Source: Thermococcus sp. 18S1 (GTDB taxonomy: Archaea; Methanobacteriota_B; Thermococci; Thermococcales; Thermococcaceae). From it: 64,000 nt of DNA. A program made the position numbers and the translations under genes. Location: the NCBI RefSeq assembly GCF_012027645.1, contig NZ_SNUU01000001.1, forward strand, positions 124,001-188,000. The letters run 5' to 3'. Positions 1-64,000 of this stretch are shown here, one piece after another; position 1 is the first letter of the stretch; each line of letters begins with the position of its first letter. Below the pieces are notes generated by a model that did no database searches, was not told the DNA's origin, and worked only from the letters and a program-made list of their open reading frames with translations.

Positions 1-187
1 CGCTCAAAACAACGCCGAGGACACTAAAAGGCAAACTCTGCGGCACAGTTTAGGTTGATTGAACTTCTTTGGGGATGTCAGGTCAGAACTACACTCGGCG
101 AATTTTTAGTGATGAGCCCCCAAACCAAAGAACGCGCCGGCCAAACATATTTAAACCTTCAGTGCGTAAAATCCATCGGTGACTTTG

Positions 188-904
188 ATGAAAGGAATCT
201 CCCGAGAGCTGGTGGTCGGGATTTTCGTGGGAATCGCGATCGGGGTGGTTCTCTCCTACGCTCTCGCCGTCCACGACGGTACCTCCGGTGATATTCGCAC
301 CTGCCCTATAGTCAATCACGGAATCCTGACGGGATACTTGGTGAGGACCAGCCCCACCACCGGCGGAGAGGCCACCGCCAGGGCGGCGGAGAGAGCATAT
401 CTAGAGCAGCGCAGCCCCAACTACCCCCTCGAGCTATTCAGGGAGATGTACCGTGACGTTCCGGGAAGGAAGGAATTCCTTGGACTGTCATACATCTTCT
501 CAAATGACGCCCTCTCCTACGGCCAATTCACACTCACCAACGAAACGCCCTCGGAGTTTGAGTTCGCGAGCCCTGCTCCGGGCATGAGCCAGAGGATAGA
601 CGGGGCAGGAATAATAACCCCTAAGTGGGCCGTTATCTTCGTGAGCCTCTATGATTTCAAGGGAATGAACGGCGTTGAGGAGCTCCGGCTCACCGTGCCT
701 GGGGAATGGAAGCTTGAGTACTACGGGGGAACGGGAGACATTCTGACCGGAACCGTGCTCCGCGTGAGGTTCTCCAGCATGAAAAGGGACAACTACGTGG
801 TCCTGGCCTTCGAGACCGACGGCTCCCTTGATCACCCACCGCAAATAGAAGTAGTCATCGATGGAGACAGCTACCGGCTGCTGAGGGACTATTCCTCCAC
901 GTAG
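188..904 (+). CDS. Membrane-anchored hypothetical protein
   Basis: 238 residues of unknown function. Residues about 9-30 (VVGIFVGIAIGVVLSYALAV) form one N-terminal membrane helix, either an anchor or an uncleaved signal, and the rest looks like an extracytoplasmic beta-rich domain (many Tyr, Gly and Val). The ATG at 188 is chosen because GGTGA lies five bases upstream; an in-frame GTG at 179 overlaps that site. A TATA-like CATATTTAAACC lies at about 145-156. The last 16 bases overlap the end of the convergent hef gene. I do not recognise the family; secretion or surface location is inferred from the helix only. Confidence 0.75.
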   Translation: MKGISRELVVGIFVGIAIGVVLSYALAVHDGTSGDIRTCPIVNHGILTGYLVRTSPTTGGEATARAAERAYLEQRSPNYPLELFREMYRDVPGRKEFLGLSYIFSNDALSYGQFTLTNETPSEFEFASPAPGMSQRIDGAGIITPKWAVIFVSLYDFKGMNGVEELRLTVPGEWKLEYYGGTGDILTGTVLRVRFSSMKRDNYVVLAFETDGSLDHPPQIEVVIDGDSYRLLRDYSST

Positions 905-3225
905 GGAGCGGTTATCACCTTCCTTATCTCCCTCGCCTTCTTCGGCCCTATTCCCTCGACCTCCTTCAGCTCCTCCTCCGTTGCAGTGAAAACCCGCTCA
1001 ACGTTGCCGAAGTGCGCGAGGAGGCGCTTGGCGAGGGTTGCGGAGACGTTGGGCAGGCCCTCGACTATCAGGCGCTGCCTCTCGGCCAGCGTTAGGGCCT
1101 TCTTCTCGCTCCTGAGGCGGACCTCCTTCTTCCTCTCCTCCTGCTCGCGCTTCGCCATCAGGTATATGAACTGCGCCGTCTCCTCGGTTCCGGAGGAGAA
1201 AAGAATGGGCACCCCCCAGTCGAGGGTCACCGCCGCTATGGCACCCCTGATGGCGTTGGGATGGATGTTCCTTACCCCGTAAAGCTCGCCCTCGATGATT
1301 ATGACCGGCTTCTCGTAGGCCCTCTTGAGCCTCTCAACCTGGTCGAAGAGCCTGCCGTCGATGATCGACTGGATGAAGTCGTTGGCGCTCTTGCGCTCTA
1401 TGCCGACGTCCTCACTCACCACGTAGTCGGCAACGTCGAGCGTCCTGACCTCAACATCTGCTCCAAGCTCGCGGAGGTGCTTCGGCACCCCGCTCCTCAG
1501 CTCGCGGCTGTCGGCGTAGACCACTATGGTCCTCGGTTTCTTTACGAAAACCCCTTTCTTCGGAGGCTTCTCGGAAGCCCCGGATTCCTCCCCGGTTTTC
1601 TGGGTACCCCTGGGCTTCAGAAACGCATCAAGGGAAGTTATCTTTCCCCTGCTCATCCCGGCACGCTCCGGTGTTTTTTCAATGATTTCAGCGGGTTCCG
1701 ACCGCCCCCGGGGGCGGGCCCTTTCGAGCTCCCTAGCTATGGCCTTTATTGCGTCGAACATACCCTTCTCCTTTCGCTTCGAGCTCCAGTAGTAGGCCTC
1801 GTCCCTCGTCCCCCGGGCCATCAGGATTACAACCTTCCCCGGCCTGTGCCTGCCGGTCCTGCCGCGCCTCTGGATGCTCCGTATGGCCGAAGGCACCGGC
1901 TCGTAGAAAACGACGAGGTCCACCTCCGGAACGTCCAGTCCTTCCTCGCCAACGCTTGTGGCGACGAGGACGTTGAACTCGGCGCGGGAGAAGCGGTCGA
2001 GGACTTCCTTCTGCTTCTTCTGGCTCATGCCCTTGTCCTTCCCCCTGCTCGCCTGGCCGATGAACCTCTCGGCCGCGATCCCCATCGCCTCCAGTTCCTC
2101 CACTATTCTCCTCCCCGTGTCCCGGTAGTTGGTGAAGACGATCACCTTGGAGTCCGGCTTTCTTTCGAGCTGCCTTTTGACGAGCTCCTTCAGCCGCTCC
2201 ATCTTCGGATGGTCCACCCCGCTCTCCTTTGCCTGAACGAGGAGGTAAACCACCTTCCTCATGCGCGGGTCTTCCATGAGCTGCTTGCTCGACTTCGCCC
2301 GCTTATCCTCCCGGAGCTTCTTGAGGTAGGTGCGCAGGGCCGTTAATCCCTGGGTTTCGAGGAGCTCGATCGCGTGCTGGAGCTTGACGGCCTTGGCCTG
2401 GTGGAGTCTGAGGCGGCCGATCTCATAGTTGCCCCTCGCAACCTCCTGGTTGATCTTTGACCCCGCCTGAAGCACTTCCCTCTTTGAGATGTCGGGGGAG
2501 TAAGTCGAGACGAGCTTGAACTGGGCGAGGGGCTTGAGACTCTCCTTCAGCATCTCGCGGAGGAGTTTTCTGACCTCCTTGTATATCTCGGGCAGCTCGA
2601 CCTTCACCCACTCAAAGGCGATGCTCTGGACGTAGGGTTTAACGTCTGGGGAAGCCTCGGTTCTCACTTCAACGTGCTTGATGCCGAGGTTTTCCACTAT
2701 CTCGCGGATCTTATCGGCGTCGCTTCCCGGGGATGCGGTCAAGCCAAGAACCAGCGGGTGCCTGGCGGTTTTGAGGTACTCCCTGGCGATGAAAACGTAC
2801 GAGTAACCGCCAACGGCCCTGTGGGCCTCGTCGATTACCAGAAGGGAAACGTCCTCCAGCGAAATCCTGCCCGTGAGGATGTCGTTCTCGACGGTCTGGG
2901 GGGTGGCGGTGATGATCGTGCTCTCCCCCCACACCCGTCTGCGCTTTTCGGGGGAAAGTTCTCCGGTGAGGACGTTTATTTTTTCTGGAGGGAGGTTGAA
3001 GAGGCGCCTAAAGCTCTCCGCGTGCTGTATGGCCAGGGGTTTGGTTGGCGCGAGCATGAGGACCTTACCGCCGTACCTGGAGAGCCGGTAATCGGCTATA
3101 AGCATCGCTATCAGCGTCTTTCCCAGCCCCGTCGGGAGAACGACGAGGCAGCTGGTCTCTTTACAGCGGGCGTAGATTACCTCCTGATAAACGCGGGGCT
3201 CGATGAGGTCTCGGCGAAGGTACAT
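889..3225 (-). CDS. hef: Hef helicase/XPF-type structure-specific nuclease
   Basis: 778 residues; processes stalled or branched replication forks. The N-terminal half is a superfamily 2 helicase: Walker A PTGLGKT at 31-37, DEAH box at 132-135, and a helicase C-domain ending in the arginine-finger motif QRRGRTGR. After a charged linker comes an XPF/MUS81-type nuclease domain with the metal-binding signature IERKSANDF, then a tandem helix-hairpin-helix tail (LPNVSATLAKRLLAHFG, VEGIGPKKAREI). This is the full-length archaeal Hef domain order with no intein. A TATA-like GCTTTTATTC precedes the ATG on the minus strand. The family is known to act with PCNA in euryarchaeal fork repair. Confidence 0.97.
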   Translation of the reverse strand: MYLRRDLIEPRVYQEVIYARCKETSCLVVLPTGLGKTLIAMLIADYRLSRYGGKVLMLAPTKPLAIQHAESFRRLFNLPPEKINVLTGELSPEKRRRVWGESTIITATPQTVENDILTGRISLEDVSLLVIDEAHRAVGGYSYVFIAREYLKTARHPLVLGLTASPGSDADKIREIVENLGIKHVEVRTEASPDVKPYVQSIAFEWVKVELPEIYKEVRKLLREMLKESLKPLAQFKLVSTYSPDISKREVLQAGSKINQEVARGNYEIGRLRLHQAKAVKLQHAIELLETQGLTALRTYLKKLREDKRAKSSKQLMEDPRMRKVVYLLVQAKESGVDHPKMERLKELVKRQLERKPDSKVIVFTNYRDTGRRIVEELEAMGIAAERFIGQASRGKDKGMSQKKQKEVLDRFSRAEFNVLVATSVGEEGLDVPEVDLVVFYEPVPSAIRSIQRRGRTGRHRPGKVVILMARGTRDEAYYWSSKRKEKGMFDAIKAIARELERARPRGRSEPAEIIEKTPERAGMSRGKITSLDAFLKPRGTQKTGEESGASEKPPKKGVFVKKPRTIVVYADSRELRSGVPKHLRELGADVEVRTLDVADYVVSEDVGIERKSANDFIQSIIDGRLFDQVERLKRAYEKPVIIIEGELYGVRNIHPNAIRGAIAAVTLDWGVPILFSSGTEETAQFIYLMAKREQEERKKEVRLRSEKKALTLAERQRLIVEGLPNVSATLAKRLLAHFGNVERVFTATEEELKEVEGIGPKKAREIRKVITAPYVEE

Positions 3226-3284
3226 AGTTTAAGCTTGGATGGAGCGAATAAAAGCTTTCCCTCGAGATGGGGACGGTTCAACCT

Positions 3285-3584
3285 TCACGTGCCCAGCAGG
3301 AGTATGATGTTGCTGAAGACGGGGAGCGCCTTGAGGAGAACGAAAATCGGAGGGAAGTAGCGCAGTGGAGATATAAATCGGGAGAGCCTGAAGACCACGA
3401 CCAGCAGCAGAACTCCAAGGAGCGTAAAAACAGCGTAGCTACCGAAGAACAAAGCGGGGAGGGAAAGTCTGGCCGCGATCAGAGGATTTGCCTCAGCAAG
3501 GCCCCGGTCTGCACCCACCCATGTCGTGATGGCATCCAGCGCGGAGAGGACCACGAAGGCGATCACGTACCACCGGGGGCGCAT
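3285..3584 (-). CDS. Small membrane protein, DUF5658-like
   Basis: 99 residues from the ATG at 3584 (MRPRWYV). Three hydrophobic segments are visible: about 5-20 containing LSALDAITTWVG, about 38-62 (FFGSYAVFTLLGVLLLVVVF) and a C-terminal one. The motif LDAITTW near the start of helix 1 followed by EANPL resembles the DUF5658 family (LDxxTT...E.NP). A longer open frame runs upstream to 3719 but overlaps the promoter region of the divergent gene; a TATA-like GCTTTTAAGAA at 3613-3623 supports the shorter start. Function unknown. Confidence 0.7.
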   Translation of the reverse strand: MRPRWYVIAFVVLSALDAITTWVGADRGLAEANPLIAARLSLPALFFGSYAVFTLLGVLLLVVVFRLSRFISPLRYFPPIFVLLKALPVFSNIILLLGT

Positions 3585-3681
3585 TGGAGCCGCCGTATTG
3601 AGATACGCGCAGGTTCTTAAAAGCCTGTCCCCTGAAACCGGCATGCACAAATGATTTAAGCGGTTCGCCCCACCGGCCACC

Positions 3682-4113
3682 ATGCTCCTCACGAGACACG
3701 CAAGGGAAAGGCTGATCAAGAGACTGGCAAAGAACAGAAAACCCGAAAGATTCTATCCCCAGCTGTGGGCCTTCCTGGACCGCTCGAAGAGGATCGACAT
3801 AAACGAGAGGATCGTAATCTTCACGGACGGGAGAAAGAGTCTGGTCTGCTCCAGGCTAGACTGTGAGAGACTTCCACTCAAGGAAATAAAAGAGCGCGTT
3901 GGGGACATCTCCCGAGCCTATGAGTGCGTCTTTCTCGACGGCAGAATCGCAAGAGAGACCGTCCCCAGAAAGTTCCTCGAGTCCGTCCCGGACGGCGAGT
4001 ACTGCTTCTACATCAACAGGGAGAAGAGGAGCCTTTACATAGGCAGTGCCCCGCCGCTGCTTGCGATCACCCTGCGGCCGGCGAAGAAAAGCGAGAGGGA
4101 GTGCGCGGACTAG
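3682..4113 (+). CDS. Conserved hypothetical protein (about 143 aa)
   Basis: 143 residues, rich in Arg and Lys at the N-terminus ([24 protein letters not shown]) and without membrane helices. The opening resembles the archaeal and bacterial short proteins that begin with a TRHARER helix, which are of RelE/YoeB-like or DUF4258-like character, but the later part does not let me confirm this. A TATA-like GATTTAAGC lies about 25 bases before the ATG, so the mRNA may be leaderless. The stop overlaps the end of the convergent scpA gene by 4 bases. Function not assigned. Confidence 0.7.
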
Positions 4114-4769
4114 GCGCTCTCCTCCACGGGCACGACGAATATCTCCCCAAATGGCTCCTCCTGAATGAGGTCCACCTTCCCCATATTGGAGAGGAACAGG
4201 AGGTAGAGGAAGGTTCTGGCCACTATCTTCGGCGTCGGGTCGAAGACCAGGTCCCAGAAGTTTATGGGTTCCTTGGTCTCCCGATACATGTCCACGACTA
4301 TCTCGTGGAGCCGATAGACGTGCTTCTCGATGTCAACGCGGAAGTCATCGACGACAAAGACCTCCTCCTCTATCTCGACCTTCTTTTTCTTCCGCGGCTT
4401 TCTCTTCTCCGCCTCCTCAAGGGCGTCCATTAGGGCGTCCAGGAGGTCGTCGAAGGTGTAGTAGCGCTCCACCCTGCGGAGGGGCGGGGCCAGCGGCTCG
4501 ACATCAACGTGGAGCTTCTCCTCGTGCTCCTCCTCTTCCTCCTCGTCGCCGTAGAGCAGGGCCTCGCTCTTCATCCTGACGAGTATGGATGCGGCGAGGA
4601 TGGCCCTGGCGGAAACGCGGAGGTCGAGCTCCTTCATCTCCCTGAGTCTCTCGATGTACTTCTCGGTAAGGTCGACGATGTCGATGTTCCAGGGGTCAAC
4701 CTTCCCCATGGTGACGAGCTGGAGGAGAATGTCAACGGGTGTTATCTCCTCCTCACGGCGCGATTCCAT
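4110..4769 (-). CDS. scpA: Segregation and condensation protein ScpA
   Basis: 219 residues; the kleisin subunit that bridges SMC heads in chromosome condensation. The N-terminal helical region ([25 protein letters not shown]) is the ScpA signature that binds the SMC neck, followed by an acidic linker ([12 protein letters not shown], about 94-105) and a C-terminal winged-helix region. The gene overlaps or abuts the smc stop codon and must be co-transcribed with it. The ATG at 4769 is preferred over a GTG at 4778 because GGGTGA lies correctly upstream. No ScpB gene follows here. Confidence 0.93.
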
Positions 4770-4774
4770 GGTTA

Positions 4775-7700
4775 TCACCCGCTCAGATGGCCGAACATCT
4801 CCGCGTGCTCGGCCTCACTCCTCTTCCTTGCCTCTTCCAGGATCTTCATGGCCTTCTCGAGGCTGAGGGCAACGACGCGCGAGACTCCTTTCCTCATGCT
4901 GACGCCGATTATCTTGTCCGCGTTGGCCATCATGACGTCCCTCAGGGTAACGACTATGAACTGGCTGTTCTGGGAGGCCTCCTTGATGAGGTCGGCAACG
5001 CGCTTGACGTTGGCATCGTCCAGGTGGGCGTCGATCTCGTCGAAGAGATAGAACGGCGCCGGTTTGTAGCGCTGGATGGCGAACACGAATGCCAGAGCCG
5101 TTAAAGCCTTCTCCCCACCGCTCATGGCCTCTATGCGCTTAACGTCCTTTCCGGCGGGCTTGGCCTCTATCTCAAGGCCTCCAGCGAAGGGGTCGTCCTC
5201 GTTCTCAAGGATGAGCCTGGCGCTTCCTCCAGGGGAGAGCTTCGCGAAGAGCTCTGAGAAATTCTTGGCTATCTCGCTGAGGGTCTGGAGGAAGACCTGC
5301 TTCTTCTGCCCCTCTATCTCCTCGATAAACTCCTCTATGCTCTCCTTCTCGGCAACGACCTGCTCGCGCTTGCTCTTCAGCTCGAGGTAGCGCCTTTCCA
5401 CAACTTCGAAGTCCTCGATGGCCTTCATGTTGACCGGTTCGAGGGCGCGCATCTCCTCCTCCATCTTCTCTATCTGCTCGCTCAGGGCGTCGAGCTCCAG
5501 CGGAACCTCCTTGATGCTCTTGATGAGCTTGGCATCGTGGTGCTTGAGCTCGTCCCTCTTCTCCTTCAGCGTTGCCTCGTACTGGGCCAGCTTTATCTTG
5601 AGCGTGTTGGCCTCTATGCGGAGCTCCTGGAGTTTGGAGCTCAGCTCGTCCTTCTCGGCGCGGAGGTCGATGATCTCGTTCTTGAGCCTCTCACGTCTCT
5701 CACGGAGCTCCTTCAGCTCATCCTTGACGTTCTCCTCAGCCTTCTTGAGCTCCTCCAGCTCGGCCTCAAAGTCGCTTATGGCCCTCTCGTTCTCCTCGAT
5801 GTTGGCCTTGAGAGCGTTTATCCTGTTGATCAGGCCCTCTATCTCCTCCTCCAGATCCGCCCTCCTCGGGAGCAGCTCCTCGTTTATCCTGACGTCGAGG
5901 CTCTCCAGTTTGCTCTCGACCTTTCCGAGCTCCTCGCGGAGCTTGCTTATCTCGGCCTCGACCTCCCTGATCCTCTGGTTCAGCTCCCTGGCCTCCGGGT
6001 TCTCCAGGGCCTTCTTCAGCTTCGCCCTCTTCTTCTCCAGCCTCTCAATCCTGCCGCGGAGCTTCGCCATCTCACCCCGGGTATCGTGGATCTTCTTTTC
6101 CAGGGCCTCTATGAGGGCCTCGTTCTCCCTGATTTCCTCTTCAAGGGCCTTGTCCTCCGCGAGGAGGCGTTCCATCTCACGCTGGGTCACCTGGAGATCC
6201 TTGCTCAGCTCACTCTTCTTCATGCGGAGTTCAAAGAGCTCGTTCTGAAGACCCTTAACCTCGACCCGGAGGGCGTTAACGGCCGATTCCAGGGCCTCTT
6301 TCTCGCGCTCCAGCTTCTCCACACGCTTCCGTATCTCATCCACGTTGACTCCGAGCTTGCCCCTGGGCCTGTAGTGACCACCGGTTATCGCTCCGCTCCG
6401 CTCGAGGAGTTCCCCTCCGAGGGTCACCATGCGGACCTTTCCTATTCCGACGGCCCTGGCCTCGTCCATGTCGTTCACTATCAGCGTGTCCCCGAGGGCA
6501 TATGCCACAGCGTTTCTGAAGCGGGGGTCGTACTGAACGACGTCCAGGGCCGGAACCCCGAGGGCTGGCTCCCCCTTCATGGAGCGCGGCTTTATCTTGT
6601 TGAGCGGGAGAAAAGTCAGCCTGCCGAGCTTCTTCTCCTTGAGCAGCTTTATGGCCTTCTCGGCAACGCGGTCGTCCTCCACGACCACGTGGTCGTAGCT
6701 TCCACCGAGGGCGACCTCGACGGCCAGGGCGTAGCTCTCATCGCGAACGGTGATCAGCTCACCGAGGGAGCCGTAGAGGCCCGGAATGTTCTGGGCCTTG
6801 AGGAATTCTATGGCGCGGTTCCCGCGGACCTCGCGCTGCGCCTCGGCTTTGATGAGCTCCTCCCTGGCTTTCGAGAGTTCTCTCTCGAGCTTCTTGAGCT
6901 TTCTGCTCTTCTCCTCCAGCTCCTTCTCGGCCTTCTTCAGCCTCGCTTCGGCCCTGCCCATCCTGCCCTCTACCTCTCCAAGCTCCGAACGTTTGGTCTC
7001 GAGGGCGCTCTTGGCCTCGCCAATCTTGGACTTGAGCGCGACTTTCTTTGCATTGTTCTGGGCTATCCTGCCCTTTGCACGCTCTATTTCCTCCTCGAAC
7101 TTCTTAATATCGCCCTCCTTCATGTAGAGCTCCTTTTTGGCCTCTTCCAGCTCCTCGACCACGCGGTCAAAGTCCTGCTTCGCGATGGCAAAGTCCCTGT
7201 CTATCTCGCCCAGCTTAATAACCAGCTCGTTCTTGACGACTTCTTTCTCCTTTATTTCTGCCTTGAGCTTCTCGCGCCTCTTGCTCCAGCGGCTTATGGC
7301 ATTTCTGCTCTTCTCTATCTCCTCTGAAACCTTCTTGAGCTCCTCCTTTGCCTTGGCAAGGCGGTGCTGGCCGTCCTCGATCTCCTTCCTGGCCAGCTCG
7401 ATGTTCTTTCCGGCCATCTCTATCTTGGACTTGACCTCGCTTATCTTTCTGGTTACCTCGAGGATGCCGTCCTCGCTCTTTTCCTCGAGCTCCCTTTCAA
7501 TCGTGTTCAGCTCCTTCTCCCTTGCCACGATCTCCCTGGCGATATCCGTGAGGCGGGCCTCCATGGCGGCTATCTCCGCCTCTATCTCCTTGTCGCGCAG
7601 GTTGCTCTCCTCTATCAGGGACTCGAGCTTTCTTATCTCGCCGAGGAGGAGCGTGACCTTCGCCCTCTCGACGCGGTCCTTGAGGTCAAGGTAGCGGAGC

Positions 7701-8341
7701 GCGTCGTTTCTCTCCTTCTCGAGCTTGTCAAGCTGGGTTTTGACCTCACGGATGAGGAGGTCAACGCGTGCCAGGTTCTCCTCGGCCTGCTTCAGCTCCT
7801 TCAGGGCCTTCTCCTTCTTGGCATCGTACTCAGCTATGCCAGAAATTTCGTCTATGAGCATCCTCCTCTCGGTGGGGCTCATCTTGATGAACTTGGTGAT
7901 GTCTCCCTGCAGAACGAGGTTGTAGCCCTCGGGTGAAATCATGGCCGCGCTGAGGACGTCGAGGATGTCGCTTCTGCTGCTCCTCTTGCCGTTGAGCCAG
8001 TAGGTGCTCCTGCCGTCGGGATAGACGCGCCTCTTTATAACGACCTCGTCCTCGTCGATTGGGAATCCCCGGTCCTCGTTGTTGAAATACATGGCAACCT
8101 CGGCGTACTTTGCCGGCGCTTCCGTTTTGGTGCCCGCGAATATGAGGTCGCTTATCCTCGTGGCACGCATCGCCTTGGCGGACAGGCCACCGAGGACGAA
8201 GAGCACGGCGTCACCGATGTTGCTCTTTCCAGAACCGTTGGCACCGACGATCGCTGTGAACCCTTTAGAAAGCGGAACAACGACTTTCCTGTTGCCGTAA
8301 GATTTGAAGCCTTTCATTTCAATCTTCTCAATGTACGGCAT
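4775..8341 (-). CDS. smc: Chromosome segregation ATPase SMC
   Basis: 1188 residues, the usual length. Walker A GANGSGKS near residues 33-40; long coiled coil; central hinge at about 520-680 (GLYGSLGELI ... GALTGGHYRPRG-type region); second coiled coil; C-terminal head with signature MSGGEKALTALAF and Walker B PFYLFDEIDAHLD. The protein is a ring-shaped DNA-entrapping ATPase that partners with ScpA encoded immediately downstream. The start follows a promoter with a palindromic TATA-containing sequence at 8375-8384. The coding strand is Lys/Glu-rich, so its antisense strand carries long but meaningless open frames. Confidence 0.98.
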   Translation of the reverse strand: MPYIEKIEMKGFKSYGNRKVVVPLSKGFTAIVGANGSGKSNIGDAVLFVLGGLSAKAMRATRISDLIFAGTKTEAPAKYAEVAMYFNNEDRGFPIDEDEVVIKRRVYPDGRSTYWLNGKRSSRSDILDVLSAAMISPEGYNLVLQGDITKFIKMSPTERRMLIDEISGIAEYDAKKEKALKELKQAEENLARVDLLIREVKTQLDKLEKERNDALRYLDLKDRVERAKVTLLLGEIRKLESLIEESNLRDKEIEAEIAAMEARLTDIAREIVAREKELNTIERELEEKSEDGILEVTRKISEVKSKIEMAGKNIELARKEIEDGQHRLAKAKEELKKVSEEIEKSRNAISRWSKRREKLKAEIKEKEVVKNELVIKLGEIDRDFAIAKQDFDRVVEELEEAKKELYMKEGDIKKFEEEIERAKGRIAQNNAKKVALKSKIGEAKSALETKRSELGEVEGRMGRAEARLKKAEKELEEKSRKLKKLERELSKAREELIKAEAQREVRGNRAIEFLKAQNIPGLYGSLGELITVRDESYALAVEVALGGSYDHVVVEDDRVAEKAIKLLKEKKLGRLTFLPLNKIKPRSMKGEPALGVPALDVVQYDPRFRNAVAYALGDTLIVNDMDEARAVGIGKVRMVTLGGELLERSGAITGGHYRPRGKLGVNVDEIRKRVEKLEREKEALESAVNALRVEVKGLQNELFELRMKKSELSKDLQVTQREMERLLAEDKALEEEIRENEALIEALEKKIHDTRGEMAKLRGRIERLEKKRAKLKKALENPEARELNQRIREVEAEISKLREELGKVESKLESLDVRINEELLPRRADLEEEIEGLINRINALKANIEENERAISDFEAELEELKKAEENVKDELKELRERRERLKNEIIDLRAEKDELSSKLQELRIEANTLKIKLAQYEATLKEKRDELKHHDAKLIKSIKEVPLELDALSEQIEKMEEEMRALEPVNMKAIEDFEVVERRYLELKSKREQVVAEKESIEEFIEEIEGQKKQVFLQTLSEIAKNFSELFAKLSPGGSARLILENEDDPFAGGLEIEAKPAGKDVKRIEAMSGGEKALTALAFVFAIQRYKPAPFYLFDEIDAHLDDANVKRVADLIKEASQNSQFIVVTLRDVMMANADKIIGVSMRKGVSRVVALSLEKAMKILEEARKRSEAEHAEMFGHLSG

Positions 8342-8374
8342 GCCCTACACCTAAACGAGAGAATGGCGAAGAAG

Positions 8375-8384
8375 GTTATATAAC
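8375..8384 (-). promoter_or_regulatory. smc promoter, palindromic TATA region
   Basis: GTTATATAAC is a perfect 10-bp palindrome, extended by matching AA/TT one base further out. It lies 34 bases upstream of the smc start codon, the right place for a TATA box with a short leader. The symmetry may simply reflect the TATA sequence. Confidence 0.6.
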
Positions 8385-8437
8385 TTTACTCCTCTTGAAC
8401 GCCCCGTCCCCCGAGGCACGGAGTACCGGTTGCGTGC

Positions 8438-8869
8438 TCACTCGACTATCCTGCGAAGGATGTTCAGAACCCTGCTGTCGAGGCCGTCGCTGACGGTGAC
8501 GTAAAAATCGGAGTTCGTGAGAAGGGTCATGTCTCTAAGTTTACTGACGAACCTGAGCGTCGGCTCGACCCCGTTCTCAATCATAAGGTACTCGATGGCG
8601 TCCAGAATAACGTCCACGTCCTCATTCTGAAGCTGCTCCCATACCATTTGCTCAATGGCATGGAGCCTTGAGGGGGATACCGCGTTCGGATAGGGGACCT
8701 TTGTGACCCATATCGGGTGTATGTTCGGACCATCGAGCTCTGAGGGAGCCCTGCGGGTTATGAGAAGCTTCCTGCGGTGGTTATTTCTCCGGATGATATC
8801 GTTGAGGCGCCTGTAATCAACCACTCTCGACCCGAGGTACCTGGGCCGACCTCTCAGCAACATACCCAT
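8438..8869 (-). CDS. DUF835-like protein
   Basis: About 143 residues. The order of elements (KLLITRRAPSEL, a Trp-containing strand, then VDVILDAIEYLMIENG and a FVSKLRDM helix, ending in a Leu-rich strand-helix) matches the DUF835 family, common in Thermococcales and thought to bind or sense ligands in signalling proteins. Here the domain stands alone. The start is uncertain: ATG at 8869 or 8863, or GTG at 8881; GAAGGG precedes 8869. A TATA-like GCTTATAAAG at about 8940-8949 probably drives it. Role unknown. Confidence 0.7.
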   Translation of the reverse strand: MGMLLRGRPRYLGSRVVDYRRLNDIIRRNNHRRKLLITRRAPSELDGPNIHPIWVTKVPYPNAVSPSRLHAIEQMVWEQLQNEDVDVILDAIEYLMIENGVEPTLRFVSKLRDMTLLTNSDFYVTVSDGLDSRVLNILRRIVE

Positions 8870-9047
8870 CCCTTCTCGCACGGATTGCTACGTGTTGGTT
8901 ACTTAAACCCATCACGGCCAACTCAAGTTCGTATTCAACTTTATAAGCATTACTGTGTAAAATTGGAAGATTAACAACATACCAAAAATGCTGCATAAAA
9001 CTGAAACAAAATACAAAATGTTGAGAACTATAGAAAATTAAAATCGA

Positions 9048-9452
9048 TTACTCAGCCTTTCTTTCGCAAAGTTCGAGCAGAACGCCCGTTACTGCCTTGG
9101 GGTGGACAAATGCGATTTTCGCACCTCCAGCCCCGATCCTGGGCTGTTCATCGATCAGCCTGTAGCCCTCTTCCTTGAGCTTCTCGAGCTGTCCCTCAAT
9201 GTCATCAACGCCCAAGGCTATGTGGTGTATTCCCTCACCGCGCTTGGCGATGAACTTGGCTATGGGTGAGTCCTCTGCGGTCGGCTCGAGGAGCTCGATT
9301 CTGCTCTCACCGACGTGGATTATCGCGGTCCTCACCTTCTGGTCAGGGACCTCCTCTATCTCCTCCACCTTGAGACCGAGGCCCTCCCAGACCTTGATGG
9401 CCTCATCCAGGTTCTTAACGGCTATACCAACGTGGTCTATCTTCTTTATCAT
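9048..9452 (-). CDS. mce: Methylmalonyl-CoA epimerase
   Basis: 134 residues; interconverts (S)- and (R)-methylmalonyl-CoA. Two beta-alpha-beta-beta-beta modules of the glyoxalase/vicinal oxygen chelate fold are visible: [19 protein letters not shown] at 5-23 and [19 protein letters not shown] at about 74-92, giving the metal-binding His residues (H7, H77) and Glu ligands ([15 protein letters not shown]). It overlaps the meaB stop codon by 4 bases (ATGA), so the two are translationally coupled. It supplies the correct stereoisomer to the mutase encoded at 10.5 and 46.4 kb. Confidence 0.95.
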
Positions 9453-10408
9453 ACCTTCACCCCCAGGGCTTTTTCGAGTATCCTGTCCGCGGCAGAGTAC
9501 GGATCGATCTCGCGCCTCACAACCATTTCTATCAAAGACGAAATCTCTTCCTCGCCGAGCTTCTCCCCCACTATCCTCGATATCCTGCCCGAGACTATCG
9601 TCTTGACTTCCTCCTCGGCCCTGAACTGCCTCTTCCGCTCTATCTCCCCGCTCCTCTCAAGGAACTCCCTGTGCTCGTTGATCGCGCTCCAGAGGTCGCG
9701 TATTCCCCTCATGGTCGTCGCGACCGTCTCCACGATCCGCGGCCGCCAGCCCCGCCTCTCCCAGCGCTCCTTCTCCAGGTCGAGCATCATGTTGAGCTCG
9801 AAGTACGTGGCATCGGCCCCCTCCTTGTCGGCCTTGTTGATGACGAACACGTCGGCTATCTCCATGAGCCCCGCCTTTATCGCCTGTATGTCGTCGCCCA
9901 GGCCAGGAACCGTGACGAGAACCACCGTGTCGGCGGTCTTAACGATGTCGATCTCAATCTGGCCGACGCCGACGGTCTCCACAAAGATCACGTCGCAGCC
10001 GTAGGCATCGAGAACCTTGATGGCATCGGCCGTGGCCTTGGCGAGTCCCCCGAGGGAGCCGCGCGTCGCCATGCTCCTGATGAAGACACCCGGGTCGGTC
10101 GAATGCCTCTGCATCCTTATCCTGTCCCCGAGAAGGGCGCCGCCGGTGAAGGGCGAGGTGGGGTCTATCGCTATAACGCCGACGACCTTGCCCTCTTCCC
10201 TGGCAACCCTGATGAGCTTGTCGAGAAGGGTGGACTTTCCGGCTCCAGGCGGGCCGGTGATGCCGACGATGTAGGCGTTGCCCGTGTGGGGATAGATTTT
10301 TGAGATTATCTCCCTCGCCTTCTCCTCATCGTTTTCAACGAGGGTTATGAGGCGCGCAGTGGCGCGCTTGTCGCCGGTGAGCATCCTCTCTATGAGACCG
10401 TCTAACAT
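9449..10408 (-). CDS. meaB: Methylmalonyl-CoA mutase-associated GTPase MeaB
   Basis: 319 residues; a G3E-family GTPase that loads and protects adenosylcobalamin in methylmalonyl-CoA mutase (older name ArgK). Walker [13 protein letters not shown], switch region [18 protein letters not shown], Walker B region [14 protein letters not shown] and base-recognition motif [11 protein letters not shown] are all present. ATG at 10408 chosen because GTGGTGG lies just upstream. Its promoter TATA (CTTTATAATT, 10441-10450) and a palindromic operator at 10420-10432 lie between it and the B12-binding subunit gene, so it can be transcribed separately from that gene. Confidence 0.96.
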
Positions 10409-10419
10409 CGCCACCACTA

Positions 10420-10432
10420 GGACAAATTATCC
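10420..10432. promoter_or_regulatory. Palindromic operator at meaB start of transcription
   Basis: GGACAAATTATCC is a 13-bp near-palindrome of the form GGAYA-N3-TRTCC. It begins nine bases downstream of the minus-strand TATA of meaB, so it covers the expected transcription start, the position of a repressor site. The same core occurs upstream of both mutase subunit genes (10960-10972 and 48137-48149). The function is inferred from position and recurrence. Confidence 0.6.
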
Positions 10433-10455
10433 AGGTAAGAAATTATAAAGTTTGC

Positions 10456-10887
10456 TCAGTTCTCCCTGAATTTCTTCAGCTTCGGCACGTTCTCGTCTAT
10501 GAAGCCGATTATATCCTCAATCGGGCTGCCGGGGCCAAAAACCCTCGCCACGCCCATCTTCTCGAGCTGTTCGGCGTCGTCGGGCGGGATTATTCCACCG
10601 GCTATAACGAGAACGTCCTCGTTGATCTTCAGGCCGCGCTCTTCGAGGAGCTTGAGTATCTTCGGTATGAGAACCATGTGGGCGCCGGAGAGGATGCTTA
10701 TTCCAAGAACATCAACGTCCTCCTGAACAACGCTCTCGGCTATCTGCTCTGGGGTCTGCCTGATTCCAGTGTAGATGACCTCAAAACCGGCATCGCGCAG
10801 GGCCCTGGCAACGACCTTGGCCCCCCTGTCGTGACCGTCAAGTCCCGGCTTCGCAACGAGAACCCTAACCTTGGAGCGCTCGACCAT
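10456..10887 (-). CDS. Methylmalonyl-CoA mutase, B12-binding subunit
   Basis: 143 residues; the separate small subunit that carries the cobalamin cofactor. The B12 signature DxHxxG is seen in [18 protein letters not shown] (H is the lower cobalt ligand), followed by [14 protein letters not shown] and the GG motif [11 protein letters not shown] of the Rossmann-like fold. In archaea the mutase is split into this subunit and a catalytic subunit, here at 46375-48063. ATG at 10887 is chosen with GGTGGTGA before it. TATA-like TTTAAATA is at 10920-10927 and a 30-bp conserved element lies further upstream. Confidence 0.95.
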
Positions 10888-10942
10888 TTTCACCACCGCC
10901 CCACTTTTGTTTCCCGCGGTATTTAAAGATTGTCAAAACTCA

Positions 10943-10972
10943 AGGTTAAGCTTTACGTTGGATATTTTGTCC
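10943..10972 (-). promoter_or_regulatory. Shared 30-bp element upstream of mutase B12 subunit
   Basis: This stretch matches 48120-48149 at 24 of 30 positions. Plus-strand landmarks are AGGTT at 10943-10947, GCTT, ACGTTGGATA, and the core GGATATTTTGTCC at 10960-10972. The core is 32 bases upstream of the TATA of the B12-binding subunit gene, against 33 bases at the large-subunit gene, a position suited to an activator. It is also close to the TATA (GGCTTTATAACG, about 10977-10988) of the divergent PHP gene, which might be affected too. Confidence 0.7.
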
Positions 10973-11008
10973 AGAAGGCTTTATAACGTCCCCGCGAGAG
11001 GATAGAGC

Positions 11009-11665
11009 ATGCTCAGGTTCCCCCACGACGCCCACACCCACACCACCTACTCGGACGGCAGGGGATCGATAGCCGACAGCGTGGCCGCGGCGGAGGCGAG
11101 GGGGCTGACTCTGCTCGGGATAACGGACCACGGCCACTACTTCGAACCCGGAACCCTCGGCCGCTACGTCAGGGAGGTCAGGTACTGGGGCGAGGACGCG
11201 GAGCTGACGATTCTGGCCGGGGTGGAGGGCAACATAACTCCTGGGGGCGTCGATGTCCCGGACTTCATGGCGGAGAAGCTCGACTACGTGATAGCGAGCG
11301 TCCACGAGTGGCTAGAGAGGCCGGAGGAATACGTGGAACTGGTGAAGCTCGCCCTCGAAGACGACAACGTTGACATCATCGGCCACTTCGGGGCCAGCTT
11401 CCCCTACATCGGCTTCCCGTCCGCCAACGAGCTGGAGGAAATACTCGAGCTGGCGGAGGCTGGGGGCAAGGCCTTTGAGATAAGCTCCCGCTACCGGGTA
11501 CCGGACATCGACTTCATCCGTGAGTGCATAAGGCGCGGGATAAAGCTCACCTTCGCGAGCGATGCCCACTCCCCTGGGGAGGTGGGCGGCGTTTCCTGGA
11601 GCGAGAGAGTATTCAGGAAGGCGGGTGGAACGAGGGAGGACCTCCTGTTCGGGGAGTTCCTGTGA
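11009..11665 (+). CDS. PHP-domain phosphoesterase
   Basis: 218 residues. The polymerase/histidinol phosphatase metal motifs are seen: FPHDAHTHTTYSDGRGS (HxH) at the start, GITDHGHYFE (DH), GVEGNI, a later VDIIGHFG and FASDAHSPGEVG near the C-terminus. Such proteins are trinuclear-metal phosphoesterases; substrates vary (histidinol phosphate, nucleotides), and none is evident here. No histidine-biosynthesis gene is nearby. The start is the first ATG after a TATA (about 10980). It ends 28 bases before the decayed end of the CRISPR array. Confidence 0.85.
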   Translation: MLRFPHDAHTHTTYSDGRGSIADSVAAAEARGLTLLGITDHGHYFEPGTLGRYVREVRYWGEDAELTILAGVEGNITPGGVDVPDFMAEKLDYVIASVHEWLERPEEYVELVKLALEDDNVDIIGHFGASFPYIGFPSANELEEILELAEAGGKAFEISSRYRVPDIDFIRECIRRGIKLTFASDAHSPGEVGGVSWSERVFRKAGGTREDLLFGEFL

Positions 11666-11693
11666 GTAGCAAATCTTCTTGATGTTTCCCGGT

Positions 11694-11724
11694 CTTTCGA
11701 TTCTCCTGGGGGTCGTATTGCAAC
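11694..11724 (-). repeat. Decayed terminal CRISPR repeat
   Basis: A 31-base copy of the array repeat with one inserted base and about five substitutions (it reads CTTTCGATTCTCC... then GTCGTATTGCAAC). It is separated from the first intact repeat by a normal 37-base spacer. Decay marks the leader-distal, oldest end of the array. Confidence 0.85.
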
Positions 11725-11761
11725 TCAAGAGCGCGGACGCGGAGAAGCGACCAGTCCCTCA

Positions 11762-14700
11762 CTTTCAATTCTCCCAGAGTCTTATTGCAACACTCACGAG
11801 ACTTTGAAGTTTCGCTTCCAAATCTCTCTTTCAATTCTCCTAGAGTCTTATTGCAACTCAAGCACACCACTAAGGTCGAACCAGCCGCCCGTGTCCTTTC
11901 AATTCTCCTAGAGTCTTATTGCAACATTCTCAAGCTCCAAAGCATCAACAACCTCACCCTTGCTTTCAATTCTCCTAGAGTCTTATTGCAACGGTAACAA
12001 TCGCGGTGGTTATCGCCGTGATTCCCGCTTTCAATTCTCCTAGAGTCTTATTGCAACCGAGAAGGCAAAGGAGATTGGCCTTAAGCTGGGCACCCTTTCA
12101 ATTCTCCTAGAGTCTTATTGCAACGAACTGCATTGCAGCCCGCATCGCCCTCGCGACCCTCCTTTCAATTCTCCTAGAGTCTTATTGCAACCGGGACCAT
12201 AAGGCCCCGACACACCCACACAAAAAAACTTTCAATTCTCCTAGAGTCTTATTGCAACCAAGCCCTAAGAGCCTCTGCACGAGTTCGGTTTCCTGCTTTC
12301 AATTCTCCTAGAGTCTTATTGCAACCCTTCACGCCCTGGACCCTGCGCAGCTGAATCTTCAGCTTTCAATTCTCCTAGAGTCTTATTGCAACGGCCCTCG
12401 CGAAGGTCTCCGCGCTTGTTGTTATCATGCTTTCAATTCTCCCAGAGTCTTATTGCAACGTGGACCAGAGTCCAATGCAATGTAATGAAGGTCTCTTGTC
12501 TTTCAATTCTCCCAGAGTCTTATTGCAACATAAAGAAGAGCCGCCGGCAGGCCAGCCTCGTAAAGCTTTCAATTCTCCCAGAGTCTTATTGCAACTTGTC
12601 ATACCCCCTCCAACATCTGATTTTAACATTTTTACGACTTTCAATTCTCCCAGAGTCTTATTGCAACTGGGAATAGTGCCCGAACACCCGTGGGAGTACG
12701 GGACTTTCAATTCTCCCAGAGTCTTATTGCAACTTGAATGGCGGGAGATTTACGCCGACGAACAAAGCGAAGCTTTCAATTCTCCCAGAGTCTTATTGCA
12801 ACAATCAGTCCCTCGATGGTGTTGCCTTCTTGCTCAGTCCTTTCAATTCTCCCAGAGTCTTATTGCAACTCCTGACGACTTCATAACCACGTTGGGCTGC
12901 GTAGTCCCTTTCAATTCTCCCAGAGTCTTATTGCAACTTTGGTGAGCCCGCTCTTCATCTCGACGGTGAAAGACCTTTCAATTCTCCCAGAGTCTTATTG
13001 CAACTTTAGAGCTTCTGTAAATATGTGTAACGTCAGACAATGTCTTTCAATTCTCCCAGAGTCTTATTGCAACCCCATAGCGGCGGCTTTTTCATAGGGG
13101 TCTATGAAAACTTTCAATTCTCCCAGAGTCTTATTGCAACGTGTATTATAAGGGCCATACTCTGACGTGAGAAGTGGCTTTCAATTCTCCCAGAGTCTTA
13201 TTGCAACTGGACAACCGCTTTTGCAAATCTAGCCGGGGCCTCTTCCTTTCAATTCTCCCAGAGTCTTATTGCAACGCTCAAGGAACAGGGCATCCGCTAC
13301 CTCGACCTTTACCTCCTTTCAATTCTCCCAGAGTCTTATTGCAACCTACACGGTGCAGAGCTTCATGGAAGAAGCGCGCGAACCTTTCAATTCTCCCAGA
13401 GTCTTATTGCAACGATACTCGCGAGTAGTGGGTCCTTCCCGTCGGTCTCCTTTCAATTCTCCCAGAGTCTTATTGCAACTAATTTACTCCCCTCTACGAC
13501 GGGGACCTTATCCCTCTTTCAATTCTCCCAGAGTCTTATTGCAACCCGAGAGTATCCTCGATTTTCGTCTCGACCTCCTCGACTTTCAATTCTCCCAGAG
13601 TCTTATTGCAACGTTTACTATCATAGTAAACGATTGATAGGTTTAATACTTTCAATTCTCCCAGAGTCTTATTGCAACCTGGGTCTGAGTTTCAACCTGC
13701 ACGTCAAGAGTACCCCTTTCAATTCTCCCAGAGTCTTATTGCAACGGCTGGTATGTTGATAATACTACTTTGGCGATCCGCGCTTTCAATTCTCCCAGAG
13801 TCTTATTGCAACGTTCCATCTGTTCATCCGTGAGTACTACTCTGGTATTCTTTCAATTCTCCCAGAGTCTTATTGCAACATGGCGTTGGCGTGGGTGTTG
13901 ATAGGAGCTATGGCTCTTTCAATTCTCCCAGAGTCTTATTGCAACAAAGGACCATGAGGACAGGACGGACATCACTCCAACGACTTTCAATTCTCCCAGA
14001 GTCTTATTGCAACACAGTTACTCCAGCCACTCTCGTTGCCTCGGCCCTCGCTTTCAATTCTCCCAGAGTCTTATTGCAACTCGGCCCTGGCAGGTACAGC
14101 GGCGACTACTCCTCAACCTTTCAATTCTCCCAGAGTCTTATTGCAACTTAGTTATCAGCACCGACCCCCCCATCATAGAAAACAACTTTCAATTCTCCCA
14201 GAGTCTTATTGCAACATCCCGACAAAGACGACCTCTCAGGACCTCAAAAGCACTTTCAATTCTCCCAGAGTCTTATTGCAACGCGTTATAATCCTCGGGG
14301 CGGGCGACGGCATCAATCCTTTCAATTCTCCCAGAGTCTTATTGCAACTGAAAGCCCGTCGATTATCATGCCGAACAGGCTACCGCTTTCAATTCTCCCA
14401 GAGTCTTATTGCAACTGACGGCAGGATAACGCAGGAGTTTATCACCATTACGCCTTTCAATTCTCCCAGAGTCTTATTGCAACGTTGAACCGGATGTTGT
14501 CCAGCGGTCTAATATTGTCCCTTTCAATTCTCCCAGAGTCTTATTGCAACGTACGCCCTTTTGACTGCCTTAAACTTAAAACTAACTTTCAATTCTCCCA
14601 GAGTCTTATTGCAACGGCTATTAGCTCATACGTCCAGGCCTCGACGGTGAACTTTCAATTCTCCCAGAGTCTTATTGCAACGATTCACTGGGGCCAGTTA

Positions 14701-14883
14701 GAACCCCACGTTTACTTTGCTTTCAATTCTCCCAGAGTCTTATTGCAACGGTTATGACTGCACCGCGAGGAGGAGATGAAAGAAAAGCTTTCAATTCTCC
14801 CAGAGTCTTATTGCAACGCGGTGAGCGTTACGGATAGCGTGGAGCTACTCAAACTTTCAATTCTCCCAGAGTCTTATTGCAAC
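11762..14883 (-). CRISPR. CRISPR array, 47 repeats, no cas genes in window
   Basis: Forty-seven 30-base repeats with 46 spacers of 35-42 bases, mostly 36-38. On the plus strand each repeat begins CTTTCAATTCTCC and ends AGAGTCTTATTGCAAC; the functional strand is therefore minus, starting GTTGCAATAAGAC and ending AATTGAAAG, which gives the usual Thermococcales 5' handle. Repeats at 11828-12392 (nine copies) carry T at position 14 (CCTAG), while the first (11762) and all from 12430 on carry C (CCCAG). Leader and newest spacers are at the right end. The repeat class matches type I-A/I-B and III systems of Thermococcales; effector genes must lie elsewhere. Confidence 0.98.
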
Positions 14884-15338
14884 AGGCGGGAATTTCCCCC
14901 GCTTTGCCCAGTAAAGCTTTGAGGAACTTCCGATATTTAAGCATTTCTGGAAGTCCCCGTTAGGAGAACAGCGACAGGCGCTCAATTCTGGCAACTAGGT
15001 GAGCCCGTTGAGCTATCGGGCGGATGAAACGGCTGCAATTCTCGGGCGAACAAAGATGTGCATGAGATTTCCCCGGACTTCAAAGGGCTCGGAATTTAAA
15101 ACAGGCTGAGAAACCCTCCATAGACTGGAAAAGACTCGCTTATGGTGGAAATATCCATGTTCCCGCCCCCGTGTCGCCGGTATTTCAATCTTCGAAAAAT
15201 TTTCGTTATAGTGACTTGGCATAACAGTAACATGTGGGCACAGTTTCTGGCCTCAAATAATCACCTTCCAGAGAGTGGGGAAAAGGGCTTTTCAAAATTC
15301 CGGGAGTTATGGCAGAGAAAACTTAGAACGGCGAAACC
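14884..15338 (-). promoter_or_regulatory. CRISPR leader and intergenic region
   Basis: A 455-base gene-free stretch next to the newest repeat. On the minus strand CTTAAATATCG at about 14931-14941 is a good TATA box that would start the pre-crRNA some 20-30 bases before the first repeat. Two partial echoes of the repeat occur further into the leader (CTCAATTCTGGCAAC at 14981-14995 and GCAATTCTCGGGCG at about 15035-15048); they may be decayed repeats or integration signals. A 13-bp palindrome CGAAAAATTTTCG lies at 15193-15205. I see no convincing gene; small open frames here have poor composition. Confidence 0.7.
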
Positions 15339-15899
15339 TCAGCGTGATAGGACCTCAAACCCGAGCTCCCTCAACTTCCAGATTATCTCAATGGGGAACC
15401 CGACGACGTTGTAGTAGTCCCCGCGGATCCACTCGACGAAGAGGCCCGCCTTCCCCTGTATGCCGTAGGCCCCGGCCTTGTCCATCGGCTCGCCTGTGTC
15501 GATGTACGCCCAGATGATGTCGTCGTCCAGCTCGCGGAACTTGACCTCCGTAACGGCAACCCCCGAAATCTCCCGGCTCTCGTGGATTATGCAGTAGCCC
15601 GTCGTGACCCTGTGGACCCTCCCGCTGAGGAGCCGGAGCATCTCAAAGGCCTCCTCCCTGCTCCCGGGTTTGCCGAGGATGTGGCCGTCTATGCTGACGA
15701 CGGTGTCGGCGCCGATGACGGTTCCACCCACGCGGTCGTGCACTTCCCTGGCCTTCCTCCTCGCCAGCTCGAGCGCGTACTCGGCGGGGTTTTCTATGCT
15801 GCACTCCTCGCTCGCATTGCTCGGAATAACCTCAAACTCCCGTATGAACCTGGCGAGTATCTCCCGCCGCCTCGGTGAAGCCGATGCCAGAACCAGCAT
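15339..15899 (-). CDS. maf: Maf-like nucleotide pyrophosphatase
   Basis: 186 residues; hydrolyses non-canonical or selected nucleoside triphosphates to monophosphates. The N-terminus LVLASASPRRREIL is the Maf signature, followed by SNASEE, ADTVVSIDGHILGKPG and the later GAYGIQGKAGLFVEWIRGDYYNVVGFP, which is the conserved end of the family. A TATA-like TTTTTTAACC lies about 25 bases before the ATG. Flanked by the CRISPR leader on one side and small membrane proteins on the other. Confidence 0.94.
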   Translation of the reverse strand: MLVLASASPRRREILARFIREFEVIPSNASEECSIENPAEYALELARRKAREVHDRVGGTVIGADTVVSIDGHILGKPGSREEAFEMLRLLSGRVHRVTTGYCIIHESREISGVAVTEVKFRELDDDIIWAYIDTGEPMDKAGAYGIQGKAGLFVEWIRGDYYNVVGFPIEIIWKLRELGFEVLSR

Positions 15900-15943
15900 G
15901 ATATCCCCTTCCGGAAAGGGTTAAAAAATCTTGCGAGACGGGT

Positions 15944-16168
15944 TCACTCCATCCCCTCAGCCTTTCTCTCCAGCGCCTTTATCTCGCGCCGCAGTTCCCG
16001 CATCTCCGACTTCAACCCCGCAAGTTCATCCGCTATTCCCAGGATCGTCCATCCGACTGCGGCGAGGATCAGAATTACCATCAGGGTGAAGAACCATCCC
16101 ATGGGATACACCAGTGCGAGGATTGAAAGGACGATTATGACAAACCCGCGGGTGGAGATATCAGCCAT
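15944..16168 (-). CDS. Small membrane protein with C-terminal coiled coil
   Basis: 74 residues: two adjacent hydrophobic helices (about 8-45, GFVIIVLSILALVYPMGWFF and LMVILILAAVGWTIL) followed by a charged heptad-like helix (ELAGLKSEMRELRREIKALERKAEG). Its ATG lies inside the end of the preceding gene (8-base overlap), so the two small proteins are co-translated. The same helix-pair plus coiled-coil plan in both suggests they interact. Family not recognised. Confidence 0.75.
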   Translation of the reverse strand: MADISTRGFVIIVLSILALVYPMGWFFTLMVILILAAVGWTILGIADELAGLKSEMRELRREIKALERKAEGME

Positions 16169-16394
16169 CGATGGGGCCCTCCCGGCCTTTTAAGGATTCC
16201 AGCTCCGCCCTCAGGGATTCGAGCTTCTCGTTGAGCTCCCTCCTCATCTCCCCCATCTTCCAGACGACGGTGCCGAAGGCGATGATGAGGAGACCAAGCC
16301 CCAGGGCACGGCCCTCGGTTATCAGAATACCCGCCAGCCCGAGGGCGCTCAAAACGGCACCGAGCGTTTCAAGGGGGTCGTACCTCTCCCCCAC
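16161..16394 (-). CDS. Small membrane protein with C-terminal coiled coil
   Basis: 77 residues with two hydrophobic stretches (LGAVLSALGLAGILITEG and LGLGLLIIAFGTVVWKMG) and a C-terminal coiled coil (MRRELNEKLESLRAELESLKG). GTG start at 16394 is supported by GGTGGT upstream. It is the first gene of a two-gene operon with 15944-16168 and sits behind a TATA box enclosed by a perfect inverted repeat (16419-16442). Function unknown; the two proteins probably form a membrane complex (inference). Confidence 0.72.
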   Translation of the reverse strand: MGERYDPLETLGAVLSALGLAGILITEGRALGLGLLIIAFGTVVWKMGEMRRELNEKLESLRAELESLKGREGPIDG

Positions 16395-16418
16395 TTCTTA
16401 CCACCGTGGAAAAGAAGA

Positions 16419-16442
16419 GAGCAAACTATAAAAAGTTTGCTC
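16419..16442 (-). promoter_or_regulatory. Inverted repeat enclosing a TATA box
   Basis: GAGCAAACT and its exact reverse complement AGTTTGCTC (9 bp each) flank ATAAAA. On the minus strand the centre reads CTTTTTATAG, a TATA box about 35 bases before the GTG start at 16394. The right arm overlaps the stop codon of the PIN-ATPase gene. It may be an operator on the TATA box or a terminator hairpin of the upstream gene; there is no T-run after it, which favours the operator. Confidence 0.55.
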
Positions 16443-18249
16443 ATGCGGTCGCCCAGATGGGTATGCCCGCCTCAAGGAGCCTCTTGAGTTCCTTGCCTAT
16501 GGGCGTGCTCTTGCTGACCTTCACGAGTCCTTTCTTGCTCGGTGTGGCCGTGAAGACGTACTGCTCGCCGCCGTAGAACTTGAGCGGCCTCTTCGCGTAG
16601 TCCGGCGAGACACGGAGGACGATGGTTTTCTTCTTCTCCTCGATTTCCACGGGGAGCTTCTCCTTGGGCTTCTCCGCCTCGCGCTCGGCGAAGCTCTTGA
16701 CATCGATGCTTATTCCTATCCTCTTCTCCAGCTCGGTGATTCTCTTGCCCTTCTTACCGATTATCGCGGGGATGTCGAACTCGTCCGCGTAGACCACGGC
16801 CTTGTGGGGACTGACTATCTCGACCTCCGCATAGACATCGGGCAGGAACTTCTTTATCTCCTGCTTGAGCCTCTTCTCCGCGAGTTTTAGTGCCGGGGCC
16901 TTCTCCTCCTTTTTCACCGGGACGACGCTTATCTCCTCGCCGTAGGTGTATATCTCGTACTCGAGCTCGCCGGTCTCAAAGTCGCGAACCTCGATGACGG
17001 GCCTTGCGAGGTCTTCCTCCCTCATGCCGCTCGGCACCTTGACTAGGTACTCCAGCGTGAGAACCTTCGCGACCCTGCCTGCCTTGATGAAGAGTACCGT
17101 ATCGACTATCTGGGGAATCATTCCCAGCTCGACCCTTCCGATGAACCTCTGGACGGCGTCTATCGGCTTCGTCGCGTGCACAACTCCGACCATGCCCACT
17201 CCCGCGAGCCTGAGGTCGGCGTAGATCTTAAAGTCGCTCGTCTTCCTCATCTCGTCGAATATCGTGTAGTCCGGCCTGACGAGGAGCAGTATGTCGCCGG
17301 TCAGCTCCATCCTGCCGTTCAGGGCCGTGTACTGGGTGATTTCCTCGCCCACCTGGAGGTCGCGGGGCTTTTCCATGGTCTTCACTATCTTGCCCATTCC
17401 CGCGTACCATTCCGCCAGGGCCTGGGCAAAGGTCGTCTTACCCTCACCCGGCGCTCCCGCTATGAGTATGCCCTCCGCCTTGTCCGCCAGCCTCTCCAGG
17501 AGCTTTTCACTGAGCTCGTACTCCTCGATGCTCAGCTTCCTGACGGGTCTGACTGCCGTTATCTCTATCCTGTCCGCAAAGGGAGGCTTGGCGATGACTA
17601 TCCTGTAGTTGCGGAGCTGGACGACGGTGGCGCCCGGCTCGTCGAGCTCTATGAAGCTCTCGGGGTCGCGCCTGGCCCTCTCCACTATGTCGTCCGCTAT
17701 CTCCTCAAGCTCTCCATCGCTCAGAACCTCATCGCGGACGGGCACGAGCCTCCATTCTCCTGGCCGTCCCTTCTTTGCGAACGGCCTCATTCCGCCCTTG
17801 AGGTGAACGCTCATGGTGGTCTCGTCGAAGAAGTCCTCGAGGCGGTGCCGCACCTCCTTCTTCGCGGTCAGATAGACCACGTCTATGCCCTTGGCGATGG
17901 CCACGTCCCTCTGAACCCTGTCGCCCGTGATGAGCGTCGCTCCGAGGGCCTGCGCGGCCTCACGAACCATGCTGTCGATCTCGCCGGACTTTGCCTTCCG
18001 TATCTGCCAGAGCTCGGGCCTCTCGCCGTAGAACTCGAGGAGGATTCTGTCGCTGTCCGCCATCTCGCGGAGCTTTTTGAGTTCCTCGAGACCCACGTGG
18101 CCTATGGCCTTTCCCTCGTTGGCCTGGTGCTCTATCTCGGCGATGACGGCTTCGGGGATGACAACCTTGACCTTCTCGCCAAGCGACGAAAGGAACTGCG
18201 TGAGCCTGCCATCGACGATAACGCTCGTATCTGCAACGAATACCTTCAT
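16441..18249 (-). CDS. PIN domain-ATPase-KH protein (PilT/VapC-like ATPase)
   Basis: 602 residues. N-terminal PIN nuclease-like domain (VFVADTSVIVDGRLTQ, later EIDSMVREAAQALGATLITGDRVQRDVA), a central secretion-ATPase-like RecA domain with Walker A GAPGEGKTTFAQ and Walker B-like YTIFDEMRKTSDF, and a C-terminal KH RNA-binding motif AIIGKKGKRITELEKRIGI. The combination is conserved in archaea and is usually annotated as a PilT-family ATPase; the PIN and KH domains point to RNA rather than pili. ATG at 18249 is chosen with GGGGTGGG upstream. Divergent from the MinD-like gene. Confidence 0.93.
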   Translation of the reverse strand: MKVFVADTSVIVDGRLTQFLSSLGEKVKVVIPEAVIAEIEHQANEGKAIGHVGLEELKKLREMADSDRILLEFYGERPELWQIRKAKSGEIDSMVREAAQALGATLITGDRVQRDVAIAKGIDVVYLTAKKEVRHRLEDFFDETTMSVHLKGGMRPFAKKGRPGEWRLVPVRDEVLSDGELEEIADDIVERARRDPESFIELDEPGATVVQLRNYRIVIAKPPFADRIEITAVRPVRKLSIEEYELSEKLLERLADKAEGILIAGAPGEGKTTFAQALAEWYAGMGKIVKTMEKPRDLQVGEEITQYTALNGRMELTGDILLLVRPDYTIFDEMRKTSDFKIYADLRLAGVGMVGVVHATKPIDAVQRFIGRVELGMIPQIVDTVLFIKAGRVAKVLTLEYLVKVPSGMREEDLARPVIEVRDFETGELEYEIYTYGEEISVVPVKKEEKAPALKLAEKRLKQEIKKFLPDVYAEVEIVSPHKAVVYADEFDIPAIIGKKGKRITELEKRIGISIDVKSFAEREAEKPKEKLPVEIEEKKKTIVLRVSPDYAKRPLKFYGGEQYVFTATPSKKGLVKVSKSTPIGKELKRLLEAGIPIWATA

Positions 18250-18331
18250 CTCTCCCACCCCTTTTCTCTCTCAACGGCCTCTGCGGCTAAAGGTTCATAA
18301 AGGTTTAGCCGAAAATAGAATGGGTGGGACG

Positions 18332-19069
18332 ATGGGAAGGCTCATCTCAATAGCCTCCGGCAAGGGGGGCACCGGAAAAACCACCACAACCGCGAACCTC
18401 GCCATAGCCCTCGGCAAGATGGGATACAAGGTCTGCGCCGTTGATGCGGATTTAACCATGGCAAACCTAAGTCTGGTTATGGGAATAGATGACGCTTACA
18501 CGACTATCCATGACGTCCTCTCCGGCAGGACGGATATAAACAACGCCATATACGCCACGACCTACGAGAACGTCCACGTTATTCCCGCCTCCATAGACTG
18601 GGAGCACGTCATCCGGGCGGACCCAAGGAAGCTTCCCGAAACCATAAAACCCCTCAAAAAGAGCTTTGATTTCGTGATAATCGACTCCCCCGCGGGGCTC
18701 CAGATGGACGCCATGAACGCGATGATGAGCGGGGAGGAGGTTCTTCTCGTAACGAACCCGGAGATATCCTGCATCACTGACACGATGAAGGTAGGAATGG
18801 TTCTCAAAAAAGCCGGCCTTGTGGTTCTGGGCTTCGTGCTCAACCGCTACGGCAGGAGCGATAACGACATCCCGCCCGACGTGGCGGAGGAGGTCATGGA
18901 GATTCCCCTGCTGGCGGTTATTCCGGAGGACCCACCGGTAAGAGAAGCAACGCTTGAGGGCGTTCCAGTCGTCGAGTACAGGCCGAACTCGGCCGGTGCC
19001 CGGGCATTCATGGAGCTGGCGGAGAGGATAACCAGGATAGCCGGCCTCAAGGCAAAGGTGATGGGATGA
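18332..19069 (+). CDS. MinD/ParA-type ATPase
   Basis: 245 residues. Deviant Walker A SGKGGTGKTTTTANL at 10-24, switch I DADLTMANLS and switch II FVIIDSPAGLQ identify a MinD-like positioning ATPase; the C-terminal helix (ELAERITRIAGLKAKV) may be amphipathic and membrane-binding as in MinD. ATG at 18332 follows GGTGGG; an ATG at 18320 is in frame but lacks a ribosome site. TATA region about 18292-18303. It overlaps the GPN-loop GTPase gene by 4 bases. No MinC or MinE is present, as expected for archaea. Confidence 0.92.
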   Translation: MGRLISIASGKGGTGKTTTTANLAIALGKMGYKVCAVDADLTMANLSLVMGIDDAYTTIHDVLSGRTDINNAIYATTYENVHVIPASIDWEHVIRADPRKLPETIKPLKKSFDFVIIDSPAGLQMDAMNAMMSGEEVLLVTNPEISCITDTMKVGMVLKKAGLVVLGFVLNRYGRSDNDIPPDVAEEVMEIPLLAVIPEDPPVREATLEGVPVVEYRPNSAGARAFMELAERITRIAGLKAKVMG

Positions 19070-19809
19070 TTCTAACTTTCATAGGCACCGCCGGAAGCGG
19101 AAAAACAACACTGAGCGGAGCCTTCGGACGTTACCTTGAGGAAAGCGGCTATTCTGTGGGCTACGTTAACCTGGATACCGGTGTTGGAGACCTTCCCTAT
19201 CCTCCAGATGTCGATGTGAGGGACGACGTTACCGCATGGGAAATAATGGAGGAGGGCTACGGGCCCAACGGCGCGATAGTGGAGAGTTACGACAGGCTTC
19301 TCCAGAAGGCGGATGCGTACGTTTCCGGAATAACAAAGCTCGCGGAGGAGAGGGACTACGTTATCATTGACACCCCCGGGCAGATGGAGACCTTTCTTTT
19401 CCATGAGTTTGGTGTTAGACTGATGGAGGGCCTGCCCAGCCCCCTAACGGTTTACCTCTTCAGTCCAGACATTCTGAAGAGGCCCGCGGATTTCTGCTTC
19501 GCGCGCTTCTTCAGTCTGATGGTAGACCTCCGGATCGGCACCACCACGGTTCCAGCGCTCAGCAAGGTCGACACCGTCGAGAACCTGGACCGCTACCGGA
19601 GGTTCCTCGACGACATCGATTACCTCACCTCCCGCCTGAAGCTCGAGCCGTCCACCCAGGGGCTCCTGGCGTACAGGATGTGCTCATCCCTGCCGGAGCT
19701 CGCCCCGCCAACGAGGGTCCTCTACCTCTCGGCAATGACCGGTGAAGGCTTCGATGAGCTCGAAACTCTGGCCTATGAGCATTACTGCACCTGCGGGGAC
19801 CTGACATAG
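19066..19809 (+). CDS. GPN-loop GTPase
   Basis: 247 residues. Walker A GTAGSGKTT at 7-15 and the diagnostic Gly-Pro-Asn insertion (GPNGAIVESYDRL) place it in the GPN family, homologous to the crystallised Pyrococcus abyssi PAB0955. TPGQMETFLFHEFG is the switch II region and SKVDTV the guanine-recognition motif. Eukaryotic relatives help assemble and import RNA polymerase II; the archaeal role is not settled. Starts within the stop of the MinD-like gene (ATGA), so coupled translation is likely. Confidence 0.94.
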   Translation: MILTFIGTAGSGKTTLSGAFGRYLEESGYSVGYVNLDTGVGDLPYPPDVDVRDDVTAWEIMEEGYGPNGAIVESYDRLLQKADAYVSGITKLAEERDYVIIDTPGQMETFLFHEFGVRLMEGLPSPLTVYLFSPDILKRPADFCFARFFSLMVDLRIGTTTVPALSKVDTVENLDRYRRFLDDIDYLTSRLKLEPSTQGLLAYRMCSSLPELAPPTRVLYLSAMTGEGFDELETLAYEHYCTCGDLT

Positions 19810-19931
19810 TTCACCCATCCGGTGCAAATTTGGACGGATGTTCAGAATTTCCGGCCGTTTCCTATCACTATCCCACCTCGAAAGCGGGAAGTCTTTTCTT
19901 AACGACGACCAACTTCCAGCGGTGGGAGAGC

Positions 19932-21374
19932 ATGTGCCTTGTGGCGGGTGGACTCGGTTCAAATCTCAGGGACAGGTTCATCGTTATGATAAACGCCGGA
20001 AAGCACAGGGGAGAGGACAGCTTCGGCGTCTGGACGGACGAGGGAGTACTGAAATCGAGCGACTTCTCAAAGGTTCCCGAAATGCCCGACGGGAAGATAG
20101 GTCTCATACAGTGCAGGCTCGCCATGACTGGCTCCCTGGGCTTTACCCAGCCCTTCGTCAATGAGCTGGCCCTCGTCCACAACGGCGAGATATACAACCA
20201 CCGCGAGCTGAGGGCGTGGCTGGAGGGAAGAGGGGTATCCTTCGAGACGGACGTGGACAGCGAGGTAATCCTCAGGCTCATCGAGTTCTTCCTCGACCGC
20301 GGGCTGGACGCCTTCGAGGCGGTTCGGAAGGCGATGCTGATGATGGAGGGGGACTACGCCGTGGCCTTCTCGGACGGCGAGAGGATTCACCTCTTCCGCG
20401 ACCCGCTGGGTGTAAGGCCGCTGTACCGCTCCCCTGAGGGATTCTTCGCGAGCGAGAAAAAGGTGCTGTGGGCCATTGGGCAGGAGGCCATTCCTGTAGG
20501 GCCCGGTGAGCTGGTCACGATTTCGAGGGATGGGGTTGAAGTCAGAAAAGCCCTCCGGCTGGAAGAGCTGAGGAGAAAGCCCCTCGACCCGGAGAGGGCG
20601 GTTAAGGCCATCGGCAGGGCCCTGACCTGCTCCGTCCGCCACAGGGTGGGTAAGAAAACCGGGGTTCTCTTCTCCGGGGGACTGGACAGCTCCCTCGTTG
20701 CTCTCATCGCCTCGGAGTACTCCGACGTCGTTCTCTACACCGCGGGGATGGAGGGAAGCCCCGACATCGAATGGGCCAGAAGGGCCGCGGATAAGCTCGG
20801 CCTGGAGCTCAGGGAGTACGTCTTCGACCTGGACGATGTGAGGGAGGCGGTTCCAAGGGTTGCCTTCGCGATAGAGGAGCCGAACCCCATGAACCTGGCC
20901 ATCGGGATACCCCTGTACTTCGCCACGCGGCTCGCGAGGGACGACGGCGTCAAGGTTCTCCTGAGCGGGCAGGGGGCGGATGAGCTCTTCGGCGGCTATG
21001 CGAAGTACCTGGAGAGGCCCGAGCTCATGGAGGAGGACCTTAGGGGGCTGGGCGAGAGGAACCTCGCCAGGGACGACAAGATAGCCATGCTGAACTCGGT
21101 GGAGGGTCGCTTCCCCTTCCTGAGCCTGTCCGTCGTCTCCGCGGCGATCAACACCCCGCTCGACGCGAAGATATCCGGGGGCGTGAGGAAGGCAGTTCTG
21201 AGAAAAGCGGCGCTGGAGCTGGGTCTGCCCGAGGAGATTGCCATGAGGGAAAAGAAGGCGGCCCAGTACGGCAGCGGTTCCCAAAAGCTCCTGGAGAAGC
21301 TTGCAAAGAGCGAGGGCCTGGGACTGAGGGAATACGCGGAGAAAGTCTTCAGGGAGATTTTTAAACGGGAATAA
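19932..21374 (+). CDS. asnB: Asparagine synthetase, glutamine-hydrolysing
   Basis: 480 residues. The ATG at 19932 puts the catalytic Cys at position 2 (MCLVAGG), as class II glutamine amidotransferases require, and GGTGGGAG precedes it. Glutaminase motifs include SFGVWTD, RLAMTG and LVHNGEIYNH; the synthetase half has the PP-loop LFSGGLDSSLVAL and, later, LLSGQGADELFGGY. It makes asparagine from aspartate, glutamine and ATP. It is shorter than bacterial AsnB (about 550), matching the compact archaeal form. A hairpin with a T-run follows the stop. Confidence 0.94.
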   Translation: MCLVAGGLGSNLRDRFIVMINAGKHRGEDSFGVWTDEGVLKSSDFSKVPEMPDGKIGLIQCRLAMTGSLGFTQPFVNELALVHNGEIYNHRELRAWLEGRGVSFETDVDSEVILRLIEFFLDRGLDAFEAVRKAMLMMEGDYAVAFSDGERIHLFRDPLGVRPLYRSPEGFFASEKKVLWAIGQEAIPVGPGELVTISRDGVEVRKALRLEELRRKPLDPERAVKAIGRALTCSVRHRVGKKTGVLFSGGLDSSLVALIASEYSDVVLYTAGMEGSPDIEWARRAADKLGLELREYVFDLDDVREAVPRVAFAIEEPNPMNLAIGIPLYFATRLARDDGVKVLLSGQGADELFGGYAKYLERPELMEEDLRGLGERNLARDDKIAMLNSVEGRFPFLSLSVVSAAINTPLDAKISGGVRKAVLRKAALELGLPEEIAMREKKAAQYGSGSQKLLEKLAKSEGLGLREYAEKVFREIFKRE

Positions 21375-21402
21375 ACGTTCCTGAACGTTCTTTAATAGTC
21401 CC

Positions 21403-21431
21403 GCCCCAAATGGGGCACCTCCACGTTTTTT
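21403..21431 (+). terminator. Hairpin plus T-run after asnB
   Basis: GCCCC-AAAT-GGGGC (21403-21416) is a perfect 5-bp stem, followed ten bases on by a run of six T (21426-21431). Position is 29 bases after the asnB stop. Archaeal termination needs mainly the T-run; the hairpin may help. Just upstream, AACGTTC is repeated twice with three bases between (21374-21390). Confidence 0.6.
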
Positions 21432-21516
21432 CCTGCCAGCGGGGCTAACACTGCCGAACGGTTTCGTGAAAAAGGCTTAAATAGGCCCTTTTCCAACGGT
21501 AAACTGGTGAGAGAAC

Positions 21517-22737
21517 GTGGAGCTGAAAAAACCGGCAGTCATTTTCATCGGGCTCATCTTCATACTGGCCGTCATCCCGGGGGGAGGCGTCGGGTACGCG
21601 TCCGCCGCGAATCAGGGCATCGTTATCCTCGTGACGGACAACGAGGCCGACGAGGCGCTGGCGTACAGCGTGGCCGCCCTGCTTGGTGCCAGGGTTATCG
21701 TGAGTCCCTGGGGAACGTACAGCCCTGAGGTCAGCGCGGAGATTCTCAGCGAGGAGCCGGAGAGGGTGATAATAATCGGCGGACCCGTCGCAATCACCGA
21801 GGACTACACGGGCGACCTGGACGACTTTGGAATCCCCTACGAGCGCTGGTACGGGGAGACGAGGTACGAGACAAATCTGGCCGTGATAGAGGGGCTGAAG
21901 AAGGAGTTCCCGGAGGCTTTCGCGGACATCGGGACCGTGGTAATCGCCAACGGCAGGGACGGACTCGCGCTGAGGGAGTACACCAGGACGGTCAAAATCG
22001 GACCCTCCGGGACGCATGGAAGGCTCATCATCCTGACGGACGACGGGAAAACCAACGAGACCCTCGAGGCGCTGGCAAAGTTCAGCGGATTAAAGGGAGT
22101 CGTGTACATGACAACGTCGGACGGGGGAGAGCCCCTCTTCCCACTGAACCAGGGAAAGGTTCTGGGATTTGCCCGGGAGCGCTTCGGAAACGACATAGGC
22201 ACCGAGGAGAAAGTGACCTCGCCGGGGCCAAGGGACACCCTTGAGGTTCTCACGGCCGTTCAGAACAAGACGAACCGGGCGGAGAAGCTGCTCGACGGCC
22301 TTCAGATACCCGCCGCCAGAAGGAAGCTCGAAGCCGCCAGGGGGCTGCTCGAGGAGGCGTGGAGTGCGTACAACGCAGGCGACTACTCCAGGGCGTACCT
22401 GCTGGCAGTACGTGCGGGGGGAGAGGCGGATTTTGTGATAGCGAGAACGTACGTGGAGATAAGAACCGTGTACCAGGGTTCGGCGGCGGTGAGGCTCCAG
22501 AGAAGGCTTTCACAGCTCGAGGTCATGGTAAACGTCCTCAGGGAAAAGGGCTACGATGTGGACGAGATAGAAAGCCTGCTCCAGCAGGCGGAGGATGCCC
22601 TCCAGAGGGGGAATTATTCCGAGGTAATCAACGACCTCATACCCCGTATAAAGGAGATGCTGGCAGAAAAAACCGTCTGGAGGCACGGCATGCCCCATCT
22701 GCCCAGCCCAGGGGGACGGGACAGGGGCAGACCATAA
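21517..22737 (+). CDS. Secreted protein with cell-wall-binding repeat 2-like domain
   Basis: 406 residues from a GTG with GGTGAGA upstream and a TATA-like GCTTAAATAG at 21475-21484. A signal peptide covers about 6-29 (AVIFIGLIFILAVIPGGG). Residues about 30-220 resemble the CW_binding_2 domain (VILVTDNEADEALAYSVAAL, VIIIGGP, ERWYGETRYETNLAV). The C-terminal third (about 245-395) is helical with Ala-rich repeats (AARRKLEAARGLLEEAWSAYNAGDY and a related later copy LLQQAEDALQRGNYSEV). No membrane anchor follows. Probably surface-associated; substrate unknown. Confidence 0.8.
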   Translation: MELKKPAVIFIGLIFILAVIPGGGVGYASAANQGIVILVTDNEADEALAYSVAALLGARVIVSPWGTYSPEVSAEILSEEPERVIIIGGPVAITEDYTGDLDDFGIPYERWYGETRYETNLAVIEGLKKEFPEAFADIGTVVIANGRDGLALREYTRTVKIGPSGTHGRLIILTDDGKTNETLEALAKFSGLKGVVYMTTSDGGEPLFPLNQGKVLGFARERFGNDIGTEEKVTSPGPRDTLEVLTAVQNKTNRAEKLLDGLQIPAARRKLEAARGLLEEAWSAYNAGDYSRAYLLAVRAGGEADFVIARTYVEIRTVYQGSAAVRLQRRLSQLEVMVNVLREKGYDVDEIESLLQQAEDALQRGNYSEVINDLIPRIKEMLAEKTVWRHGMPHLPSPGGRDRGRP

Positions 22738-22775
22738 GTCTTTTTAACGCCTCCCCTCCATTCTTCCCGGTCAAA

Positions 22776-23822
22776 ATGAGGATTCTAATGATCGGTCACT
22801 ATCCCCCGCACTCCGGCGGCGTTGCCAACCACCTCGATAGCCTTGTGAGAGAGCTCAGAAAACGCCATGAGGTTCACGTTCTGACCTATGGGCCAGTTGA
22901 GCCGAGGGAGTTCGAGCGGGAGTTCGTCCACCAGGTCAAGGTCCCTCCGATTTACGGACTGAGGGGGACGAGCTTCGCCTTTCTGGGTTCCAGGAAAATC
23001 GTCCGACTCCACAGGGAGCTGGGGTTCGATTTGATCCACGCTCATTTCGTTGGAACGACCAGCTTCGCGGGTGTTCTCGCGAAGGAGAAAACCGACCTTC
23101 CCCTCGTCGTCACGGCCCACGGAAGCGACATGGAGCACACAGCAAAGCTGACCCTCGGGAGGTTCTACGTGAAAAAAACCCTCGCCAAGGCGGACGCGGT
23201 GATAGCTGTCAGCCACTGGCTGGCGAGGAAGGCACTGGCCCTCGGGGCGGGGCGAGTGAGCGTCATACCCAACGGGGTGCGTGAACTCGAAGGGGCAGGA
23301 GAACCGGAGAACGGGAGGAGATACATCACGTTCATCGGCGCCCTCCGCGAATACAAAAGCCCGGGGACTTTCATAGAGCTGGCGAGGGCCCTTCCTGAGA
23401 GGGAGTTTCTTGTGGTGGGTGACGGTCCGCTCAGGAGGAGTCTGGAAGGGAGTGCGCCAGAAAACGTGAGGTTCCTCGGGTACAGGCGTGACGTCGGAAA
23501 GATTCTGTCGGAAAGCGTTCTCCTCGTCCTGCCATCCAGGAGGGAGGGCTTTGGCCTCGTCGTCATAGAGGCCAACAGCCTGGGCGTCCCGGCGGTGGGC
23601 AGGCGCGTAAGCGCGGTTCCCGAGCTGATCAGAGCTGGGAAGAACGGACTCACTTTCGAAACGTTCGATGAGCTCGTTGAGGCTGTAAGGATTCTCACCG
23701 AGCCAAAAAAGAACCGGAAAGCGGGGGCCGTTGCGAAGAGTGTCGCGGAGCTCTACTCGTGGGAGGCCGTCGCGGCGGCGGTCGAGGGGGTGTACTCCTC
23801 GGTGGTTGGGCAACGTTTTTAA
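22776..23822 (+). CDS. Glycosyltransferase family 4
   Basis: 348 residues. N-terminal MIGHYPPHSGGVANHLDSL is the GT4 donor/acceptor loop motif; middle VVTAHGSDMEH; C-terminal VLPSRREGFGLVVIEANSLGVPAV contains the EX7E nucleotide-sugar binding motif of GT-B retaining enzymes. ATG at 22776 directly begins the Rossmann strand MRILMIGHY and lies about 35 bases after a TTTTTAA TATA-like sequence. The acceptor is not evident; the neighbouring secreted protein and lack of a glycan cluster give no further clue. Confidence 0.9.
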   Translation: MRILMIGHYPPHSGGVANHLDSLVRELRKRHEVHVLTYGPVEPREFEREFVHQVKVPPIYGLRGTSFAFLGSRKIVRLHRELGFDLIHAHFVGTTSFAGVLAKEKTDLPLVVTAHGSDMEHTAKLTLGRFYVKKTLAKADAVIAVSHWLARKALALGAGRVSVIPNGVRELEGAGEPENGRRYITFIGALREYKSPGTFIELARALPEREFLVVGDGPLRRSLEGSAPENVRFLGYRRDVGKILSESVLLVLPSRREGFGLVVIEANSLGVPAVGRRVSAVPELIRAGKNGLTFETFDELVEAVRILTEPKKNRKAGAVAKSVAELYSWEAVAAAVEGVYSSVVGQRF

Positions 23823-23857
23823 CTGCCCCGACTCCGTGAAGGCTGAGGGGTGAGAGC

Positions 23858-24877
23858 ATGACGGTAGTAATCAACATGCGAGACGGAGTGGATGAGAGGG
23901 GCATAAAGATAGCCGCAAGGTTCATACTGGAGGGGAAGCTGGTTGCGTTTCCAACCGAGACCGTTTACGGCCTCGGTGCGGACGCCCTGAACGCCCGGGC
24001 AGTAAAGAGAATATTCGAGGCCAAGGGCAGGCCGGCGGACAACCCGCTCATCGTTCACATAGCTGATTTCAGCGACCTGGGGCGGCTCGCGAGGGATGTT
24101 CCCCGTGAGGCAAGGCTCCTCGCCGAGAGGTTCTGGCCGGGCCCCCTGACGATGGTCCTGCCGAGGAACGAAAACGTCCCGGACGTCACCACCGGCGGCC
24201 TCGACACCGTGGCCGTCAGAATGCCGGCGCACCCCATAGCGCTCGCGCTTATAAGAGCGAGCACCCCCGTGGCGGCACCCTCCGCGAACATAAGCGGAAA
24301 ACCGAGCCCCACCCTGGCGGAGCACGTTATAGACGACTTCTACGGCAGGATAGAGTGCATAATCGACGGCGGCGAGACTAAGATTGGGGTGGAATCAACG
24401 GTGATAGACCTCAGCTCGGAGAGGCCGACCCTGCTGAGGCCCGGCGGCCTTCCACTGGAAGAGATCGAGAAGGTCATCGGAGGGGTAGAAATACATCCGG
24501 CGGTCAGGGGCAAGCTCGTGGACGTCGCCCGCTCCCCCGGGATGAAGTACAAGCACTACTCGCCAAACGCCCAGGTTATAGTGGTCGAGGGGAAGAGGGA
24601 GAACGTGAGGCGTAAGATAGCCGAGCTGGTGCACGAGTACCGCGCCGACGGCCTCACCGTTGGGGTGATGGCAACGGAGGAGTACGACGCGGACGAGTTC
24701 TTCCACCTGGGAAGTACCGAAGAGGAAGTGGCGAGGAACCTCTTTAGGGCGCTCAGGGAGCTGGATAAACGCGGTGTGGACGTTATAATCGCGGAGGGAA
24801 TCGAGGAGAGGGGACTGGGATTTGCGGTGATGAACAGACTGAGAAAGGCAGCGGGGTACAGAATAGTCTGGGCATAG
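23858..24877 (+). CDS. sua5: Threonylcarbamoyl-AMP synthase (Sua5/YrdC)
   Basis: 339 residues; makes threonylcarbamoyl-AMP from threonine, bicarbonate and ATP for the t6A modification at position 37 of ANN-decoding tRNAs. YrdC domain: FPTETVYGLGADALN, KGRPADNPLIVHI, PLTMVLPR, VAVRMPAHPIA and APSANISGKPSPT. A Sua5-specific C-terminal domain follows (about 220-339) after the linker with SPGMKYKHYSP. Length and two-domain layout are those of archaeal Sua5. GGGGTGAGAGC precedes the ATG. Confidence 0.96.
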   Translation: MTVVINMRDGVDERGIKIAARFILEGKLVAFPTETVYGLGADALNARAVKRIFEAKGRPADNPLIVHIADFSDLGRLARDVPREARLLAERFWPGPLTMVLPRNENVPDVTTGGLDTVAVRMPAHPIALALIRASTPVAAPSANISGKPSPTLAEHVIDDFYGRIECIIDGGETKIGVESTVIDLSSERPTLLRPGGLPLEEIEKVIGGVEIHPAVRGKLVDVARSPGMKYKHYSPNAQVIVVEGKRENVRRKIAELVHEYRADGLTVGVMATEEYDADEFFHLGSTEEEVARNLFRALRELDKRGVDVIIAEGIEERGLGFAVMNRLRKAAGYRIVWA

Positions 24878-24960
24878 ACAACGCTTAAATATCTGGAGGG
24901 TCAAGATTTAGGCAACCGTCAGGACTTGAATCATATGGGGTGAGAAATTTGGTGGGTAGC

Positions 24961-26127
24961 ATGGGGCTGGAAGGGCCAGAGGACCTTGAACAGCTCGCCA
25001 TCAAAAAAATCAACGGCGGCCAGGTGAAAGAGGGACTAAAACTCATGCTGCGGGCCGCGAAGGGATATGAGGAGGCCGGAATGAGTGAGGACGCGGCCAG
25101 ACTGTACAAATACCTCGGTTACGTTCTTCTGGAGAGAACGAAGTCGGTTGAAAAGGCCCGGCCCTCTCTTCTGAAGAGCGCCTATCTGTATCTCGACCTT
25201 ATAGATGGTGAGATATCCAGACCAGAGGTTGATGTCGATGTTCTCGACGAGTACTGCTTCAGTGTCCTTGAGATATTCGCCACACTGGACGACCGCAAGA
25301 GCCTGACGAAGTACGCCGAGGAATTCGCCGGAATCTATGAGGACCTTGGGGCGTCCTATCAGGATAATAACGATATAGAGATGGCGATAAAAGCGTACGA
25401 ATCCGCCTACAGGTACTACAAACTGGTGGATAACATCGAGGCGTACAAGAGGATAGCCGAGACAATGATAACCCTCTACGGCCAGGTGGCAGAAAGCAGG
25501 CTGGAAAGCGGAGACATCAGAAGGGCGGCGGAAGCGTTCTACCGCCTCGCGAGCTTTATACGGGCGCTGTTCGACTACGATATACACTTCATCGAGATGA
25601 TGGACACCGCCGCCAAGAACTTCGAGAAGGCAAGCAAGATAGCGTACTCGAACGGCGACCTAGACGGCACCACCACATGCCTCGTCAAGGCCCAGTACGC
25701 GTACCTGCTGGCGAGAAACTTCAACAGAGCCAAGCTAATCGGTCTCAACACTGCCAGAATACTCTACCAGGTTATAAGCGCTCACCGCTCCAGAGGCGAC
25801 GAAGATATGGCCACGGAAAAGCTTCTGGAACTGACAGAGGCCCTCATGGGAATAGGGAAGCTCGACGAGGCAATGGGGACTTACAAGAGCGCCCTTGAGG
25901 CCAAGAGCAGTATGGAGTTCAGGGTGCGCGTGAGGCTCGCCGCACTCAAGCAGTTCGCCGCGCTAAACAGCCGCGGGGATGTGCTGGAAGACATCGAGAA
26001 CATAGAATACTACACGGGTAGAGGGAAGTACACGAAGGCCCTGGAACTGGGAGAGAACGCCATGAAGAGGGATGGACTCGTTGAGATTCTGGAGAAGATC
26101 CACGCGGCCGAAGGCGTCTATCGCTAA
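24961..26127 (+). CDS. TPR-like helical repeat protein
   Basis: 388 residues, all-helical with tetratricopeptide-like pairs (LMLRAAKGYEEAGMSEDAARLY, MAIKAYESAYRYYKL, DIRRAAEAFYRLASFI, KLDEAMGTYKSALEA, KYTKALELGENAMKR). Such scaffolds bind other proteins; no catalytic motif is visible. ATG at 24961 chosen with GGTGGG just upstream; a GTG at 24940 is in frame. Promoter TATA CTTAAATATC at about 24885-24894. Resembles SNAP-like or soluble TPR proteins seen in Thermococcales, but partner unknown. Confidence 0.8.
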   Translation: MGLEGPEDLEQLAIKKINGGQVKEGLKLMLRAAKGYEEAGMSEDAARLYKYLGYVLLERTKSVEKARPSLLKSAYLYLDLIDGEISRPEVDVDVLDEYCFSVLEIFATLDDRKSLTKYAEEFAGIYEDLGASYQDNNDIEMAIKAYESAYRYYKLVDNIEAYKRIAETMITLYGQVAESRLESGDIRRAAEAFYRLASFIRALFDYDIHFIEMMDTAAKNFEKASKIAYSNGDLDGTTTCLVKAQYAYLLARNFNRAKLIGLNTARILYQVISAHRSRGDEDMATEKLLELTEALMGIGKLDEAMGTYKSALEAKSSMEFRVRVRLAALKQFAALNSRGDVLEDIENIEYYTGRGKYTKALELGENAMKRDGLVEILEKIHAAEGVYR

Positions 26128-26169
26128 CTCCTGAAATAGAATGGTAGGAATCAGAGAAGTAAAAAGAGG

Positions 26170-26589
26170 TCAGGACTTGACCTCGACCCTAGGAATGGGT
26201 ATGTGGTACGGCAGGCGCATCTCCTTCGCGAGGAGCATCAGCATCGGGGAGATTTCCTTGGTTATGAAGTTGACGACCTCCGCGAAGGTTATGGGGTCTA
26301 TCTTCTTCTCATCCTCCCAGAGATTGAGGATTTCGTCTATCTTCTCCTTCTGCGGCGGGAGGTAGAGTATGACGCCCTCGATCGCACCGTCGGCAATCTT
26401 GGGGTTGTAATCTATCTCGTACCTAAAGAGGATCTCGATACCGTTCAGCTTGCCGGTTGGGGTCCTGATCTCACCGAGGCGCATCTCCTTGACCTTCGGC
26501 GAGAGCCTGACCTCTATCTGGCCCCCGGGAACGGAAAGGGAAACCCTCTCCATTTCAACCTTGGTTATGTTGAACCCAAGCACTGGCAT
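26170..26589 (-). CDS. Conserved hypothetical protein, possibly SecB-like fold
   Basis: 139 residues, beta-rich first part with alternating strands (VEMERVSLSVPGGQIEVRLSPKVKEMRLGE, FRYEIDYNPKIADGAIEGVILYL) and a helical C-terminal half (FAEVVNFITKEISPMLMLLAKEM, PIPRV). The order of a four-stranded sheet followed by a long helix and a final PxPP-like tail recalls SecB/DUF1608-type chaperone folds, but sequence alone does not settle it. A TATA-like TTTTATATAAAC precedes the start. Divergent from the nucleotidyltransferase gene. Confidence 0.65.
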   Translation of the reverse strand: MPVLGFNITKVEMERVSLSVPGGQIEVRLSPKVKEMRLGEIRTPTGKLNGIEILFRYEIDYNPKIADGAIEGVILYLPPQKEKIDEILNLWEDEKKIDPITFAEVVNFITKEISPMLMLLAKEMRLPYHIPIPRVEVKS

Positions 26590-26670
26590 TTTCTTTCACC
26601 ACCTCGAAGTTGATGGGTTTATATAAAACGCTATCGGTAGGCCTTTAAACTTTCCCCCGAACTCCCTCAG

Positions 26671-27375
26671 ATGCCGAGGGAAAAAGTCGTCAGGGTGTGG
26701 GATGAGCGGGAAGTTGTATACCCCCCAAAGAGATGGCGCTACCTCCGAGAGAAGAGGGAGAAGGCGCTGGAGATAATGGAGCGCCTGAGCCAGTTCGATC
26801 CGCAGCTCTACGGCAGCGTCGCCCGGGGAGACGTCAGACGGGATAGCGATATAGATATCTTCATACCCTACCGGGTGCCGAGCTACCTCATCGAGCTCGC
26901 CCTTGAGGGGCTCGTGAGCAGAAGGAAGATAGTCATGGCAACCCCGTGGCACCTCATCAAGGGGGTCATCGAGATAGACGACGAAACAGCCGTCACATTT
27001 CCGTTGATAGACCCCACCGACAGGGAGCTTGAGTTCTACCGGTGGGGCGGGGCGGTTGATCTGTGGGGTGTGAAAACGAATGAGCGCGTCCCCGGCGTCA
27101 ATAAGAAGCTGATACTCATAGTCCCCACCGAGAGGGGGCACATCGAGAGGGAAGTCGTTGGGCGGGAGAGCGAGGTTGCAAAAATCCTCGGCGTGAGCAT
27201 CGACATCGTCACCGAGCGCGTCCATGTCCTGACGAGGAGGGACGCGATAGGAAGAACCGGGATCTACATCAACGAGGAAGTTCCCGACTGGATGAGCTTC
27301 GAGGAAGCGCTGAAGGTGATAGCAGACCGCGACCCGAACGTCAGGAGAAAGGTGAGGGAGCGCGGTGGGATTTAG
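26671..27375 (+). CDS. Nucleotidyltransferase-domain protein
   Basis: 234 residues. The polymerase-beta-type nucleotidyltransferase motif GSVARGDVRRDSDIDIFI (GS...DxD) lies at about 51-68, with a later acidic strand (VIEIDDETAVTFPL) supplying the third carboxylate. The middle strand set and C-terminal helical region are longer than in minimal MNT antitoxins. Probably leaderless: CCTTTAAACTT ends about 20 bases before the ATG. Substrate unknown; no HEPN partner gene is adjacent, so a MNT-HEPN toxin system is not supported. Confidence 0.83.
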   Translation: MPREKVVRVWDEREVVYPPKRWRYLREKREKALEIMERLSQFDPQLYGSVARGDVRRDSDIDIFIPYRVPSYLIELALEGLVSRRKIVMATPWHLIKGVIEIDDETAVTFPLIDPTDRELEFYRWGGAVDLWGVKTNERVPGVNKKLILIVPTERGHIEREVVGRESEVAKILGVSIDIVTERVHVLTRRDAIGRTGIYINEEVPDWMSFEEALKVIADRDPNVRRKVRERGGI

Positions 27376-27418
27376 CAACCCTTATATTGTTCGGCGAGAA
27401 GATTGATACGGTGAGAAC

Positions 27419-27589
27419 GTGGAGACCGTTAATGTAAGGGTCCCAAAGGAATTCGAGAAAAAGGTTAAGGCCTACCTTCAGAAACTCGAGAAACGAAGGG
27501 AGATTCTAAAAAAGACCGCGGGGATACTAAAAACGGAAAAATCGGCCACTGAACTTAAGGTGGAAATCTATGAAGAGCTTTATGGTTGA
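27419..27589 (+). CDS. VapB-type antitoxin
   Basis: 56 residues from a GTG with GGTGAGA upstream: METVNVRVPKEFEKKV (GTG read as Met), a ribbon-helix-helix-like strand-helix start, then a long basic helix (AYLQKLEKRREILKKTAG) and an acidic toxin-wrapping tail (ELKVEIYEELYG). It overlaps the PIN-domain gene by 20 bases, the classic antitoxin-toxin arrangement. TATA-like CTTATATTG at about 27380-27389. It neutralises the downstream toxin and likely represses the operon (family knowledge). Confidence 0.82.
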   Translation: METVNVRVPKEFEKKVKAYLQKLEKRREILKKTAGILKTEKSATELKVEIYEELYG

Positions 27590-28028
27590 TTCGACGGTTT
27601 TCGTTGAGCATTTAAAGGGGAATCCCACTGCCACGGACATCCTTGAGGCCCTTATCGAAGAGAGTGTAGCCGGATACATAAACGAAACCGTTGCGTCCGA
27701 AGTTGTTTTTATATACCTAAAGCTCAAAACCGGCAAAAGTTTCAGAACGCTGAAGAAAAAGCCAGAACTTGTCAGGGCAGTTCAAAAAGAGCCAGTTTAC
27801 GAGCTTCTCTCACTCTTCAGATTCCTTGAAACAAATGAGTTCGTCTTCTCCCTGTCTAAAAAGCTTATTGAAGAATACGGCCTTCTTCCCAACGATGCCG
27901 TCATCGGCGCAACGGCCATTTTCTACAACCTTGATGGGATAATAACCCTTGACAAAGACTTTGCCGAAATGGCTCAGAACGAGAACCTTTTGATTGTGTC
28001 TTCAAAAGAGGAACTGCTGAACCTCTAA
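27570..28028 (+). CDS. vapC: VapC-type PIN-domain toxin ribonuclease
   Basis: 152 residues. PIN motif at the start (FMVDSTVFVEHLKGN, catalytic D7), second acidic group in YINETVASEVVFIYL, third in LLPNDAVIGATAIFYNLDGIITLDKDF. VapC toxins cut tRNA or rRNA and block translation when the antitoxin is lost. ATG at 27570 has AAGGTGG upstream; an ATG at 27582 is also possible. The pair sits between nucleotidyltransferase and serS genes and has more A+T-rich codon choice than its neighbours, in line with horizontal movement. Confidence 0.88.
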   Translation: MKSFMVDSTVFVEHLKGNPTATDILEALIEESVAGYINETVASEVVFIYLKLKTGKSFRTLKKKPELVRAVQKEPVYELLSLFRFLETNEFVFSLSKKLIEEYGLLPNDAVIGATAIFYNLDGIITLDKDFAEMAQNENLLIVSSKEELLNL

Positions 28029-28036
28029 TGGACAGC

Positions 28037-28072
28037 ACACAGTACAGCCATTTATAAACCCCTGTACTGTGT
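28037..28072. promoter_or_regulatory. Perfect 11-bp inverted repeat around TTTATAAA
   Basis: ACACAGTACAG (28037-28047) and its exact reverse complement CTGTACTGTGT (28062-28072) enclose a 14-base centre holding TTTATAAA, a symmetric TATA box. It lies between the convergent ends of vapC and serS, where no promoter is expected. A further half-copy GGTACA follows at 28075-28080. It could be a bidirectional terminator hairpin, an operator over a promoter for an unseen RNA, or the scar of the vapBC insertion. Confidence 0.6.
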
Positions 28073-28110
28073 ACGGTACAAGAACCAGAGAAAGGGAAGA
28101 GACGAAAGGC

Positions 28111-29478
28111 TCACTCCCCGCAGCACTTCTCCTTCATGTGGGCCGGCAGAATCTCCTTGAAGCCCGTGTACTTCCAGAGAGCCTTCGGGAGCTTTACCAC
28201 GCCCTCTTCCGTCTGGAAGTTCTCGAGGATGGCAACGATTGCCCTCGAGGTGGCTATGGCAGTCGAGTTGAGCGTGTGGACGAACTTGGGCTTCTCGTGG
28301 GTCTTGTCGCGGTAGCGGATGTTCAGCCTTCTCGCCTGCCACTCGGTGCAGTTGCTCGCGCTTACGACCTCCCTGAACTTGCCCTGGCCCGCCATCCAGG
28401 CCTCGATGTCGTACTTCTTCGCCGCAACGTAGCCGAGGTCGCCGGTGCAGATGTTCACGACGCGGTAGGGAATCTCAAGCTCCCGGAATATCTCCTCCGC
28501 GTTGGCTATGAGCTTCTCGTGCCACTCCCAGCTCTCCTCGGGCCTCGCGTAAACGAACTGCTCGACCTTGTGGAACTGGTGGACGCGGAAGATTCCCTTC
28601 GTGTCCTTTCCGGCGGTTCCAGCCTCCTTGCGGAAGCAGGGGCTCACGCCGGCGTAGAGGAGCGGCAGGTCTTTGCCCTCGATTATCTCGTTGGCGTGCA
28701 TCCCGGCCAGCGGGTGCTCGGCCGTCGGAACCAGGTAGAGGTCCTCGCCCTCCACCTTGTAGATGACGTCCTCGAAGTCGCCGAAGCTCGTGACGCCCTC
28801 CTCAACAAAGCGGCGCACCATGTAGGGCGGTATGACCGGGACGAAGCCCTTCTCGATGAGCTTGTCGAGGGCGAAGCGGAGCAAAGCAAGGTCGAGGATG
28901 ACCAGCTCGTTCATGAGATAGTAAAAGCGCGCACCGCTGACCTTCGCGGCCCTCTCAAGGTCTGCTCCCCTCAGGAGCTCGAGCATGTCCACGTGAAGCC
29001 TCGGCCTCCAGTCGAGAACCTCGTAGTCCATCTTTCCAAGGCTCTGCTCCTTAAAGCTCTCGAGGAAGCCCTCCCAGACGCGAGCCTTGCCCCAGAACCT
29101 GATGGGGACGTTCTCGGTGTCGTCCTTGCCGACAGGAACGCTCTCATGGGTGATGTTGGGTAAACGCCAGAGGTAGTAGTCTATCTTCTTCTTCAGCTCC
29201 TCAACTTCCCTCTCAAGCTCCTCGATCTGCCTCACTATCTCGTTGCTTTTAGCCAGCAGATCGTCTATCGGTTCGCCAGCCTTCTTGCGCTTGCCTATCT
29301 GGACGGCAAGCTGGTTGCGCTCCTTCCTGAGGGCGTTTATCCTCTTCAGGTTATCGCGCCATCTGGCATCGAGCTCCAGAATCTCGTCTATCCACTTGAG
29401 CTTCTCAAGCTCGCCGCGCTTTATGAGGTCGCCCCTGACGATATCGGGATTTTCACGGATGAGCTTTATGTCCAGCAT
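28111..29478 (-). CDS. serS: Seryl-tRNA synthetase
   Basis: 455 residues; charges tRNA-Ser. N-terminal long antiparallel coiled-coil arm (RWRDNLKRINALRKERNQLAVQIGKRKKAGEP, then NEIVRQIEELEREVEELKKKIDYYLW) that grips the tRNA, then the class II catalytic core with motif 2 CFRKEAGTAGKDTKGIFRVHQFHKVE and motif 3 in LNSTAIATSRAIVAILENFQ. This is the common (bacterial/eukaryal-type) SerRS, not the rare methanogen form. Promoter CTTTTTTAAAC before the ATG. Confidence 0.98.
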   Translation of the reverse strand: MLDIKLIRENPDIVRGDLIKRGELEKLKWIDEILELDARWRDNLKRINALRKERNQLAVQIGKRKKAGEPIDDLLAKSNEIVRQIEELEREVEELKKKIDYYLWRLPNITHESVPVGKDDTENVPIRFWGKARVWEGFLESFKEQSLGKMDYEVLDWRPRLHVDMLELLRGADLERAAKVSGARFYYLMNELVILDLALLRFALDKLIEKGFVPVIPPYMVRRFVEEGVTSFGDFEDVIYKVEGEDLYLVPTAEHPLAGMHANEIIEGKDLPLLYAGVSPCFRKEAGTAGKDTKGIFRVHQFHKVEQFVYARPEESWEWHEKLIANAEEIFRELEIPYRVVNICTGDLGYVAAKKYDIEAWMAGQGKFREVVSASNCTEWQARRLNIRYRDKTHEKPKFVHTLNSTAIATSRAIVAILENFQTEEGVVKLPKALWKYTGFKEILPAHMKEKCCGE

Positions 29479-29552
29479 AGTCTTTCACCTGGGGAAAGAA
29501 GGTGGAGGAGTTTAAAAAAGGTTTTGATGGGGAATTTGGAGGAACGGCGAAG

Positions 29553-30755
29553 TCAGCCGAAGAACGTGACTTCGACCTCTTCTCCCGCCTCCAGTATCTC
29601 AACGTTCTCCGGCACCTCGATGAAGCCGTCGGCCTCTATGAAGCTAGTTACTGCTCCGCTCCCCTTGAGTATGGGCAGGGCTTTTTCGCCCTCTATCCTG
29701 ACCGGGAGGAACTGACGCCTGCCTTTCACGGAGAAGACCTTGTGGGCGAGCTTTTTCCGGACCTTTCTGATCTCGTTCTCCCTTCCGAGGAGCTTTCTTA
29801 GGAGAGGCGCAACGAGCAGGGTGAAGTTGGTCAGGCAGCTGGTCGGGTAGCCGGGCAGGCCAAAGACGGGCTTTCCATTGATCAGGCCGATTATCGTCGG
29901 CTTACCAGGCTGAATCGCTATGCCGTGAATCTTTACCTCGCCGAGCTCCTCGATTATCGAGCTGGTCAGGTCCCTTATCCCACCGCTCGCACCGCCGCTG
30001 AGGATTACCATGTCGCAGCACTCAATTCCCTTCTCAATGAGCGCCTTGAGGCTCTCACGGTTATCCCTGGCTATGCCGAGGAAGAGCGCCTCGCCACCGA
30101 GCTCCCTGACCGCGTCCGCTATGGCGCGGCCGTTTATGTCGTATATCTGTCCGTACCTCAGCTCAGTCCCGGGGAGAACCACCTCGTTTCCGGTGCTTAT
30201 CACGGCCACCCGAGGCTTCCTGAAGACGGGAACCTCGGCGATTCCAACGGCCGAGAGGAGTGCCGTGTCCTTGAAGGTCAGCCTCGTTCCGCGTTTGAGG
30301 ATGGTCTTTCCTTGGGGGACGTCTGTTCCGGCCTTCATGACGCCGAGACCCGGGTAAGCCGGCTTGTAGATGATGACTTCCTCTCCTTCCCTGTCCACGT
30401 CCTCGAACTGTATCACCGCATCGGCACCCTCGGGCAGGGGCGCACCTGTGGAGATGTAAACGCTCTCACCGGGCTTGAGCTCCACAGTTGGAGTGTCCCC
30501 AGCGTTTATTTCCCCGACGACCTTCAGTCTAACCGGCTCGCTTTCGCTTGCCATGAAGGTGTCCTCAGCCCTTACTGCGTAGCCGTCGACGGTGGCCCTG
30601 TCGAAGGGCGGAACGTTTATCGGCGATGGCACATCCTCGGCCAGAATCCTGCCGAGGGCTTCGCTCAGTGGGACGCTTTCGATTTCTGGCTTCAGGGGGA
30701 ATGAGTTTATGACCTCGAGGGCTTTCTCCAGAGGAACGACCTTCAGGAACGCCAT
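29553..30755 (-). CDS. moeA: Molybdopterin molybdenumtransferase MoeA
   Basis: 400 residues; inserts molybdate or tungstate into adenylylated molybdopterin. MoeA_N (SEALGRILAEDVPSPINVPPFDRATVDGYAVRAED), the MoCF-binding domain with TGNEVV and LSGGASGG...LPGYPTS, and a C-terminal domain ending in EEVEVTFFG. In Thermococcales the metal is mostly tungsten, for aldehyde ferredoxin oxidoreductases. GGTGATAG precedes the ATG, TATA CATTTATAG about 35 bases upstream. MobB at 55.5 kb is in the same pathway. Confidence 0.96.
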   Translation of the reverse strand: MAFLKVVPLEKALEVINSFPLKPEIESVPLSEALGRILAEDVPSPINVPPFDRATVDGYAVRAEDTFMASESEPVRLKVVGEINAGDTPTVELKPGESVYISTGAPLPEGADAVIQFEDVDREGEEVIIYKPAYPGLGVMKAGTDVPQGKTILKRGTRLTFKDTALLSAVGIAEVPVFRKPRVAVISTGNEVVLPGTELRYGQIYDINGRAIADAVRELGGEALFLGIARDNRESLKALIEKGIECCDMVILSGGASGGIRDLTSSIIEELGEVKIHGIAIQPGKPTIIGLINGKPVFGLPGYPTSCLTNFTLLVAPLLRKLLGRENEIRKVRKKLAHKVFSVKGRRQFLPVRIEGEKALPILKGSGAVTSFIEADGFIEVPENVEILEAGEEVEVTFFG

Positions 30756-30818
30756 TCTATCACCGGAGAAAAGAGAACGCCTTTCTATAAATGGGTTGCG
30801 TAAAAGAAAACGTTTACC

Positions 30819-30974
30819 TCACCACTCCTCATCCTCTTCCCAGTCTTCCTCCTCCCACTCCTCTTCCCAGTCCTCGTCGAGCTCGTCCTCTTCCAGCTCC
30901 CACTCCTCCTCTTCCTCGAAAAGCTCTTCCCCTTCGAACTCCTCGACCTTCTTCTTTTTCTTAGGAGGCTGCAT
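30819..30974 (-). CDS. Small, very acidic Trp-rich protein
   Basis: 51 residues: MQPPKKKKKVEEFEGEEL, then an almost unbroken Glu/Asp tail punctuated by Trp at a spacing of about 5-8 residues (EEEEWELEED, DEDWEEEW, EDWEEDEEW). Nearly two-thirds of residues are Glu or Asp and the first eight include five Lys. GGGGATCGGG precedes the ATG and a TATA (GTTTATAAG on the minus strand, 31006-31014) is correctly placed, so this is probably a real gene. No family is known to me; a nucleic-acid mimic or basic-protein-binding tail is a guess. Confidence 0.68.
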   Translation of the reverse strand: MQPPKKKKKVEEFEGEELFEEEEEWELEEDELDEDWEEEWEEEDWEEDEEW

Positions 30975-31104
30975 CCCGATCCCCGTTTCTACCTGCGGAT
31001 AATGGCTTATAAACTTTTTTCTACCAATTTAAAGCATTTCGTGGCCAAATTCTGTGATTCGGCCGGTTAGAAAGGTTTTTAATTGATGAGGCCAAGTGGA
31101 AATC

Positions 31105-31872
31105 ATGAGAGTAGCCATCGTAACGAGCGACGCCCGCGTTTACTACACCGCCACCAGGGTGCTGAAGGAGTACGGCATACCCTTCCACAGCCTCCAGGTG
31201 GGTGAAGAGATACCCTTCGACGTTGAAGTGGTCCTGACGGGGGAAAGGGACTACAAGAGGGTCAGGTTTCCTGTAAAGGTCATTGTCAGGGACGAGAACT
31301 TCATAGACGAACTCCTGGCGAAGCTCGAAGGCAGGGAGAGGTTTAAGAGAGTTTACATCGCCATAGACCCCGGGGAAAGGCCGGGACTGAGCGTCGTCGC
31401 GGATAACCGTGTGCTCGAGGTTCACCACCTGAAGAGCCCGCGCGACGTTGGAATAATCCTCGACCTGCTGGATAAGTATCCCGGCGCTAAAATCAAAATC
31501 GGCCACGGCGCCAAGAGGCAGAGGGTGCTCATGCTCAAGGCCCTAGCGGACGTGCTCGGCTACGATTATCCCCTCATCGTCGTGAACGAGTCGAGGACCA
31601 CCCCAAAGGTGGGCGGCATAGAGGTGTCCCAGGTGCAGGACATCGTGGCGGCCATAAATATAGGCCTGCGCGAGGGGAAGGAAGTTCCCATAGGCGAGCT
31701 GCTCGACGTTAAGGAGCCGACAAAGCGTGAGATAGACGATATAAAGAGGCGGAGCCGTGAGCTGAGCGGGAACATCACGATATCCTCCAGACTGGCCCGC
31801 GAAGTTGCGCTGGGCAACCTGACGCTGGATGAGGCGATAGATAGGCAGAGGAAGAGGAGGCGGTCAAGATGA
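31105..31872 (+). CDS. Conserved archaeal protein with RNase H-like fold
   Basis: 255 residues. The strand [24 protein letters not shown] (about 90-113) followed by [14 protein letters not shown] and IVVNESRTT is typical of RuvC/YqgF-like RNase H folds (IDPG...G, acidic ESRTT). The C-terminal part ([18 protein letters not shown]...) is basic. TTTTTAATT ends about 20 bases before the ATG, suggesting a leaderless mRNA; a GTG at 31096 is an alternative. It overlaps the CDC48 gene by 4 bases (ATGA), so the two are coupled. Catalysis has not been shown for this group to my knowledge. Confidence 0.8.
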
Positions 31873-34382
31873 TCTTCGGTAAGGATGAGGAGAGGTACGA
31901 GAAGATTAAGCTCCGCGTTGCAGAGGCCCTGAAGAGGGATGTTGGCAGAGGAATAGTCCGGTTCGACAGGAAGTTCCAGAAGCAGCTCGGGGTGGAGCCG
32001 GGCGACATCGTGGAGCTTATAGGCGACCGCACAACCGCCGCGATAGTGGCCAACCCCCACCCGGACGACAGGGGACTCGACATCATCAGAATGGACGGCT
32101 ACATCAGGAGGAACGCCGGGGTCAGCATAGGCGACTACGTGACGGTGGCGAAGGCCGAGGTGCAGGAGGCGAAGAAGGTTACCCTCGCCCCAGCCCAGAA
32201 GGGCGTCTTCATCCAGATACCCGGCGATATGGTGAAGCAGAACCTCCTGGGAAGGCCCGTGGTGAAGGGAGACCTGGTGGTCGCCAGCAGCAGGGGGGAG
32301 ACCTACTACGGCGGCTCGCCCTTCGACGAGCTGCTCAGGGGGCTCTTCGAGACAATGCCCCTCGGATTCGGGGAGCTGAAGTTCGTGGTGGTCAGCACCA
32401 ACCCCAAGGGCGTCGTCCAGATAACCTACAACACAGAGGTTGAGGTCCTCCCGCAGGCGGTTGAGGTGCGCGAGGAGGCCATCCCTGAGGTCACCTACGA
32501 GGACATCGGCGGCCTGAGCGATGCAATTCAGAAGATACGCGAGATGGTGGAGCTCCCGCTCAAGCACCCGGAGCTCTTTGAGCGCCTTGGAATTGAACCG
32601 CCTAAGGGTGTGCTCCTCTACGGTCCGCCCGGAACGGGTAAGACCCTCCTTGCAAAGGCCGTCGCCAACGAGGCCAACGCCCACTTCATAGCCATCAACG
32701 GCCCGGAGGTCATGAGCAAGTTCTACGGCGAGAGTGAGGAGCGTTTGAGGGAGATATTCAAGGAGGCCGAAGAGAACGCCCCCAGCATCATATTCATTGA
32801 TGAGATTGACGCGATAGCCCCCAAGAGGGAGGAGGTTGTCGGGGAGGTTGAAAAACGCGTTGTCAGTCAGCTCCTCACCCTGATGGACGGCCTGAAGGGA
32901 CGCGGAAAGGTCATAGTTATCGCCGCCACCAACAGGCCGGATGCCCTGGATCCAGCCCTCAGAAGGCCCGGACGCTTCGACAGGGAGATAGAGGTCGGGG
33001 TTCCCGATAAGAAGGGCAGGAAGGAGATACTCCAGATACACACGAGAGGAATGCCCCTCGAGCCGGATTACGACAGGGAGACAGTCCTCAAGGTTCTGAA
33101 GGAGCTCCTCAAAAAGAAAGCCTTTGATGAGGAGGTTCTCAAAAAGCTGATGGAGCGTGTTGAGAAGGCCAGGAGCGACGACGAGGTGAAGGAGATTCTG
33201 AAGAGCGCGAGCGAGGTTTACCCAGAGGTCAGAACCAGGCTCATCGACAGGATGCTCGAGAGGATCGCGGAGAAAACGCACGGCTTCGTCGGTGCGGACC
33301 TCGCCGCCCTCGCGAGAGAGGCGGCCATGGTCGTCCTCAGGAGGCTCATAAACGAGGGCAAGATAAGCCCCGAGCACGAGAAGATACCCCCTGAGGTCCT
33401 CCAGGAGCTTCGCGTGAGGAAGGCTGACTTCTACGAGGCCCTCAAGATGGTGGACCCAAGCGCGCTCAGGGAAGTGCTCATCGAGATGCCGAACGTCCGC
33501 TGGGAGGACATAGGCGGCCTCGAGGAGGTAAAGCAGGAGCTCAAAGAAGCGGTCGAGTGGCCGATGAAATATCCCAAGGCGTTCCAGAGGCTCGGCATCG
33601 AGCCGCCGAGGGGTGTGCTCCTCTACGGTCCACCTGGAACGGGTAAGACTCTCCTGGCCAAGGCCGTGGCGACGGAGAGCGAGGCCAACTTCATCGGCAT
33701 CCGCGGCCCGGAGGTTCTCAGCAAGTGGGTGGGTGAGAGCGAGAAGCGCGTGAGGGAGATATTCAGGAAGGCTCGCCAGGCCGCTCCAACGGTGATATTC
33801 ATCGACGAGATCGACGCGATAGCCCCAGCCAGAGGCATGGAGGGCGACCGCGTTACCGACAGGCTCATCAACCAGCTCCTCACCGAGATGGACGGCATAG
33901 AGCGCAACAGCGGTGTGGTCGTCATAGCCGCGACGAACAGGCCCGACATTCTCGACCCTGCCCTGCTCAGACCCGGCAGGTTCGACAGGCTCATACTAGT
34001 TCCAGCGCCCGACGAAAAGGCAAGGCTTGAGATACTCAGGGTTCACACGAAGCGCGTACCCCTGGCGGGGGACGTCAACCTCAAGGAGCTCGCAAAGAAG
34101 ACCGAGGGATACAGCGGTGCGGACATAGAGGCCCTCGTGAGGGAAGCGGCCCTGCTGGCGATGCGCAGGATAATGAGGGAGCTGCCTGCGGAGGCCGTCG
34201 AGGAGGAGAGCGAGGAGTTCCTTGAGAGGCTTAGGGTTTCAAAGAGGGACTTCGAGGCGGCCCTCAAGAAGGTGCGCCCGAGCATAACGCCCTACATGGT
34301 CGAGTACTATCAGAACTTCGACGAGAACAGGAGGAAGAGGGGCGGAAAGAAAACGGAAGGACCCGACTACTACACCTTCTGA
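31869..34382 (+). CDS. CDC48/VCP-type AAA ATPase (paralogue A)
   Basis: 837 residues. N-terminal double-psi barrel region ([28 protein letters not shown]), then AAA domain D1 (Walker [14 protein letters not shown], Walker [17 protein letters not shown]) and D2 (second Walker [29 protein letters not shown]), each with an arginine-finger RRPGRFDR or LRPGRFDR. Between D1 core and its THGFVGADL segment there is a helical insertion of about 70 residues. It is a hexameric unfoldase that can feed the proteasome. A second copy is at 51577-53964, about two-thirds identical by eye in the ATPase cores. Confidence 0.97.
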
Positions 34383-34459
34383 TTTCCCTCCTCTTTTTGG
34401 AAAAAGTTTTATACGTTGGTGCCCAAGAACTTACACGATTAAACCGAGGGGTGGCGAAA

Positions 34460-34780
34460 ATGGTCAAGATAATGGCTTCCAAGCTTAGGGACGTGGAACT
34501 GATAACCGACACCGGTGTAAGGCTCGGCTGGGTCTATGACCTCAGCTTTGACGAGGAAACCGGCGATATTCTCGTGATAGTTGCCGAACCGGATGAGGAC
34601 CTCGACACCAGCGAATTCGTCACGGATCACGAAGGTCTGCTCCTCATCCCCGTCAGCGCTGTTAAGAGCATCGGCGAGGTCATAATCATCGACTCAAGCA
34701 AACTCGCCGTCAAATCCAAGCTCAGAAGGCCGCCCTCCTCCGTGAAGGGCTCCGGGGAATCCTCCGGCCTCGGACAGTGA
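34460..34780 (+). CDS. PRC-barrel domain protein
   Basis: 106 residues. MVKIMASKLRDVELITDTGVRLGWVYDLSFDEETGDILVIVAEP matches the archaeal PRC-barrel pattern (a six-stranded small barrel also found in RimM and photosynthetic reaction centres), ending VGEVIIIDSSKL-like strands and a disordered Ser/Gly tail (PPSSVKGSGESSGLG). ATG at 34460 selected with GGGGTGG upstream; TATA GTTTTATAC at about 34404-34412. Many Thermococcales encode several copies; suggested roles are in RNA or cell division, unproven here. Confidence 0.87.
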   Translation: MVKIMASKLRDVELITDTGVRLGWVYDLSFDEETGDILVIVAEPDEDLDTSEFVTDHEGLLLIPVSAVKSIGEVIIIDSSKLAVKSKLRRPPSSVKGSGESSGLGQ

Positions 34781-34791
34781 TTCCCTCCTTT

Positions 34792-35499
34792 TCAATACCC
34801 ATCGTACAGCCTCTCCGCAAGGAAGCGGGGCAGGCCCGCATCAAGTATCTTTCTTGCCGCTTCCTGAACGTCGTATTCCACCCTGCGGAACTCAACGTTA
34901 TCTGGCGGCTCCCCATCGGTGTCGATCAGCGCGTAGGCCGCCCTCCAGTCTCCGTCCCTGGGCTGCCCTACGCCTCCGGGGTTGATGATCCTCCTGCCCC
35001 CCAGCACCCTCAGCATGGGCACGTGGGTGTGGCCGACTAGAAGGTCATCCTGACGGACGTAGCTCAGAACCGCTTTGAACTCCCCCTCCGGGAGCCATGG
35101 AAAGAGGTACTCGTCCAGCGGGGCCCTCGGGGAGCCGTGGATGAGGAGATAGCTCCGCCCAGCGTCGTCCGTAAAGAGCTGCCTCACAGGGAGCCTTCTG
35201 AGAAATTCAAGGTTTTCCACGGTCATAACGCGCTGGTGCCAGCGAACCGCCTGTCGCGCATAGGGGTTGAAGCCCCACTCCGCCCCGAAGGCGATGGCGT
35301 TGTCGTGGTTGCCACGGACGCAGAGGAAGGTTCTCTTCTCCATCCGCTCCCTCACGAACTCCACGACCTCGTTTGGCGAAGCCCCGTAGCCGACCAGGTC
35401 GCCCATGCACAGAACCGCGTCGGTCTTCCTTACCTCCTTCCACACCGCTTTCAGGGCCTCCAGGTTGGAGTGGATGTCCGAGATGAGGGCGATGAGCAT
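34792..35499 (-). CDS. Calcineurin-type metallophosphoesterase
   Basis: 235 residues. The five phosphoesterase motifs are visible: LISDIHSNLEAL (DxH), CMGDLVGYG (GDxVxxG), VRGNHDNAI (GNHD), LIHGSPR and VGHTHVP (GHxH), ending NPGGVGQPRDGD. It belongs to the MJ0936/YfcE-like group with general phosphodiesterase activity in vitro. ATG at 35499 begins the first strand and follows GGTGGT; an in-frame ATG at 35574 is too far upstream to carry domain sequence. Convergent with the PRC-barrel gene. Confidence 0.92.
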   Translation of the reverse strand: MLIALISDIHSNLEALKAVWKEVRKTDAVLCMGDLVGYGASPNEVVEFVRERMEKRTFLCVRGNHDNAIAFGAEWGFNPYARQAVRWHQRVMTVENLEFLRRLPVRQLFTDDAGRSYLLIHGSPRAPLDEYLFPWLPEGEFKAVLSYVRQDDLLVGHTHVPMLRVLGGRRIINPGGVGQPRDGDWRAAYALIDTDGEPPDNVEFRRVEYDVQEAARKILDAGLPRFLAERLYDGY

Positions 35500-35597
35500 G
35501 GGACCACCAGAACTCATGAATGCCCGAACTGTTATAAACCTTGGGCCGACTGAAATACGGCACAATATCGACAATTTAATAAATATTTGATATCATC

Positions 35598-36164
35598 ATG
35601 TTTTGGGTGATCCCTCTGAAAAAACTTTGTGCTATAATGATTGGGGTCTTGGTTGCCATTTCCGTAATCTCCAGTTATTCATGGTACAAAACAGAAGATG
35701 ACCTAAAAATCCTCAGGACGGTTCATGAAGAGAGCTGGAGCAAGGCATACCTGACGGCGACTCAGGATATCTACGAGCTCAGCTATATGGGCGAGGTGTT
35801 TGAAGGGCTCCTTGAGGAAAATGCTTCTGAAGATACCATAGTCGAATACGCCGGGGGATACTACCTGAGGGCAAGGCACGTCAGACAGATTTTTCTGTTC
35901 CTAAGTTACGAACTCACAGAAGGACATTCCAAGTATTACAAAATCGGAGAGGGGTTTGGACACCTTGAAGAGTTTTTCATAGACGTGCGCTCTGAGGTGG
36001 GAGTTGATAAAACCGAAACCATTCGGGAAAACATTGGAATCCTCAAAGAAATCTCACGCATAGTTAAAGAGCTCGGAGAATATGCCGATCCAAGGGATAT
36101 CCCGCAGGAACTGGCCGATGAGCTGCTGAACGCAACCAGCGATTTAAAACTCATCTACGAGTAA
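35598..36164 (+). CDS. Hypothetical membrane-anchored protein
   Basis: 188 residues, one N-terminal membrane helix (about 9-28, KLCAIMIGVLVAISVISSYSW) and an all-helical, Glu-rich extracytoplasmic part (EVFEGLLEENASEDTIVEYAGGYYLRARHVRQIFLFL, later IGILKEISRIVKEL). More A+T-rich than neighbours and preceded by an A+T stretch TTTAATAAATATTTG at 35575-35590, so probably a short or absent leader; no clear ribosome site. Looks like a lineage-specific protein; no family recognised. Confidence 0.7.
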   Translation: MFWVIPLKKLCAIMIGVLVAISVISSYSWYKTEDDLKILRTVHEESWSKAYLTATQDIYELSYMGEVFEGLLEENASEDTIVEYAGGYYLRARHVRQIFLFLSYELTEGHSKYYKIGEGFGHLEEFFIDVRSEVGVDKTETIRENIGILKEISRIVKELGEYADPRDIPQELADELLNATSDLKLIYE

Positions 36165-36219
36165 TCCCCGTGAAACTCAAAAACCAACACATCAAAATAA
36201 GAATGGGGCAGAGATGCCC

Positions 36220-37614
36220 TCACTTCTTCCTCTGTCTGGCCTTCCAGTTGCTCCACTTGTAGAGGGCCGCGAGGGACTTGATGGCCCTCTCCGGCTCCGG
36301 ATAGGCCGGAATGCCCTCCTCGTTGAGCATGTCGATGGCTTCCTTGGCTTCTATGCCACCGACGATTGCAACGACGAGGGGCTTCTTCCTGCCGCTCTCG
36401 TTGTACTCGCGGATGACGATCTTGGCCAGGTCGCGCGGGTCGAGCACAGCAGTCTGGCAGTAGAGCACAGCCACGGCGTGCATGTTCGGGTTGGCGAGAG
36501 CGTCGCGAACAGCTCCCTCGTAGCTCTCCGCGCCGGCCATACCGGTGAGGTCAACCGGGTTCTTGTAGCTTCCGAAGGGCGGCATGTGGTTGGCGAAGAC
36601 CTTGAGCTCCTCGAGGTCGTCGTAGAGGTGCAGTCCCTCCTCCTCGGCGGCATCGGTGGCCATAACTCCTATTCCACCGCCGTTGGTGAGGATGACGACG
36701 TTCTCTCCCTCGGGCTCCGGAAGGTTGCTCAGAGTCCTGGCCCAGTCGAAGGCCTCTCCAATGGTGAGGGCCCTGAGAACACCGCTCTGCTTGAAGGCGG
36801 CGGTGTAGATGCTGTCGGCACCGGCGAGCGAACCGGTGTGGGAAGCGGCTGCCTTGGCACCGCGCTCGCTCCTTCCGGCCTTGATGATGATAATCGGCTT
36901 CTCCATGCTGACCTCCCTGGCGACCTCCATGAAGCGCCTTCCGTCCTTGACGCCCTCCATGTAGATGAGGATGGCCTTGGTGTTGTCGTCCTCCTTGAAG
37001 AACTCGAGCAGGTCGGCGTCGTCTATATCGCTCTTGTTTCCGACGCTGACGACGGCCGAGAGACCAACCTTCTCGAGGATGGTCCAGCCCATGAGGGCTA
37101 TTCCGAGAGCTCCGCTCTGGCTGATGAGGGCCAGGTTGCCCGGCATGACGTCAGTCGGGCCGAAGGTGGCGTTGAGCTTGTCCGGGGTGTAGACGACACC
37201 GAAGATGTTCGGACCGAGGATCCTCATGCCGTACTTGTGGGCGGTCTCGACTATCTGCCTCTCGACCTTCTTGCCCTCCTCACCGAGCTCGCCGAAGCCC
37301 GAGCTGATGATCGGGAGGACCTTAACACCCTTCTTTCCAGCCTCCTCGACGACCTGCGGGACGAACTTGGCCGGGACGATTATGACGGCCATGTCAACCT
37401 CGTCCGGAACGTCGAGGATGCTCTTGTAGGACTTGAACTTCTTCCCGTTTATCTCTATCTCAACACCCTTAACGTTGACCGGGTATATCTTGCCCTCGTA
37501 GCCGTACTCAACGAGGTTCTTCATAACAGCGTAGCCTATCTTGCCCGGCTTCTCCGAAGCGCCGATAACGGCGATGCTCTTCGGCCTGAAAAGTGCCTCA
37601 AGGTTCCTGTCCAT
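36220..37614 (-). CDS. acdA: ADP-forming acetyl-CoA synthetase, alpha subunit
   Basis: 464 residues. CoA-binding domain (FRPKSIAVIGASEKPGKIGYAVMKNL), succinyl-CoA ligase-like domain with GPNIFGVV, SQSGALGIALM and the phospho-histidine motif AASHTGSLAG, ending GGIEAKEAI and ERAIKSLAALYKW. With its separate beta subunit it turns acetyl-CoA (or branched acyl-CoA) plus ADP and phosphate into acid plus ATP, the main substrate-level phosphorylation of Thermococcales. ATG at 37614 follows AGGTGATTGAG. The beta subunit is not in the window, as usual for the order. TATA AGTTATAACC near 37668. Confidence 0.95.
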   Translation of the reverse strand: MDRNLEALFRPKSIAVIGASEKPGKIGYAVMKNLVEYGYEGKIYPVNVKGVEIEINGKKFKSYKSILDVPDEVDMAVIIVPAKFVPQVVEEAGKKGVKVLPIISSGFGELGEEGKKVERQIVETAHKYGMRILGPNIFGVVYTPDKLNATFGPTDVMPGNLALISQSGALGIALMGWTILEKVGLSAVVSVGNKSDIDDADLLEFFKEDDNTKAILIYMEGVKDGRRFMEVAREVSMEKPIIIIKAGRSERGAKAAASHTGSLAGADSIYTAAFKQSGVLRALTIGEAFDWARTLSNLPEPEGENVVILTNGGGIGVMATDAAEEEGLHLYDDLEELKVFANHMPPFGSYKNPVDLTGMAGAESYEGAVRDALANPNMHAVAVLYCQTAVLDPRDLAKIVIREYNESGRKKPLVVAIVGGIEAKEAIDMLNEEGIPAYPEPERAIKSLAALYKWSNWKARQRKK

Positions 37615-37809
37615 CTCAATCACCTCACTCCGATGAGAGTCACATTTTCCCGTCCGTAAAAGCGGTTATAACTTTTCTCCTCTCTTTTTGACGATAGGAA
37701 ACTCGACGGACGTTAAAGAACCAGAGGTTGGACACCGTTGATTCAGAACCCCGGGAACTTCGAAATACTTATTAGGTTCTTTGTCTAAATATATGGCCCA
37801 GGTGGTAAC

Positions 37810-38298
37810 GTGCGGACTTTTGGAAACAGGATAGAGCGCAGAGCCCTCCGCCTGCTGAGCATTCTCTTCGACTTCGTCGTGATAGCCCTGGGCACCCTGA
37901 CCATGCTCTACGTCGTCAGGATGATATGGGACCTCGCGGTAAACTCGCTTATCCATTTCGCTCCGGAAGACGCCCTCCAGGGCATAGTTCTCATCCTGAT
38001 ATTCCTTGAGATCTTCGAGATAATCGTCATGTACATCATCTACCATCACGTCCCGATGAAAAACGTCGTGGAAATCGGCGTGCTGGCGCTCGTGAAGGAA
38101 CTCCTCATAACACTCGACCTCACGGAGCTCGGCTGGCAGGTGCTCTTCGGTATGGCAGCCCTTATAGCCGCGATGGGCTGGGTGTACACGCGGGAGAGGC
38201 AGCGGGAGGACAACTACAACCGGTTCCTCATAGAGCGGGGCATCACGGAGAAGGATGTGGACGACCTGACGAAGACCCTGGATGAGACAAAGGTATAG
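37810..38298 (+). CDS. PsiE-like membrane protein
   Basis: 162 residues with four membrane helices (about 14-36, 51-76, 86-105 and 111-130). The Arg/Glu-rich loop VRMIWDLAVNSLIHFAPEDALQGIVLILIFLEIFEIIVMYI resembles the PsiE (phosphate-starvation-inducible E) family, whose biochemical role is unknown. GTG start at 37810 follows GGTGGTAAC, with TATA CTAAATATATGG about 30 bases upstream. Followed by fen on the same strand after 48 bases that contain their own TATA. Confidence 0.82.
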   Translation: MRTFGNRIERRALRLLSILFDFVVIALGTLTMLYVVRMIWDLAVNSLIHFAPEDALQGIVLILIFLEIFEIIVMYIIYHHVPMKNVVEIGVLALVKELLITLDLTELGWQVLFGMAALIAAMGWVYTRERQREDNYNRFLIERGITEKDVDDLTKTLDETKV

Positions 38299-38346
38299 AC
38301 AAACCCTAAATAGCCCCATGACTTTCTTTCTCCAAGGGGTGATCGT

Positions 38347-39372
38347 ATGGGAGTACAGATAGGCGAGCTCGTTCCGAGGAAGGAGATAGAGCTGGAGAAC
38401 CTCTACGGCAGAAAAGTTGCCATCGACGCGTTCAATGCCATATACCAGTTCCTTTCAACCATAAGACAGCGCGATGGAACGCCGCTCATGGACTCCCGCG
38501 GAAGGATAACCTCCCACCTGAGCGGCCTCTTCTACAGGAACATCAACCTTATGGAGGCAGGGATAAAGCCGGCGTACGTTTTCGACGGAAAGCCCCCGGA
38601 GTTCAAGAAGAAGGAGATAGAGAAGCGCCGCGAGGCGAGGGAAGAGGCCGAGGAGAAGTGGTACGAGGCTCTGGAGCGCGGCGACCTTGAGGAGGCCAAA
38701 AAGTACGCGATGCGCGCAACCAAGGTCAACGAGGGGCTGATAAACGACGCCAAGAGGCTCCTTGAGCTGATGGGAATTCCCGTAATTCAGGCGCCGAGCG
38801 AGGGTGAGGCCCAGGCCGCCTACATGGCCGCCAGGAAGAAGGTCTACGCTTCCGCGAGTCAGGACTATGACTCGCTTCTCTTTGGAGCCCCCAGACTGGT
38901 GAGGAACGTCACGATAACCGGCAGGAGAAAGCTCCCCGGAAAGAACGTCTATGTTGAGGTCAGGCCGGAGCTTATAGTTCTGGAGGAAGTTCTCAAGGAG
39001 CTCGGCATAGACCGGGAGAAGCTCATAGAGATGGCCATACTGGTCGGCACGGACTACAATCCCGGTGGAATAAAGGGCATCGGGCCCAAGAAGGCCCTCA
39101 CCATAGTCAAGCGCAGCAAAGACCCGCTGAAGAAGTACAACAAGGACAGCGAGGTTGACCTCTACGCGATAAAGGAGTTCTTCCTGCACCCGCCGGCCAC
39201 GGACGAATACGAGCTCAAGTGGCGCGAACCGGACGAGGAGGGAATCCTCAAGTTCCTCTGCGATGAGCACGACTTCAGCGAGGAGAGGGTGAAGAACGGT
39301 CTTGAGAGGCTGAAAAAGGCGGTAAAGGCGGGGAAACAGGCGACGCTGGAAAGCTGGTTCGGGAAGCGCTGA
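38347..39372 (+). CDS. fen: Flap endonuclease FEN1
   Basis: 341 residues, the normal archaeal length. Removes 5' flaps during Okazaki fragment maturation and repair. N-region [32 protein letters not shown]-region [31 protein letters not shown] with catalytic acids, [21 protein letters not shown] (H3TH), and a C-terminal PCNA-interacting motif [22 protein letters not shown] precedes the ATG; TATA CCTAAATAG upstream. Confidence 0.98.
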
Positions 39373-39386
39373 CCCTTTTCTTTTCC

Positions 39387-40286
39387 TCAAACCGGAATCT
39401 TCAGGTTGAGCTTGTCCACAAGCTCCTTGTAGCGGTTTCTGACGGTGACCTCTGTGACGCGCGCTACCTCGGCCACCTCGCGCTGGGTTCTCTTCTCGTC
39501 CTCCAGCAGGCCGGCGATGTAGAGTGCAGCCGCGACCAGGCCGGCCGGGCTCTTTCCGCTTGTGAGTCCGCGGTCGTAGGCCTCCTCCAGTATCGCGATG
39601 GCCCTTCTTCTGACACGTTCGCTCATGCCGAGTTCGTCGGCGAACTTGTTGACGTAGTCGGTTGGCTTGACAAAGAGCTTCTTCGGAGTGAGGTTCAGGT
39701 TCCTGGCTATGAAGCGGAAGCTCCTTCCTATCTCCTTCTTGTCAACGCGGGATATGTCGGCTATCTCGTCGAGGGTTCTCGGAACCTTCAGAAGCCTGCA
39801 GGATGCGTAAACGCACGCCGCTATTACGCTTTCAATTGAACGGCCCCTTATAAGCCCCTTTCTCACGGCCTCACGGTAGAGCCTCGCGGCCTCCTCCTCG
39901 ACGTGCCTCGGGAGCTTCAGCTGGGAGGCGATTCTATCCAGCTCACTCAGGGCAAAGGCCAGGTTACGCTCGGCGGCGTCGCTGACGCGGAGGCGGCTCT
40001 GCCACTTCCTGAGCCTGTACATCTTCTCACGCATCAGCCCGGAGAGGTTCCTGTCGATGCCGATGTCGGTTGAGAGTCCCTTGTCGTGAAGGAGAATGCT
40101 CTCAGGGGCTCCAACGCGGGCACGCTTCTCCCTCTGACTGGCGTCAAAAGCGCGCCACTCCGGTCCCGTATCAACGACGTTTTCCTCAATAACGTAACCG
40201 CAAACCTTACAGATTATCTCGCCCCTACCCGGGTCGTATATGAACTCCGTCGAGCCGCAGACCGGGCAAACCCTACGATTGCTCAC
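39387..40286 (-). CDS. tfb: Transcription initiation factor TFB
   Basis: 299 residues. Zinc ribbon C7-x2-C10 ... C26-x2-C29, B-reader region (GPEWRAFDASQREKRARVGAPES), then two cyclin-fold repeats; the second ends with a helix-turn-helix (QREVAEVARVTEVTVRNRYKEL) that contacts the BRE. It recruits RNA polymerase to TBP-TATA. GTG start at 40286. Thermococcales often encode two TFBs; only one is in the window. Its own TATA region is enclosed in a short inverted repeat (40307-40323). Confidence 0.97.
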   Translation of the reverse strand: MSNRRVCPVCGSTEFIYDPGRGEIICKVCGYVIEENVVDTGPEWRAFDASQREKRARVGAPESILLHDKGLSTDIGIDRNLSGLMREKMYRLRKWQSRLRVSDAAERNLAFALSELDRIASQLKLPRHVEEEAARLYREAVRKGLIRGRSIESVIAACVYASCRLLKVPRTLDEIADISRVDKKEIGRSFRFIARNLNLTPKKLFVKPTDYVNKFADELGMSERVRRRAIAILEEAYDRGLTSGKSPAGLVAAALYIAGLLEDEKRTQREVAEVARVTEVTVRNRYKELVDKLNLKIPV

Positions 40287-40306
40287 TCCAACACCCCCAA
40301 CCGGCC

Positions 40307-40323
40307 GGCTATTTTATATAGCC
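40307..40323 (-). promoter_or_regulatory. Inverted repeat over the tfb TATA
   Basis: GGCTAT and ATAGCC flank five bases (TTTAT on the plus strand), covering a TATA-like TATATAAAATAG 25-35 bases before the tfb start. A second TATA-like TTTATAAGG lies just upstream inside the end of the preceding gene. Symmetry at the promoter of a general factor suggests autoregulation, but a 6-bp arm may be chance. Confidence 0.4.
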
Positions 40324-40324
40324 C

Positions 40325-40603
40325 TTATAAACCTTCGCCTTTTTTAACCACGTAGCGGAGTAACCAGGCGAGGTCCTCGCGCTTGAAGGTTATCCGCTCC
40401 AGAACCCGGACGTCCCAGTCCTCCTCAACGATGTTCGCGTAAATCCAGAGGAAAACGGGGTCGTCGTCGGTTCCAACGTGGAGGTTGCGGTAGAGAAGAT
40501 CGACCGTCCCGTCCTTGTTCTTCTTAACCGAGACGGCCTTCCAGGTGTCCAGACTAACCTCTCCCTTTTCGTCAAGGATATCCACTATCTGCTTGGCGTC
40601 CAT
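40325..40603 (-). CDS. Conserved small archaeal protein (92 aa)
   Basis: 92 residues from the ATG at 40603, which follows GGAAGGTGA. Acidic, alpha/beta: MDAKQIVDILDEKGEVSLDTWKAVSVKK, then YRNLHVGTDDDPVFLWIYANIVEEDWDVRVLERITFKREDLAWLLRYVVKK. No cysteine, no membrane helix. It sits 17 bases after the PDCD5-type gene and before tfb, so it shares an operon with the first. The family is unknown to me, but its fixed-looking position among information-processing genes suggests a translation or transcription role (inference). Confidence 0.78.
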   Translation of the reverse strand: MDAKQIVDILDEKGEVSLDTWKAVSVKKNKDGTVDLLYRNLHVGTDDDPVFLWIYANIVEEDWDVRVLERITFKREDLAWLLRYVVKKGEGL

Positions 40604-40620
40604 TGGGTCACCTTCCGGGC

Positions 40621-40959
40621 TCACCACTTAATCGTGTAGTCCCTGCGCGTTCTCTCGTCTATTTGCGCCAGAATCCTCTTGAGCTTGGCGTCGTCGATGG
40701 GCTCCCTTATCTGGCCCGCCTGATAGAGCTGAACCAGAACGAGCTCAACCTGTCTCGCAAGCTCTGGCTTGACGAGCTTAACCCTGCCGAGCCTCTCCCT
40801 GGCCTCGGGGGTGAGAATTCTCCGCATTATGGCATCGAGCTGGGCCTCAAGCTCCATCTCCTGCCTCAAAGCCTCCTCCTGGGCCTTCTGCTGTTCAAGA
40901 TACTTCTTCTGGAGTTCCATGAGTTTGCGCTTCCTGATTTCCTCTATGTCCTCAGCCAT
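40621..40959 (-). CDS. PDCD5-type DNA-binding protein
   Basis: 112 residues. A long basic-acidic helix (IEEIRKRKLMELQKKYLEQQKAQEEALRQEMELEAQLDAIMRRILTPEARERLGRVKLVKPELARQVELVLVQLYQAGQI) is the archaeal PDCD5/TFAR19 family signature. Relatives bind DNA and nascent-chain or prefoldin partners. ATG at 40959 is supported by GGAGGTGAGGGCC; TATA GCCTTTTAACC at about 40995-41005. First gene of a two-gene operon. Confidence 0.93.
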   Translation of the reverse strand: MAEDIEEIRKRKLMELQKKYLEQQKAQEEALRQEMELEAQLDAIMRRILTPEARERLGRVKLVKPELARQVELVLVQLYQAGQIREPIDDAKLKRILAQIDERTRRDYTIKW

Positions 40960-41018
40960 GGCCCTCACCTCCGGGTTAAGATTGGGGAGGGGGTTAAAAG
41001 GCTTTGCGTTTCAGGGCC

Positions 41019-41996
41019 TCATCTTCTCCTCAGGGTCAGGATGAGAACCGCCACCCCGAGGATGGCCACCACAAGCCACACCGCCGTTTTAAAGCCCCCA
41101 AAGGGTTCAGAGCCGTCAGAACATTGGGGATATCTGAAATCGACCAGCTTGGGCCAGGAGGATGAGGACCACGTATGAGCGGGTTCTAGGAAGGTATACT
41201 CCGTGAGACGTTCGCCGCGATAGAAGAGCAATGGAACTTCCGAGGGGTTCTCAATGGGAGTCGAGCTGTTGTCTAAGTGGTGACCGGAAACATAGTAGAT
41301 GAGCACTCCACCGGCGACCGGAACTGCGGCGAGATGCTCAATGTCTTGCATGGAGTAGTATTCCTCCAGCTCCGCGATGGGTATCTCGTACCGCTCTCCG
41401 GTACCCTCAACCACGAGGCTTTGACCGGAGATGCTGACGTTGAACTTGGGTGGAACGTAAGAGACGTGCTCCCCTGCGGGCTCGTTTACCCCAAAGAAAG
41501 CGTCTTCGGTAACGTGGTAAACCTCGAACGTCCCGTTGCGGTGGGCAACGTAAACGTCCGGGGGATTGAGCCTCATACTTCCGGAATCCTGACGGAGCTC
41601 GCCCAGCGTGCGAACGCATTTCTCTCCAGGCATGAACCAGAACAGGTGGGTGCCGTTGAAGACGAGCCAAGCGTTGGCGGGCAGATCCGGGGAACCTGGA
41701 GGTACAAAGGCGACCGGCAAGTCCTCGGCGTATCCTGATCTCCCAACGTATCTCAGAGAGCTGCCGTTGAAGTGGTAGATATCAATCCAAGCGGAGACCG
41801 GTGAGGATGGACAGCACGGCCCAGTTCCGGGGCACCGGCACTGATGGTCATAGAGCCACCAAGTGGCCAGCAGGAAAGCGTCCTCGCCGTTGGAGATGAC
41901 CGTTATGGAGCCCAGACGGAACTCTCCGGCACTCGCAAGAGGGAGGATGAGCAGATACAGCACAGCAAGAACCGTGAGGGTTTTTCTCAGCGGCAT
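41019..41996 (-). CDS. Secreted, C-terminally anchored hypothetical protein
   Basis: 325 residues. Signal peptide at 5-23 (TLTVLAVLYLLILPLASAG), a long beta-rich body with paired cysteines (HQCRCPGTGPCCPSSP, about 52-67; GEKCVRT; YPQCSDGS), and a C-terminal helix TAVWLVVAILGVAVLILTLRRR at 304-325 that ends in three Arg, the layout of an archaeosortase-like or simple tail anchor. The Cys-Gly-Pro of CGP-CTERM signals is missing. Probable cell-surface protein; function unknown. Confidence 0.75.
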   Translation of the reverse strand: MPLRKTLTVLAVLYLLILPLASAGEFRLGSITVISNGEDAFLLATWWLYDHQCRCPGTGPCCPSSPVSAWIDIYHFNGSSLRYVGRSGYAEDLPVAFVPPGSPDLPANAWLVFNGTHLFWFMPGEKCVRTLGELRQDSGSMRLNPPDVYVAHRNGTFEVYHVTEDAFFGVNEPAGEHVSYVPPKFNVSISGQSLVVEGTGERYEIPIAELEEYYSMQDIEHLAAVPVAGGVLIYYVSGHHLDNSSTPIENPSEVPLLFYRGERLTEYTFLEPAHTWSSSSWPKLVDFRYPQCSDGSEPFGGFKTAVWLVVAILGVAVLILTLRRR

Positions 41997-42122
41997 ATCC
42001 TCACCTGATGTAGCGTTCTGAGTATCAACCGGAACCCATAGAAAAATTCAAGGCAGTGCTAAAAACATTTCCTGGCATAGAAAGCCCGCAGAAGGGGACA
42101 GAGGTTTGAAAAAAGGCCGAGC

Positions 42123-42575
42123 TCAGTACTTCTTGAGCTCGGGAATCTGCTCCTCAAGCTCCTTCTTGAGCTCGGTGGCGATCTTGTCGAGGAAGCTCTG
42201 TCCCTGCGGGGTGACGGTCCTTCCCTCACCCGGAACCTTCTGGACAAAGCCGGCGGCCTCGAGCTGCTGGAGGGCCTTCCTGATGATGCTTCCTCCGGCC
42301 TTGTAGAAGTGCTCCGGGGCGTGACCGCGGTTCTTCCTGCCGCCGTACCAGGTCCTGAGTCTCTCGATGCCGACCGGGCCGTCGACGTAGACCTTCCTGA
42401 AGACGCTGGCGACCCTGTAGTACCACCAGTCGTCCTGCTCCGGGATCCTCTCCTTGTGCCTGCCGGTCTTGACGAACGGGGCCCACTCGGGCGGCTTTAT
42501 GGCCTCTATCTCCTTGAGTTTCTGCGCAACCCTCTCAACGAGCAAATCACCGGGAACGTCGTAAACAGTCGCCAT
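42123..42575 (-). CDS. rps19e: Ribosomal protein S19e
   Basis: 150 residues; archaeal/eukaryal small-subunit protein needed for late 40S-type maturation. Family signature [92 protein letters not shown]. Directly downstream of the CRM-domain gene (3-base gap), so co-transcribed. Confidence 0.98.
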
Positions 42576-42578
42576 CCT

Positions 42579-42995
42579 TCAATCCCTCCCCTTCTTGAAT
42601 TTCCTCCTGAATTGAGCGATATCGAGCTTGACTTTCTTAACGGGCTTCTCCTCCCGCTTTTCCTTCGAAAGCTCCTTTCTCTGGAGCTTCCTTAAATACT
42701 TTTCCCAACCTTCCCTCGGTTTGAACAATATAAACCTTTTGCCGCGCACGTCGATGAGTTCGCTGTCGGTCATTTCCGCGACTTTTCTGGCCAGGGCCTG
42801 CCTGTCGAGTCCAGTGTTGATAAGGGCGCCCTTCCTTATCTCGACCTTGAGGATGCCGTCCTTCTCCAGCTGAGTCTTTATCTCTTCGATGACACCCTCA
42901 TCAAGCCCTCGCTTGCCTATCCACGCGCGTGGAGGGATATCGTAGTATCTCGCCCGCACGGCGCGTCTCACCTTACCCGGTAAGCGTTTCTCCAT
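42579..42995 (-). CDS. YhbY/CRM-domain RNA-binding protein
   Basis: 138 residues. The CRM (YhbY) fold is visible: KVRRAVRARYYDIPPRAWIGKRGLDEGVIEEIKTQLEKDGILKVEIRKG, with a GKxG loop, though the last part of the archaeal protein is a basic tail (KLQRKELSKEKREEKPVKKVKLDIAQFRRKFKKGRD). Bacterial YhbY binds pre-50S. ATG at 42995 chosen with AGAGGTGAG upstream; a GTG at 43004 is in frame. Promoter TTTTATAAGG at about 43033-43042. Confidence 0.85.
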   Translation of the reverse strand: MEKRLPGKVRRAVRARYYDIPPRAWIGKRGLDEGVIEEIKTQLEKDGILKVEIRKGALINTGLDRQALARKVAEMTDSELIDVRGKRFILFKPREGWEKYLRKLQRKELSKEKREEKPVKKVKLDIAQFRRKFKKGRD

Positions 42996-43115
42996 CTCTC
43001 TCACCTCTAAGCCTCTCGCGGTTTGCTGAAGGCCTTATAAAAGTTGGCCTTTTAAAGGTGTTGGCGAACGGGTGAAGAAGCAACCAAAACAGTCAAAAAC
43101 AAAGCCAAAGGACCG

Positions 43116-43271
43116 TCACCCTTCACTCTCTTCCGTTTTCTCCCCAGTTCTCTCCTTATCCTTCCGCCCTTCTGCGGCGTTGGCTTCCATTGCCTCGGCC
43201 CTTCGGGCTTTTTTCCGCTCACGGCGGTTTTTAATGACCTTTGCGGCCACGATTTTTCTTCCAATTCCCAA
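43116..43271 (-). CDS. Small basic protein, TTG start
   Basis: 51 residues with a TTG at 43271 read as Met: (M)GIGRKIVAAKVIKNRRERKKARRAEAMEANAAEGRKDKERTGEKTEESEG. Strongly basic N-terminal half, charged disordered-looking C-terminal half. AGGTGA lies three bases before the TTG (close), and a clean TATA, CCCTTAAATAGG on the minus strand, lies at about 43301-43312. It precedes the CRM-S19e operon. Likely an RNA-binding or ribosomal-associated small protein; the start codon is the weak point. Confidence 0.6.
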   Translation of the reverse strand: MGIGRKIVAAKVIKNRRERKKARRAEAMEANAAEGRKDKERTGEKTEESEG

Positions 43272-43441
43272 TTGTCACCTACACCCAGTAAGGGAGCACC
43301 TATTTAAGGGTTTGCTTTCGAAAAATGGGGAACATTTGCCGAACCCAAAAAGTTTCTGAGATATTGATGTAAAGTTCAGATTTCCGACTGGCGAGGGGAT
43401 ACGTTTTTAATCCAGAAGCGGGAGGATGGAGGGGATGAAAA

Positions 43442-44047
43442 ATGAAGGTTCACCACCTCTACTCCGGCGGAAAGGACTCAAGCTTGAGCGCGTGGATTCT
43501 AACCAGACTCGGCTACGATGTGAGACTGGTAACCGTCAGCTTCGGCCTCCTTGACAACTGGAGCTTTGCCAGAGAGACCGCAGAAAGGCTCGGCTTCGAG
43601 CACCAGGTCGTCTATCTGCCAGAGGAGATTCTGGAGAAAGCCGCGGACATGGCGATCAAAGACGGCCACCCTAACAACGCGATTCAGTTCATCCACGGGA
43701 GGGCCCTCGAGGCTATAGCGGCGATGCCTGAAGTCGAGAGAGTCAGCGATGGGACAAGGAGGGACGACAGGGTACCTTTCCTCGACCTGCCGAAGGCTCG
43801 CTCCCTGGAGGACCGCTTCAACGTCGCTTACATAAGGCCCCTCCTCGGCCTCGGCTACAAGACGATACGGGAGCTGACTGAGAAGCTCTTCGTCGTTGAA
43901 ATCAGGGAGAGCGAGGAGCTGGAGAAGGCCGACTACGAGGTCGAGCTGAGGCACCTGCTGCGCGAAAGGGGAATCGACCCTCTGGAGATATTCCCGAAGA
44001 GGCACTACCAGTCGAGGGTTCTCGGCTGGAAGGAGAAAGGGATTTAA
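43442..44047 (+). CDS. PP-loop ATPase family protein
   Basis: 201 residues. N-terminal PP-loop HLYSGGKDSSLSAW binds ATP alpha-phosphate; further conserved stretches are HPNNAIQFIHGRALEAIA, VSDGTRRDDRVP and SLEDRFNVAYIRPLLGLGYKTI. Resembles archaeal asparagine-synthase-like/tRNA-modifying N-type ATP pyrophosphatases, but no Cys pair for thiolation is visible. TATA GTTTTTAATCC about 30 bases before the start; GGAGGGGATGA ribosome site. Substrate unknown. Confidence 0.85.
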   Translation: MKVHHLYSGGKDSSLSAWILTRLGYDVRLVTVSFGLLDNWSFARETAERLGFEHQVVYLPEEILEKAADMAIKDGHPNNAIQFIHGRALEAIAAMPEVERVSDGTRRDDRVPFLDLPKARSLEDRFNVAYIRPLLGLGYKTIRELTEKLFVVEIRESEELEKADYEVELRHLLRERGIDPLEIFPKRHYQSRVLGWKEKGI

Positions 44048-44080
44048 ATTTTCTTTCCCACTCATCCCCGGGGACGTCGA

Positions 44081-44848
44081 ATGAAAATCCTCACGGTTTC
44101 CGGTGGCAGATTTTTCTCAGGCAAATCTCGAAGACTGGTGGAGGAAATCTTCGGGAGGATCGAGGTTCTCGAGAACGCGGTCCTGTTCCCTGAGAGCGTC
44201 GAGGCCGAATACGGAAGGTTCAACGCGGCAAGTTCCGTTCTGATAGGCCCCAGAATAGGGGGAAGGGGTTCCAATTACTACACATCGGCCTGGCTCTTCG
44301 ATACATCAAGAAAGTTCGTGCCAGAGAAGAGCGTCCTCTCCAGTGAGCTCCCATTAACTCCGGCCGAATACAGGCTTGAACTCGACGTTCCTGGCTCCGG
44401 AAGGATTGAGCTGCCCGGATACAGGCTCAAAAACGGGGTTCTGCTTCTCTACATCACGCCGAGCTACAGGTTTACGTTCCCCAGCGACGTCATGACGGCA
44501 GGAGACCTGGAGGACTACGCCCAGGTATCGCTCAAACCGTCCGAGAATGGCTTCGAAGGTGAGGTCAGCATGAGCCTCCAGAAGGCCGATTACGTTGACC
44601 TCGCCCTCGTAGGCAAGATGGTCGAGGACATCGTCTTCTTCGGTGACGAACCTGGGAGGTTCACCTACGAGTTCTTAAGCGAGCCGATTCTCGTGGTGTC
44701 CCATGAGAAAATCCTTGATCCACCGAAGCTCCAGAAAGCCATGAACGACCTCTCCACGGTGAGCGGACACGGAAAATTTACGCTCAGGCTCAACGTTGGA
44801 AAGGCGAGGGAAGAAATGGAGTTCTCCGTCGGGCTGGGGGTAGAATAG
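44081..44848 (+). CDS. Conserved hypothetical protein (255 aa)
   Basis: 255 residues, no membrane helix. N-terminal part has Gly- and Arg-rich strands (SGGRFFSGKSRRLVEEIFGRIEVLENAVLF, VLIGPRIGGRGSNYYTS), centre is beta-rich (LPGYRLKNGVLLLYITPSYRFTFPSDV), and the C-terminal part has repeated basic-acidic strands ending ELREEMEFSVGLGV-like. Starts 33 bases after the PP-loop gene, with its own TATA GATTTAAATT at about 44041-44050. Not recognised; likely a Thermococcales-specific protein. Confidence 0.7.
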   Translation: MKILTVSGGRFFSGKSRRLVEEIFGRIEVLENAVLFPESVEAEYGRFNAASSVLIGPRIGGRGSNYYTSAWLFDTSRKFVPEKSVLSSELPLTPAEYRLELDVPGSGRIELPGYRLKNGVLLLYITPSYRFTFPSDVMTAGDLEDYAQVSLKPSENGFEGEVSMSLQKADYVDLALVGKMVEDIVFFGDEPGRFTYEFLSEPILVVSHEKILDPPKLQKAMNDLSTVSGHGKFTLRLNVGKAREEMEFSVGLGVE

Positions 44849-44857
44849 AAAAGGAAA

Positions 44858-45088
44858 TCAGAGCCCGCTGAGCTTTCTGACTATCGGGTTCTCGGCCTCT
44901 TCGGGCTTTATCTCCTCGACGCTCTCGATCCATATCTTGTTCCTCGGAACGCGGTGCTTGCTGCCGACCTCGGAGTAGAGTATCTCAACGACATCCTCGG
45001 CCTTGAGACCGCGGTATTCCCTGGTGAACCTCTCCCTCTTTCCGTTCCTCTCGAAAACGCCCTTAACGCGGAAGACCTTAACCTCCAT
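44858..45088 (-). CDS. rplX: Ribosomal protein L18a/LX
   Basis: 76 residues; [60 protein letters not shown] is the archaeal LX (L18Ae/L20a) signature. Last gene of the L39e-L31e-aIF6-LX operon; the typical next genes in many archaea (prefoldin alpha and ftsY) are not here, since a convergent gene follows. Confidence 0.96.
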
Positions 45089-45105
45089 AGCTCACACCTC
45101 CATCA

Positions 45106-45792
45106 TCAGTCAAGGAAGCCCAAGGCTTCTTCAATCTTCACTATCTCGGGTCCGGTGGTCAGGTGCCCAACGACGACACCGTGAGAGTTCGCCAGCATGC
45201 AGGAACCAACGAAGGGAACGCCCATGTTGGCGGTTCCGACGTAGATATCAACCTTGAACAGGTCGCGGAGCCACTCGAGCTCCTCGTCGGTCGCTTCGGG
45301 GTGAACGAGTCCGCCCCTGTTGGTGACCACTCCAACGCTTCCAACCGCGTGGAAGTCACCTATCATGCCCCTCTCGACCTCGACGCCGAGTACATCCTCG
45401 AGCCTCTTGGCCTCCTCGCGGCTGAACTTTGCACTCACCAGCGCCGCCCTGTCGTTGGCGAGGATGAGGTTGCCGAAGGCTGTGAGGGTGCTCTGGAACG
45501 GGACTATCTCGGTATCAATCCCGTACTCTTTGAGCTGGCCGTTTATCTTCTCCAGCTCTGCGTCCCACGCGTACCAGGGGACGATCATTGCGTTGGAGTT
45601 CCCGGCCGCGAATATACCCACTATGCGGGACTTCATTATGCTCGTTTCAATGAGTGGAACCTTGAGAACCTCCCTGAGAACCTCGAGCTTCTTCTCGCCG
45701 AGGCCCTCCCTGATAAGGGCTAGCCTGTCGGTGGCGGTGCCGTAAACGCCAAGATATGGAGAGTTCTCAAAATCGAGCCTTTCTATGTGCAT
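45106..45792 (-). CDS. Translation initiation factor aIF6
   Basis: 228 residues; binds the large subunit and prevents premature joining with the small one. Five-fold repeated alpha/beta structure (pentein) is visible as five similar modules, for example NSPYLGVYGTATDRLALI, SRIVGIFAAGNSNAMIVP and GNLILANDRAALVSAKF. 17 bases before LX and 27 after L31e, all one operon. Confidence 0.97.
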   Translation of the reverse strand: MHIERLDFENSPYLGVYGTATDRLALIREGLGEKKLEVLREVLKVPLIETSIMKSRIVGIFAAGNSNAMIVPWYAWDAELEKINGQLKEYGIDTEIVPFQSTLTAFGNLILANDRAALVSAKFSREEAKRLEDVLGVEVERGMIGDFHAVGSVGVVTNRGGLVHPEATDEELEWLRDLFKVDIYVGTANMGVPFVGSCMLANSHGVVVGHLTTGPEIVKIEEALGFLD

Positions 45793-45819
45793 CTCGTCAC
45801 CTCGTTAAATTAAAAGTAA

Positions 45820-46089
45820 TCAGGCGAGGGAGACCTTGGCAATCCTCTTGCCCTCTTCCTCTTCGACAACGACCTTGACGCGGAGCTTGTTGGGCGGCTT
45901 CTCCGCTCCGCGCTCCCAGAGCTTCTCGTTGACGTCGGTGCCGATGATGACCTCGTCGGCCTTGGCGTGCCTGGCTATCCACTCGCGGACGAACTTGGCA
46001 GCCCTCGGGGCCCTCTTCCAGCGCGGAACGCGCTTCTTTATCTTCTTGATGGGAACGACGAATATGACTTCCTCTCCGGGCTTGATCAT
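45820..46089 (-). CDS. rpl31e: Ribosomal protein L31e
   Basis: 89 residues. [67 protein letters not shown] is the L31e family in full. It lies next to the polypeptide exit tunnel in the archaeal ribosome. Preceded by L39e (10-base gap). Confidence 0.98.
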
Positions 46090-46099
46090 CTAAATCACC

Positions 46100-46255
46100 T
46101 CACTCCTTAAGCTTGGTCCTCCTCCACATCCTTCTCTTCGGGTGGGTCATGACCTTCCTGTTGGTCTTGACGATGACCCAGACCGGAATGCGCCTGTTCT
46201 GCTTGGCGGCCTTGGCAAGTCTGAGCTTCTTCGCAAGCGGCTTGTTTCTCGCCAT
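46100..46255 (-). CDS. rpl39e: Ribosomal protein L39e
   Basis: 51 residues: [51 protein letters not shown], the whole L39e family consensus, which lines the exit tunnel. Too short for usual gene calls. GGGAGGTG precedes the ATG and a TATA (GCTTAAAAAAG) lies at about 46308-46318. First gene of the operon with L31e, aIF6 and LX. Confidence 0.97.
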
Positions 46256-46374
46256 AACTACACCTCCCGGGATTATCATGATGCCTGTTGATGCTTTGGG
46301 TATTCTTTTTTAAGCTTTTTCGTGGGGTTTTAAGGTTTTCTGAAGGGGCTGGGTAGAAAAGAAAAGGACGAAAA

Positions 46375-48063
46375 TCAGAATATCAGCGGTGCCCTGTACT
46401 CGCCCCAGACCTCGCGGAGGACGTCCGTAACTTCGCCGAGGGTCGCGAGGTGTCTGTGGGCCTCGATGATGTAGGGCATGAGGTTCTCGTCCTCGGTTTC
46501 GGCCGCCTTCCTGAGCTTATCGAGGGCCTCCTCGACCTTCTTGTTATCGCGCTCGGAGCGGAGCTTCTTGAGCCTCTCGACCTGCTTCTCCCTGATGCTC
46601 GGGTCGACCTTGAGTATCTCAACGTCGAGCGGTTCATCAACGATGAACTCGTTGACGCCGACGATGATGCGCTTCTTCTCCTCAACTTCCCTCTGGTACT
46701 TGTAAGCGCTCTCCGCTATCTCCTTCTGGATGTAGCCCCTCTCGATGGCCCTCATCATGCCGCCCATCTTCTGAATCTTCTCGATGTACTTGAGGGCCTC
46801 CTCGTAGATGTGGTCGGTGAGCCACTCGATGTAGTACGAGCCTCCGAGCGGGTCTATGGTGTCAACGACACCGCTCTCGTAGGCGATGATCTGCTGGGTC
46901 CTGAGGGCTATCCTCACGCTCTTCTCGGTCGGAAGGCTCAAAGCCTCATCGTAGGAGTTGGTGTGAAGTGACTGTGTTCCGCCGAGGACAGCTGCGAGAG
47001 CCTGTATGGCGACCCTGACTATGTTGTTCTCCGGCTGCTGGGCGGTGAGCGTTGAACCAGCCGTCTGGGTGTGGAAGCGCAGGAGCATTGAGCGCGGGTT
47101 CTTGGCGTTGAACCACTCCTTCATGATGTATGCCCAGAGCCTTCTCGCGGCCCTGAACTTGGCTATCTCCTCAAGGAAGTTGTTGTGGGCGTTGAAGAAG
47201 AAGCTCAGCCTTCCGGCGAACTTGTCAACGTCCATGCCCCTGTCTATGACGGCCTTAACGTACTCAATACCGTCGGCGAGGGTGAACGCAACCTCCTGAA
47301 CCGCGTTGGCACCGGCCTCGCGGATGTGGTAGCCGCTTATTGAAATCGGGTTCCACTTCGGCACGTGCTCGGCGCAGTACATGATGATGTCAGTGGTCAG
47401 CCTCATGCTCGGCTGCGGCGGGAATATGTAGGTTCCTCTCGCTATGTACTCCTTCAGGATGTCGTTCTGAACGGTTCCGCGGAGCTGGTTTGGCTGGACG
47501 CCCTGCTCCTCGGCAACGAGGATGTACATGGCGAGGAGGTTTGCCGCGGTCGAGTTTATGGTCATGCTCGTCGAAACCTTGTCGAGCGGGATTCCGTCGA
47601 AGAGGACGCGCATGTCCCAGAGGGAGTCGATGGCGACACCGACCTTTCCAACCTCACCCTCACTCATCGGGTGGTCGGAGTCGTAACCTATCTGGGTCGG
47701 CAGGTCAAAGGCGACGCTCAGACCGGTCTGCCCCTGCTCGAGGAGGTATTTGTAGCGCCTGTTGGATTCTTCAGCGGTTCCGAAACCGGCGTACTGCCTC
47801 ATGGTCCAGAAGCGGCCGCGGTACATGGTGGCGTAGACACCGCGGGTGAACGGGTACTCACCGGGGAAGCCGAGCTTTTCGAGGTAATCCCAGTCCTCGC
47901 CGAGGTCAGCGGGAGTGTAGGTGCGCTTTATTTCAAAACCGTCGTCGGTCATGAACTTCTCCTTTCTCTCGGGCCTCTTCTCGATGAACTTTTTAACCGT
48001 CGTTTCGTCCCAGCGCTTTTCCTCCTCCCTAATCTTCGCGAGCTTCTCCTTATCGAAAGTCAT
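46375..48063 (-). CDS. Methylmalonyl-CoA mutase, large (catalytic) subunit
   Basis: 562 residues; converts (R)-methylmalonyl-CoA to succinyl-CoA by an adenosylcobalamin radical mechanism. TIM barrel with [44 protein letters not shown] and [33 protein letters not shown]. It lacks the B12-binding domain, supplied by the protein at 10456-10887. ATG at 48063 follows GGTGG; TATA TTTTTATA at 48096-48103. It shares the upstream 30-bp element with the small-subunit gene. Confidence 0.98.
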
Positions 48064-48119
48064 GCCTACCACCTGCCCCTATTTGGGTGCCGGCCTATAA
48101 AAAGCTTTTACATACCTAA

Positions 48120-48149
48120 AGGTTGGGCTTGACGTTGGATAAATTATCC
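48120..48149 (-). promoter_or_regulatory. Shared 30-bp element upstream of mutase large subunit
   Basis: Second copy of the element at 10943-10972: 24 of 30 positions agree (AGGTT, GCTT, ACGTTGGATA, TCC). The core GGATAAATTATCC (48137-48149) is 33 bases upstream of the TATA. Equal spacing at two separated genes is hard to explain without a shared regulator that activates from upstream. Confidence 0.72.
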
Positions 48150-48150
48150 A

Positions 48151-48963
48151 TCACTCGGGAAAGTCGCGGTTTACGAGCACCGCCCAGGCAGTGGCCAGGA
48201 AGAGAGCCACAACGGCGCCGAAGAAGACGGCCGTATGAGAGGGATTTCCGACGAAGGCACTCAGGTCAACCTTATCGAACCCGGCCTTCAGCAGAACCAC
48301 CGTCTGGTAGCCAAGGGTATAGCGTTCTGGATTTTTAACGTAGGGAATCTGGGGCAGGAGGAACTGGAGGAGGAACACAACTCCGAAGGTAGCCAGCGAG
48401 GCGTAGAGCGGGCGCGTTATGATGACCGAAATCAGCATCGCCAGTGCTCCGAGGGCGGCCAGAACTAGGAGCGTCGCTCCCATGGCGAGAAGGAAGTCGG
48501 GCAGGCCCTTCCAGAGACCGTCCGCGCCGGTATCGTAAACTACCGGGTTGTAGAGCCAGATGACGGTGTAGGGAACCCCAAAGAGAACCGCGAGGGCACC
48601 GAGTCCCGCGAGGAACTTAGCCATGACAACCTCGCTGAGCCTCACCGGCCTCGCAAGCAGCACCCTTATCGTCCCCCTGTCTATCTCGCCCGCGAGGAGG
48701 TCGCTCATGAGGATTATCGCGATGAGCTGGCCGATTATGCCGAGCCAGTAGTTGGGGACCAGGTCGAGCATGAGTGCCTGAAACGACTTGAGCATGGCAT
48801 CAACACCGGTTCCTGAGGCATTCGGGCTGAGGAGGTAGATGAACGCGGGAAAGAACGTGACAAGGAAGAGAACCTTGAGCTTCCTTGAGCGAACCAATCT
48901 CCTGAACTCGCTCTCAAAGACCACCCAGAGGGCGCTCTGGAAGGGCTTCAGCTCATCGCTCAT
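48151..48963 (-). CDS. ABC-2 type transporter permease
   Basis: 270 residues with six membrane helices. The first cytoplasmic segment ends in LVRSRKLKVLFLVTFFPAFIYLL; later LLAGEIDRGTIRVLLARPVRLSEVVMAKFLAGLG is the ABC-2 permease signature (loop between helices 2 and 3). Its ATG overlaps the ATPase stop codon by 4 bases, so it is translated with it. Substrate unknown; similar pairs export drugs, lipids or Na+. Confidence 0.92.
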   Translation of the reverse strand: MSDELKPFQSALWVVFESEFRRLVRSRKLKVLFLVTFFPAFIYLLSPNASGTGVDAMLKSFQALMLDLVPNYWLGIIGQLIAIILMSDLLAGEIDRGTIRVLLARPVRLSEVVMAKFLAGLGALAVLFGVPYTVIWLYNPVVYDTGADGLWKGLPDFLLAMGATLLVLAALGALAMLISVIITRPLYASLATFGVVFLLQFLLPQIPYVKNPERYTLGYQTVVLLKAGFDKVDLSAFVGNPSHTAVFFGAVVALFLATAWAVLVNRDFPE

Positions 48964-49898
48964 TCCTTCCACCCCACGTTGAAGCGCTTCATCAGGATTC
49001 TCTCCAGCGGACTCGTATGGGACTTGAAGAGCTTGAGGGCGAGTCCCTCCTCGGCCAGAAAGGCGGGCAGCTCAAAGAAGAACCGCTCCGCGAACCTCTC
49101 GTCGAGCTTCACCCTGAGGATCCCTTCCTCTTCCCAGGCTTCCCTTACGTAGACCTTGTCCTTCAAGAACTCAAGGAGCTTCCCGTTGTCCGAGACAACA
49201 ACGTCGTAATCAGTCCCCTCAACGTTCACCAGATCCCTAACGCGCCCCTGTTCGATGAGCTGGCCGTCCTTGATCAGGCCGACGTGGTTGCACATCCTCT
49301 CTATCTCACTGACTATGTGCGAGCTTATGAAGATGGTCTTTCCGGCCTTGGCCAGCTCCAGAACCTTGCCGATAAACTCCATTCTCCCGAGAGGGTCAAG
49401 GTTGCTCGTGGGCTCGTCGAGAATCAGAAGTTCCGGGTTTCCGAGGAGGGCCATGGCAAAGGTAACCCTCTGCCTCTGGCCGCTTGAGAGCTCCCTTATC
49501 CTGTTGAAGGCCAGTTTTCCAACTCCCGTGTAGGCCATCAGCTCCCTAGTCTGCTTTATTGCCTCCTCCTTCGGAAGTCCAAGGAGACGGCCCATGTACG
49601 TCAGGAACTCGAAGATCGTCATGTCTTCATACGCGAGGGGCTTTTCGGGCATGTAGCCGACCTTCCGCATTATTTCGACCCTCTCACCCGGCATATCGAG
49701 ACCAAAGATCCTTATCTCGCCGTAGGTCGGCTTCAGAGCCCCTGTAAGCATCTTTATTGTGGTGGTCTTCCCGGCGCCGTTGGGGCCTAGAAAGCCGTAG
49801 ACCGCACCTTTGGGAACCCTGAGGTTGAGATGGTACACAACGTTCATCCTGCCGAAGAACTTGGTGAGCTTCTCAGTCTCGATGATGTAAGTGGACAT
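48960..49898 (-). CDS. ABC transporter ATP-binding protein
   Basis: 312 residues. Walker A GPNGAGKTTTIK, Q-loop MPEKPLAYEDMT, signature LSSGQRQRVTFA, Walker B LLILDEPTSNLDPLG and H-loop SSHIVSEIE are all present; a C-terminal domain of about 95 residues follows, typical of the DrrA/CcmA (ABC-2) class. It forms a homodimer that drives the downstream permease. The divergent SNM1-like gene starts 64 bases away. Confidence 0.96.
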   Translation of the reverse strand: MSTYIIETEKLTKFFGRMNVVYHLNLRVPKGAVYGFLGPNGAGKTTTIKMLTGALKPTYGEIRIFGLDMPGERVEIMRKVGYMPEKPLAYEDMTIFEFLTYMGRLLGLPKEEAIKQTRELMAYTGVGKLAFNRIRELSSGQRQRVTFAMALLGNPELLILDEPTSNLDPLGRMEFIGKVLELAKAGKTIFISSHIVSEIERMCNHVGLIKDGQLIEQGRVRDLVNVEGTDYDVVVSDNGKLLEFLKDKVYVREAWEEEGILRVKLDERFAERFFFELPAFLAEEGLALKLFKSHTSPLERILMKRFNVGWKE

Positions 49899-49962
49899 CT
49901 CAACACCCAGAGGAATATCGAAACGAAGCTAAATAAGGGTTTCGGGGGCTTATATTCAAGTA

Positions 49963-50820
49963 ATGATAATAGGTAACGTCGGCCTCGACAGCTCCGCAAA
50001 GCTCGCCTTCCAGAGCCACGCCCACACCGACCACTTCGTCAGCGGCGAGGTTATCTACTCCACCAGGGCGACCAAGTTCCTCAGCCACCTCAGGAAGGGC
50101 GGCTTTTACAGGGAAATCGAGTTCGGAAAGAGGTTCTACCTCGGCGATTTCAAGGCGAAGCTCTACCCAGCTGGCCACATGCTCGGCTCGGCCGGTATAA
50201 AGCTGTGGCTCGAAAACGGGACGCTGTTCTACACCGGCGACACCAAGTGGTTCAAGCTCAGAACGGCCGAGAAGAGCCGCTTCCCGGGTGCGGACTTCCT
50301 GGTAATCGAGGCCACCTTCGGCGTTCCGCACTTCACGTTTCCAACACCGAGGGAGGCCGAAAAGAAGCTGATAGCCTTCGTCGAGGAAGCCCTTGAAAGG
50401 GGCAAGAGACCTGTTCTCTACGTCAACCAGATGGGGAAAGCCCAGGAGGTCATGAAAATACTCGATCTTCACGGCTACACCGTCAAAGCATCGAGAGAGA
50501 TGATCAAGGTGGCGCGCGTTTATTCGAAGTTCGGCCTCTCCTTCGGCAACATATCGACCGATGGCGAGGTCGTCCTGCGTTCCTACCGCTCGCCCCGGGT
50601 TGAGAACTCCCTCTCCCCCTGGGAGCTTACGGTTTCCGGTTTTGGGAGGCTTAAACTCAGCAACCACGCCGATTTCTGGGAGCTGATGAGGATCGTGGAG
50701 AGGGTAAAGCCGGAGAGGGTTTTCACGGTTTACGGCTTCGCCGAGGAGTTCGCAAGGATCCTCCGGGGACTCGGCTACGATGCCACACATATAGAACCCA
50801 ACGAAAGCTTTAAATTTTAG
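49963..50820 (+). CDS. MBL-fold nuclease, SNM1/Artemis-like
   Basis: 285 residues. Metallo-beta-lactamase motif SHAHTDHFVSG (HxHxDH), GHMLGSAG (motif 3), YTGDTKWFK, and a beta-CASP-type part with VIEATFGVPHFTFPTPREAEKKLIAF and a final HIEP-like strand (AKERFTVYG; SNHADFWEL, a putative His in motif C). Homologues are predicted 5' exonucleases or RNA 3'-end processing factors. TATA GCTAAATAAGG ends about 25 bases before the ATG, so probably leaderless. Confidence 0.88.
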   Translation: MIIGNVGLDSSAKLAFQSHAHTDHFVSGEVIYSTRATKFLSHLRKGGFYREIEFGKRFYLGDFKAKLYPAGHMLGSAGIKLWLENGTLFYTGDTKWFKLRTAEKSRFPGADFLVIEATFGVPHFTFPTPREAEKKLIAFVEEALERGKRPVLYVNQMGKAQEVMKILDLHGYTVKASREMIKVARVYSKFGLSFGNISTDGEVVLRSYRSPRVENSLSPWELTVSGFGRLKLSNHADFWELMRIVERVKPERVFTVYGFAEEFARILRGLGYDATHIEPNESFKF

Positions 50821-50864
50821 TAACAACTGGGGATTAAAGTCGAAAAGTTTATAAAGGATCAGCT

Positions 50865-50888
50865 TTTAGTTACTGGTGGTAACCAAAA
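50865..50888 (+). promoter_or_regulatory. Phr heat-shock repressor site at hsp20
   Basis: The arms TTTAGTTAC (50865-50873) and GTAACCAAA (50879-50887) match in 8 of 9 positions. The three conserved blocks of the Phr site are all found in order: TTTA, TGGTAA (50877-50882) and AAAA (50885-50888). The TATA TTTATAAA (50848-50855) is upstream, so TGGTAA falls at the expected transcription start. Phr represses hsp20 in Pyrococcus until heat shock (established). Confidence 0.82.
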
Positions 50889-50907
50889 GGTTGAGGGGGG
50901 TGAGAGC

Positions 50908-51393
50908 ATGGTCTGGAGGAGGGACCGCTACTGGGACCCCTTCGACCTGATGAGGGAGATTCAGGAGGAGATCGACGCCATCTTCAGGGACATCATGCGC
51001 GGACCGAGGCTCTGGAGCACCGGGGAGCCCGAACGCTACGAGTTCGTGGGTGAAACGTGGAGAGAGCCCTTCGTGGACATCTTCGACCGCGGTGACAGGT
51101 TCGGCATAACCGTCGAGCTCCCCGGCGTCAGGAAGGAGGACATCAAGCTCCGCGTTACGGAGGACACCGTCTACCTCGAAGCCCAGGTGAGGCGCGAGAA
51201 GGAGCTTGAAACCGAGGGGGCCATAAGGATCGAGCGCTACTACAGCGGTTACAGGAGGATCATCAGGCTCCCCGAGAAGGTCATCCCGGAGAAGACCAAG
51301 GCGCGCTACAACAACGGCGTCCTTGAGATAGAGATACCCAAGAAGAAGCCGAGCAAGGGCGAGGGCGAAGGCTTCGAGGTTAAGATCGAGTAA
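50908..51393 (+). CDS. Small heat shock protein Hsp20
   Basis: 161 residues; ATP-independent holdase that forms large oligomers. N-terminal Trp/Arg-rich segment (WRRDRYWDPFDLMREIQEEIDAIF), alpha-crystallin domain (RFGITVELPGVRKEDIKLRVTEDTVYLEAQVRREKELE, with PGV and the later RYNNGVLEIEIPKKKP containing the conserved A-x-x-x-N-G-V-L). GGGGGTGAGAGC precedes the ATG. Followed by a strong terminator hairpin. Confidence 0.97.
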   Translation: MVWRRDRYWDPFDLMREIQEEIDAIFRDIMRGPRLWSTGEPERYEFVGETWREPFVDIFDRGDRFGITVELPGVRKEDIKLRVTEDTVYLEAQVRREKELETEGAIRIERYYSGYRRIIRLPEKVIPEKTKARYNNGVLEIEIPKKKPSKGEGEGFEVKIE

Positions 51394-51396
51394 TAG

Positions 51397-51427
51397 GGAA
51401 GACAAGGGGGACACCCCCTTATCTTCC
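51397..51427 (+). terminator. Long hairpin after hsp20
   Basis: GGAAGA at 51397-51402 pairs with TCTTCC at 51422-51427, then a C-A mismatch, then AAGGGGG (51404-51410) with CCCCCTT (51414-51420) around ACA. That is 13 paired bases plus one mismatch, starting 4 bases after the hsp20 stop, so it is a likely transcription terminator or mRNA-stabilising stem. Confidence 0.65.
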
Positions 51428-51446
51428 TCTACCATCAACCCCCGTA

Positions 51447-51504
51447 GTGGGGCTTCGCCCCACGACCCCGCTTTAATTTAAAACCGGAGGGGGCTCCGCC
51501 CCCT
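51447..51504. repeat. Tandem GC-hairpin elements (CTTCG/CTCCG modules)
   Basis: Two stem-loops of the same design: GTGGGGC-TTC-GCCCCAC (51447-51463) and AGGGGGC-TCC-GCCCCCT (51488-51504), each followed by a C-rich tail (ACGACCCCG and GCAACCCCC). They lie between hsp20 and CDC48-B. This stem-tail style is common in intergenic DNA of many prokaryotes, where it forms REP-like elements or terminators; I did not see it elsewhere in the window. Confidence 0.6.
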
Positions 51505-51576
51505 GCAACCCCCAGGTAAAATGAAAACGTTAAATCTCACGATCATCGGTCATGGAAAGTTTGGAGGTGGTGAAAG

Positions 51577-53964
51577 ATGACCGAAAAGAGAGAGGTCAAG
51601 CTCAAGGTTGCCTCTGCCTATCAGCGTGACGTTGGCAGGGGAATAGTTAGGATAGACCGCAAAGCCATGCGCGATATTGGAGTCCAGAGCGGTGATATCA
51701 TCGAGATAATCGGAACCAAGAACACTGCCGCCGTCGTCTGGCCGGCCTATCCGGAGGACGAAGGGCTGGGCATCATCAGAATGGATGGAACCATAAGGAA
51801 AAACTCTGGCGTCGGCCTCGGCGATGAGGTTACGGTGAGAAAGGCCGAGGTCAAGGAAGCAAAGAAGGTCATCGTAGCCCCGACCGAGCCGATTCGCTTC
51901 GGCCACGACTTCGTTGAGTGGTTCCACAGCAGGCTCGTCGGAAGGCCCGTCGTTAGAGGGGACTACATCAAGGTCGGCATCCTCGGCCAGGAGCTGACCT
52001 TCGTGGTCACCGCGACGACTCCAGCCGGAATAGTCCAGATAACCGAGTTCACCGAGTTCACGGTCAGCGAAAAGCCGGTCAAGGAGGTCTCCAAGACTGC
52101 CGCGCTAGGAGTGACCTACGAGGACATAGGCGGCCTCAAGGACGTCATCCAGAAGGTCAGGGAGATGATTGAGCTTCCGCTCAAGCACCCGGAGATATTC
52201 GAGAAGCTCGGTATCGAGCCGCCGAAGGGTGTCCTGCTCTACGGTCCGCCTGGAACCGGTAAGACTCTCCTCGCAAAGGCCGTAGCGAACGAGGCCAACG
52301 CCCACTTCATAGCCATCAACGGGCCGGAGATAATGAGCAAGTACTACGGCGAGAGCGAGGAGCGCCTTAGGGAGGTCTTCAAGGAGGCCGAAGAGAACGC
52401 GCCGGCGATAATCTTCATAGACGAGATTGACGCCATCGCCCCCAAGAGAGAGGAGACCCACGGCGAGGTCGAGAAGCGCGTCGTCAGCCAGCTGCTCACC
52501 CTGATGGACGGTCTCAAGAGCCGCGGAAAGGTCATAGTTATCGCCGCCACCAACAGGCCGGACGCCATAGACCCGGCACTGAGGAGGCCCGGAAGGTTCG
52601 ACCGCGAGCTTGAGGTCGGGGTTCCCGACAAGGCCGGCAGGAAGGAGATACTCCAGATACACACGAGGGGAATGCCCATCGAGCCCGAGTTCAGAAAGGG
52701 CAGGGTCATCGAGATACTGGAGGAGCTGGAGAGGAACGACGCCTACCGCGAGAGCGCCGAGAGGGCCCTGATGAAGGTTAAGGATGCCAAGGACGCGGAG
52801 ATTCCTGAGATACTCAAGGGCATAGACGAGAAGCTCTACGACGAGGTCAAGGCCAGGCTCATCGATGGACTCCTTGAGGAGCTGGCTGAAGTCACCCACG
52901 GCTTCGTCGGTGCCGACTTGGCCGCACTCGCGAGAGAGGCAGCGATGGCAGCACTCAGGAGGCTCATCAAGGAGGGCAAGATAGACTTCGAGGCAGAGCA
53001 CATACCCAAGGAAGTCCTTGAGGAGCTCAGGGTCACCAGGAAGGACTTCTACGAGGCGCTGAAGATGGTCGAGCCGTCAGCCCTCAGGGAGGTGCTCCTT
53101 GAGGTTCCGAACATCCGGTGGGACGACATCGGCGGCCTTGAGGACGTGAAGGAGGAGCTCCGCGAGGCAGTTGAGTGGCCGCTCAAGTACCCGGAGGCCT
53201 TCATGGGACTCGGAATCACTCCGCCGAAGGGCATACTCCTCTACGGTCCGCCCGGAACGGGTAAGACACTCCTCGCAAAGGCCGTGGCAAACGAGAGTGA
53301 GGCGAACTTCATAGCCATCAAGGGTCCAGAGGTGCTGAGCAAGTGGGTCGGCGAGAGCGAGAAGAACATCAGGGAAATATTCAGGAAGGCGAGACAGGCG
53401 GCTCCGACGGTGATATTCATCGACGAGATCGACGCTATCGCTCCGCGCAGGGGAACCGACGTCAACCGTGTCACCGACAGGCTCATCAACCAGCTGCTCA
53501 CGGAGATGGATGGAATCCAGGAGAACAGCGGCGTCGTGGTTATAGCGGCCACCAACAGACCGGACATCATAGACCCGGCCCTGCTCAGACCGGGTAGATT
53601 CGACAGGCTCATACTCGTTCCAGCGCCGGACGAGAAGGCCAGACTGGAGATATTCAAGGTTCACACCAGAAGGGTTCCACTGGCCGAAGACGTCAGCCTC
53701 GAAGAGCTCGCCAAGAGGACCGAGGGCTACACCGGTGCCGACATCGAGGCCGTGGTGAGAGAGGCTGCGATGCTCGCTATGCGCCGTGCACTGCAGGAGG
53801 GCATCATCAGGCCCGGCATGAAGGCCGACGAGATAAGGGGGAAGGTCAAGGTAACGATGAAGGACTTTGAGGAGGCCATGAAGAAGATAGGCCCCAGCGT
53901 GAGCGAGGAGACGATGGAGTACTACAGGAAGATTCAGGAGCAGTTCAAGCAGTCGCGCGGTTGA
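51577..53964 (+). CDS. CDC48/VCP-type AAA ATPase (paralogue B)
   Basis: 795 residues. Same layout as the copy at 31869-34382: barrel ([32 protein letters not shown]), D1 and D2 with [13 protein letters not shown] and [14 protein letters not shown] / [14 protein letters not shown]. The D1 helical insertion is also present ([31 protein letters not shown]...). Its Pyrococcus homologue is a reported heat-shock target of Phr, but no clear Phr site is seen directly upstream; a TATA-like CGTTAAATC lies at about 51528-51536. GGAGGTGGTG precedes the ATG. Confidence 0.97.
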
Positions 53965-54048
53965 CCACGAGACCCAGCGTTCGTACGGGCGAGGGGCCGA
54001 ACCCCCCAACCTTTTAACTTTTGAGACCGACTCTTCTACGGTGGTTCC

Positions 54049-54546
54049 ATGAACGTTAGAAGACTTGAGGTTCTTTTCGCGCTCACGCTGATTCTGATGA
54101 TGTACATCTATCCGCTGACCCTCATAGGCCTCTGGCTCCTCATGGGAGAGCTTCCGGAGTACAGGGAGGCCATCAAAAGGTCGCTCATCGTTTTCATCGC
54201 TTCACTCCCCCTCTACGGAGCTAAGATAGCCCTCGGAATCTCCGGATGGAGCAAAACCCTCGGAATAACTCCCGTGGAAGCGAGCCCCGCGGTGATAAAC
54301 ACGGTCCACGTGGTCTTTCTGGCCCTGCAGTTCCTGAGCCTCTACTTCCTCTACCGCGCCCTCTCCCGGATGTCCGACGACACCGGTGCGGAGATGCTGA
54401 AGACGGGTGGGCTCATGCTCCTGGTTGCCATACCGCTCCACTTCGCCACGATAACCGCGTACTTCGTTGCAACGTGGATGGGGCTAATTCTGATAATCTA
54501 CGGGCTTGAGCAGACGGTCGGCCCGCCCAACATCGGGAGGGCGTAG
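54049..54546 (+). CDS. Polytopic membrane protein, unknown
   Basis: 165 residues, four probable membrane helices (about 7-32, 42-63, 85-110 and 125-153); small loops with Arg/Glu. ATG follows GGTGGTTCC; TATA CCTTTTAACTTT at about 54009-54020. Convergent with the miniprotein gene that starts at 54697, ending 1 base before its stop. Family not recognised. Confidence 0.72.
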   Translation: MNVRRLEVLFALTLILMMYIYPLTLIGLWLLMGELPEYREAIKRSLIVFIASLPLYGAKIALGISGWSKTLGITPVEASPAVINTVHVVFLALQFLSLYFLYRALSRMSDDTGAEMLKTGGLMLLVAIPLHFATITAYFVATWMGLILIIYGLEQTVGPPNIGRA

Positions 54547-54547
54547 C

Positions 54548-54697
54548 TCAGGCCACCCACTCAAGCTCGTAGCCCCTCGCGCGGAGCTTTTCCATCTCTT
54601 CCCGCGCTATCCTCTCAGCCTTCTTTATGTCGTTGGTGACGACTATCCTCTCCTTGGGGAGGGTGTTGTTCATGTAGTAGACGATTCTCACGAGCAT
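54548..54697 (-). CDS. 49-residue miniprotein, glycolytic-motif-controlled
   Basis: MLVRIVYYMNNTLPKERIVVTNDIKKAERIAREEMEKLRARGYELEWVA: two strands, an amphipathic helix (KKAERIAREEMEKLRARG) and a last strand. GGGGTGATGGC precedes the ATG, a TATA GTTTTTAAATCC (minus strand) lies at about 54742-54753, and the perfect motif TATCAC-N5-GTGATA lies between TATA and start. Too short for ordinary gene calls, but three signals agree. Looks like a beta-beta-alpha-beta domain of the same sort as its neighbour at 54891-55040. Function unknown. Confidence 0.75.
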   Translation of the reverse strand: MLVRIVYYMNNTLPKERIVVTNDIKKAERIAREEMEKLRARGYELEWVA

Positions 54698-54712
54698 GCC
54701 ATCACCCCAATA

Positions 54713-54729
54713 TATCACTGCGAGTGATA
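54713..54729 (-). promoter_or_regulatory. Thermococcales glycolytic motif (TGM)
   Basis: TATCAC-TGCGA-GTGATA is a perfect match to TATCAC-N5-GTGATA, the site bound by TrmBL1/Tgr in Thermococcales. It lies downstream of the TATA (about 54742-54753) and over the expected transcription start, the arrangement seen at glycolytic genes, which are repressed under gluconeogenic conditions and released by maltodextrins. Confidence 0.8.
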
Positions 54730-54890
54730 GAAAAATCGGAAGGATTTAAAAACATTGTTGCACCCATTTCGACATTAAGGTACATAGCAGTCCAGACCAA
54801 AATATACATTGGCGTGCATAATTGTCGTGATAGCCACAAGTGTCGCTCCACCGCTGAAAGTGTCAGAAAGAATAATTTGGGGAAGAAGAA

Positions 54891-55040
54891 TCACTCGATT
54901 TTCTCCAGCTCGAAGACCCTTGCGTCCTTCCGCTTCATTTCCCTTACCGCCATCCTTCTGGCTTCATCGGCGCTGTCTGCGTGGAGTATAATGGTTTCGC
55001 CGTGGTTTTCTCCACCGTGAAGGGTAAGGGCCCATTTCAT
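54891..55040 (-). CDS. 49-residue miniprotein
   Basis: MKWALTLHGGENHGETIILHADSADEARRMAVREMKRKDARVFELEKIE. Again strand-strand-helix-strand; the helix EARRMAVREMKRKDARVFELE lines up with the neighbour's AERIAREEMEKLRARGYELE. GGTGATACG precedes the ATG and a TATA CTTATAAAG (minus strand, 55075-55083) is well placed. The same TATA can serve the divergent JAMM gene. Unknown function; possibly a paralogue of 54548-54697. Confidence 0.73.
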   Translation of the reverse strand: MKWALTLHGGENHGETIILHADSADEARRMAVREMKRKDARVFELEKIE

Positions 55041-55074
55041 CGTATCACCGACAGAACTTCGTCACATCTCCAAG

Positions 55075-55083
55075 CTTTATAAG
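55075..55083. promoter_or_regulatory. Bidirectional near-symmetric TATA box
   Basis: CTTTATAAG (55075-55083) lies 22 bases before the ATG of the JAMM gene (plus strand, probably leaderless) and 35 bases before the miniprotein start (minus strand, with room for its ribosome site). No other TATA is seen in the 64-base gap, so the two genes may compete for one box. Confidence 0.55.
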
Positions 55084-55104
55084 TCTAACGGGGGAATTTT
55101 AACT

Positions 55105-55503
55105 ATGAGACTGATAATCCGACAAGTGGATTTAAAAGAGATCATCAAAATGACAGAAAAGAGCGACGTCGAAATATGCGGCTTCCTCTTCGGGAGGCGG
55201 GAAGGGAATGACTTCATAGTCAAAGAAATCCACTTCATTCCCAACAGGCTGAACTCGCCCACCGCCTTCGAGATGGAGCCGCTTGCGATGGTGAAGGCCA
55301 TAGACGGGGCCGAAGAACGGGGCCTTGAGGTTGTCGGAATCTTCCACTCCCACCTGAAGTGCCCGCCGAGACCGAGCGGCAGGGACCTAAGGGGCATGAG
55401 GCTCTGGCCGGTCGTCTGGCTGATAGTCGACGAGAAGGGGAACTATGGGGCCTTTGTGCTAGAAGGGGACAAAATTCGGGAGGTAGGAGTTGAGGTCGTC
55501 TGA
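55105..55503 (+). CDS. JAMM/MPN+ metalloprotease
   Basis: 132 residues. The JAMM signature HSHLKCPPRPSGRD is the H-x-H-x10-D zinc motif; the upstream EICGFLFGRREG supplies the catalytic Glu region. It is a stand-alone MPN+ domain, like the Pyrococcus and Haloferax proteases that remove ubiquitin-like SAMP proteins. Convergent with mobB (2-base gap); divergent from the miniprotein gene across one TATA. Confidence 0.93.
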   Translation: MRLIIRQVDLKEIIKMTEKSDVEICGFLFGRREGNDFIVKEIHFIPNRLNSPTAFEMEPLAMVKAIDGAEERGLEVVGIFHSHLKCPPRPSGRDLRGMRLWPVVWLIVDEKGNYGAFVLEGDKIREVGVEVV

Positions 55504-55505
55504 CT

Positions 55506-56240
55506 TCAATCGTCCCTAATCACGATCTCTATCCTCTTCCCCCCGCGGTAGCCCTTCATGGCCGAGAGCATGCCCTTGATGGTCTTCTCAACCAGCTCCT
55601 GCACCCAGTCCTTCATAGGAAGAACCTGGCCGTCTATTTTAACGGTCACCTTCGGCTTCTGGCTGAGAACCACGCAGTCCTTGGTCGTCTTCTCACCATT
55701 CACTATCATCCTTGCCATTTCGGCGCAGCGGAAGCCGCAGAGGCCGCAGTCTATGTTGGGGAGCATGAATGCTCTCTTCTCCACCAAATCCGCGAGCCTC
55801 TCCGGCTCCTTGGTGGCGTCTATGACCGGAAGGCCCTCAACCGCATCCACGCCGGCCGAGGCTATAACGCCGCTCACCGCTATCGCGAGGCCGTCGTTGA
55901 GCTCCCTCACGTCCTCCTCGCTCCTCGCGCATATCACCTTGGGAACGTGCTGAACTGATTTGAATCCCTCCAGCAGGAGGAAATCGGCGGAGACCATCGA
56001 GAACAGCGCGTTGACGTCCTTGGCGTTGAAGAGGATGGCATCTGTATCGTTCGCCCTGACAAGGACGGCATCGGCGACCTTTGAGAGGCGCCACGTGTCG
56101 CTCCCTTCCCTGTCGAAGTCGGCGTGCATGCTCTTAGCTATAGCCACTCGGTAGCCCCGCTCCTTGAGGACCCTCGCGACGGCCTCAACCGTCGTCGTTT
56201 TCCCGCTCTTCTTGAAGCCAACGAAGGCGATGCCCCTCAT
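55506..56240 (-). CDS. mobB: MobB with C-terminal four-Cys cluster
   Basis: 244 residues. MobB GTPase fold: P-loop VGFKKSGKTTTVEAVARVL, MHADFDREGSDTWRL, LLLEGFKSVQHVPKVI, GLAIAVSGVI. After about 165 residues comes LPNIDCGLCGFRCAEMARMI and KTTKDCVVL, four Cys (CGLCGFRC then C) that fit a 4Fe-4S or zinc site, not present in the short E. coli MobB. It supports molybdopterin/tungstopterin guanine dinucleotide assembly; cluster role inferred. Adjacent to an LSm gene on the same strand. Confidence 0.92.
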   Translation of the reverse strand: MRGIAFVGFKKSGKTTTVEAVARVLKERGYRVAIAKSMHADFDREGSDTWRLSKVADAVLVRANDTDAILFNAKDVNALFSMVSADFLLLEGFKSVQHVPKVICARSEEDVRELNDGLAIAVSGVIASAGVDAVEGLPVIDATKEPERLADLVEKRAFMLPNIDCGLCGFRCAEMARMIVNGEKTTKDCVVLSQKPKVTVKIDGQVLPMKDWVQELVEKTIKGMLSAMKGYRGGKRIEIVIRDD

Positions 56241-56249
56241 CCGTATCCC

Positions 56250-56465
56250 TCACAGGAGCATTATCCAGTTGAGGTCGTCTATCTTCACCACGAGGGCCTT
56301 GGCCCTGTTTCCGGCTATATCAACAACGTCCCTCAGGAGTATGGCCTCCTCATCGAAGTCATCCAGGATTCCGGTGAAGGAGTGCTCGTTGCTAACAGCC
56401 AGGACAATCCTCTTTCCCTTCCAGGCCTCCAGGGTTCTGTCGAGCAGGTACTGCCTCTCGCCCAT
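56250..56465 (-). CDS. LSm-like protein
   Basis: 71 residues from an ATG with GGAGGTGAGCGC upstream: LLDRTLEAWKGKRIVLAVSNEHSFTGILDDFDEEAILLRDVVDIAGNRAKALVVKIDDLNWIMLL has the Sm1 (G-ILDDFDEEAILLRDV) and shortened Sm2 strand pattern. A third, divergent archaeal Sm-type protein rather than the canonical Sm1/Sm2; RNA binding is expected but not certain. Directly upstream of mobB (9-base gap), probably co-transcribed. Confidence 0.8.
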   Translation of the reverse strand: MGERQYLLDRTLEAWKGKRIVLAVSNEHSFTGILDDFDEEAILLRDVVDIAGNRAKALVVKIDDLNWIMLL

Positions 56466-56527
56466 GCGCTCACCTCCAGAAACCAAAAACCTATAAGGCT
56501 TTTAACCGTTTCCGGTTCGGTGATATA

Positions 56528-57355
56528 ATGAGGTTCGTTACGAAGAGTGAATCCGTAAAGAAATCGTTTTTGGAAGACCTGAGAAGGGAAGGTATCAAGT
56601 TCGAGCTTCATGAGAGACTCGGATACGAGGCGTTCGTGGGATACCTGCTCGAGGGAACCCTCGAGGAGATAAGCGCGCAGATAGACGTCATAGAGGGGGC
56701 GGATAGGGAGGCCCTCAGGGAGGGATTCACTTCCTTCAAAGAGAGCCTCAACCACATACTGGAGCACATCAAGGTCGGCGAGAGGTTCGAGACCCTCCTC
56801 CAGGAGGGGCCGTGGGTGGCTGAACTCCTCGACCAGCTCACGAGGAACGGCGCCATCGACTACAGCGACGGCGTCATCAAGCTGAGGGAGGGCGTTGACG
56901 TCACGAAACTCCGCTTCGAGTTCAAGTTCCCCTTCAACCTCGTTCACAGCCCCGAGAACGCCGAGAGGATAGCCAAGCAGTTCGCCTTCGCGGACCTCAC
57001 CATGGAGTACGAGTTCGAAATACTCGAGCTGGACATAGCCAAGATAAACACCCTCGGAAAAATCGCATCACGCTACTTCCCCGAGGACTACCTTCTGAGG
57101 GTTTACTTCGCACTGATAGGCCGCTCGATTCTCTCGGGGGAGATACTCAAGTCCCTCGGCAACGAGAAGGTTCCGGAGGAGGACCTGGTCAAGGCGTTCA
57201 TGAGGGCCTCACCCATCTCGATACCCACGGAGAAGGGAACCCTCGTCATCAACTACTCCCCAAAGGCAATCGAGGAGGTCCTCCGCTTCCTCAAGAGGGC
57301 CGGCTACGTCGAGATAAAGGCAGGGAAGGTCAAGAAGCTCAAGGATTTGGTCTAA
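56528..57355 (+). CDS. Conserved hypothetical protein (275 aa)
   Basis: 275 residues, mainly helical and acidic, no membrane helix: RFVTKSESVKKSFLEDLRREGIKFELHERLGYEAFVGYLLEGTLEEISAQIDVIEGADREAL then several helices and a final winged-helix-like stretch (KAIEEVLRFLKRAGYVEIKAGKVKKL). Divergent promoter with the LSm gene (TATA-like CTTTTAACC about 25 bases before the ATG). No catalytic motif; family not recognised. Confidence 0.72.
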   Translation: MRFVTKSESVKKSFLEDLRREGIKFELHERLGYEAFVGYLLEGTLEEISAQIDVIEGADREALREGFTSFKESLNHILEHIKVGERFETLLQEGPWVAELLDQLTRNGAIDYSDGVIKLREGVDVTKLRFEFKFPFNLVHSPENAERIAKQFAFADLTMEYEFEILELDIAKINTLGKIASRYFPEDYLLRVYFALIGRSILSGEILKSLGNEKVPEEDLVKAFMRASPISIPTEKGTLVINYSPKAIEEVLRFLKRAGYVEIKAGKVKKLKDLV

Positions 57356-57463
57356 TAAACTTCCCTCTTTCCATGTTCTATTTTTGAATTTCTCGATAAT
57401 CGCCCACCTGTGGGAACAAACGTTTATAAGTTGGTTCAATATAATGACCAAATTGGTGGTGTT

Positions 57464-58771
57464 ATGGTTCAACCAGATGACCTAATTGTGGAGCACCTAA
57501 CGAGCACCCCCACCCTGCTCACTCCATACCACAAGCCCCATAAGAGACACCTCTACGACTGGCTGTCCTCGAAGGTTGGGACATACCTGAAAGGTGGAAA
57601 CCCCGACACAATTCTTCTGCTCGGAATCAGGGGAGTTGGAAAAACTACCATTCTCGCTCAGCTGTACTTTGAAGCCCTGAAAGAGGTCGGCCCCAACGGG
57701 GTTCTCTACATCTCCCTCGACCGGCTGAGGGCCCTCGGTCTAGAGTTGCTGGAGGTGGTTGAGGCGTACAAGCGACTGGTAAGGCCCGAGAAGGCTGTAC
57801 TCCTCCTCGACGAGGTTCAGTACGAGAAGGATTGGGATTTGAAGATCAAGCTCCTCCACGACGAACGTAGGTTCTTCATAATAGCAACGGGTTCTTCGGC
57901 GATAAAGCTCAGGGAAAGCCCGGATCTCGCGAGGAGGGCCCTTCACAGGGAGCTCTTCCCGATGACCTTCAGAGAGTACCATCATCTCAAAACGGGCCGA
58001 GAACTGCCGGAACTCATATGGAAAATCATGAGAGGGGAAGAAATCTCGATGCCCCCTGTGATGGAGGACGTCGAGACTTACGTCAGGGCAGGCGCGATGC
58101 CGCTCGCCCTCGAAATGGAAGAATGGGAGGTTTACGAGCGATTGACGGCGATGCTCGACCGCGTTGTCTACCGCGATCTGCGAGAGGTTCACGAGTTCGA
58201 CGCCGAAACGCTCGACCGGGCCTTTGACCTGCTCCACCTTCTCGCGACCCCGAGGGGCGAGCGCTTCAGCTACGAGAGGCTGTCAAAAACCCTCGGGCTG
58301 GCCAAGGGGACCGTTATGAAGCTGGTCGATGCCCTGGAGAAGGCAGGCCTCGTGCAGAGGATTCCACCCTGCGGTTCTCCCGCAAAGGCCATCCGAAAAA
58401 GCCCCAAAATCAAGTTCCTCGCGGTTCCTATCAAGTCGGCCCTGCTCTTCAGCTCGGGCTTCAACCTCAACAGAAATGAGGTCTTCGCTTCTCTGCTCGA
58501 AGACGTCGTGGCGTTCTACCTGTTCCTCCTCTCAAAATCGAGAAACGGCCGGCTGTGCTACGAGCCCGGCAGGGGCGGAGCGGACTTCGTCCTTGAGCTG
58601 AACGGGGAGAGGATTGTCGTCGAGGTCGGTCTCGGCAAGGTTCGGAATGACCAGGTAGAGAGGAGCATGGAACGCTTGGGGGCAGAGAGGGGAATCGTGC
58701 TGGGTGAGAGATACGATATAAGCGAGAGGGTGGCGTTTTATCCCTGGAAGGTCTTTGTGGCGGGGTTCTGA
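57464..58771 (+). CDS. AAA ATPase with C-terminal nuclease-like domain
   Basis: 435 residues. Walker A LGIRGVGKTTILAQLY, Walker B VLLLDEVQYEKDW, sensor ATGSSAIKL, then a winged-helix part (LSKTLGLAKGTVMKLVDALEKAGLVQRI) and a C-terminal strand GADFVLELNGERIVVEVGLGK with the D-x(n)-E-V pattern of PD-(D/E)XK folds. This is the archaeal AAA_14/DUF4143 architecture, common and often mobile. GGTGGT precedes the ATG at 57464; TATA CGTTTATAAG upstream. The codon use is like its neighbours. Confidence 0.88.
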   Translation: MVQPDDLIVEHLTSTPTLLTPYHKPHKRHLYDWLSSKVGTYLKGGNPDTILLLGIRGVGKTTILAQLYFEALKEVGPNGVLYISLDRLRALGLELLEVVEAYKRLVRPEKAVLLLDEVQYEKDWDLKIKLLHDERRFFIIATGSSAIKLRESPDLARRALHRELFPMTFREYHHLKTGRELPELIWKIMRGEEISMPPVMEDVETYVRAGAMPLALEMEEWEVYERLTAMLDRVVYRDLREVHEFDAETLDRAFDLLHLLATPRGERFSYERLSKTLGLAKGTVMKLVDALEKAGLVQRIPPCGSPAKAIRKSPKIKFLAVPIKSALLFSSGFNLNRNEVFASLLEDVVAFYLFLLSKSRNGRLCYEPGRGGADFVLELNGERIVVEVGLGKVRNDQVERSMERLGAERGIVLGERYDISERVAFYPWKVFVAGF

Positions 58772-58788
58772 TTGAGAATTGCCTCATT

Positions 58789-59490
58789 TCAAGGGGTCAG
58801 ATAATCAATCCTCGCCTTCCCATTCTTCTCCAGCCATTCCAGCAGTTCCTTTGCGAACGCGAACTTCTTCCTCTTGCTCTCCCATATCGGGGCGTGCTCC
58901 CTCAATCCCGGCTTGCTCCACTTTCCAACGGTCTCACCGAAGTCGAAGCCAACCAGAACTATCTCCCGCGCCCCCAGCTCCTCGGCCAGAAAAGCGGCCC
59001 TGTCGCCGTCGGTAAATCCACCGAAGTTGTAGACGATGTCCAGCGGTTCCGTCTGGGTCGTTCCCAGGACCCTCGAGAAGAGCGGCACGTAGACGGTCAG
59101 CTTATCCACGTTGTCCCCGTGGGCGTGAACTGCCATGAACGCTCCCCTATCGTTGGCCAGCTTTAAGTCAGGAATCCTGCCGTCGAGGTCGGAGACGATG
59201 ATGTCGGGCACCATATCATGCTCGAGGAGTGCAGAAGTTGCCCCATCGGCCGCTATGAGCGTCCCATCCGAGAAATCAAACTCCCGGAGGACATCCTCCA
59301 GACTCGGACCACAGCCAAAGACGTAGGCCTTTCTCCCGACGACGGCCGCCAGCTCGTCCCGCAGGATGTAGTCGTCTCCCTCGAGGAGGAGCGCCCTCAA
59401 CAGCTCGGCTGCCCTGCGGTCTTCTTCAACCGAGTACCCCATCTCCCGAACGATGCGGAGGTAAAAGGGCTTCCATCCTTTCCAGTCCAT
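58789..59490 (-). CDS. 6-hydroxymethylpterin pyrophosphokinase MptE-like (DUF115)
   Basis: 233 residues. The DUF115 motifs are seen: VFGCGPSLEDVLREFDFSDGTLIAADGATSALLEHDMVPDIIVSDLDG, HAHGDN, FTDGDRAAFLAEELGAREIVLVGFDFG. In Methanocaldococcus this archaeal enzyme makes 6-hydroxymethyl-7,8-dihydropterin diphosphate for methanopterin; here it would serve a folate/tetrahydropterin-like cofactor. Convergent with the AAA ATPase gene, divergent from the transporter. Confidence 0.9.
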   Translation of the reverse strand: MDWKGWKPFYLRIVREMGYSVEEDRRAAELLRALLLEGDDYILRDELAAVVGRKAYVFGCGPSLEDVLREFDFSDGTLIAADGATSALLEHDMVPDIIVSDLDGRIPDLKLANDRGAFMAVHAHGDNVDKLTVYVPLFSRVLGTTQTEPLDIVYNFGGFTDGDRAAFLAEELGAREIVLVGFDFGETVGKWSKPGLREHAPIWESKRKKFAFAKELLEWLEKNGKARIDYLTP

Positions 59491-59619
59491 GGGGGGAAAT
59501 TGGGTGGAGCATATATCAACTTTACTCCCCCACCAGATTTGGACTTCGTCGATTAGATAATGAACACTACGAAAGATTTAAATGCATAAATGTCCGTAAG
59601 TATCCATTGGTGACACCTT

Positions 59620-61173
59620 ATGCGGCGACAGTACGCGACATTGGCTCTGGTTGTTTTGGTTGTTTTTTCTGTAGTGGCCAGCGGATGTATAAGCGGCGGT
59701 GGTGGAGAGGAAGAGACAGCGACGATAGTGATGGGCGTTACTGACAAGGTGACTGACCTTGACCCGGCGAACGCCTACGACTTCTACACCTGGGAGGTTC
59801 TCAACAACGTCATGGAGGGCCTGGTGAAATACAAGCCGGGAACCCTGGAAATCGAGCCGGCTCTGGCGGAGAGCTGGGAGGTCAACGAGGACTCGACCGT
59901 TTGGACATTCCACCTGAGGAAGGACCTTAAATTCGCGGACGGAACTCCTCTAACCGCGAAGGACGTCGTCAGGAGCATCGAGAGGGTAATGACCATCCAG
60001 GGCGACCCGTCCTGGCTCGTTACTGACTTCGTGGACAAGGTTGAAGCGAAGGACGACTACACGGTCGTCTTCTACCTCAAGCAGCCAACCGCATACTTCC
60101 TGGCCCTCCTCACGACCCCACCGTACTTCCCGGTTCACCCCGACTATGCCCCCGACCAGATACAGAGCGACCAGACCGCCGGCGGTGCCGGCCCCTACAA
60201 GATAACCAAGTGGGTGCGCGATGAGGAGCTCGTTCTCGAGGCCAACCCGAACTACTACGGCGAGAAGCCCAAGACCGAGAAGATAATCATCAAGTTCTAC
60301 CGCGACGCCTCGACCATGCGCCTCGCCCTCCAGAACGGCGAGATAGACATCGCCTGGAGGACGCTCAGGCCCAGCGACATAGACAGCCTGAAGAAGGATG
60401 AGAACTTCAACGTCATAGAGGTTCCGGGCGGATTCATCCGCTACATCTGTCTCAACACCAAGAACGACCCGACGAACGACGCCAAGGTCAGGCAGGCGCT
60501 TGCGGCGGCCGTTGACAGGCCGGAGATAGCCCAGAAGGTCTTCATGGGAACCGTCGAGCCGCTCTACAGCCTTGTCCCGAACGGAATGTGGAGCCACAAG
60601 GACGTCTTCAAGACCGCCTACGGCGACGGCAACATAGAGAAGGCCAAGGCGCTCCTCAGCGAGGCCGGCTACTCCGAGAGCAACCCGCTGGAGATACAGC
60701 TCTGGTACACGCCGACCCACTACGGCGACACCGAGGCTGACCTCGCTCAGATACTCAAGGAGCAGTGGGAGAAGACCGGAATGATAAAGGTCACCATCAA
60801 GAGCGCCGAATGGGGAACCTACACCGACTACGCCAGGAACGGCCAGATGCAGGTCTACCTGCTCGGCTGGTACCCGGACTACCTCGACCCCGATGACTAC
60901 ACCACACCGTTCCTCAAGACCGGCGCCAACAAGTGGGCCGGAACCGGCTACTCCAACCCGACGATGGACGACCTCCTGAGCCAGGCCCAGAGGCTCAGCG
61001 ACCAGAACGAGAGGACGAAGCTCTACGAGCAGGTCCAGGACATACTCGCCCAGGACGTTCCCTACATACCGCTGATACAGGGCAAGCTATTCGTGGTGAC
61101 CCAGAAGAACGTCAAGGGAGTAACCATAGGGCCGGACATGATATTCCGCTACTCGACCCTCTACAAGGAGTGA
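59620..61173 (+). CDS. Oligopeptide ABC transporter substrate-binding lipoprotein
   Basis: 517 residues. Signal peptide LALVVLVVFSVVASGC at 8-23 ending in a lipobox-like VASGC, then a Ser/Gly linker, and the SBP_bac_5 fold: TDLDPANAYDFYTWEVLNNVMEGLVKY, TVWTFHLRKDLKFADGTPLTAKDVVRSIER, GAGPYKITKWVRDEEL-type. Binds peptides or, in Thermococcales, possibly oligosaccharides outside the cell and delivers them to the permeases downstream. TATA GATTTAAATG about 40 bases before the ATG. Confidence 0.95.
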   Translation: MRRQYATLALVVLVVFSVVASGCISGGGGEEETATIVMGVTDKVTDLDPANAYDFYTWEVLNNVMEGLVKYKPGTLEIEPALAESWEVNEDSTVWTFHLRKDLKFADGTPLTAKDVVRSIERVMTIQGDPSWLVTDFVDKVEAKDDYTVVFYLKQPTAYFLALLTTPPYFPVHPDYAPDQIQSDQTAGGAGPYKITKWVRDEELVLEANPNYYGEKPKTEKIIIKFYRDASTMRLALQNGEIDIAWRTLRPSDIDSLKKDENFNVIEVPGGFIRYICLNTKNDPTNDAKVRQALAAAVDRPEIAQKVFMGTVEPLYSLVPNGMWSHKDVFKTAYGDGNIEKAKALLSEAGYSESNPLEIQLWYTPTHYGDTEADLAQILKEQWEKTGMIKVTIKSAEWGTYTDYARNGQMQVYLLGWYPDYLDPDDYTTPFLKTGANKWAGTGYSNPTMDDLLSQAQRLSDQNERTKLYEQVQDILAQDVPYIPLIQGKLFVVTQKNVKGVTIGPDMIFRYSTLYKE

Positions 61174-61221
61174 TTTCCTTCTTTCACTCCTTTTTGTCTC
61201 AATTAAGGAAGGGGTGATAAC

Positions 61222-62241
61222 GTGGCCAGGGGACTCGGTCAGTATATAATAATCAGGGCGCTCATGATAATTCCAACGATTCTCATCCTCTACACCCTCG
61301 TGTTCTTCTTCCTGAGAATCCTCCCCGGAAACCCGGTTATGGCCGTCGTCGGAACGAAGAACATTCCCCCGGAGCAGCTGGAGCACCTCATGCAGATGGC
61401 GGGACTTGACAAGCCCCTCTACGTCCAGTACTTCGACTACCTCAAGGGCGTCCTCCACGGCGATTTCGGGGTTACGCTGGCGTTCCCGATGGGGAAACCC
61501 GTGTGGGAATACATAGCCCAGCGCTTCCCGGCAACGCTTGAGCTCGCCCTCTGGGCCTTCACCGTCAGCGTGCTCCTGGGCCTCCTCACCGGAGTGATAG
61601 GGGCCACCAGGAAGGGGACGAAGACCGACAGTGCCATGAGGGTCTACAGCATAATCGCCTACACCCTCTTCATACCCTGGTTCGGCATGATGCTCCAGTA
61701 CCTCTTCGGAATCCACCTGCACTGGCTGCCCACTTCGGGCAGGCTCGACCCGGGGGTCAACCTCCACACGGTAACCGGCCTCTACGTCCTGGACAGCATC
61801 ATTACCGGGAACTGGGACGCGCTGGTGAGCTCGGTGAGGCACTTGATCCTACCGGCGCTCACCCTCGGAATCGTCCTCAGCGGAGCGTACACGAGGCTCG
61901 TTAGGAACAACATGGTTGACGTCCTCAGCCAGGACTTCATAAGGGCCTATCACGCGAGGGGCGTCGCCGACAGAAAGGTCATGTGGTACGCGCTGAAGAA
62001 CGCCTTCATACCCGTCGTTACCCTCATGGGACTCCAGTTCGCCATACTGCTCGGCGGTGCGGTTCTTACCGAGACGACCTTCAGCTGGCCGGGAATGGGA
62101 ACGTTCCTCGTGGACAGGATAGACTACCGCGACTACAACGCCATCCAGGGTGCGGTGATATTCTTCGCCTTCTTCGTTGGCATCATCAGCCTCATAGTGG
62201 ACATAGTCTACGCGCTGCTCGACCCGAGGGTGAAGTACTGA
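61222..62241 (+). CDS. Peptide ABC transporter permease DppB-like
   Basis: 339 residues with six membrane helices. Starts GTG at 61222 with GGGGTGATAAC upstream. Typical DppB N-terminus (LMIIPTILILYTLVFFFLRILPGNPV), and the EAA-type cytoplasmic loop in FIRAYHARGVADRKVMWYALKNAFIPV. Followed after 10 bases by DppC-like gene. Confidence 0.95.
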   Translation: MARGLGQYIIIRALMIIPTILILYTLVFFFLRILPGNPVMAVVGTKNIPPEQLEHLMQMAGLDKPLYVQYFDYLKGVLHGDFGVTLAFPMGKPVWEYIAQRFPATLELALWAFTVSVLLGLLTGVIGATRKGTKTDSAMRVYSIIAYTLFIPWFGMMLQYLFGIHLHWLPTSGRLDPGVNLHTVTGLYVLDSIITGNWDALVSSVRHLILPALTLGIVLSGAYTRLVRNNMVDVLSQDFIRAYHARGVADRKVMWYALKNAFIPVVTLMGLQFAILLGGAVLTETTFSWPGMGTFLVDRIDYRDYNAIQGAVIFFAFFVGIISLIVDIVYALLDPRVKY

Positions 62242-62251
62242 GGTGGTCAAG

Positions 62252-63100
62252 ATGGAGATAGCAGGAAAACTTACCGAGTTCGTCTTCGGGAAGAAGCCCG
62301 GCAGGGGCATGCTCATCTTCGGCATAATCATCGTCCTCATCGTGGTCATAATGGCGGTCTTCGCCCCCTGGATAGCCCCCTACGACCCGACTCAGAGCAG
62401 CGACGACGTCTTCGCCCCGCCCAGCTGGGACCACCTCATGGGGACCAATAGGCTCGGCCAGGACATGTTCTCGAGGATAGTCTGGGGCTCAAGGGTCGTC
62501 CTCTACGTCGTATTCATAGCGACGCTGCTCTCGATGGCGATAGGAATTCCCCTCGGACTGCTCTCCGGCTACCACGGTGGAAAAATCGACAGAACGCTGA
62601 GCGTGATAATGGACAGCATCTACGCGTTCCCCGCTTTGATCCTCGCGATGGTCATCGCGGTGGTTCTGGGCCCGAGTCCGATAAACACGGCCATAGCGAT
62701 AAGCTTCGTCTACGTGCCGACCTACTTCAGGATGGTTCGCGGGCAGACCCTCAGCTTCACCGGCCAGCTTTTCGTTGAAGCGGCCCATGCGATAGGCGCG
62801 AGGGACAAGGAGGTCATGTTCAAGTACATCCTGCCCAACCTCGCACCAACCATACTGGTAGTCTTCACCCTCAGCGTCGCGGATGCTATACTGACAGAGG
62901 CCGGCCTGAGCTTCCTGGGGCTCTCTGTAACGCCGCCGACGCCCGACTGGGGATACGACCTGCGCGTCGGCCAGCCGTTCCTGCTCGACGGCTACTGGTG
63001 GCTGGTCTTCTTCCCGGGAATAATGATAATGCTCCTGGCCATGGCCTTCGCGCTGATAGGAGAGGCCCTCAGCGAGAGGCTCTCCCTTGGAACGAGGTGA
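62252..63100 (+). CDS. Peptide ABC transporter permease DppC-like
   Basis: 282 residues. DppC-type opening (APWIAPYDPTQSSDDVFAPPSWDHLMGTNRLGQDMFSRIVWGSRVVLYVVFIATLLSMAIGIPLGLL), EAA loop LFVEAAHAIGARDKEVMFKYILPNLAPTILV, five to six helices. ATG at 62252 preferred over a GTG at 62243 because GAGGTGG lies before it. Overlaps no gene; next ATG is 3 bases after its stop. Confidence 0.95.
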   Translation: MEIAGKLTEFVFGKKPGRGMLIFGIIIVLIVVIMAVFAPWIAPYDPTQSSDDVFAPPSWDHLMGTNRLGQDMFSRIVWGSRVVLYVVFIATLLSMAIGIPLGLLSGYHGGKIDRTLSVIMDSIYAFPALILAMVIAVVLGPSPINTAIAISFVYVPTYFRMVRGQTLSFTGQLFVEAAHAIGARDKEVMFKYILPNLAPTILVVFTLSVADAILTEAGLSFLGLSVTPPTPDWGYDLRVGQPFLLDGYWWLVFFPGIMIMLLAMAFALIGEALSERLSLGTR

Positions 63101-63105
63101 TGTGA

Positions 63106-64000
63106 ATGCTGCTGGAAGTCAAAAACCTTAGCATCTACTACTACACCCTCGCTGGGGTTGTCAAAGGGGCCGAGAACGTAACGTTCAGCATAGGCAGGGG
63201 AGAGTGGGTCACCTTCGTCGGGGAGAGCGGAAGCGGAAAATCCACGGTCGCGCACGCGATAATGAACATCGTCCCGTCGCCGGGGAAGGTAGTCTCTGGC
63301 GAGGTCATCTTCGAGGGAAAGGATCTGCTGAAGTTGAACAAGGAGGAGCTTAGGAAGATCCGCGGAAAGGACATCAGCATGATATTCCAGGACCCGATGA
63401 CCAGCCTCGACCCCCTGAGAAAAGTCGGCGACCAGATGGTCGAGGTCATGACCGTCCACGGCGTCCCGGAGGATGAGGCAAGGGAGAGGGCAAAGGAGCT
63501 CCTCGAGAAGGTCAACCTTCCACCAGACAGGCTCGACTACTACCCCCACCAGCTCAGCGGCGGCCAGAGACAGAGGATAAGCATAGCGATGGCGATGGCC
63601 TTCAACCCGAAGCTCCTCATCGCGGACGAGCCGACGACGGCTTTGGACGTTATCGTGCAGGACTCCATAATGGACCTCATAGACGCCCTCAAGGCCGAGG
63701 GAACGAGCATCTACTTCGTTACCCACGACATCTCGCTTGCAGCCGAGAGGAGCGACAAGATAGCCGTCATGTACGCGGGGAAGCTCGTCGAGTTCGGAAC
63801 CGTCGAGCAGATAGTCGAGAACCCGCTCCACCCGTACACGAAGGCGCTCATCGAGGCGGTTCCAGACCTCTGGAAGGAGAGCGAGGTCAGGGCGATTCCG
63901 GGATACCCACCCGACCTGAGGAACCCGCCCAAGGGCTGCCGGTTCCACCCGAGGTGCCCGGTTTTCAAGGAGCGCTCGACGCTTAAGGGCCTCTGCGACG
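63106..64000 (+). CDS. Peptide ABC transporter ATP-binding protein DppD-like, partial
   Basis: At least 298 residues, cut by the window end. Walker A GESGSGKST, Q-loop QDPMTSLDPL, signature LSGGQRQRISIA, Walker B LLIADEPTTALD, H-loop FVTHDI, then the oligopeptide-type tail VENPLHPYTKALIEAVPDL and Cys-containing CRFHPRCP (oligo_HPY, possibly binding an iron-sulfur cluster). Partner ATPase DppF is expected just beyond the window. Confidence 0.96.
   Translation, partial: MLLEVKNLSIYYYTLAGVVKGAENVTFSIGRGEWVTFVGESGSGKSTVAHAIMNIVPSPGKVVSGEVIFEGKDLLKLNKEELRKIRGKDISMIFQDPMTSLDPLRKVGDQMVEVMTVHGVPEDEARERAKELLEKVNLPPDRLDYYPHQLSGGQRQRISIAMAMAFNPKLLIADEPTTALDVIVQDSIMDLIDALKAEGTSIYFVTHDISLAAERSDKIAVMYAGKLVEFGTVEQIVENPLHPYTKALIEAVPDLWKESEVRAIPGYPPDLRNPPKGCRFHPRCPVFKERSTLKGLCD

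Follow-up and report, generated by a model that had tools for sequence, protein, structure and literature searches.

A conserved palindrome as the probable operator of a cobalamin regulon with position-dependent control in the Thermococcaceae

Introduction

In bacteria, the cobalamin riboswitch controls B12 synthesis, B12 uptake and B12-independent isozymes. A second mode of control is represented by transcription factors of the CarH type, which sense adenosyl-B12 directly. For some archaea, Rodionov, Vitreschak, Mironov and Gelfand are said to have proposed in 2003, by genome comparison, a DNA signal named the "CBL-box" for a hypothetical B12 regulator.

Here we describe a palindrome of the form GGAYA-N3-TRTCC with an AT-rich centre that is found at methylmalonyl-CoA mutase promoters and at further promoters in Thermococcaceae. 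The targets of repressed type identified below follow a control logic like that of the bacterial cobalamin riboswitch, from which the palindrome differs in being a DNA element upstream of or at the promoter. Direct sensing of adenosyl-B12, as by CarH-type factors, is what the model proposed here would need. Like the CBL-box as reported, the palindrome would be a DNA signal of a hypothetical archaeal B12 regulator. This kind of system is therefore probably known already; the sites at the mutase, meaB and synthetase genes, the split of positions around the TATA box and the stepwise spacings may or may not have been described with it. A literature search on the motif found no paper within its limited coverage. 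A further point of comparison is PH1932, an ArsR-family winged-helix protein, the orthologue of which adjoins one target in genus g1, with the site between the two genes. As for the organisms themselves, a 2009 survey gives all four Thermococcales that it covered as B12 users, and the row for them in its table appears to score the mutase and the class II reductase as present but the synthesis of B12 as absent (PMC2667541).

Results and Discussion

A shared element at the promoters of the two mutase subunit genes

The window, by which we mean the whole stretch of 64,000 nucleotides from Thermococcus sp. 18S1 that was analyzed, holds the genes for both subunits of methylmalonyl-CoA mutase (Table 1). 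A first-pass annotation had noticed that these genes share an upstream 30-bp element, and this is borne out by our comparison: the two 30-mers are identical at 24 of 30 bases, and the next-best 30-mer on either strand of the window reaches 18 against the first. The palindromes within them share one orientation to their genes, at 32 and 33 bp ahead of the respective TATA boxes; here and throughout, TATA boxes are sequence predictions. The pattern GGAYA-N3-TRTCC has three matches in the window against 0.14 expected, a number reached in none of 100 shuffles. The third match had been overlooked and lies between the B12-binding subunit gene and meaB. The likeness of the two mutase promoters extends past the palindrome: over the 21 bp that follow it they show 54% agreement (about 70 genomes each), against a mean of 26% and a maximum of 35% in 30 column shuffles.

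Table 1. Sites, predicted promoter elements and genes of the mutase loci, in positions of the window
Feature	Coordinates	Strand	Remarks
Palindromic site GGACAAAATATCC	10960..10972	-	Upstream of the mutase B12-binding subunit gene; inside 30-bp element 10943-10972
TATA box TTTAAATA of the B12-binding subunit gene	10920..10927	-	32 bp from site; sequence prediction
Methylmalonyl-CoA mutase B12-binding subunit	10456..10896	-	TIGR00640 above cut-off; likely ATG 10887
Third site GGATAATTTGTCC	10420..10432	-	Before meaB, after the meaB TATA
TATA-like box TTTATAAT of meaB	10442..10449	-	Starts 17 bp before site; sequence prediction
meaB, mutase-associated GTPase	9449..10417	-	TIGR00750 above cut-off; likely ATG 10408
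Methylmalonyl-CoA epimerase	9048..9452	-	TIGR03081 above cut-off; overlaps meaB end
Palindromic site GGATAATTTATCC	48137..48149	-	Upstream of the mutase large subunit gene; inside 30-bp element 48120-48149
TATA box TTTTTATA of the large subunit gene	48096..48103	-	33 bp from site; sequence prediction
Methylmalonyl-CoA mutase large subunit	46375..48072	-	TIGR00641 above cut-off; likely ATG 48063

Conservation of the sites across the family

Using tblastn and known coordinates, we extracted the regions upstream of the B12-binding subunit, the large subunit and meaB from a sample of the 94 Thermococcaceae genomes (label f1). The B12-binding subunit is matched in 80 of them and the large subunit in 88; 70 genomes were taken for each. 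Sites agreeing at 9 or 10 of the 10 letters precede the B12-binding subunit gene in 69 of 70 genomes (the exception being L283) and the large subunit gene in 70 of 70, in one case (L258) at a greater distance. For meaB, 68 of 70 genomes have an upstream site if agreement at 8 or more letters is accepted, and 56 of 70 if at least 9 are required. When the upstream regions are shuffled, 9 or more letters are reached in about 1.4-1.8% of them (200 bp), or in 0.3% for the 60-bp regions of meaB. The palindrome thus occupies fixed promoter positions in the orthologues of three genes under six genus labels, as expected of the operator of a conserved regulon. Far from being absent upstream of the orthologous subunit genes of relatives, the element is nearly universal there, and because a site in a fixed place precedes both genes, the earlier proposal that the mutase halves are co-regulated across 36 kb is well founded.

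Enrichment of the palindrome and its wider set of targets

A search of this genome with the loose 10-letter pattern barely exceeds its control, with 12 places against 9 for the reversed control pattern, and the loose form is therefore unsuitable alone for target finding. In contrast, the AT-core form GGAYAAWWTRTCC is far commoner than its matched control, with 697 strand-matches against 31 in the 94 family genomes, where one palindromic place may score on both strands. It is present in 92 of these 94 genomes, the two without it being incomplete, and in 21 other genomes of the class outside the family it gives 33 strand-matches against 15 for the control. A hand tally was made in the genomes in which every strict site could be placed (13 genomes: G000-G002, G012-G018, G023, G073 and G086). 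Of its 84 distinct strict sites, 68 are at mutase, meaB, synthetase, mmdA, nrdJ, nrdD, cbiB or btuF-like genes; MATE or radical SAM genes account for 3 more, and the remaining 13 fall in other places.

Targets were collected from the surroundings of 80 relatives' stretches and two from this genome, and by profile searches. Besides the mutase genes and meaB, the recurrent targets are nrdJ and nrdD (the B12-dependent and B12-independent ribonucleotide reductases, respectively), cbiB, cobT, a gene for a BtuF-like binding protein (with match scores under the curated cut-offs), mmdA for methylmalonyl-CoA decarboxylase, an acyl-CoA synthetase, a radical SAM protein and a MATE exporter. The mutase, nrdJ, nrdD, cbiB and cobT genes were named by profile; the synthetase target is an alpha-type subunit with Succ_CoA_lig and CoA-binding domains and, like mmdA, is a target in parts of the family only. 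Hence the search for further B12 or propionate genes with the element, which the first-pass annotation had proposed, finds several (e.g., nrdJ, nrdD, cbiB, cobT and mmdA), and sites are carried by B12-dependent enzymes, B12-independent counterparts and genes of B12 salvage and uptake, as expected of a B12 regulon.

For four targets we examined the 30 loci closest to the query, picked by this closeness and not by the site, and nearly all from genus g1 for some of the genes. At 9 or more letters the site is present in 30 of 30 loci for nrdJ (a gene found in 82 genomes) and 30 of 30 for nrdD (52 genomes), in 13 of 30 for mmdA (90 genomes) and in only 7 of 30 for cbiB (77 genomes). Many nrdJ and nrdD matches lie in open frames that greatly exceed the length required by the query, and the nrdD matches of G011, G033, G034 and G089 are split, which hints at possible inteins. 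The genome under study has no match for nrdD and no credible match for cbiB (a single hit at 23% identity, E 6e-4), and therefore lacks two targets of repressed type.

In one cluster (L339), cbiB, cobT and the BtuF-like gene are accompanied by a gene matching CobQ and one matching an aminotransferase; the corresponding cluster in L353 contains CobS and CobZ as well as a CobY-like gene. Near cbiB or btuF-like genes there is also a gene matching the uracil-DNA glycosylase superfamily (L353:11470-12222), and frames resembling it occur in the B12-gene stretches L339, L342, L344, L345 and L347. In some genomes the MATE and radical SAM genes have a site 9 bp upstream of TATA; their role with respect to B12 is not clear. 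Further sites are found at hypothetical genes (L106, L110, L114, L119, L122 and others) and within genes (e.g., L112, L116, L118 and L160). Among the former, L114:1508 and L122:1573 are two similar small proteins that begin with a signal-like stretch and match no family, with a strict site upstream in two genomes.

Two classes of site position relative to TATA

The targets fall into two classes by the position of the site. In the mutase subunits, acyl-CoA synthetase, mmdA and nrdJ it lies upstream of TATA. For the B12-binding subunit the distance from site to TATA is 32-33 bp in 60 of 69 genomes, 30 bp in 1, 22 bp in 7 and 12 bp in 1; the eight with spacers of 22 or 12 bp, about one or two helical turns shorter, all belong to genus g3. 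For the large subunit (70 genomes) it is 33 bp in 61, 32 in 2, 34 in 1, 24 or 25 in 4, 21 in 1 and 76 in 1. The synthetase set, which counts a few genomes twice owing to duplicate copies, has 44 sites in 49 loci, with spacings of 31-34 bp in 23, 10-14 in 14, 21 in 1 and 16, 17, 26, 27 or 42 in 6. The mmdA sites are 31-32 bp from TATA in 12 of 13 cases, and in 22 of 30 nrdJ loci a TATA-like box follows 83 bp after the end of the site. Helical phasing of these spacings is weak when each gene-spacing state is counted once (R 0.38 at 10.5 bp, p 0.013), and spacings of 16, 17 and 25-27 bp are off phase; a 10.5-bp periodicity is suggestive only.

In the second class, made up of nrdD, cbiB, cobT, the btuF-like gene and meaB, the site lies on or after TATA. 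In 28 of 30 nrdD loci the start of a TATA-like box precedes the site by 28-32 bp, and in 68 of 68 meaB regions by 9-18 bp. Among loci chosen for having a site, the box starts 7-8 bp before in 7 of 7 for cbiB, 10-14 bp before in 7 of 7 (5 genomes) for cobT and 14-29 bp before in 5 of 5 (3 genomes) for the btuF-like gene. In archaeal promoters a position upstream of TATA suits activation and one on or after TATA suits repression. A protein bound at the sites of this second class would therefore more likely repress. The earlier claim of one activator of the mutase halves accordingly divides in two: the 32-33 bp upstream of TATA do suit an activator, but the factor does not serve the mutase alone, the palindrome also standing before nrdJ, nrdD, cbiB, cobT, the BtuF-like gene, meaB, the acyl-CoA synthetase and mmdA.

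A model of a B12 regulator acting in both directions

Since the palindrome recurs at genes other than those of the mutase, and partly on or after TATA, a B12 regulator acting both ways is a better fit than a mutase activator. The sites, their conservation, their target genes and their positions are observed in the genomes themselves. We consider it likely that the palindrome, with its AT-rich centre, serves as operator for a cobalamin regulon kept through the Thermococcaceae and read by one position-dependent regulator. From the observed pattern we infer a single DNA-binding protein that would read all sites, as a dimer, when B12 is plentiful, and likewise B12 as its signal and the sign of regulation. 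Where the site lies upstream of TATA, the protein would help to recruit the transcription machinery and so turn on the B12-using genes, or the pathway behind them, that is, both mutase subunits and nrdJ and, in parts of the family, the acyl-CoA synthetase and methylmalonyl-CoA decarboxylase. Where the site lies on or after TATA, it would block initiation at genes that are dispensable with B12, namely nrdD and the genes of corrinoid salvage and uptake. Against this model, meaB serves a B12 enzyme and yet has its site after TATA; perhaps its own promoter is shut while the upstream promoter supplies the transcript. Also counting against the model are the sites at MATE and radical SAM genes, the absence of nrdD and of a credible cbiB from this genome, the low share of cbiB and mmdA loci with a site, the weak helical phasing, the match scores of the BtuF-like protein under the cut-offs and the negative outcome of the search for a regulator described below.

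A bolder version, which we regard as quite possible though a little short of probable, is that an archaeal B12-sensing factor switches between B12-dependent and B12-independent synthesis of DNA precursors and sets the mutase, salvage and uptake together with it. The sign of its action would be given only by the position of the palindrome relative to TATA, and activation would be tied to helical phase, as with the spacings of 12, 22 and 32 bp for the same gene in different genomes. The sites offer a ready bait for the regulator, and the list of targets gives the expected sign for each gene; the natural spacing variants provide a test of how one factor in an archaeon could exert activation as well as repression.

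Alternative readings and candidates for the regulator

The fourth site in this genome brought up the ArsR-family neighbour orthologous to PH1932 (PDB 1ULY, 2CWE) as the protein that reads the palindrome. All 30 loci examined from genus g1 have the site in the interval that separates this gene from the divergently oriented acyl-CoA synthetase gene, and the query is matched in 94 of 94 genomes, with weak paralogues only in a few incomplete ones. Nevertheless, we hold this candidate to be unlikely, as it is disfavored across genera: outside g1 the site is upstream of the ArsR gene in only 3 of 20 loci and missing in 17, and in the upstream regions examined by eye a different repeated element, AACGTTNAAA, is found near the start of that gene. 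The distance from the site to the synthetase TATA moreover varies in helical steps, the ArsR gene being merely a neighbor. A propionate or methylmalonyl-CoA activator that senses an acyl-CoA of the pathway and controls mutase, MeaB, epimerase, decarboxylase and synthetase, with the other sites secondary, would account for the sites at the mutase subunits, meaB, mmdA and the synthetase. We find it distinctly unlikely, given that nrdJ and nrdD (both 30 of 30), cbiB and cobT lie outside the pathway and share B12 with the mutase.

The sites in all 30 nrdJ and all 30 nrdD loci examined could equally be ascribed to an NrdR-type regulator of ribonucleotide reductases that senses nucleotides, the other targets having been gained later; the best-conserved targets, however, include the mutase subunits, and cbiB and cobT are corrinoid genes, making this very improbable. 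Finally, the conservation might reflect core-promoter architecture or shared DNA ancestry with no specific regulator involved. The stretch from palindrome to TATA is indeed also conserved in the two mutase promoters, and genomes within one family are not independent. Yet the palindrome occurs at unrelated promoters with varied positions and flanks, its AT-core form outnumbers the control (697 against 31), and in genus g3 the spacer is altered with the palindrome retained, and so we judge such an origin very improbable as well.

In searching for the regulator required by a two-way B12 regulon, we found that, besides the mutase subunit, the Pfam B12-binding domain (PF02310) matches a single further open frame in this genome, of 434 residues; no clear candidate for a CarH-type regulator emerged. 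The Rfam covariance model detected no cobalamin riboswitch at the gathering threshold in 140 kb (the window, L338, L339, L341 and L350). For 12 large stretches out of 20, the translated frames were inspected by eye, a procedure that can overlook small or unusual proteins, and no recurrent regulator gene was seen in these B12 clusters. This reading covered all frames above 70 residues in L339, L342 and L344, and frames of 75 to 329 residues near the sites in L338, L345, L347, L348, L350, L353 and L355-L357.

Genes adjoining the sites

The PH1932-type ArsR gene belongs to a conserved neighborhood (L004:1-1383, L073-L102 and L206-L225), in which it is followed by a DUF211 gene and often by a second ArsR gene. 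In the window, a divergent PHP-domain gene (11009-11665, plus strand) has a TATA-like box just 6-8 bp past the site at 10960-10972 and may therefore share its control. Just beyond this gene lies a CRISPR array (11828-12392, minus strand) with nine repeats of the Rfam family CRISPR-DR6.
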